Program-made: the position numbers and the translations under genes
Source of the DNA: Halichondria panicea
Taxonomy: Eukaryota > Porifera > Demospongiae > Suberitida > Halichondriidae
Assembly (NCBI RefSeq): GCF_963675165.1
Contig: NC_087382.1
Coordinates: forward strand, 2,395,567-2,459,566
Length of the DNA stretch: 64,000 nt
Direction of reading: 5' to 3'
The notes under the pieces: model-generated
Told to the model about the DNA's origin: nothing
Databases searched by the model: none
What the model saw: the letters and a program-made list of their open reading frames with translations, nothing else
In this document: in pieces, positions 1 through 64,000 of the stretch
Numbering within the stretch: the stretch's first letter is position 1
Layout: every line of letters starts with the position of its first letter

Positions 1-3000
1 GCTCAATACTGGGGGTGGTGGTGTCGCCAGTGAGGGTCAGGTGACCTGTTAGCGTATACACTTCCATGTTAAGGAACGACCTCGTCATGTTACTGCTGGA
101 AATAATCAGAATGACTTGTGACATGATTAAACTCACATCGATTGTCTCGTCGAAAGTGAAATGAATAATACCGCTGTTGAGATCAAGATGATAAGAGAGG
201 AGCTGTGGAGGTGTTTCATCATAAATGTACAGCGCTGCTTGTCGTCCATTGCTACTAGGAGTTGGTTCAACACGGTTCCCGTTCATATCTGACAAGGTTG
301 CTGCTGTCATTGAAATATAAGTGTTATTTCGACTTTGAGCGAGATTTTGCAGTCGTTTGATTTCGTTCAGATCAGTGGGTCCGATCTCTATGGAAACGAT
401 ATAGTCGTTCTCCGTTATAGTGTTGCTAGAGCCAGTGAGGGCGACTGTTTCATCTCCAAGCACTTGTGCATTTCTGATAGTTATCCCAGATGTTAGTAGG
501 GAAGACACATTCATTGTTTCATCGAACGTCAGGTGCAATAGTCCAAAGTTCAAGTCAAATGTGTAGTTGAACAAGCTTGGTGAGGTTAGATCAGCGGAAA
601 AGATTGTAACCACGGCAGCATCAGACTCAGATATCTCGATAACAGGATTGGACCTCATATCTAAAATAGTGGAATTTGGGAAAGAGATGAAAGTTGTTGT
701 ATTGTCAGTAGCAAGATCAGTGATTCTTTTGATGTCGTTCATATCTTCAAAACCCAGCTGTATCAGAATCACAGTACTATCCTCAAGTGAAGACATTGTC
801 GGACTAGCATTGGAACGTGTAGTCAGTCTAAACTGTTGAGTTTGATTCCCATTCCTCATACGCTCATTTTGTAGTACAATTTGAGTCAGTTCCAAACTGG
901 ACGCATTCACAGTCTCGCTGAACGTCAGTAATAGCTCGCCAGAGTTCAAATCAAGGTCAAAGCGCACCAAGTACGGATCTGTCGTATCTCCAGTGAAATT
1001 TCCAACTCTGATACCAGTAGTAATAGCGAGTAAATCCATTCCAGCCCCTCCCACATATTCTGTAAGTGCACCTCCGAAGCTGTCAATAAGATCAGCAGTA
1101 ATAGTTAGGAAGGTATTGGACGCATCAGTAGCTATCGGAATGAGGGCTTTTATCTCGTTCAGATCTCCGCTGGTGAGGTTGACCGTGATGATGTAATCAG
1201 GAATGCTGTTGGAAGAGCCGCCTGTTAAACTGTACGAGGAGGTAGCTAAACTGTTGTCTTGAATTGTGATAGCCCGTGGATTGAGAGTAGCAATATTCAC
1301 AACATTGTCTAAGTGCAGTGTCAGCTCTCCGGAGTCAACGTCCAGATCAAACCTGAGTAGACGAGGGTTTATGTTGTCCTCCATCAGCGTAACCACTTGT
1401 CGACCGTTGTTGGGGGGAATATTGACCAGTGGGTTCCCAGCGAAATCAAACACCGCACCAACTGGTAAAGATATGTGTGTGGTGAGGATAGATGTAGCTA
1501 TTCTACGTTCTAGTACTATCCTGCGATAATCTTCGGCATTGAAATCAAGAATTAAGATTCGTTTCTGATTATCATCAGGCTCAAAGTAGCTGAAAGTTCC
1601 ACCAGTTAGAGTTATATTCACTCCACTTTGGAAAATGTTATCCGGGAATTCTTGTAGCGTAAACATGGTAGGTACAGCCGTTGCTATGTCAACAGGTTCG
1701 TTGAATTGAACCAACATCCGTCGCAATCCAAGATCCAACTCCAAAAAGTCGAAAATGTTTGGATCGATTCTATCACCAACGAATTCGGCTTGCAGGGGAG
1801 GTATAACTATAGCAACGTTATCTGCAAGATCACTGGCTACATCCATGCTGTAAAGAATGTAAGTTGTGTTGGAAGAAATAGCTAATTGTTCTCTGGCTTG
1901 TATCTCAAGGAGATCGTCAGGTGATAAATTCAGCAGTATGATTGTACTATGAAGCGATGGTCCGCTTGCGAACTCACCCCCTGTCAGCTGATACAGTACA
2001 GCTCCCGATACAGAGCTATCGTTGAGGACAGTGATTCCTGCTGGTCTGAAAGCGTTAGATCGAATAGTTTCGCTGAAAGTGAGTTGCAAAGTAGCTTCCG
2101 TCAGGTCCAACAATGCTCCGACTAAATGAGGCCCGATAACATCAGCAAAGAAATCATCTGCCATTCTGTAGTTGAGTTGAGCTAGAGCAATTCCAGAGGT
2201 GTCCTCGATTGTCATTGAACTTGCACTTATGAAGGTGCTGAAGATGTTAACAAAGACATCTACTCTTTGTCTCAAAAACTCCAAATCAACAGTATTGAAA
2301 TAAAAATCAACTACAAGTCCATTTTCAGTTGTTACTATGGTACCCCCGGTGAGATTATAAGCGATAGCAGAAAGTGTTGGGTCATCAGATTCGTGAAGTG
2401 TTATTCCAGTTGGATCGAAAGTACTGATGTTGACAGTTTCTGAAAATCTTAGAGAGACGTTCCCAAACGACATATTTACAGCAACGTATATAATCTCAGG
2501 TGCAGTGATGTCCATTACATAAGGATTGACTCTTATAGTAGGGCCTTCAGTCAGTGCATTGTCGTTCATATCCAAAACAGTTTCGTTTGAAAATATAACG
2601 TAACAGTCTGCACCCAGCAGCTCGTCCGTGCAAAGATCGATAAGTTTGATTTCGTTCAAGTCCGCAATTGATAGCATGTGAGACAGGACTGTACTGTCAT
2701 TGGTTAGAAGGGTTCCCTGTGATAGCGTGATATTGGTTACATCGCTACCAGCACTTCTGCTAAGAGTGAGTGTCTCAATGATGAAGGAAGAACTGTTGAT
2801 AGTCTCGTCGAAGGTGAGGTGGAGGATGCCAGTGTTCAGATCCAGAGAGAAATCAATCAGTACAGGTCTAGTAGTATCAGGTATAAAACCTGTTACCAGC
2901 TCAGCACTGGTTGACGGTACTTCATTTACTCTGTTAGAAAATTGGTCCGCAATCGTTATGTCCAAGATTGAGATATACGTGTTTGTTTCCATGGTAGCAA

Positions 3001-6000
3001 TTTGTGTCCTTCGTTTTATTTCGTTTGTATCCTCGATTGATAGTTGCACAAGTATCTCCGGGTTGTCATAGCTACTGGAGTAGCCACCAGTTAGTGTATA
3101 TATATCACTGTCACTAAAGTTGGAGCTTCCTTGCAGCGATATCCCGATTGTGCTCACGCTTGATCGATTCATGGTCTCGGAAAATAGTATAGTGAGTTGT
3201 CCGAGATTCATGTCAAGATAGAAATTTAATAAACTGGGTCGATTTGTATCAATGGTAAATTGTCGGACTTGCATTCCGTTGCTATTGGTGATACCGACAA
3301 GCTGGTTGTTATAATAGTCCATCACTGACTCACCATCACCTGAAATGAGCAAGTAAGTATTTGCCTTGCTCGTGGCAATTGATTCCAAGCTGCTCAGAAT
3401 ATTTACGTCTTTCATTGTCAGGGATACGATTAGAACAGGGGGGTGAGTGGGAATTTCATTAGGGCCCCCCAGAAGCCCGCCACTTAGAGTGTACGATCTC
3501 AACGATCCCACAAATGTTTCTGGGCGGTTCTCATCGAGATTGACTCCTCTGCTGTCGTTGCTCAGTGCATCAAATTCGAAAGGTGTAGTCTGCAGTGCGA
3601 TTGTGAGGGGGATACTGGGTAATACTTGTACAACCTCTGAAAATGTTAATCTCAGTTCCTCTGTCGTCAAGTCAAGGTCAAAGTACACCAAATAGGGTGG
3701 AGTCTCGTCAGCGATAACGTTTGTTGCAGATACAGAGGATGCAATATTCGGAATGCCACTCGTATCCGAGACTGAACCAGCTGTGATATTGAGAGCACAA
3801 TCGTTGGCAGCGGTTACGGTACATAGGGACTGTCGTATCTTCAATAAATTGTCATCAAAATCGTTCAAGTTCATCACCACGATAGTACAGAAGCAGTCAA
3901 CCACGAAACCACGGCTCAGCGTGTACGATACTCCATCAGCAGGGTTATGAAGTGTTAGTCCATCAGCCATTAGCGTACTAGCGTTAACAGGCTCACTGAA
4001 AGTAAGGGTCAAATTTGCAGAGTCCATATCGAGCGAAAATTGAATAAGTTCGGGAGGAGTGGTATCAGATGTTAATGCATTAACTTGTAGAGCGTCTCCA
4101 TTCGGAACTGGTATCAGATAATTCATTTGCATGTCAAATACAGTACTGCTTCGTACAGATAGGTATGTGTCTATTATTGCAGTAGCTAGAAGTGGTCTAC
4201 TCTTCAGCTCGTTCAAATCAAAATCTGAAATTTGAACTGTTATCACCGGCCAATCTCTAACTTGTCTTGTGCCAATGTTTGAAAATACATACAAATTATC
4301 ATTGCCTGTGGCAATTGGACCATTCAGTATAGTAACAGTTGTTAGGTTGAAATGTCTAGCTCGTACAGTTTCGGAGAAGCTGAACGTAATTTCCCCAGTG
4401 TTCAAGTCAAGGTTGAATGCCTCCAGTACAGGCCTGGTAGTATCAATAGTGTACATACTTGCTTGTAAAGCATTAATGCCATTGACTAACGGTATTAAGG
4501 CCAATCCATTCTTATCTTTGATGCCAGTAGCTTCGATCACAAGCCATGTTGTATCCGTTGATGCTCCAATCTCTCTGGATTTAATCTCATTCAGATCGTC
4601 AAGCGTGATAATGATAGTAATCTCAGTGCTGGAATTGTACGACTCTAAATCTCCGCCTTGTAATCTGTACTGCTTGAAATCGTCGATAATGTGAGAGTCG
4701 GCTTGCAGTGTGAATGAGGTGAAGTTGATACTTGATGCATTAATGGTTTCAAGGAATGTGAGATGTAGCCTGGAGGCGTCCATGTCCAGGTGGTACTCAA
4801 CCAGATGAGGCCTCGTAGCATCAGCTTGGAACTCGAGCGCCTGCAATGCATCGAAATGAGATACAGGTACAACTTGATTCCCACGCATGTCCGATATCAA
4901 CGTGGGGGTGAACGAGATCCAGGATGTGTCCTGGTTTACAAACAGCCCAGTTCGTCTCTTTATCTCGTTCAGATCTTGAATGTTAAACACGATACGAATT
5001 GTCAGTCCGTCCGGACTAGCAGAGGTGCCCCCCAGTAGGGTGTAATATAGGTCAGCATCGTTTGAACGTACTTGACTAGATTGAAGAGTGATTTGCTGGA
5101 ATATGAGTGTTGTTCGATCAACAGGCTCGTCAAAATTCAAAATTAATACGCTGGCGTTTAAATCGACCATAAAGTTCTCAATTCGAGGCATTGTCGTGTC
5201 GTCAGTAAAGTTTAAAGTGCGGAGTATGACTGGATCTGAAGGATTGCTCACCATATCGAGAATTGTGCCTGAGGCCACGTTAATGTAAGTATTGCTATCG
5301 GTAGTGGCAAGAGTTCGTATTTTCTTGATTTGGTTGAGATCGAAGAATTCCAATGGAACAGTTACAACAGGATCGTTGATACCAATAGCCCCACCCATCG
5401 TTAGCGTGTGACTTACAGTGGGCGTGGGATCTTGTAGCGTTATCAGCGTATTATCAATCGATGATATATTAACGGTCTCGTCAAATGTTAGAGTGAGTAT
5501 ACCTTCGTCTAAATCAAACTCAAAATCCAATAGCATGGGATTAGTTTTGTCTTCAACAAATTCTTGCGCCTTGATAGCATTGGAGGGTGTAATTTCAACC
5601 ACAGGCAGATCAACCATGTCCGCAACAGTGACGTTTGTGATACTGATAAACGTGTTTTCTGCAGCTATTGCAAGTGCGTCAATTCGTTTGATATTATCAG
5701 AGTCCGTTTGTCCAATATTTAGAACAATTATCGGACCATTGGGGGATACAGTGAATGTGTTGTCGGGAGAACTGGGTAGAAACGTGTAAGAGATCGAAAC
5801 AGAGGAGTTGCTATCTTGAATCGTAATGGCCGTTATATCTAGAGAGCTGACATTCACAGTCTCAGAGAAATATAGTGTGAGTATTGTATTATCCATATTG
5901 AGATCGAAAGCAACTAACTCGGGATTGGTTTCATCTGCTATAAAGTTAGCAGCTAGCAGTGGCATATTGTTCGTATCCAGGAAGTTCCCACTTGTATCCA

Positions 6001-9000
6001 GCACAGTTGTAGTTTGCAGCTGAATATAAGTGTTGTTCGTTTCAGATGCTAAATCGGTTAAGATTTTTAGCTCATTCAAGTCATCATTCGCAAGTGTCAG
6101 AGATACGAGAGGTGAGTCCTCCATTGACAAGACAGCTTCTCTCTCCGGAGGATGGAACAACAGTGTATAGCTGGTCTCAGTGAAGGGGTTGATGAAGGTC
6201 ACTAGTGTACTGTTGAAGGTATCTATGGCAACCGTTTCGTCAAATATCAGCTGTAGGATACCAGAGTTTGCACTGAAGCTGAAGTTGGTGAGGACAGGAC
6301 TTGATATGTCTGGTAGCCATGTTGTCACTTGTAGAGCGTCCCCTTGTGGTATGGGTGTGATGTTGTTACCAACGGCGTCCATTGCAGCACGATAAGATAT
6401 GGAGAGATAAGTGGTTACGTTGGAAATGGTTAGATCTCGTAGAGCCTTGATAGCGTTAAGATCCGTTGCTGTTAGTTGCACTGTTAGGATAGGTGGATAG
6501 CCAGGACCATTGGGCAACAAAGAAGGACCGAATAACTCTCCGCCAGTTAGAATGTACTCGGATGTTGTATTAGATTCATTCAAATCATTTTGGAACACAA
6601 ATTCAGTGATGATTATTTCGTCAACAACTTCAGAGAATGTTAAATACAACTGACCCATATTCAAATCGAAATCGAAACTGTTCAGAGAAGGATTGGTAAT
6701 ATCTTCTATCACAACATCGGCTGGTCTAGTTTCATTTGAACCATTGAACAGCGAAGTGACTACGTTTCCTACCATATCCCGCACTGTACTGTTTAGGAAT
6801 ATGAAAGTATTATTGCCATCACTCGCTAATCCTCGGATAAATTTAAGTTGGTTAAAGTCCAGTGCACTCAGTACAATCTCAATCAGCGGACCATCGTAGG
6901 AGGAGCTTACACTATCAACCAGGCTGTATGAGATACCATCAAAGCTGCTGGAATTATAGAAAGTTACCGTGCCTGGAATAACCAGAGTAAGTGTGTCAAC
7001 CGTTTCCGTGAAGAGGATTGTTAGTAAGCCACGATTTACATCCAGAGTGTACGAGTCGACATCAGGGGGTGTGGTATCTCGCGTGAAAGTGGTCACCATT
7101 ATTCCTTCCTCTATCGGCACGACATCATTGCTATACATGTCATCTAGAGTCTGCTCGGTTATTCGGAGGTGTGTATTGTTAGAGAAGGTAGCTAGGCTTC
7201 TCAATTTCTTGATTTCGTTTAGATCAAACAGTGTTAGCGTTATTGTAACAATATGAGAGTTTAAGTCCTGTACAACACCGGATGTTAGCGTGTAATAGTC
7301 CAAACCTGGTTCCAGTGTACCCACACCCATACCACTAGATCCAGATCCAGATCCTGATCCTTGATCTCCTATTTCAGTGTCAGGGAACTGTACGAGAGTG
7401 ATGTGTGCAGTGTTGAGAGTTGATACACGAACTGTCTCGTTGAAAGACAGCGTCAAAACTCCGATATTCATATCAAGATCGAAGGCTTCTAGCTCAGGGC
7501 AATTGGTATCAGCAGTAAAGTTGGTAATGGATCTAGCCGAGGTGTTAGCAATGGCCACTACTTGGTTACTGTTCATGTCATCCAGAGATGTGCTTAGGAA
7601 CGATAGGAACGTGTTGTTATTGCTCGTAGCTAGGTCATCGAATAGTTTTAGCTCGTTCATAATGTTAAATCCGAACTCAACATACAGGAAGGGACTATCT
7701 GCGGGTGAGACGGTACTGTTGTAGATGAATAGATAGCTGCCTGGAGAACTGGAGTCACTCTGAATCAACAGCTGTCCCAGTTGCAGGGAAGATGCATTAA
7801 CAGTCTCAGTGAACTCTAGAGTCAGCAGACCAATGTTTAGATCGAGGTCAAATCGTACTAGCTCTGGTCGAGTTGTATCTTCAGTATATTCTTGAACTGG
7901 TTGTGCAGTATCAAATGATATTGGTACCACTTGATTCGTATTCATGTCTATAACAGCCTCAGGGGTGATGGACAAGTGAGTGGTCTCATTGGAAGTTGCC
8001 AATTGAGTCAATCGTTTTATTTCATTGATATCCACATATCCTAACCGTACGATGACAATGGGTTGATTGGGACTGGTGGACTGACTGTACCGAGGATACG
8101 GACCCCCCACCAAGCTCCATCGCTCTCTTGGTGAGATACTACTATCAGATAACAGAGTGATTTCGGACAACATTAGCGATGACACATTCACAGTTTCCGA
8201 GAATGACAATGTCAATATTTCAGTATCTAAATTGAGATCGAATGCAACTAGTATCGGAGGTGTCATATCTTCAGTGAATGTGTTTACCCTGAGGGAATCA
8301 AACTCTGAAATTCCATTCACATAATTATTGTTCATATCTTGTACAGTGAGATTCGTGATACTGATAAATGTTGTAACATTGTTTGTAGCCAAGTTCGTAA
8401 TAGCTTTGATATTATTGAGATCTTCCAGCGAGATAGTTAGGTACAGCACGGGGTCATTTTCCAACAACACATTTCCACCGATTAGAGTATAATTTGAAAC
8501 AGTGGTTTCGTATTCAAAATATTCGAACGAAGTGGTATTAATGAAGGTCATATTCACTGGGTCATAAGTGCTGTTAACGACAGTTATGTTATCTGAAACA
8601 ACCATCACCATGTTCATTACAAGCGTTATCTGGGCCGGATCTAGACTAGATGCATTCACCGTCTCGTCAAAATACAGAGTTAGTATTTCAGAGGTCAGGT
8701 TGAGGTCAAATCGGAGCAACGATGGATTAGTAACATCCATAATAAAATTAGTTGTCATAAACGAATCGTTTCTTGGGATAACATCAATTCCATTTCTGTT
8801 GATATCTTCGATGGAGCTTGATTCAAAGCTTAAGTAGGAGGAGTCACTGGATACAGCTAAACAAGGTTCACGTTTCAAATTGTTCAGATCGTCGAGAGTT
8901 AGCGCAAACGTCAGCTGTATATTATTCCTCATAGAAACTAGAGAACCATTGGTTAGTTGATAAAATACAATATCACAATCTTCATACGGTGACAAATCGA

Positions 9001-12000
9001 TACCAGTGTCACTGCCGCTGGAATCAGTAGTATTAGTTGTGTTCAGTCCAGTACTGGTTTCAAATATGCCCAAATCTCTCACTGCTTGAATGGTTAGCTG
9101 GGAGAAATCAAGCGTACTTATATTAACAGTCTCATCAAAAGTAAACGAGATACGCCCTAAATTGAGATCCAGCACATAGATTAACAACACTGGAGGTGTT
9201 CCATCCGCTTCAAATCCAAGCACCTCCAGGCTAGAATTAGCATCGATGGCTACCAACGGGTTTCCTTTGGTATCTGCAACGGCCATTGTAGTGGCAGCTA
9301 GGAAAGTGGTCTCCTGGGAAACGGCAAGTTCATGCAAGAATTTTATTCGATTCAGATCGTCAGGAGCTAAGTAGATAGTTACTATATCAGTTGGACCATC
9401 AAATGATCGCGTGCGAACGTCTAGCCCCAGGGCATGAGATTGTGTAGCATTGGGAACATTATTATGTAGCATCAGCTGATTAACTTGTAGAGTGGACGTC
9501 CTTACAGTCTCAGTAAAGGAGATAATAATTGTTCCAGCATCGATTGATACATTGTAGCTTACTATTTCTGGTGATGTCATGTCAGGAGTGTACAGACTTA
9601 ACTCGATAGGTTGTCCCATGGTCGTACAGTTCCTCATGAGAAGGGGGCGATCGTTTTGATCAAGAATAGTCTCGTTGGTGTAAGAGAGATACGTTGTTGA
9701 AGGTGATCGAGCAATGTCCAGAGCTTTAATAGCGTTCAAATCTTGCAGTGTGAGAGAGAACGGGATATAAGTGGAGTAGTGGAACTGAGTCATCCATTTC
9801 ATTGCACTACCAAAGTCTCCGCTACCTGAACCACTCGTTCCCACATCAATGCTGTCGAAAGATGCGTTTGTTGTATCGACATAGCAACCAGTCAGCGTGT
9901 AGCTATTATTACAGGTATCACTCGAAGCAAAGGTCAACTGGGTGCAATCAAAACTCGACGCATTAACAGTTTCGGAAAAAAACAGAATGACATCACCAGT
10001 ATCCATGTCAACACTATACCTAGTGATAGCAGGTCGATTAGCATCCTCGATATAACCATTAGCCATTAATGCAAATCCATTGATTATCGGGTAAGCGAGA
10101 TTTCCGTTCATGTCCTGAATAATATTCGGAGTGATGGTGATGTAAGATGTTTCTTCACTCACAAGGAGAGAATCAATTCTTTTGATCTCGTTTAAGTCAT
10201 CATCGGACAGAGTAATTAATATAATCTCTCCATTCCCAGAAGAAGTGTAGCTGGTTGACAAGACTATACCTGTTCGTGACCGTTGTGCGTTCTGCACAGT
10301 CAGCCCTGAGGCATCGAATGTGCTCGAATTCACAGGCTCGTTGAAAAACAGGACCAACTCTCCGAGATTTAAATCCACCATGAACCTGTTGAGAACTGGA
10401 GTAACTTGATCTTGGATTATGTCCAAGGCTTGCAGTGTTGTTCCGACTAATCCATTGGGATTTAGGAAACTAAGATCAATAATGGAGAAGTCGTTGATTG
10501 TGAGGTAGGTGTTGTTGATGGTAGTTCCAAATTCAGGGATCAGTTTTATATAGTTGACATCATCGAGTATGAATCGACTGTATACAATATGACTGTTGTC
10601 TGTGTTCAATATTGAACCTCCAGTTAGTCTCACACTGTACTGGGATGTATTGACAGTCATTTCATTGTGGATTGTTAAACCAGCTGATAGTAGCGTGTTA
10701 ACATTCACTGTCTCGTCAAAAGTGAGGATGAGTTGGTTGGAGTCTAGGTCCAGATGAAACTGCTCCAAGTTAGGTCTTGTCTCATCAACAGTGTACAGAG
10801 ACACAGGAAGAGCTTTTGTTGATGGAATTATATTTACTGCATTTCTGTTCATATCTGCAATTGTTAAACTCTGTATACTAATATACACACTGGTATCATC
10901 GATGGCTAGCGATGTCATTCTCTTGATCTCATTTGCATCTTCTCTAGACAGTACGATAGTGAGTGTAGTAGCGTCTGGATCATTTGTAAAACTTCCTGAG
11001 GTCAGTACGTAATATTCCCCTAGGGTATCATTGAATTCTTGCAGCAAGATGCCTTGCACATTTAGAGAAGTAGTGTTGACAGTTTCATCAAATACCAGGG
11101 CTAGTTCGGTCGCATTCATGTCCAGATCGAAAGACACCAAGTTGGGGGAAGTAACGTCCATTGTAACGTTTGATACTTGGAACGTTTCGCTTGCTTCTAT
11201 AGAAACACTGCTCGTATCAGAAACAGCTTCTGATAGCAGCCTCAAATATGAATTGCTTCTTCCAGTGGCGATGTTGGTAATCTGCTTGATAGAATTCAAG
11301 TCAAAGTTTGTTACTTGCAGAACGACGATGGTGGAGTCTTCTGTTATCACTGTACCATCAGTTAGTTGGTAAGTGATGGACGGGTTTATTGCATCTTGGA
11401 GAACTATCAACGTGGCATTCAAACTTTGAGAATCAACGGTCTCATCGAAAGTGAAAGAAATTTGTCCCAAATTCATATCCAGATCAAATCTTCTCAGAGT
11501 AGGTGGTGTGGTATCTAACGTAAGCTGCGTTGCCATGACTCCTTCCATCGAGGACACACTCACAACATAATTCTCGTTCATATCAATAGCAGTATTGAAA
11601 CTGAAACTAACATACGTGTTGTTGACGCTCGTAGCAAGGTTAGGTAATCGTTTAATCTCGTTCAAATCATACTCTCCCAGCGTCACGATCACTATCGGGT
11701 CATCTCCAGATAATGTCAGACTGTACAGAGGTGGTGTGCCTGCAACTAGCTGCCGCATTTGTATGTCAATTGCTATGGTAACAGGAGCAATTCTGCCCGA
11801 ACCAGATCCACTTCCACTACCACTGCCGCTGATCAATAGCTCAGTGGCTGTGATGTCCATCACGTTCTGTAGAAGAATCTCTGCTACCATTAGCGAAGAC
11901 GTCTCTATGGTTTCATCGAATGTTAGCAGAAGTTGTCCGAGATTAAGATCCAGATCAAACGATAATAGGAATGGATTAGCATTGTCTTGAGTGAAATTGG

Positions 12001-15000
12001 ATGCCTGGAGGGCATTGGGGTTGTAAATCGGCACATTCAAATTTCCTGACATGTCGGCTATGACGAAATCCTCCAAGAAGAGATAAGTATCAGTGTTAGA
12101 AGTGGCAAGGTATCTGTTCCGCTTCATATCATTCAAATCATCTCTCCCGATGTCTAATCTTATCACTATACCATCTTTGCTTACTGTCCTGGAGCCGCGA
12201 TTTGACCTTAGCTGAACTCTGTCACGGAAACTGTTGCTGGTGTTCTGTACAATTACTCCATTGACGTTTAGAGAAGAGGCATTAACAGTCTCAGAGAATG
12301 TCAAGTACAACCTACCTTCCGTCATATCCAGCGAGAAAATAACGAGTTCTGGGAGGGTAATGTCTGGGATAGGATCGGAAAGAACTGCGATTGCATTTTC
12401 AGGTAGTGTCTCCGAGTTACCAATGGATACCATGTCTATAATAGTCTGACTGCTGATGGAGATGTATGTGTTGCTCGTTGCTGTACCTAAATCGGCCAAT
12501 CGTTTCAGCTCGTTTAGATCACGGGATCCTAAACTGATGATAATTAATGAGCTATTATCGCTGAAAGATACAGATCCCATTGGATAACCATCTTCAGCAG
12601 ACAATGCAAAATACATAAGATCCGAAAGATTAGCAGCTGGTGTATTTTGCAGAATAATACCTGCAACATCTAGACTATCCACATTCACAGTTTCGGAGAA
12701 ATCCAACGTCAACTCTCCGGTATTCAAATCCAGGGAAAATCCCTGCAATACAGGTGCATTCATATCGGGTACATAGCCTGAGGCCATTCTTCCGTTTCCA
12801 TCAGTAATAGGTACTGTATCGCTATTCTGCAGATCTCTCACTGCATCGCCTCGCACAATAACATAGGTGTTGTTTAAATCTGTAGCAAGGTCTGTATCGT
12901 ACTTGATTGCATTCAAATCGGCAACTGATATATTTACTATGACAACATAACCCTCCGGGCTATTTGAGATGCTGCCAGCAGTGAGCGTTACATACGTGTT
13001 GGCCAAACTCTGATCTTGGATTCGTATAGACATGGGACGAAGCGTTGCCGGGACAACCACATCGGTGAAAGTGAGTGCCAGTTCTCCACTGTTCATATCA
13101 AAAGTGAAAGTATCGAGAGTAGCTTGACTGACATCTGGTATAACTTCAGAAATAGGCAGTGCAGAATCTGGAAGAATAGGCATAACATAGTTGCCGGCCA
13201 TATCCGTAAGTGTGCTAGCGGTTAGAGTAATAAAAGTGTTGTCAGTTCCAGTTCCTATGTCTTCATTCAGTTTCAGCATCATGATTTGCTGGCGATTTAT
13301 CTCAATACTGAAAGTGAAAACTCCATCGAATACCATCTCTCCCGCCACTGTTCCACTCGTTAGTTCTATGACAATCAAGTCTCCAAAATTTACCCCGGAG
13401 GATTGTAGGGATACTTGTGTTACATCCAGGGTGGAGGGTCTAATCGGTTCATTAAAAGTCAGCAAAAGCAGCTCTTCTGATAGGTCTAGCGTGAACGATG
13501 CCAGCTGTGGTGGAGTTACGTCTGCAATATACACTGCTGCTTGCAATGCGTTGCCATTGGTTATCGGTACCACTTGGTTGGGTTGTCGTACGGCTATATC
13601 ACTGACTGCAAACGCATTTATTCTCAAATATGTGTCGTTGATAGATTTAGCAAATTCCGTTGCTTTGAGCCGCGATAAATCGTCAAATGATAGATTGATA
13701 ATGATTACTGGGCTGTTGCCGCTGGGTGTGCTCGAATCCCGAGACAGCTGCACAAATTGGGAGGAGTTTGCACTCGGCTGGATATATATCCCCAGTGGGT
13801 TGAGGGTGGTGGGCCGTACGGGTTCATTAAAGGTAAACTCTAGTATACCTTCGTTCATGTCTAGCGAGTACATGAGAAGAACTGGTCGTTCGTTGTCATC
13901 GATAAAATTCTGCACAAATAGAACGTCCGTATCGGAAAATTGCATAATTCCATTCCCATTCATGTCTTGTATGGAATTCATTAGTACTTGTATCCAGCAA
14001 TTGTTGATTCCAGAACACACGCGATCGTTTTCCTTGAGTGCAATAATGCCCTCAGGAGATAACGTCACGACTACTAGAGTACCGTTGTCTGATAGAGAGA
14101 AACTTCCCACTAGAGTGAAAACTGATTCTGCTTCACGGAAGAAATTTTGCAGAACGACACCAGCGAAATCGATACTGTTGACGTTAACAGTTTCATCAAA
14201 CTCCAGTGTAATTGTACCGTTGTTTAGATCAATCTCGATAAAATCAACAAGTCGTGGTGGGGTAGTATCGAAGGTATAGTTGGTTACAGGCATTGCACTG
14301 GTGCTTGGTATAGCGTCAATCAGCAGTTGAGTCATATCACGAATTGTATCCATTGGAAACGACAGGAAACAATCAAATGGTGATGTACACACGCTTATTC
14401 GTTTGATCTCGTTCAAATCAGCTATGGATAGATCGATAACAATCACAGGTTCGTTAATTGCCGTGACAATATCACCTCCGTTTAGCGTGTAGACAGATTC
14501 ATTCAAAATTGACCCATTGGGTCCGGACTGAAAGGTCAGAGACGAGAGATCTAGAGTCTGTATATCAACAGTCTCGTTGAATGATAGTGTGAGTGTGCCA
14601 GTATTTAAGTCAAGATCGAAACTCTCTAAAATCGGTGGAAGTGAATCATCAGTGAAATTCTGAGCCTGCAATGGCATATCGCTGGGTATGAGAGTTATGA
14701 AATTGCCATTCGTATCTTGTATAATTGGAGCAGCAAAAACGATGTTTGTATCTGCCAAGCTCACTGCTACCTCAGTGTTACGCTTCAGATTGTTCAGATC
14801 GAATCTTGATAGGGACACAGAGATGGAAGTGTCGTTGACTGTCATATAATCACCAGTGGTAAGTTGTACGAATGGTGGAGGTTGTACAGAACTGGATCCT
14901 TGGATAATCACATTCGATAGGTCGAAGGTATCGATATTAATAACCTCGCTGAAATACAGAGTGAGGGTCTCAGAGTCCAGGCTCAACTCGAAGTCGGTTA

Positions 15001-18000
15001 GGACAGGTGAAGTGGAGTCAACGCTGTACACTCGTACTTGTCGTGCTTGAGAGGTTGCGATGGCCACCACAGGATTATAGTTCAAATCAATCACTAGAGA
15101 ACTTGGGAAAGATATGTAAGTAGATTCCGGATCTATAGCAAGGTTGAAGAGAGCCTTGATAGCGTTCAGATCAACATCAGTTAGATTGATAGTTACGGTT
15201 GCGTCATAGCGATTTTCAACAACAACCACACCTCCTGTTAGCGTATAGCTCTCTGTTGTCTCGGTCAAAATAGCATCCTGTTGGATTGTAATCTGCTGGA
15301 AATCCATGACAGTAACGTCCACTGTCTCCGTGAATACGAGAACTAAAAGTTCAGCTGTGAGATCAAGGTCGAAATAACCGAGTTCCGGTTGAGTAAAGTC
15401 ATCAATTAGAGCAGTTACTTGCAAAGCATTCGTGGTATTAATTGTAGTTATTGAAATTTCATTCGTGTCTTCGATAAAATCATTTGTTAGAGAAACGAAA
15501 GTGTTGTTTCGGTTTGTGGCTAGTTCCCGAAATCGTTTGATATTGTTCAAATCGTTCAAAGACAATTGAATATCGATAAACGCACTATCAATGTCAGTAC
15601 TAAGCACATTCTCGTTAGTCAGCCTGTGGTATACTATCAGGGAATCTGCGGAATTCTGTATAACCAATGACGGTAAATTGATTGTTCCCACGCTAACAGT
15701 CTTCGAGAAAGTTAGAAAGAGTGTCGATGATGTTATATTGAGACTGAAGCTGGTCAGTTGGGGTGGAGTCATATCTGGTACAAAGTTTATCACACGATTG
15801 TAGATCTGGGCATCGTTTGGAACGGGGACCACTGGATTGGAATTTGTATCAGTTATCAAAAGCTCGGAGAAGACAATCCACGTGTTTCGAGGGCGTGTGG
15901 CTAAATTAAGCATCTGCTTCAGATCATTGCTGTCCTCGAAAGAAAGATATATTCTGATAATTGTATCCTCGTAGTCGTCATGGCGACTGCCAACGAGCTG
16001 ATAAAATTCATCACCAGGGAAACTAGCTTGAAACTGTTGCAATATAATCTCCGTCTCCCGTAGCGATGATCCGCTGACAGTTTCATCGAAAGTGAGTGTT
16101 AAAATATTCCTGTCTAGATCGAGATCAAAACTGATGAATGTAGGATTAGTAGTATCACTTGTGTAGTTTGTAATAGGCAGTGCATTCGAGCGTGAAATGG
16201 CTACCACGGGATTTCCCTTTGTGTCATCAATCGTTGTCATGCCGATGGAAATGTACGTATTATTTATTGAGGTAGCTAGTAAAGTTAGACGTTTAATTTC
16301 GTTGATGTCCAATATTTTCAGCTGCACAGTTAGTACAGGGCTAAGGCCTGAGGCATAATCCACACCGGGGAGATAGCTGTTGAAATCTATGGTATGCATT
16401 AGAGTTGAATTGAGGTTTGAATTTGCAACTGCTTGAAGCGTAATCGTAGCCACGTCTAGCGTTGCCCCGACAACCGTTTCGGAGAATCTGAGTGTCAGTA
16501 GACCAAGGTTCATATCAAGATCGAACTCTTGTAGTTGAGGAGTGGTGGTGTCAGGTACGTATGCTCGTACTCCCAAAGCATTCACTCCACTCTTCCTCGG
16601 AACTACGGCCAAGTCACTCTGATCTCTGATAGCACACGATTCCACTACTAGCCATGATGTCATTTCATTCTCGCCTATCTGGAGAGCCTTGATTGCGTTC
16701 AGATCGCTCAGTGTGATATTGATGAAAATAGCTGTCGTATCTCGTTGTGCTTCCTCGTTCGTTAGTATAACAAAATCATCAATAAATTGACCCGAGGCAA
16801 TTTCTGATGTGATCATATGCGCAGGTACTCCGGTTCTGTTACTTCCACCATTACCATTACCACTACCACTTCCAGATCCAGATCCACTACTGCTACCACT
16901 AAACGATAGTTCACCTGGTTGGTACGGCATTAACAGAGCACCCCCTGTTAGTATGAGATTCGGTGGGCCTGAGAAACTAGCTTGAAGCGAAAAGCATGAG
17001 TAGTTTACTGAAAATACGTTGATAGTTTCCAAGAAGTATACTGAGAGAATACCGCGATCCATATCCAAATCGAAACCAGTAATTTGCGGATTTGACGTAT
17101 CATTCATATATGTTGTAACACCGATGGCAATTGTTGTTGGTATGGCAACAACGGGATTGCGATTCATGTCAGCGATCAAATCCGATGTGAAACTGAGGTA
17201 CGATGTTTCGGAGCTAACTAGCAAGTTCTCAATTTGCTTGATACGGTTGAGATCATTTCTTGTGATAACAAGGTTAACGACCAATCCATTAATGTCCAAG
17301 CTTACGCCACCTGTAGAATAATGGATTATAATTATTATTACAAGTATTGAAATTGGTCCCTCGAGACTATAGTTACGTGCATTCAAACTGAGACAATACT
17401 ACCTTAATTAAAACATTTAATGTTCCAACAGCCGTAACTTTAGTACCGTTGATCAAATTTCCAGTTATGAAGCTTAGAAAGAGACTTTATAATAAATAAT
17501 AATAATTATTTAGGAGATTAAAGAATCCAATTTCAGCCCAACAACGAAAGGTATTTTTCTAAGCTCTCAGACAATTGTAATAAAATTATTATAATTATTC
17601 TTTTTATTAACCACAATGCATACATAGTGTAGTTACAATACATTAACTCACCTGTCAGGTCAACGTAGGAGATGGGGGGAGAGCTTGCGTTCTGTAGCCT
17701 CAGGGCAGTAGGCTCCAGTGAGCTCACGTTTATAGCTTCATCAAACACTAGCGTGAGTAGACTAGCATTAACATCGATGCTGAAAGAAATCAGAGTTGGT
17801 TGAATCGCATCATCTGCAAAACTAGCGGCTTCTTGTACCATGGTTAGTATCGGATTGGCTTGTTGTGCGAGGTCGGAAATAGCACCACTCGATAGTTGGA
17901 CAAACGTATTATTGACATTCGTAGCCAATTCCGTGCGAAGCTTTATCTGATTGAGATCCATCTGCGTAGCTGTTAGATTGAGCACTAAGATATGAGAATT

Positions 18001-21000
18001 CTCTCCAATTGGAACGGTCGTACTCAGGGAGTACAGGCTGACAGGTGCGGACAAAGAGCTCTGAAGTGTGACTAGGATGGGCTGAATAGTTGAGAAATCT
18101 ACCGTCTCATCAAACGATAAAATAATCGTCTCGGCAGTTAAATTGAGACTGAAGCTCCGGAGAATAGGACCAGTCATGTCCGGAATGTAGACTGTTACTT
18201 CTGTTGAATTGGAACCAAGAATGGGAATCAGATTATTCACGTTCATGTCTTCAATTACATTTTTGGTAACAGAAATAAATGTGTTGTTTGAGCTCTGAGC
18301 CAAATCTGTCAGGAACTTAATTCTATTTGCATCCGTTTCTCCAATTGAAATAATTACTTGAGGTCCGTTTTCACTAGTCGAAAAACTTCCAAAAGGATCA
18401 CCTAATCCCACAAGTGAGTGGGCTTGCGAAACTCCACCCAGTAGTTCTTGACTGGACTGAAGAGTAATACCGCTAACGTTTAGTGTCATCACATTAACTG
18501 TTTCGCTGAAATACAGAGTTAGCAATCGTGTATCCATGTCTAGATCATATCTCAATAGCCTGGGGCGTGTTATATCTGCAGTGTAGTTGGTAACTTGCAG
18601 TGGGTCTGTTGTATTAATGGCTACTATTTGATTGCCATTCGTATCCTCAATAAAAGTGCTGCCAATGATTATGTAAGTGTTAGCGGAGGATGTACCTAGA
18701 TCAGTCAATCGTTTCAATTCATTACGATCATCAAATGTGAGTCGTATCTGAAACATTGTGCTATCAAATGCTAGTGGAATATTTTCACCACCCGTTAGTG
18801 TGAAATTTGTTAGCATATCCATATCCGTTAATCTAAGACCACTCCCACTGCCACTTCCACTCCCACTTCCTGAAGTCAGAGATTCACTGATAAACGTCAG
18901 TTGAGTGAGATCTAGCGTTCTTCCGCTAACAGTCTCGCTAAATCGCAGCGTCAACAAGTCCAGCGATAAATCAAGATCGTACGATAGTAGAACTGGATTG
19001 GTCGTATCTGCAGTAAACAAATTAACGAGAGTTGTGTTTCTAGGGAGGTTCATATTCCCAGCTGCATCTCTCAGCGTAAACTCCGTGATGGTCATGTAAG
19101 TTGTATTATCTGAAACGGCTAGCATCAATAATCTCTTCAGTTCGTTAAGATCTCGATCTCCAATTTGTAGTTCAATAATAGGCTGATTGTTCGAAACGCT
19201 GTAACTTGAGTCAGTTAGAATGAACTCTTGCGTTGGTACTATATCATCATCGATGAATGTAATCTGAGTTACATCAAGGGAAGATACGTTAACTGTTTCA
19301 GTAAACGTTACGGTAGCGGTACCCAAGTTCATATCAAGGTCAAATCCTACCAACCCAGGTCGAGTTCGATCAAGTGTGAAATTCGAAACTCGAATCGCAT
19401 TATTTGTTGAGATTGCTACCACTTGATTACCATTCATATCTCTAATGGCCGCGTCTGTTATCACAAGGTAGGTATCAGCTAGTGAGGTTGCAAGGTTTCC
19501 AAGACTCTTGATGGCATTTAAGTCGAGATATAGCAATCCTTGTGCGATCTCTACCTCATCTCCAGTCAGCAGATTAGCCAGAGTTAGACTGTACTGTTCC
19601 ACTACCACTGTGTTGTTAGTGTCCTGGACATTCTGTAGTGTGTACTGGGAAACATTGTATGTCATTGTATCCACTGTTTCAGAGAAATTGAGAGCTAGAA
19701 TACCAGTGTTCATATCCAAATCAAAACTGACTAATTCCGGTGAGGTTATATCTTCAGTGAAATTAGACACCTGCAATGCATTACCATCTGGTAGAGCAAC
19801 TACCAAATTATCATTCATATCTACAACAGTGAGATTCGTGACAGAGATAAATGTGTTTGAACCATTCCCATCACTTGCAAGTCCGCGTATTTTCTTGATC
19901 TCATTTAGATCCAAGAATGAGAATTCAATAACAAGGACCGTGGAGTCATCAGTCGACCTTTGACCTCCGGACAACGTGTAGGTGTTGTTGATATTAGTTG
20001 CCATTCGTTCATCTTGCAGCGTAATCTCGGTCAAGTTCAGAGAATCTGCTTCTATCGTTTCATCAAATGTGAGAATAAGTATTCCAATATTGAGATTAAT
20101 GTCGAATGAAACAAGATTCGGAGTGGTTAGGTCAGGAATAAAAATGGAGCTTCTCAAAGCTTCGCTGGAACTTATGGACACTACTGGATTGGCATTCATG
20201 TCAATGATTCCGCCCATTGCTATGGTGATATACGTGTTATTAAGCGTGGTTGCTAGGGGACGAAGCCGTTTAATCTCGTTCAAGTCACCAATATCCAGAG
20301 TGATATTGACAACAGTGCTATCCTCATCATTATCCACACCACCACCTGTAACGGAGACTCGGACCATGTCTAAGAACAACTCATTTTGTAGAGCTAGGGT
20401 GGTCAAATTCAGTGATCTGAAATCAACTGTTTCATCAAACGTAAGGTGCAGAGTACCCATGTTTAAATCAAGTGTGAAAGAATCAAGTCTTGGGTTTGTA
20501 GTATCAGGTATAAAGATGGAGACCTGTGCCGCATTGCCATTGCTAATAGCAACAACATTGTTACCGTTCATATCGAGAATTGCAAAGTCTGTAAAAGTCA
20601 GGTAGGTATCGTTACCAGAGGAAGCAATTTGAGTGAGCCTCTTTATCTCGTTCAGATCTTCGATACCGATATTGATAATAATCTCCGGGTGATTCAGACT
20701 GACAGAGTAGGAACTTTGCATTGAGAATGTGAACTGATCTTCTGGCATTGAGAATGCAGATGCTTGCAGCGTAATTCCGTCCACTTGCAATGTAGAGACA
20801 TTGACAGATTCGTCAAATGATAAGAATAGTTGTCCAGTATTTAAATCGATGTCAAAATACACTAAAAATGGACTGAGAGTGTCTTCATTGAACGCACTTG
20901 CTTGAAGGGGATTGGACGATATTATTTCTTCCACTAGATTGCTATTCATATCAGCGATAGTGGTGGTTGCTATGGAGATCCATGTATCGTCAATGCTAGT

Positions 21001-24000
21001 AGCTAACTCGGTGTCAGTTTTGATGTAGTTCAAGTCCGTATCATTCAATCTAATCACAATAATAGGATCGTTTGGTCCTAGTGGGGGGCCTGCTTCACGG
21101 GGGGTAAGGAAATACCCCCTGCTGAGCGTGTGGAAGGTGGTGAAATTATCATTTTGAATGGTAATTGACTGAACTATAAGAGATGATGCGTTCACTGTTT
21201 CCGAGAAGCTTAGCGTTAAAGTCTCAGCTGTGAGGTCAAGCATAAACGATATCAGAGCCGGGGCACGGGTGTCCAGAATAAAAGATAATATTGAAATTGC
21301 ATCGGACATGGAGATTGGAATGTTTCGATTCCTGTTCATATCCTGAACCAAGTACTCTGTGATAGATATCTGAGTGTTGCTATCACCAGTTGCTAGGGCC
21401 TCTCTACGCTTCAGTTCATTGAGGTCTGTATTCGACACTATCACCACAACGATAACTTGTCCCGTCAACTCCTCGTTTGCAGCATAGGCAGCTGTTAGTT
21501 GGTACGATTGCGTAGAATTCTCACCATTGTTGAAAAACGTTATCTGTGTCACATCTATCAAGCTTGTGTTGACAGTTTCATCAAATGTGAGAATGAGAAT
21601 ACTATCGTTCATGTTCAACGTAAAGTTCACTAGTTGAGGGGGCGTTATGTCCGCTGTACACATGGCAACGCTCAAGCCCACCTCCTCTTGAACTGAGACT
21701 ACCAAATTTCCGGCCATATCGCGAATTTGTGACGACATCTCCGCCTCCAATATCAATAGGCCACTCCCACTTTCACTTCCTGAGCCGCTAATGGAGCCAG
21801 TTGCATTAATAGAACTTGTTGCATTGACAACATCAGTCGTATTCTGCGACTCTACTGATACTAAAGACAGATAAGTATCGGCTGCTGTACACGTTGCAAG
21901 ATCTATTAATCTTTTGATCTCGTTCAAATCATCGATGGTGATTAAAACAGTCGCAAATGTATCATCCTGGGGGTTCACGTACCCTCCACGTAGAGTGAAC
22001 TGCCTGGACCCGATAAATGCAGCGTTTTGCAGAGTGATCTTTGTAGGATCCAGACTAAGTATGTCAATAGTTTCAGAATAGGATAAAGTGATGAGACCAG
22101 TGTTTAGGTCGATATCGAAGCCCTCTAACTCAGGGGGTGTGGTATCAGGGGTGTGGTTAGCCACTTGAAGCCCCATACTCTCTGGAATGGGTATGAGCGA
22201 GTTAGCACTGGTGTCGAATATGGTAAGATTGGTCACGGAGATGTAGGTGTCGTTCATTCGTGTTCCAACTTGTCTGTTCTGTTTTAGACGATCGAGATCG
22301 GACTTACTGATAACCACGGTAACCACGGGTTGAAACTGAGTTGAAAACATACTCGTTGTAAATTGAAATGTACTATTTGCAATTACGTTATCTTGCAATT
22401 GAAACTCGATGAAATTTAACGTCCTGTAGTCGACAGTTTCCGAAAATGAAAGAGAAAGTGTTCCAGTGTTCATATCAAGTGAGAATGCATCCAGCACTGG
22501 ACTTGTGACATCAGGTACAAAATCATCGGCAGAACGTGCATTTGACGTTTCTATAGGCACAAGATAATTTCCATTCATATCTGCTACCCAAAAGCCCGTC
22601 ACAGAAATGTACGTACTGAGTAAACTCGATGCTAGTGGTAGAAGACCCTTGATGATATCTAGGTCCTGCTTAAGAAACTCAATAGTTGCTGTGTTATTGT
22701 CTGCCATTGTCCTAACATAGCCTCCAGTTAGAGTGAAGTTAGTCGCTGAAGGCATTTCAACACTTGTGCTCTGGAGAGTGATTTGCGACGGGTCTAGTGA
22801 TGATATATTGATGGTCTCAGAGAAACTAAAGCGGAGTTGTCCCGTATTTAGATCAAGAGTGAAATATCGAATACCAGGAGGTGTTGTATCCGACGTGTAA
22901 TCACTAACTGGTAGAATCTGCGGTACAACGGCATTATTGTTAGTATCTTGAATAGCTAGATCAGTTAGCGAGAGATATGTGTTGTTAACCGAAGTAGCTA
23001 GGTCAGTTAATCTTTTCACTTGGTTCAGGTCCGCTTCACTGATTGCTATGACGATAACTGGCCAATCAGGACTGGTGGATAGGGTACCTGACTCTGCAGT
23101 AAACGTGTACTGAGTGGAGCCAGTGAAGTCTGACTGAATAGTAACAGCATCAACTAAGAGCGTCGACGTATTTACAGTTTCGTTGAATGTTAGAGTGATT
23201 GTTCCAATGTTTAAATCGAAATTGAACCCCTCAAAAACAGGACGAACATCATCAGCTGTGAATATATTTACTAGTATAGCTCTGCCGTTGATTATCTCCA
23301 CGACTACATTATCAAACATATCTGCAATTGTGTAATTCTCAATTCGTATGAACGTATCAGTAACTCCAGTGCATAGATTAGCAATGCTCTTGATGTAGTT
23401 CAAATCATCAGCATCTAATTGTATATCAACAACTGTATCATCCGCTGTGAGTACAGTACCCCCCGCCAAGCGTCGGAGATGTGGGGGGTCGCTGAAAATA
23501 GCATTCTGCAGCACAATACCGTCCGTATCCACACTACTTGCGTTCACAGTCTCGGTAAAAGTAAGAGTTAGTCTTTCCATGCTCAGATTTAGATCATAAC
23601 TCACTAGCTCTGGTCTGGTGATATCAGGAGTGAAGAGAGTGATTGGGAGGCCATTGTCTTCAAAGATGGCTGCAACGTAATTATCATTCATATCTCTAAT
23701 AGCTCCTCTGGCTAGTCGGACAAAAGTGGTATCAGAAGAAATAGCTAACTGAGGAATGCGTTTGATATCGTTCAAATCGGGAGTGTTTAATTGGACAACC
23801 ACAATCGGATCTACGATAGTCCCAACTATTCCTCCCGTTAATACGTGATAGTGCACACTCCCAGTGGAGTCTTGTGAGTACTGTAGCGTCAACTGGGCTG
23901 CATCAAACGTTGTGGGATTTACCGTTTCAGAGAAATACAAAGTCAGTATACCCTCGTTCATATTTAAATCAAATGCTTCCAGCACAGGGGGTACCATATC

Positions 24001-27000
24001 TTGAATGAAATTCCCGGCCAGGGGGTCTGAGAGTGAAATAGGTACTACTGAATTGAGGTTCATATCTGAAACTGCAGTGGATAAGATCGACAGGAAAGTA
24101 TTATTTTCCGATGTTGCTAACTGCGTGATACGTTTGATTTCGTTCAAGTCTAGTCGACCAATCTCAATGGCAACAATGTCAGAGTATAATATATACTCAA
24201 CAGGGCCTGTGTTGTTCACGTCTAGCCCGAGGGTGTGGGTACGAGGGTCACTAATGAGATTAGCATCCGCCTCAGATAGCAACGTGAAACCTTCAACATT
24301 CAGAGTGCTGAAAATATTAACAGTTTCTGAGAACGATAACACCAGTAAGTCTAAATTCAAGTTTAGTACGTACTCCATCAAAAATGGTTTTGTTGTGTCT
24401 GAATTGTAGTCCCTAACTCTTCGAGCATCCACACCATTCGTGAGTGGTATATTCGGCTGCTGATTTTGGTCCAAGATAGTGAAGTTTGTCAGTGTGATCC
24501 AAGTGGTAGCCCTGGAGAGAGCAATCTGTCTGGCCTTTATGGCATTCAGGTCCTTCACAGATATGGAGAATTGCACCATAGTAGAGTCTAAACTGCTCAG
24601 TAGTTCCCCAGACGTCAGCGTGTACTGGATGCTAGTGTTGGAACTTGTCTGGAATGTAATGCCGGTGAAATCGATAGAACTTGTGTTAACAGTTTCCAAG
24701 AATTCCAAAGTTACCACACCTGAGTTGAAGTCGAGATCGAAATAGACCAGTTGCGGTCGAGTGGTGTCGTTGACAAAAGCACTAGCCGGGAGAGCATCTG
24801 AGATTGTAATCTCTATCACTTGGTTACGATTCATATCAGCAATCAAATTTGCAGATATGGCAACAAAGGAGGTCTCAATATTCACGAAAAGTACCTCTAA
24901 TCTTTTAATCTCGTTCAGGTCTCCAGCAGCAACGTCCAGTACAATAACTAGACCATCTGGGCTTCTTGTATCCCCTCCTGTAATTTGGTATGTTACATCG
25001 CCATCACGATTATCAGTCAGTGTAATTCCAGTCGGATCAAAGCTAGTAGTGTTCACAGGCTCGTCAAAATTCAAAGTGATTATTCCAGCATTGAGATTAA
25101 TGGATACATTAGTTAGAATAGGACTAGTAGAGTCGAGAGTGTAAGCACTGACTCGTAAACTGTCTGCAAAAGATGGATTTCTTGCAAGAGATAAATCGAG
25201 TACAGCTCCAGGGTACAGCTCAATAAACGTGTCGTTAGGACCGGTAGCTAGGTTAGTATCTAGCTTTAGAACATTTAGATCTTCGAATGTTAGTAGAATT
25301 TGCACGTCTGGCGTATCTTCGATGAGAATTGTACCTCCTGTCAAGTTGTAGTATGAAATGCCTGGGGGGGTGCTGTCTTGTATAGTTACAAGCATGAACA
25401 ATACTGTACTGACATTAACAGTTTCATCAAAGTGCAGCGTTAGAACTCCGCTATTAATATCAGTATCAAATGATTCTATTATTGGGCCAGTAACGTCCTG
25501 TATATAAGTGGACACTTGTAGGGCCATTGTCAAGTACACTGCAACGACAGAATTTCCATTCATATCTGAAATGGTTTTATCACCGATTGAAATAAAAGTA
25601 GAATTTGAATCTTGCGCTAACTGAGTGAGAAATTTGATGGCGTTCAAATCATTTCTTCCAATATCCATTGTAATGGTAGTATTATCAGCGCTACTGGTAG
25701 AGCTAGCTTCTGTCAGTGTGTAGTATTGCCCCAGGGCTGATGGACTGGATTGAAGTGTAATATGCGAAACATTTAATGATTCTGCATTTACAGTTTCAGA
25801 GAATTCAAGAGTGAGAGTACCGGTATCAACGTCAAGGTTAAATGCAGCTAGGTAAGGGTTAATCTCATCAGGTGTGAATAGTGTGACTCGGAGTCCGTCA
25901 ACCACAGGAACAAGAGGGTTAATGTTCATATCTCTAATAGCATCACTGGTGGCTACTATATAAGTGTTATCAGATGATGTTGCTAGGGACGCCAGTCTCT
26001 TGATTTCATTCAAATCATCAGCTCCCAAAAACAAAGTCACTTCTAGTCCATTCTCAGAAGATGTTGTTGTACCATTAATCTCTCCGACTGTTAGCGTACG
26101 CATCTCAGTGCTCAAGGAGTTACTGCTAAATTCACTCTGAAGAGTAAATTGAGAAATATCGATAGAAGAAACATTCACAACTTCAGAGAAGGTGAGGACG
26201 AGCGTTTCGCTGGTTAGATTCAGATCAAAGCGAACCAATTCCGGATCTACTAGATCAGGGAAGAAAGTTTGCACTTGTGGTGCATTGGTATCCGATACAG
26301 GCACAACCAGATTCCCATTCATATCTAGAATAGTACTGTTTGGGAATGTAATAAAAGTGTTGTTGGCATTCGTAGCAAGGTCTGTCTGCAACTTGAGATT
26401 ATTCAAATCATCGGGCCCAAGATTTATAACGATCACAGTTGAGTCTTGACTGACAGTGTAGCTGCTATTCTCCATGCCAACGGTTAGAGTGGTAGTCGAT
26501 ACAACATCCACAATCATGTCAAAACTACCCAGTCCACTCCCGGAATTTCCCATACCAGATCCACTACCACTCGCTGATCCAAGTTCCGGTACCAATGATG
26601 ACGACTCTTGCAACGTTATCAGATCAATCATTAGCGTGGATACATCCACGGTCTCGTCGAAAGTCAGTGATAAAGTTTCTGCGGTTAAATTCAACGAGAA
26701 GCCGGCCAAGAGAGGCGGGGTTTCATCAGGAGTGAAAAAATCAACCAGCCGAGCGCTAAACATTGAGATTGGTGTTATTGTATTGCTTTGTCCATCGCTA
26801 AGCATGTCTCGTATAGTGTCCTCTGTTAGAGCGACAAAAGTTGTGGATGTCGAGTCAGCCAATCCGATTGAACGCTTCAGTTCATTCAAGTCGCTTATAG
26901 TGAGGGTTACTGTTAGTTCATTGGAGAATTGCTCCACCCAGTAGCCATTGCTCAGTGTGAGCACAAATTGAGGCAAATTCGTAGCACTCTGGATAGTGAC

Positions 27001-30000
27001 TTGCATTGGGTCGAAACTGCTTCCGTTGACAGTTTCCGAAAACGAGAAATATATCTCCCCTCTGTTCATATCTAGCTCGAATCTGTCGACGACTGGGGGG
27101 GTACGATCTGGCCGGAACTGGGGGGTTACTTGCAGGGGGGTGTAGTGAGGGGTCAGTCTGTTCTCACTCGTATCGTTGACGGCAAATTCTGTAATTGTTA
27201 GAAACGTATTTTCGAGCCCAGTAGCGAGATTAGGTAGTGCCTTGATGGAATTTAAATCATTTCTTCCGAGGCTTATCGTCACGACCATTCTTGGTGGTAC
27301 TCTTATGAAGTTCCTGCTAGTGATTGTAAAATTTTCGCTAGAATTTCCGACAAGTGTTATCTGAGATACATCTAGATCGAAAGGATCGACTGCTTCAGAG
27401 AATGTGAGATCTAAAGCGCCATTTTCCCCGTTCATAGATAATCGAAACATCTCCAGTTTTGGGCTAGTGATGTCCGGGCAATAATCAGATGCTGATAATG
27501 CATTCTCACGTACGATTGGAATCACATTGTTCTCGTACACATCCTCGATGGTTTCAGCAGTGATAGTCAGAAATGTGTTGTTAATGGTAGTTGCTAAATC
27601 AGTGTTAGCTTTAAGACGGTTCAAGTCTGCTACTGGAATGAACACAAGCAGCACAAAGCCGTTAGTACTGTTAGTGATGGCGTCTTGGTCAAGTTGGGAG
27701 GTCAATAACACTCTGTCGTTTGTGAAGCTTCCAGTAGCGTCACGTTGTATACCAATACCACCAATTTCAACAGGTTGCATATTTCCTGATATCGGCTCTA
27801 TTTGCAGAATATCACTGAAAGTAATCAGCAGAGTTCCCTCGTTCATGTCCAATTTGAACCCTGTGACCTCTGGTCCAGTTCGATCTCTGCTGAACCTATC
27901 GGCCTGCAAAATTTCGGATGCTTGAACATTATTTCCTGCCTGATCCAAAATAGCGCCAAATTCAATTTGAACGAATGTATCTGGATCAGGATCGTCCGTT
28001 GCAAGGCTAGGGTCAAGCTTAATAGCAGCGATGTCATCAGCGGAGATCGTCAAGACAACCGATGTTCGTAACTGGCTAGTACCATATGCAGAGCTACCTC
28101 CTGTCAGATTATATTGGCTACTTGGAGATATATCTGAATTTAGAAGGGTAATCTTTTCGAAATTCACCGATGATGCATTTACTGGTTCGTTGAATTCAAG
28201 TTCTAGAGTACCATCGTCTAAATCAAACAATACAAACTGCACAAGTTGTGGCGATATACGATCATCAAATATGGTACTAGCTTGCAGAGCATCTGAAATA
28301 TTGATTGGCCTATTCCTGTTAGCCAATCGGCTTCTGTCCGTTATCAACTGATCTGTAGTGACAAGGAACGTGTTGTTAGGCTCGGTGGCAAAGTCCTCGT
28401 ATGCTTTCAACTCCCATCGATCTTGAATGGTGAGTCCGAAAGAGATGGTTAAACCGAGATTGCTCACACTTTCAGTATCTCTCACTCCTTGGAGAGTGTA
28501 GCTTCGTGTGAAACTGTCTCCAGGTCCGTTTAAAAGTGTCACTGAGTTGGGGTTAACATCCAGGTCAGACACCGACTCATCGAAAGTTAGAGAGATTGTG
28601 CTGCTGTTAAGATTCAGGTCAAACGCAGCGAGGTTAGGAGGTTCTGTGTCGGGACTATAGGTACCTGGTCCGGTTGCATTCCCGGCGAGTCTCAGTCCAG
28701 CTGTGTTCCCAGACATATCGATAATCGTGCCCTCGCTAAGAGTGATGTATGAGGTACCGGATGTTACAAACAGCTGGCTGTCGAACTTAATAGCATTTAA
28801 ATCATCCGCACTTAGTTGAAATGTGACAACTGTATTGTCATCAGGACTCAATAATAGTCCAGGGTCAAGTATAGTATAAGTAGTAACTGGATTTGGTGAT
28901 GAGTCGACTAGTGTCAGCTCTGTGGCTGCAAAAGTGGATATATCTACCGTCTCATCGAATGTTAGACTCAGGATGCCATCGTTCATGTTGACTGTGAACG
29001 CTACCAATAATGGTGATGTGGTATCATTGATGTATAATGAAGCCATTAGTCCCGTGCATGTGAGGTCTTCGAAATACAGTCTGGCTTGTACAGCTTCAGT
29101 ATCGTTAATCTGTATAACATTAAAGCCATAATAGTCCTGTGCTGTTGAAGACGCTATACTCAGAAATGAGGAATTTAGAGATTTGGCGAGTGGAGATCTT
29201 GGATCCTTGATAATGTTTTCATCGGCAACGGTAAACTCAATGAAAATCAGAGAGTTGAATTCACGCTGGAAAATTCGAGAGTTTTGATCGAGGCCATCCA
29301 ATCTTTCAAGTTCAGTATCAAATGGAGAATTTAGAATTGTAAGACCAGACGGATTAAATATACCAATGCCTGGAACCACTGCTTCCGAGAACTTCAAAAT
29401 GAGATAATTATCGTTCAAGTTTAGATCGAAATATCGCAGACTAGGAGGAGTGGTATCAATCGTGAAGTTGGTGACTTGCACTGCATTGTCAGTACTTACC
29501 ACTTGATTCTCATTATCGTTCATATCCAGTACAGTGCCTATTTCTAGCGATATAAACGTATTATTCTCATTCTCTGTCAAATTTTCAGTAATTTTCAGAG
29601 CATTCATATCGAGATCGATCAATAACTGTAAAACTGAAACACCAGTGTCATTTATGATAGGCTCAGCAAGTCCGACAAAAGTGTGCGATATAAAATTCAT
29701 GCTTTCGGTTTCGTTTTGCAAATTTTGAATTGTTATTCCACCAGTGAATACTGTATTCGGATTTACCACTTCATCAAAAGACAGGCTGAGAATTGCCGAG
29801 TCCAAATCGATATCAAAACCAAGCAGAATGGAACCTGTGGTATCGGGAATGTGGCTTCGAATTTGAGTTATCGAAATGCCCTGAGGTCGTCTGCCATAAA
29901 TGTCAGTGGCGATAAGAGAACTGAACTGCACATAAGTATCGTTAACAGAAGTGGCCAACATCAGATTATTCTTGAGGGTGTTCATATCACGAACAGACAG

Positions 30001-33000
30001 ATATATAACAATCGTAAAATCGTCCCGAGGGTCTACAGTCAGTGCCTCAGGAGACGGATACGGCCCTCGCAGTTGGTACGTATTATTGCTCAAAATTGCA
30101 TCTGAAAACTCTGCAACCAATGGCTGAACTGACTGCACGTCCATGACATCACTGAAGTGTAGCGAGAGAGTGGAGCTGTCCATATCTAAATCAACGTACT
30201 CTAATTCAGCAGGTGTAATATCGTCGATAAAAGCAGCTCTGTTGTTGAGTTTAGTAGCATTGAAGAGATTTGTTGGAATAGCCGGGTTGGAGGACATGTC
30301 AGTAAGAGACGTGGAGTTGAATGCTATCCATGTGTCATCGTCATCAGATGCTAGTACATGGCTCAGTTTGAGAGCTCGGAGATCATTTCTATTGAACATT
30401 ATTTGCACTTGTTGTTTTCGCTCGTCTGCATATGATAAATATCCTCCTGTTAGGAATTGAAATGGTTCAACAACTGTCAAATTCCGATAGACAGTACAAC
30501 CTCTCAGCAACACGGGGTAGAGATCGTCCACGCTTGATTGCATCACTTGTTCCATCATTCTCATCAGATTTTTATCCTCAGTGTCATTTCCTGCCATTAA
30601 TAAACCACTTCCTGAAGCACTTCCTAACCCAGATCCTGAGCCTGAGGCACTTCCAGGTTCAGGGGGAGAAAAGGTTGTGGTCACAGGTGGTGGGAACGTG
30701 GGTGGATTCCGTACGGGATGGAGACCCTGAGGGCATTCCAGTACATACTCACCGGGAGCAAACGTGTGCGTGAGATTATAGATAGTACCATTCTGGAAAA
30801 ACACTGAATAAAAGTCGTTGATAAACTCACGATCGTATATTCGCAAACTTAAGCTCTCGTTTCGTGCGATTGCAATTTCTGTCAGGTTGACTGACGACAA
30901 ACTTATCGATTCATCAAATTGCAACGTAAGTGTCCAGTTATCGAAATTGAAAGCTTTGAACTCTTCCAGCCTAGGTCTGGTGGTATCAGGCACAAAAATA
31001 TTGATCTGTAATGTGTTGATCCCATCGGTACGCTGTGAGATACTGTTACCACTCACATCCTCAATCAGATAATCGTATGTTAGAAACGAGGTTTGCTCGG
31101 AAGAAAATATCGTTTCGTAAGCTTTGAGCAGATTAAGATCAGCTTTTGTCATTGTCCACATTATCTGAAGCCCATTTTCACTTCTTGAATATACGCCTCT
31201 TTCTCGTAGATTGACGCCAACCGTTGCCATGGCATTATCTTGGAATGTTAGGTTCATCGGAGTGAAAGTATCCGCTCGTACAACTTCGTTGAATGTAAAC
31301 GACATTTCCCCAGAATCTAGATCAATATTGTACGATCCCAAAACAGGGGGTGTGGTGTCAGGCACGAACGATTCTGGTTGGTGGAAATAATCCAGCGTGT
31401 TTGCAAGTATTGGAATAATAACGTTTCCGTTCACATCGGATATAAAACTACTCGAAAATCGTATCCAACAGTTACCATCGAAAGTGCAAAGCTCTGTATT
31501 TAGCTTGAGCCTGTTGAGATCATTGCCACCAAGTTGGAAGGTCACGCTCGGACTGTCCTCACCGACTGGAGAGAGCTCGGCAAATGCAAACACGTGAGAA
31601 GCGTTGCCATAGGAACTATCGAGAGAGATCTCTGTAAAATTGAGCGATTGTACTTCAACAGTTTCGGAAAATTGTATCGAAAATGTCCCAGTATTTAAAT
31701 CAAATTCGGTGTAATTTGAAACCGTAGGATTGGTAACATCAGCCATGTAGAATCCAACGGATTCCCCTCGGGCTATAACATTCTGATTGTCAGCTGTGTC
31801 TCGAGTAAGTACAGCTGTGGCCGATAGATAGCAAGAAGAAGAATCAATGCAAATACGCAGCCTTTTGAGCTCATTCAAATCGTTGTCAGATAATTGTATT
31901 TGACTGTAGCTCAGCAACCCAGTGTCTAATGTCAGACTTGATGTTAGTGTGTGGGCGGTAGCAGGGGGTGCTCCAGATGGTTGGTTATGGAACGTTATTG
32001 CCGTGGGTTGCGTTATACTGAGGTCCACTGTTTCATCATAGTACACAGTAAACATACCGGTGTTGTAATCAAGATCAAACCCCTCGACAATCGGTCCACT
32101 TCGATCTTCAATATACGTAGTAACTAATAGAGCATCATTCATTGGTCGGGGCAGTACATAATTGTTGTTCATATCTCTGATAGTTCCCGAGGTTACGCTC
32201 AAGTGAGTGTTGCTTCTGAGGGTTGCCAAATCCGTCAACGCCTTTATCACGTTCAGATCACTCGGGAGGAGGTCAATATCGATGGTTGTGCTCACTCTAA
32301 GGAATGAGATGCCCCCAAGCAGTGTATGAGTGGAAGTGGGCGTGTCTGGTGTATTTTGTATCGTAATTTGAGTGGGATCGAAACTTGTAATATTCACAGA
32401 CTCGGAAAATGTGAGTGAAAGCACTCCGGTGTTTAAATCAAGAGTGTACCTATCGAGGGTTGGTTTCGTTAGGTCAGCCGTGTGACTGGTTATCTGTAAG
32501 GCTTCATCTCGTAGTATCGGCACAACAGAGTTGCCACTTGTGTCGCTAATAGTTGCAGCATCAATTGTGATAAATGTGTTCGTATCCATGGTAGCGAGAG
32601 GAAATGTAGCCGTGATAGCATTGAAATCAGTATCGGAGAGGTTGACAATCAGTACAATCCCATTGGCCGACAGAGTTGTACTAAAAGCCCCGAGGGTAAC
32701 AGTTTGTGTGGGATCACTACTCCTGTCTTGCAGTTGGACTCGAGTTACGCTGAAAGTTTGCGAAGAAATTGTTTCATCAAAAGTTAGCGAGAGAAGTCGT
32801 TGGTCCAAATCAAGAGAGAAACTTATCAACTGTGGTGAAATTGTATCACCTATAAAGTTTGCAACTTGTAGAGAGTTAGTGGATTGCACCTCGACAACGA
32901 CATTACCAGCTGCATCTTGCACTGTGTTGGCAGTGTGAGAGATAAAAGTATTTGTATCTGAAGTGGCTATATCGCTCATTGCTTTCAGGTTATCAGCGTC

Positions 33001-36000
33001 ATCATCAGCCAGCTGTAGAATCAGGATAGTACCGTCGGCTTGTGACGTTATATCTCCTCCAGTGAGTGTGTGTGAAGTGGTACCTGTGAGGGCGGAGCTA
33101 ACTCGGCTCTGTATCGTCACTTGAGAGGGATCAAAGGTTGAAGCTCGAGCAGTTTCTGAGAAGGTCAAGAAAATTTTTTCTGTGCCCAAATTGAAAGTGA
33201 AACCGGTAAGTACAGGAGGTGTAATATCGGGTATAAAATTGAACACTTGCAGAGCAGAATCGATTGAAATTTCAGACGCTTGATTTCCGTTAATGTCCTC
33301 GACAGTTCGTGGTAGGATAGTGATGAAGGTATCGCTGGGTGCAGTGGCTAGATTGTCTATTGCCTTGAGGGCGTTCAAATCAAAGCTACTTAGTTGAACG
33401 GAAATTTCTGCACTGTCGATATTTGAGGGAACGCTATTGACAAGTGTATACGTGACAGTAGATCTGAGACCACGATTAGCCAGAGTTAGTCCAGTCACAT
33501 CAAAAGTGGCGGCTGAAACTGTTTCATCGAATGCAAGGATAAGAGTACCTGTGTTCATGTTGAGAGAAAACTCCCGTAGAGTTGCGACAGTTGTATCTTC
33601 CATGTATTGCTCTGCTTGTAATGCTTGTACTTCACTGATTGCTATCACTCTGTTTAAATTCATATCTGAAATAGCGTTGATAGTGATTGATATGTAAGAG
33701 TCGGCTATAGATGTTCCCAACCCTCTGTCAGCTTTGATGGCGTTGGCATCTTCCTCTGAGAGTTGTATGGCAAATATATAATCAGCATCTGATGGAATTA
33801 GTTCACTAAAGCCTGTAAGAGTGTAGCCAGTTGTACTTCCTGCACCGGCTAGTAGCCGCACATTTCCAGGCTGCAATGTGAGAATATCAACTGTTTCTGT
33901 AAAGGTTAGAATGACTTGCACAGTGTTCATATCCAGAGTCCAGCTTTGCAGCTCAGGTCTTGTAGCATCTAGCATATAACGTGAGGCTTGTATAGCTTTA
34001 CTATCTGTGATAGCTGTAGCATCTTCTCCATTCACGTCGTCCGCTACGCTTGCTGTGACTGTCAGGAAGGTATTAGTCAGATCTGTAGCAAGATTTCTAA
34101 TTTGCTTGATTCGATTTAGATCTACAATGCCAATGGTAACTTGCATCAAAAATCCATCACCCATAGAACTTGATGAAAACTCAGAAGTCAGTGTATGCCA
34201 TTCCATAGGTACCCTATTGACTGCATTCTGTAGCGTAAGAGCACTTACATCAAAAGTTAAACCAACAACAACATCGTCGAATGTTAAGACCAATTCCCCG
34301 ATATTCAAATCAAGAGTGAAGTCAATCACAGTAGGCGGTGAGGTATCGTCCGTGAAGGTTCTGACTTGGATAGCTTGTGAAAGAGGCACTGCTACACTCG
34401 TGAGGCCGTTAGTATCTTGAGCTAGTCCAGATTGTGTTGAGAGATAAGTGTCAGTTATGCTCGTGGCTATGCTCTGATTGACCTCCAAGAAAGTGATGTC
34501 ATCGTTTGTGAGCTCGATTGTGATAACGGCCGAAGCAGCTTGTGGTGTGGGCACTATTACACCACGTAATAGTTTACGGGTAACGGCACCACCATCTTGT
34601 GAAGAGCTGACGATCAATTGGCTAGGATCTACCGTACTCACTAAGACTGGCTCTGTAAAAGTCACCGTAATGGAGTTAGTATCAAGGTCGAAATCAAACG
34701 TCATTATCTGCGGTGGAGCTAAATCCGGTACAAACATGGCGGCCATTTGCGGGTTAGCGTTTGAAATAGCTTGCACCCTGTTCTCAGGATAAGTGATATC
34801 ACGTACAGTATTAGCGTCCATACTCAGATAGGTGTTAGCCAAGGCTGTAGCTAAATCTGGTCTCGATTGCAATGCATTTATATCTTCATCGGAAAGAACG
34901 ACTTGAACTACAGTTCCAGACGATGTTAGAATTGTACCCTCGGTCAGCCTATAAAGAAGAGCTTCATCGCTAACCCCAGGTGCTGCCAGAACAGTAAGAC
35001 CACTGATATTGAAGGAGTCAAATGCTACAGGCTCATCGAAAGTGAGCTGTATTTCACGAGAAGTTAAATTGAGAGTGAACTCTTCCAGAACTGGCCCAGT
35101 TGTATCATCTGTGAAAGAGACTAAGTATCGCTGTGTTACACTGCCTCCATTAGCTATCTCCATGACGTTGTTTCCTGCCATATCAGAGATGAATCTACCT
35201 GGAGATGCAATAGTCAGCCAACAATCTGATGCAGACGTGCAAATCCGAGGGGACAGTTTCAATCTGTTCAGTTCTTCGCGAGGGAACGTGAAAGTGATGC
35301 TAACATCGTTCATGCAGTCAGCAGAATCACAGGTCAGCGCTTGGACATTGTATGAGTCTGACACCAGTGATATTTCAGCATGGTGCTGAAAGAACAGAGT
35401 ACCTGGTAATACAACTGAAGCTGTGTTAATAGGCTCATCATAGCGGATTGTAAACTTGCCAGAATTTAAATCGAAACTTTCGAATCCATCTTGGACAACA
35501 TTCGGCCTGATAATATCAGCTACGTACACATTCACCTGTTCTGCATCACTCAGTGGATATGCTCGTAATTCATCGCCTGAGGCTTCAATGCCATTTCCAC
35601 TCTCAATCACAAGATAGCTAGTTAACTCCCCTGTCGCTAAGTTCTGATCGAGTTTGATTGCATTCAAATCTTCCGTAGAGAGAGAAATAGAAACTGAAAT
35701 ATCAACAATCGTAAATCTTCCTGAACATGCAGACAGTTGATAGGTCGAAGCTGAGTTTGGCACGTTTGTTCTAGTGATATAAAAATAATACCATTCAATG
35801 TACATTGTGATAGCTTTATACAATAGATCAATTGAAGAAAGGCTTAACATTGGCAATGGAGTATATTGCATCCGAACTTGATAATGGTGAGTGATATTAC
35901 ATGTTACTAAACCAATCTCTCTACAGGCAAGCAACATAATTTCCCATAATGAGTAAGCTACGCTAACTGTAAAGGATAATCTCTTACTGTCTGTCAGAGA

Positions 36001-36504
36001 GGGAGATCTTGGTGCAATCAACTGTAGAGCCAGTGTCCAGAGAACTCGCAACTACTGTTATCTGTAGCACCCCAGCATTCAAGTCCAACTCCCAGGAATC
36101 AAGCTCAAGATCTGTATACAAGAGTTAGTGCATTTTCAATTCCGTTCATTTCATACCCTATATAGCGTAGGGTATTTCAATTCACAAGGCCTAAAAAAGA
36201 GAAACCCTCCCCCATTTCCAAACTCAGTATCATACCAGTTACAGCTGATAACATAATTATTGAATTAACACAATAACGATGTGATATATAGAACTTGATG
36301 TTGTTGTACATGCATGCAAACTACAATGTTATGTACTCCACTCTCGTTGACTCTTTATATATACAGCCATTCTAGTTATATTACAATATCACATAAAAGC
36401 GAGTCGTGCTCCTGATATATTAACTCACTCTGTCCATTGGCAACTTGTGAAGCAGTTATTACTAGCAGTGCCAACAATGCAAAGCTCATCTTGAAGTTAG
36501 ACAT
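1..36504 (-). CDS. Giant secreted repeat protein, 5' part (at least 11,876 aa in window)
   Basis: I infer four exons: 36504-36429, 36111-35988, 35770-17652 and 17310 to beyond position 1. All three introns have GT-AG ends and the reading phases join exactly (phases 1, 2 and 1). The start ATG at 36504 opens a signal peptide (MSNFKMSFALLALLVITAS), and a second in-frame ATG is at 36489. The mature chain begins at once with the first repeat (LDSWELDLNAGVLQITV) and continues as a tandem array of about 125-residue repeats. In exon 4 the frame was checked at 17300, 12512, 8882, 4202 and 2 and stays in register. No stop is reached before the window edge, so the C-terminus (anchor, membrane segment or other domains) is unknown. 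The product should be extracellular: signal peptide, very many N-glycosylation sequons, Ser-Gly runs and few cysteines. The function is not recognised; a structural or adhesive matrix role is inference. The preceding gene ends 855 bp upstream on the same strand. Confidence 0.85.
7331..7370 (-). other. Ser-Gly insert in a giant-protein repeat
   Basis: This encodes GDQGSGSGSGSSGMGVG between the ITLQ-type strand and the YTLTSG strand of one repeat. Acidic residues flank it. Ser-Gly pairs are possible glycosaminoglycan attachment points. Confidence 0.6.
9815..9840 (-). other. Short Ser-Gly insert in a giant-protein repeat
   Basis: This encodes SGSGSGDFGS inside a longer insert placed after a YTLTGC strand. 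That position differs from the usual one before the YTLTGG strand. Confidence 0.5.
11794..11831 (-). other. Ser-Gly insert in a giant-protein repeat
   Basis: This encodes LISGSGSGSGSGSGR, six Ser-Gly pairs in a row, between the ITLQ-like strand and the YSLTLSG strand. Confidence 0.6.
16843..16902 (-). other. Ser-Gly/Asn-Gly insert in a giant-protein repeat
   Basis: This encodes SGSSSGSGSGSGSGNGNGG, followed by a potential N-glycosylation site (NRT). It is among the longest of these inserts. Confidence 0.6.
17311..17651 (-). other. Intron 3 of the giant gene (341 bp), the only break between two giant exons
   Basis: The donor is ACAG|GTGAGTTAATG and the acceptor is TTATTCTACAG. The intron is AT-rich with TAATTATT-type runs, like the other introns here. 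The frame upstream stays open for some 40 codons into the intron before a stop, but that stretch has no repeat character. Splicing joins phase 1 to phase 1 and restores a normal repeat, which strongly supports this intron over a true gene end. Confidence 0.85.
18838..18872 (-). other. Ser-Gly insert in a giant-protein repeat
   Basis: This encodes TSGSGSGSGSGSGLR, located between LTFISE and FTLTGGEN, the standard insertion site. Confidence 0.6.
21760..21798 (-). other. Ser-Gly insert in a giant-protein repeat, unusual site
   Basis: This encodes SISGSGSESGSGLL. It lies between TYLSLVS and IRDMAGN, a different loop from most other Ser-Gly inserts, and is preceded by several N-x-T/S sequons. Confidence 0.6.
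26526..26586 (-). other. Ser-Gly insert in a giant-protein repeat
   Basis: This encodes ELGSASGSGSGMGNSGSGLG between LITLQES and the YTVS strand. Glutamate precedes the first Ser-Gly, as in many glycosaminoglycan sites. Confidence 0.6.
30600..30660 (-). other. Pro-rich plus Ser-Gly insert, the largest loop in exon 3
   Basis: This encodes EPGSASGSGSGLGSASGSG, preceded by a proline/threonine stretch (PPTFPPPVTTTFSPP) and followed by an acidic, Met-rich segment, all before FLTGGYL. The whole loop is over 90 residues. It has two extra cysteines (ECPQG and RGCTV) that could close it. Confidence 0.6.
35771..36428 (-). other. Introns 1 and 2 with 124-bp exon 2 of the giant gene
   Basis: Intron 1 is 36428-36112 (317 bp) and intron 2 is 35987-35771 (217 bp, donor GTAAGAG, acceptor ATCACTAG). 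Exon 2 (36111-35988) encodes the first half of repeat 1, from LELDSWELD to ISLSDR. The open frame seen through intron 2 up to 36051 is read-through, not coding: it lacks the repeat pattern, whereas splicing restores the expected ISLSDRQ-TNVPNSASTYQLS order. Intron 1 is AT-rich and I see no other gene in it. Confidence 0.75.
36429..36504 (-). other. Exon 1: signal peptide of the giant repeat protein
   Basis: This is 76 nt of coding sequence, 25 codons plus one base. The peptide has a short basic start (SNFK), a hydrophobic core (MSFALLALLVITA) and a likely cleavage region around QVANGQ. The donor is CAGA|GTGAGT. The single left-over A joins AT of exon 2 to make Asn. This places the first repeat a few residues after the predicted cleavage site. 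Without this exon the array would lack any export signal, so it decides that the protein is secreted or type I membrane-bound. Confidence 0.8.
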
Positions 36505-37358
36505 CCTTGGCCTTAATGCTGGCCCACTTTAGGTCACTGAGGTCACTGCAGATACACCCCTTCTTACACACTTGTATAGCTTCTGCAGGCTTGTTTCTAG
36601 TTGCTTTGTCTTTCTGTAGCTAGAACTAATCTAGCTTTGTCATAGAGAAAGCTGTAGAAACTGTAGGTGAGTGCACAGAGTTATAATGGCGGCAAAGTTA
36701 CTTATGCTCAGTGTATAAAATGTACATTGACCTAGAGCAATGAATAATGATGCCCCCATGGCTACAGAGACACAAATAAATCAACAGGAAAGCTCTAAAG
36801 AAATTCATAGTTGCCAGTTTACTCCCCTTGAAAAAAAGAGGGGAGGGGCTCATCAATCTAACGGGAATGCGCATGCGCATTGCTCCGTTTGTTTAATATA
36901 CTGTCATGAGAAAAAAACTAAATCTGCAAACTGAATATCCCTGGGAGGGTGAATAGGTGTGGCTTAGTGGTTAGGGTGGTGGCTTAGTAGATTAGATGAT
37001 AGATTAAGCATGGGTTCGATTCCCTCTTGGGGGACTTTTCTTCATTTCTTTATAATTATAATTCAGTACTAATAAAAGTGTAGCTTATATTATTTAATAT
37101 GATAATTCATATCTGGAAATCTGGTAATGGTTTTGTTGTTCGGAAATTCTCTGTTGCAAGTCACTGCAATCAATCAATACAATAGCAGCGTTTAAAAAAC
37201 ACTATTATAAACATCAATAGTAAAATAAACAATGCAAATTGTCAATAAAATACAGAAAGGAAAGGGGAACAATATAGAGCAGCTTATAACAAACTACAGA
37301 GACTGAGTGATCTACTGAGCACACAAAACTAAAAACACGCAGTCTTATAGTTATCAAG
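36505..37358. other. Spacer between CDP-diacylglycerol synthase and the giant gene
   Basis: This 854-bp spacer must hold the 3' end of the upstream gene and the promoter and 5' UTR of the giant gene. I see an ATTAAA-type candidate polyadenylation signal on the minus strand near 37095, a tRNA-like segment at 36950-37036, and a CGCATGCGCAT palindromic stretch near 36868. No open frame here looks real. No clear TATA box was identified. Confidence 0.5.
36950..37036 (+). repeat. tRNA-like segment with A and B boxes (SINE head or tRNA pseudogene)
   Basis: An A-box-like TGGCTTAGTGGTTAGGG (about 36960-36976) is followed about 50 bp later by a B box GGTTCGATTCC (37013-37023), the spacing of a pol III internal promoter. 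The acceptor arms and T stem do not pair properly and no clear anticodon stem was found, so a working tRNA is unlikely. A tRNA-derived SINE remnant fits better. Confidence 0.4.
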
Positions 37359-38020
37359 CTATTCTCTGAGAGCAGTTTTGAGTCTCTCGAATATCTCCAT
37401 TTGTTTGTCATACGGGAGAGCGAGGAGCAACGTCATCAGCATGTCTGGGTTGGGGCTCCTGTGGAGTGTGTGGATGGGTGTTGTGTGTGGAGAGAGTGTG
37501 TGGGCGTGAATTTAAATTATTGTGTCATGGGTAATCAAGTGATAGACTTGAGAGTTATTAGATGACAAATATGTTATTAATATAATTTTTACAAATACTC
37601 TAAAGCCTGAAATAGTGTTTATTGAGGGACCAACAATTCACGCAAATACAATCACTGTGAAATATGTGAAATTGAGCGAGTGTGTAATTTCACCTGCAGA
37701 ACGTGAAATAGTAGACATTGGAGAAAGTAGCCATCAGAATCTGACAGTCGAACCTATCCATAGCACCGCCGTGACCAGGGATGACGTCAGCAAAGTCTTT
37801 GATGTTAAACGCCCGTTTGAACCCTGAGGCAAAAAATCCTCCGAACGGAGCGAGCAACGAAGCAAATACAGAGAGCGGTATAGAGTGGATCTGAGCAGGA
37901 TAGAGGTTTAGGGTCACTCCAAGCACCTGTGTGTGTGGGTGGTGTGTGTGTGTGCATGTGTGTGCGATTATAACTTGTTACTCAGAAGCTACACTGTGTA
38001 CATAATAAGAATGCAATGAG

Positions 38021-38062
<42 letters not shown>

Positions 38063-40239
38063 GGCGTTGTGTGTGCCTCACATTATATTCCTTCATTATG
38101 AAGAGTGATGATCGGACACAAGGAGAGCCAGACAGTGACTCGTACTACAAGGAAACAACCAATCAGATTAGAGCACACACTCCACACTATACAATACGAA
38201 CAACTTACGCAAGTAAAGAAGTCAAACTTGGCAAGAATGTACGAAAACTGCAAGAAAAAGAAAATACATTAGACATTTTAACAGTAGAAATCGTTCAGTA
38301 CATGCACTGACAATTCTTTGAGGTGTCATAATTATGCAATTGTGAATTGCAAATTTTCGCATAATTTGGTTTCGAAATAACGCAAAAGAGTGAGTATGGT
38401 GCATTGCATAGTTAGAAACGCAATCAATATTTGTACAGTGTCCTTCGCAATCAATTACCTCGCATTCTAAACCCGATATAATTAATAGGGTATGTTTTCA
38501 GTAAAATACGTATAAAAAAGCATATGCAGCAACTCACACATATTCCGAATATGACGGTGGATACAAAAGCACCGAGAAATCCCTCCCAAGTTTTCTTTGG
38601 AGACAGTTTTATAAGTCGAGTTCGCCCAAAAAAGAAACCTTCAAACATTGAACATTAAATATTATTGCATTCTATTTGTATAGACAATTTTTTGATATTA
38701 CTGTGATTTACCGGACACATAGGCCATGATGTCGTTGCAGATTACCATGGAAACGGGCAGGAGGAACCAAAAGACGGAAGTAAAGACGTTCTGGATGACA
38801 AGATACGCTTGTGATCCAAGCATGAACATGGTGAGGTGGGTCCATCCAAACTGTGTGTGTGTGTGTGTGGGTAGGGAGTGTGAGTGGGTGTGTGTGTGTG
38901 GGTGGGAGGTCATACCATGCTGAACTGTACAGAGTAGTAATCTTTCTTGAGACAGGCCACAAACAGCACAAAACCTGACGACAAAATGTGTGGAAGCAGC
39001 AAACATAATCATACTTATAGCGCCACAGCAATAAATATCTCACCTCCAACGTAGAGGAAGAAGCAGATGATTCTGTGATACTGGGCAAGCAGAGCCAGTA
39101 ATTCCTGTATACAAAGTATGTGGCAGCTAAAGTATGATGAGATTCCAAAGCAGCGTACAGGTAACTAACAAACAAACAGTTGTTTGCATCCCTAGGGCCA
39201 TCTCTCTATTGAGACTACTGCCCCTACAATGCTATCACTATTGACCTCCCTAAAGGGACCACCTCTCTATTGAGACCACACAATGTAAGACTGGGTGAAT
39301 TGTTATAATTATCCACTCACCCAGCTCTTCTGGTATTGTGGGAAGAAGAAGAAAAAGTTATCACCATAGAGAAAGTAGGTGGCCACCAGAAGAAAGTACC
39401 TGCATGTGGAATATATGAAACAATTGCACACCTCAATATGTATACACTGACAACTTTTATGAAAACATTAACACTATTCGAAATCACATTTCACTTTCTC
39501 CTAACTTTGCTATTTATAAGCATGTGCATAATTATAGTATAGGGATGTGCCCACACTGGTCGGTGGTGGTGGTTGGTACTAACCACCTCTAGACAAAAAT
39601 AACCACCTCTTAGGCTAGCTAGTTTACCACCTATAAAAATTAATAAGCAAATTTGTTTGCTGAATCGAGATTGAGAAGCACCATGCACTTCAATCACTGC
39701 TTTAGTTATGCATTTGACTGAACAAATCTCACCAGTTGAGCACTCTGATGAGAGGCAGGTTATACTCTTTATACTTAGCGTAGCCGATGCTAACAATCTC
39801 TTGAAAACACTTGAGCAGAATGGAGAGTACCAGCAGAGAGAGGAACACGGGCCCAAGATATATGATGAGACCAAACCCTCCAATTAGGAGAAAAGTGAAT
39901 ATTCCACGAATCCACCAATTTTTCCATCGACTGTCCATGTTGGTTACCATGGCACCGAATGCACGAGACACTGGAACCGGATCCTCCTATTTAAGGGAAT
40001 AATTGATCACAAATACAAACAAAATTGACAGCAAACTAGTTGGATAATTTGTTTCATTCGGAATGCATTATAACAAATGGATTATGTACTATCGTATATA
40101 ATTATCATGGACAAAGATTCGAAGAATTAACGGTTTAATTGTCAGATGATTGGGGTTTAATTGTTTCTACCTTTTTCTCAGGGACTGGAATCTTTGGTTC
40201 GTCCTCTGCCATGCGCTGTCGTACACCTTCACCAGACAT
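37359..40239 (-). CDS. CDS1/CDS2-like: CDP-diacylglycerol synthase (phosphatidate cytidylyltransferase)
   Basis: The enzyme makes CDP-diacylglycerol from phosphatidic acid and CTP, the precursor of phosphatidylinositol and cardiolipin, in the ER membrane. Exons (minus, 5'->3', within 1-2 bp): 40239-40171, 39986-39733, 39399-39322, 39104-39044, 38974-38916, 38850-38712, 38638-38538, 38247-38209 (39 bp), 38144-38082, 37926-37694, 37458-37359. Phases join throughout to about 398 residues. The start is [16 protein letters not shown]. Family landmarks are [20 protein letters not shown], then [41 protein letters not shown] and [11 protein letters not shown]. The full signature follows as [20 protein letters not shown] continuing G-A-M-D-R-F-D. 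The order and several hydrophobic segments match animal CDS1/CDS2 (445-461 aa in human). It is shorter, mainly at the N-terminus and in the luminal loop before EYN. It ends LKTALRE. It looks intact. Confidence 0.95.
38021..38077. repeat. GT/CA microsatellite in a CDP-diacylglycerol synthase intron
   Basis: A near-perfect GT run lies in the intron 38081-37927. A second, interrupted GT stretch (about 37927-37966) reaches the acceptor of the next exon, so the tract before CAG is CA repeats rather than a usual pyrimidine run. Confidence 0.8.
39190..39285. repeat. Two direct repeats, CCACCTCTCTATTGAGAC type
   Basis: Two similar 25-bp units (CCATCTCTCTATTGAGAC and CCACCTCTCTATTGAGAC) stand about 60 bp apart inside the third intron of the CDP-diacylglycerol synthase gene. 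They look like a fragment of a dispersed repeat. No coding sense was found. Confidence 0.5.
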
Positions 40240-40501
40240 CGCTCTAGAGATCACTTAGTATGGTCGGCCGCTTCTTGCAATTGCCTTTTGTTTTTCACCT
40301 CTTCAAGCAAGAAGGTCACAAAGCAATGCAAATGCCACACCCCTATCTAAACATTGGCAATTTTGTATGTTAGGGAAAGGTCGTCCTTAGAACAAGCTAG
40401 AGTTATCTATCAACATTAATTTTGGAGAAAGCTGTTTAACCCTTTCCTTGCCATTCGTGAAATCTGGAACAGGAGCGTCTTTACGATCAATTAGTGTGGA
40501 T

Positions 40502-41848
40502 CCGGTGTCATAAAATTTTAGGCCCCCCATGAGATTGGGCCCCCCCGGGCCTAGAATTTTAACATTTTAGGCCCCCCCATTAACAGCGCAACAGCGGTAA
40601 CATTATGTGACAGTGCATTCTCAAAATACACCAATACAGTCTTCTATGGTCTTCACAGTCTATGCATGCAGTGCCAGTTACTGAATTCAGCTCTCCTCAC
40701 ACACACACATTTCATGCATGTACAGTAGTACCACTGGTCTCACAACCATCACACTGCACCATGTCATATGCAGCACGAAGCACATAGGTGCCAACTGTCC
40801 CGAATTTGTCAGGACTGTCCAAGATTACCCTTGTCCCGAAAGGAAACTGCTATTCACCTCAGATATCCCGGATTTTAAGGTTGCTGCTTCTGAGCTGGGT
40901 TACTAAGCTCCAAAAGGCTTATCAAGCCTGACACTACTGCATGCTATAATCTTCAAACAATGAACAAAAACAGCTTTACACAAGAAACTTAGTTTATATA
41001 GCAAGGGCATATGAGAGAAGCGCCCTTGTAATAAGTGGGCGGGCTCACTTGTTTGCATGTACATGTACTGTGATTCCACTATAGATACAACAGTTTCTCT
41101 CTTGACTTCTATATCTATGATTCCACATTACTTGAGAGGTGAGCCAGTGATGCTATTGGAGCATCCCCACAACAATTTACATTTTCTATGTAGGAAAACA
41201 TGGAGGAAGATATGTATTGTTGTCTTTGCACTGAAAATTGTGTGCTTTATACTTTATAATTATTGTGAATTCACAAAATTTTGCCTCCTTTGGCGACCAG
41301 CCGCTTGGGGATAACGCCGCCATGTTTTGTCTTGAAATTTGGCTGAGAAAGTAAGCACAAAAAAAGTTGCAAATATGGCGATAGCTATGCACAACATCGA
41401 TTGTCTTACAGGCAGATCCAACATTGCAGAGCTGCATCAAAGCTCTTATAGGTATGAGTAACTCGAGGCTAGAGTAACTTGAAAGGTAAATCTTCCTTCA
41501 CTTTGAATTCCATGATAGAATAATAATGCAAACAATTTTGCTACTTTGATACAGAGTCTTTGCATGCATGCAGTCTCTTTGATGCTTTGTAACTAATAGA
41601 GCTAACCTTACCATAATTCTTTGACTTCGTTCTATCATAGATAAAGATTTCTGTTCGTTTATCTATGGTTCTATCGTGCAGAAAAGAGGGGGGCCTAATC
41701 TCACAGTGGGAGGCCTAGAATTTTAACAGATTGGACCCCCTGGGGGGCCTAAAATGTTAACATTCTAGGCCCGGGGGGCCCAAAATTTTAAAATTCTAGG
41801 CCCGGGGGGGCCTAAACATGGGGGGGGCCCAAAATTTTATGACACCGG
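40502..41848. mobile_element. Non-autonomous element with GC-rich terminal inverted repeats (1.35 kb)
   Basis: The left end reads CCGGTGTCATAAAATTTTAG, then alternating GGCCCCCC and TAGAATTTTAAC modules (40502-40580). The right end (about 41690-41848) is the reverse complement of the same modules and closes with AAAATTTTATGACACCGG. The modules repeat several times inside each end, so the ends are composite. No transposase-like frame is visible inside and no clear target-site duplication flanks it. A foldback-like or MITE-like element mobilised in trans is the likely explanation. Confidence 0.65.
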
Positions 41849-42449
41849 CCTCACCACGCCTCCATGTCATTCTATTAGTCTAGATCCGGCTAGCAATTCT
41901 AGCTGGGACTCCCAGTTCTAGCTCCTTTTGTTTAGTGTGTCAGAGACTGGGAGAAGATGATTGGCACTCCCTGGCTCCTTTGGATGTACAGCTGTCCAGA
42001 TCCCTAGAACATACCCTCCATTCTGACGAGTTATCAGTGCATAGGGTGCTTACTAGATTCTTGCCAGCCAGTACAGTTCAAGCTACACACAGCACCGCTC
42101 AACTATTCTCTACCTCATTATCTAGCTAAATCTGGTCCAACTAGACAGCAGACACAGCTAGTTAATTCAGTAAAGCCAGGGGTAGCCCTACTTCTACGGT
42201 TGTTCAGTACCCACGGTAACAATTCCTCTGGGCTGGGCTAACTAGTTGAGCCACGCCTCCCAATTCTCAAGGCTAGGTACATGTCTCTGTCTAGCTGCTT
42301 CTTCAGCTTCTTGCTCAGTTTTGTGGCTTAGAGAAAGGCCAGCTACTCAGGGGGAAGAGTCCAGATGAAAGTCTGGCACTGGCAGCCAGGTGACGTCCAA
42401 ACGGTCAGTTATTCTTTCCACCAACTTTTTAATCTAGTCTAGTCCTGCT

Positions 42450-42511
42450 TGCACTGCTACTACTACTACTGCTACTCTTCCTACTACTACTGCTGCTACT
42501 CTTCCTAGCTA
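42450..42511. repeat. CTA/CTG trinucleotide-rich patch
   Basis: This is an imperfect tandem of CTACTACTACTACTGCTACT-type units in two blocks separated by CTTCCT. It is intergenic, about 500 bp past the cadherin stop, possibly in its 3' UTR. Confidence 0.6.
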
Positions 42512-43004
42512 GTCAAAGGTTTCATTTTTTTTTTTATAACTACATATGCACAAAGAGACATCAAAGCTTACATCAAAGGACACAGATTTTTAGCCTACTT
42601 GACTGATAAGGCCGTTACCTAGACTACAGTTTGTTTGTCAGGGAGGAGCTCACATACAACTTCATCTAATTCATCATAACGATTCGTTACCGTTGTTGTA
42701 ATTTCTACAACAGATTGCCAAGGAAAGAGATAAATGTTAGCCTCGATTCCAGGCCGCACTGAAGATGGAGGCTATTTAAAGTAAGCTTCACCTTATTGGT
42801 GATTACACATGTACTAGTGGTATAAACAGTTTGACATGATCTCAATGCTAATCACATCATGTGTGTATCATGTGTAAAACGTACTACACTATAAATTATA
42901 TCGTACATGCTACATGTACAAATTAAAGTTTAAAAAAAGAGTGTCTAATCTCTACAAAGGCTAAGCTGCATGAGTTTCTGAGGGTATAGCTACTAGCTGC
43001 TAGG

Positions 43005-63888
<20,884 letters not shown>

Positions 63889-64000
63889 CTGCATCGTGCG
63901 AGAGGTATACAAGTAAAACATGTGCAGAAATATTAACAACCAGTGATATTGCATAAGTACCATGCATGCAATGTATAGTTAACTGTGTTATTTCCTCAGA

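Follow-up and report, generated by a model that had tools for sequence, protein, structure and literature searches.

A family of giant, predicted Ig-like repeat proteins in the sponge Halichondria panicea with a domain order shared among sponges

Three giant genes and their surroundings

The window analysed here is a stretch of 64,000 nucleotides from the sponge Halichondria panicea (NC_087382.1, positions 2,395,567 to 2,459,566 of the forward strand), and its left part is occupied by a gene that we call C. Read directly from the window sequence, gene C has four exons on the - strand, with GT...AG introns and fitting phases. Exon 1 (window 36429..36504, -) holds the start codon and MSNFKMSFALLALLVITASQVANGQ, a signal-peptide-like start as judged by eye, and ends in phase 1. 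Exon 2 (window 35988..36111, -; 124 bases) contains the beginning of the first repeat-like domain, and exon 3 (window 17652..35770, -; 18,119 bases) is a repeat array without interruption. Exon 4 fills window positions 1..17310 (-) and continues left of the window to genome C6:2382767, for a total of 30,110 bases; after further repeats it encodes three TIG domains, a single Calx-beta domain and finally a conserved tail. The two giant exons are separated by window 17311..17651 (-), which reads GTGAGT...CTACAG and interrupts the protein at residue 6106.3, within a repeat.

The first-pass annotation of this DNA had described four exons with exact phase joins, 11,876 residues without a stop, and about 90 copies of a 125-residue repeat directly after a signal peptide. 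All of this was reproduced from the sequence: the spliced frame runs for 11,876 codons within the window with zero stops, and the repeat profile gives 98 hits there, covering 93.7% of residues, with 86 of them spanning at least 75 of the 123 profile positions. The 6,172-codon frame of exon 3 has a log10 P of about -171 given the base composition, which excludes a chance origin. Neither a stop in the 17311-17651 gap nor a frameshift in exon 4 was found, and in 20 kb fetched leftwards the frame stays open for another 12.8 kb past the window edge, up to a TAA at genome C6:2382767. The full product has 16,142 aa, a mass of 1.765 MDa and a pI of 4.05. Hence, the predicted protein is very large, as first proposed, but the gene is no longer incomplete, and a relative described below is larger still.

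A search with the translated repeat against protein and profile databases returned 310 homologous proteins and Pfam matches (Big_5 and Glyco_hydro_5_C). Three of the homologues (P0121, P0122 and P0123) cover nearly all of exon 3 at 63, 63 and 46% identity. Among the 97 proteins of C type, the end falls at residues 6105-6125 in 32 and the start at 6100-6125 in 10; as this exon boundary recurs in other genomes and the gap is bounded by GT...AG, 17311-17651 is by sequence an intron, and the two giant exons, again by sequence, join into one gene as originally claimed. Further homologue boundaries near residues 2309 (32 starts) and 10502 (7 ends, 9 starts) are absent from gene C, which makes intron loss in the Halichondria panicea lineage probable, and the giant exons probably grew in this way. 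The C-terminal ~450 residues lack the repeat and contain the three TIG domains and the Calx-beta domain (E 1.5e-26 and 9.4e-7, both over the Pfam cut-offs), followed by the tail CQVLSNICLADWNIETNSLTYYRVPEELP. Alignments of 16 of the 97 C-type homologues run up to residues 16139-16142, and these homologues extend 0-4 residues past that point, so the true C-terminus very likely lies here.

Two further giant genes, A and B, were found by a search of the same genome at 7.36-7.54 Mb on the same contig as C, and are arranged head to head. Gene A has a signal-peptide-like exon 1 (genome C6:7491870-7491933, -) and an exon 2 (genome C6:7365156-7489822, -) of 124,667 uninterrupted bases including the stop. 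Its modelled product has 41,576 aa, 4.486 MDa and 335 repeat hits, and its frame has a chance log10 P of -1187. Gene B starts at genome C6:7495376 (+), is intronless and encodes 16,085 aa with 132 repeat hits, the same number as full-length C. The profile scan found no inter-repeat gap larger than 60 aa in A or B.

The ends of A and B also recur among homologues. For A, 13 of the 72 A-type fragments extend at least to residue 41520 and terminate within 0-34 residues; P0046, P0124 and P0227 share the terminal Gly-Asn with A and the others end differently, while P0275, a EukProt protein labelled Trinity that is not among the 72, also ends in Gly-Asn. With these shared fragment ends, and with every repeat hit in the next 15 kb at E 0.9 or worse, a missing last exon of A was rejected, although less firmly than the other candidates. 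For B, 15 of the 41 B-type fragments align as far as residues 16080-16085 and have 0-6 residues after that. Directly after B, kinase-like and kelch-like frames (genome C6:7544736-7547144, +) were judged by eye to be a separate gene; the idea that B forms the outer portion of a receptor kinase was rejected because the kinase-like frame has its own Met and the B C-terminus is shared.

Several other features lie near the three genes. Beyond the end of A are two near-identical glutamine-synthetase-like frames in tandem (genome C6:7356850-7357797 and 7361236-7362081, -; by eye). A fourth, smaller family member is represented by a repeat frame at genome C6:2246584-2249298, cut by the fetched stretch; in that stretch (L043, genome C6:2245301-2249300) it is followed on the same strand by cysteine-rich frames that matched no Pfam family, and it could be a relative of receptor type. 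Gene C has copies of its C-terminal piece at genome C6:2329666-2329926, 2330647-2330841 and 2354791-2354982 (L032, L033), with 82, 63 and 84% identity and at least one copy split over two frames, adjoining tyrosine-kinase-like frames (by eye) on the other strand. Within the window, the strand of gene C also carries a cadherin gene upstream of it (54944-58475, -), with exon-like frames containing cadherin domains at E 7.5e-13 and 5.8e-18 and a third match of E 2.0e-4, below the cut-off. This region includes a tandem 50-base unit at window 57697-58120 (8.4 copies, 94% matches), and a 430-base TG array at window 62125-62554 gives long His-Thr frames by chance.

Divergent repeats in a conserved order

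Among the 599 repeat hits in A, B and C, 566 are well covered and were used for paralogue comparison. The best match of a repeat to any other has a median identity of 39%, and the maximum is 51.2% among 90,371 pairs aligned over at least 90 residues. Hence, there has been no recent duplication of repeats, and recent tandem expansion was rejected. The three genes are also not copies of one whole array, given that collinearity between them does not exceed 200 shuffles (A to B, 15/332 against a null maximum of 16).

Between genomes the picture is different. Under a rule that asks for at least five collinear domains, amounting to at least 40% of those with a hit, at an offset within 2, 210 of the 310 homologous proteins follow the domain order of one gene (A 72, B 41, C 97) and 100 do not. 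In P0168 all 61 domains with a hit are collinear from the start of A at 68% identity, and the same holds further along A for P0160 (59/59), P0172 (56/56) and P0124 (52/52), from the start of B for P0132 (59/60) and on C for P0121 (43/43). Fragments of at least 38% identity tile 99.9% of A (56 fragments), 100% of B (41) and 99.8% of C (93), and for 198 of the 210 collinear homologues the best alignment shows a net gain or loss of under 100 aa.

Domain order was shuffled 500 times for individual proteins, and none of the shuffles reached the observed collinearity for Geodia (10/10), Amphimedon (28/38), one Ephydatia piece (29/42), three Dysidea proteins (37/60, 40/50 and 28/36), two Corticium proteins (12/50 and 13/46) and a EukProt protein labelled Trinity (7/26). 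The named collinear homologues are sponges throughout. One tested protein each from Oopsacas, UC1 and Salpingoeca rosetta, the latter two of which we take to be choanoflagellates, contains the repeat in an order that is not collinear. Dysidea, Amphimedon, Ephydatia and Geodia represent separate demosponge lineages, whereas Corticium is a homoscleromorph, and collinearity across them indicates that much of the domain order predates the demosponge split. In Ephydatia, models G018690, 691, 693, 694, 697 and 699 line up with A from the middle back to the start, and G018700, 701, 703 and 704 with B from the start onward. The order of these gene numbers, as distinct from strands, suggests that the head-to-head A/B pair is kept.

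Super-repeat, predicted fold and secretion

Gene A has a strict super-repeat of 23 domains with 14 full units, in which cysteine-marked domains occupy phases 0, 1, 12 and 13 at 56 of 56 places. It thus shows a higher-order repeat of fixed domain number, as titin does. B has a weak domain period only and C has none above shuffles, so the idea of a molecular ruler rests on A.

The repeat is predicted to adopt an Ig-like fold closest to SbsC: the model (pLDDT 94) is folded and matches the SbsC-like Ig-type beta-sandwich over the whole domain. However, the sponge repeat differs from the SbsC/SbsB S-layer proteins and from Pfam Big_5 (PF13205), with identities of about 10%, and these are bacterial, whereas the sponge family consists of hundreds of tandem copies in a eukaryote. 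Big_5 (cut-off 23.6 bits) reaches 10.8 bits in one 1,000-aa piece of C and E <= 0.01 in 5 of 24 repeat triplets (best 6.7e-6), and some homologues carry it as a precomputed annotation. Glyco_hydro_5_C (PF18564, cut-off 22 bits) scores 30.2 bits in one 1,000-aa piece and 20.8 in one triplet, with 3 of 24 triplets at E <= 0.01. This family normally lies beside a GH5 enzyme domain; no enzyme domain was found in the scanned pieces. The top two Foldseek hits of the repeat are to the bacterial grappling-hook protein GhpA of Aureispira (E 6.7e-7 and 1.2e-6), but with TM-scores of only 0.12-0.15 its overall shape is not matched.

The first-pass annotation had recognised no titin, mucin, Fat cadherin or sponge aggregation factor core protein in the repeat, and for titin, mucins and cadherins the scans agree. 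In three pieces of C, 24 repeat triplets and the C-terminal tail there was no Pfam match to the I-set, FN3 or kinase domains of titin or to cadherin repeats. Mucin-type unfolded Ser/Thr/Pro-rich repeats do not fit a folded model with 4.1% Pro. Sponge aggregation factors carry Calx-beta domains and the Wreath domain. Calx-beta is shared, once, at the end of C; it forms one stretch in the last 666 residues and is absent from the other scanned pieces, whereas aggregation factors have multiple copies and the bulk of C is another repeat.

The products of A, B and C are likely secreted, as predicted from the signal-peptide-like starts judged by eye, an excess of sequons and the lack of a clear membrane span. 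Peak hydropathy outside the N-terminus comes near the membrane threshold of 1.9 in A (1.88) and C (1.85).

A candidate extracellular ruler and known giants

We propose, with a probability of roughly 0.5, that A, B and C encode secreted, length-fixed extracellular cables or rulers of predicted Ig-like domains in an order common to sponges. The secreted product would be an extended chain of set length that acts as a structural cable outside the cell. Nearly invariant acidic residues may bind calcium at the domain joints and make the chain stiffer, the fixed order could give each region of the chain its own partner, and the cysteine doublets, spaced every 11 or 12 domains, may mark sites at which the chain touches a sponge matrix partner at regular intervals. 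At the 4 nm per domain of titin (PMC7427331), A would be ~1.3 micrometres long and its super-repeat ~92 nm. A more specific version, which we regard as tentative and rather doubtful, is a sponge titin: a secreted, calcium-stiffened ruler longer than 1 micrometre, whose 23-domain units, with doublets every 11 and 12 domains, would set a ~92-nm matrix lattice with half-steps of ~44-48 nm, and whose 335 domains were already fixed in position when today's demosponge lineages diverged.

Other readings give length no such role. The array could be a highly variable recognition or adhesion surface, for self/non-self or microbe binding, with its own ligand for each domain and an incidental length; the divergence of all domains (median best paralogue identity 39%), the terminal Calx-beta and TIG domains of C and the smaller gene in which related domains precede cysteine-rich frames would suit this. 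Yet the array is conserved across genomes and not variable: one A fragment keeps 61 of 61 domains in order at 68% identity, and net length change between genomes is near zero, so we consider it unlikely. A slightly longer shot is a gel- or S-layer-like coat, in which long acidic chains pack laterally over the surface of cells or matrix and do not measure anything: a fold match says nothing on function, and a coat leaves the kept domain number and the 23-domain register unexplained. In general, the retention of a domain-by-domain order across hundreds of repeats is difficult to account for if neither length nor position plays a role.

We judge improbable a giant polyprotein precursor that, once secreted, is cleaved into its repeats and whose chain length has no role. 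Uniform repeats do follow a signal peptide, and dibasic pairs exceed shuffles in B (60 vs 18-34) and C (69 vs 19-39), but A has no such excess (68 vs 42-69), furin-type sites number 0 in A, 0 in C and 2 in B, and units destined to be cut need neither a fixed order nor an exact 23-domain register over 14 units. Predicted proteins this large are unusual, and one prediction of ~48,000 aa was dropped as aberrant from the Oopsacas annotation, as stated in PMC10280926; nevertheless, an assembly error, repeat-array artefact or pseudogene has a negligible chance of being the explanation. The repeats are too divergent for assembly expansion or collapse, the frames are too improbable (log10 P of -1187 for A and -171 for exon 3 of C), and the same collinear arrays, boundaries and ends occur in other genomes, and chance or assembly artefact was hence rejected.

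Our literature search, with preprints and most subscription papers outside its scope, found no description of this family, of its domain order across sponges or of the 23-domain super-repeat. Giant single-exon sponge proteins are not new and A is no record, given that Avas.s016.g412.i1 of Aphrocallistes vastus is described in PMC10282587 with 49,014 aa, 5.34 MDa and a single 147-kbp exon. The Aphrocallistes and Oopsacas minuta giants are likewise from sponges, and the former likewise lies in one exon; they are compared by description, and as the passages describing them do not name the repeat, kinship to A, B or C is not implied. An Oopsacas relative, P0020 (1,478 aa), does contain the repeat, in an order that is not collinear. 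Genes of this size are easily split or dropped in annotation, as seen from the ten Ephydatia models on A and B and from the removal of the Oopsacas prediction (PMC10280926).

Titin has 38,138 aa, 4.2 MDa and 363 exons, the largest of 17,106 bases, with super-repeats of 7 and 11 domains; the 11-domain super-repeat equals a repeat of 43-44 nm along the filament, which becomes shorter when two super-repeats are removed. Like titin, A is a chain of predicted Ig-like domains with a higher-order super-repeat and a similar size, although it belongs to another domain sequence family, has a 124.7-kb exon in place of titin's 17,106 bases and is likely secreted. The likeness is an analogy, not kinship. 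If made as protein, A would exceed titin in length, and it would show that the feature marking titin as a ruler, a super-repeat with a set number of domains, also arose outside muscle, in animals that have none.
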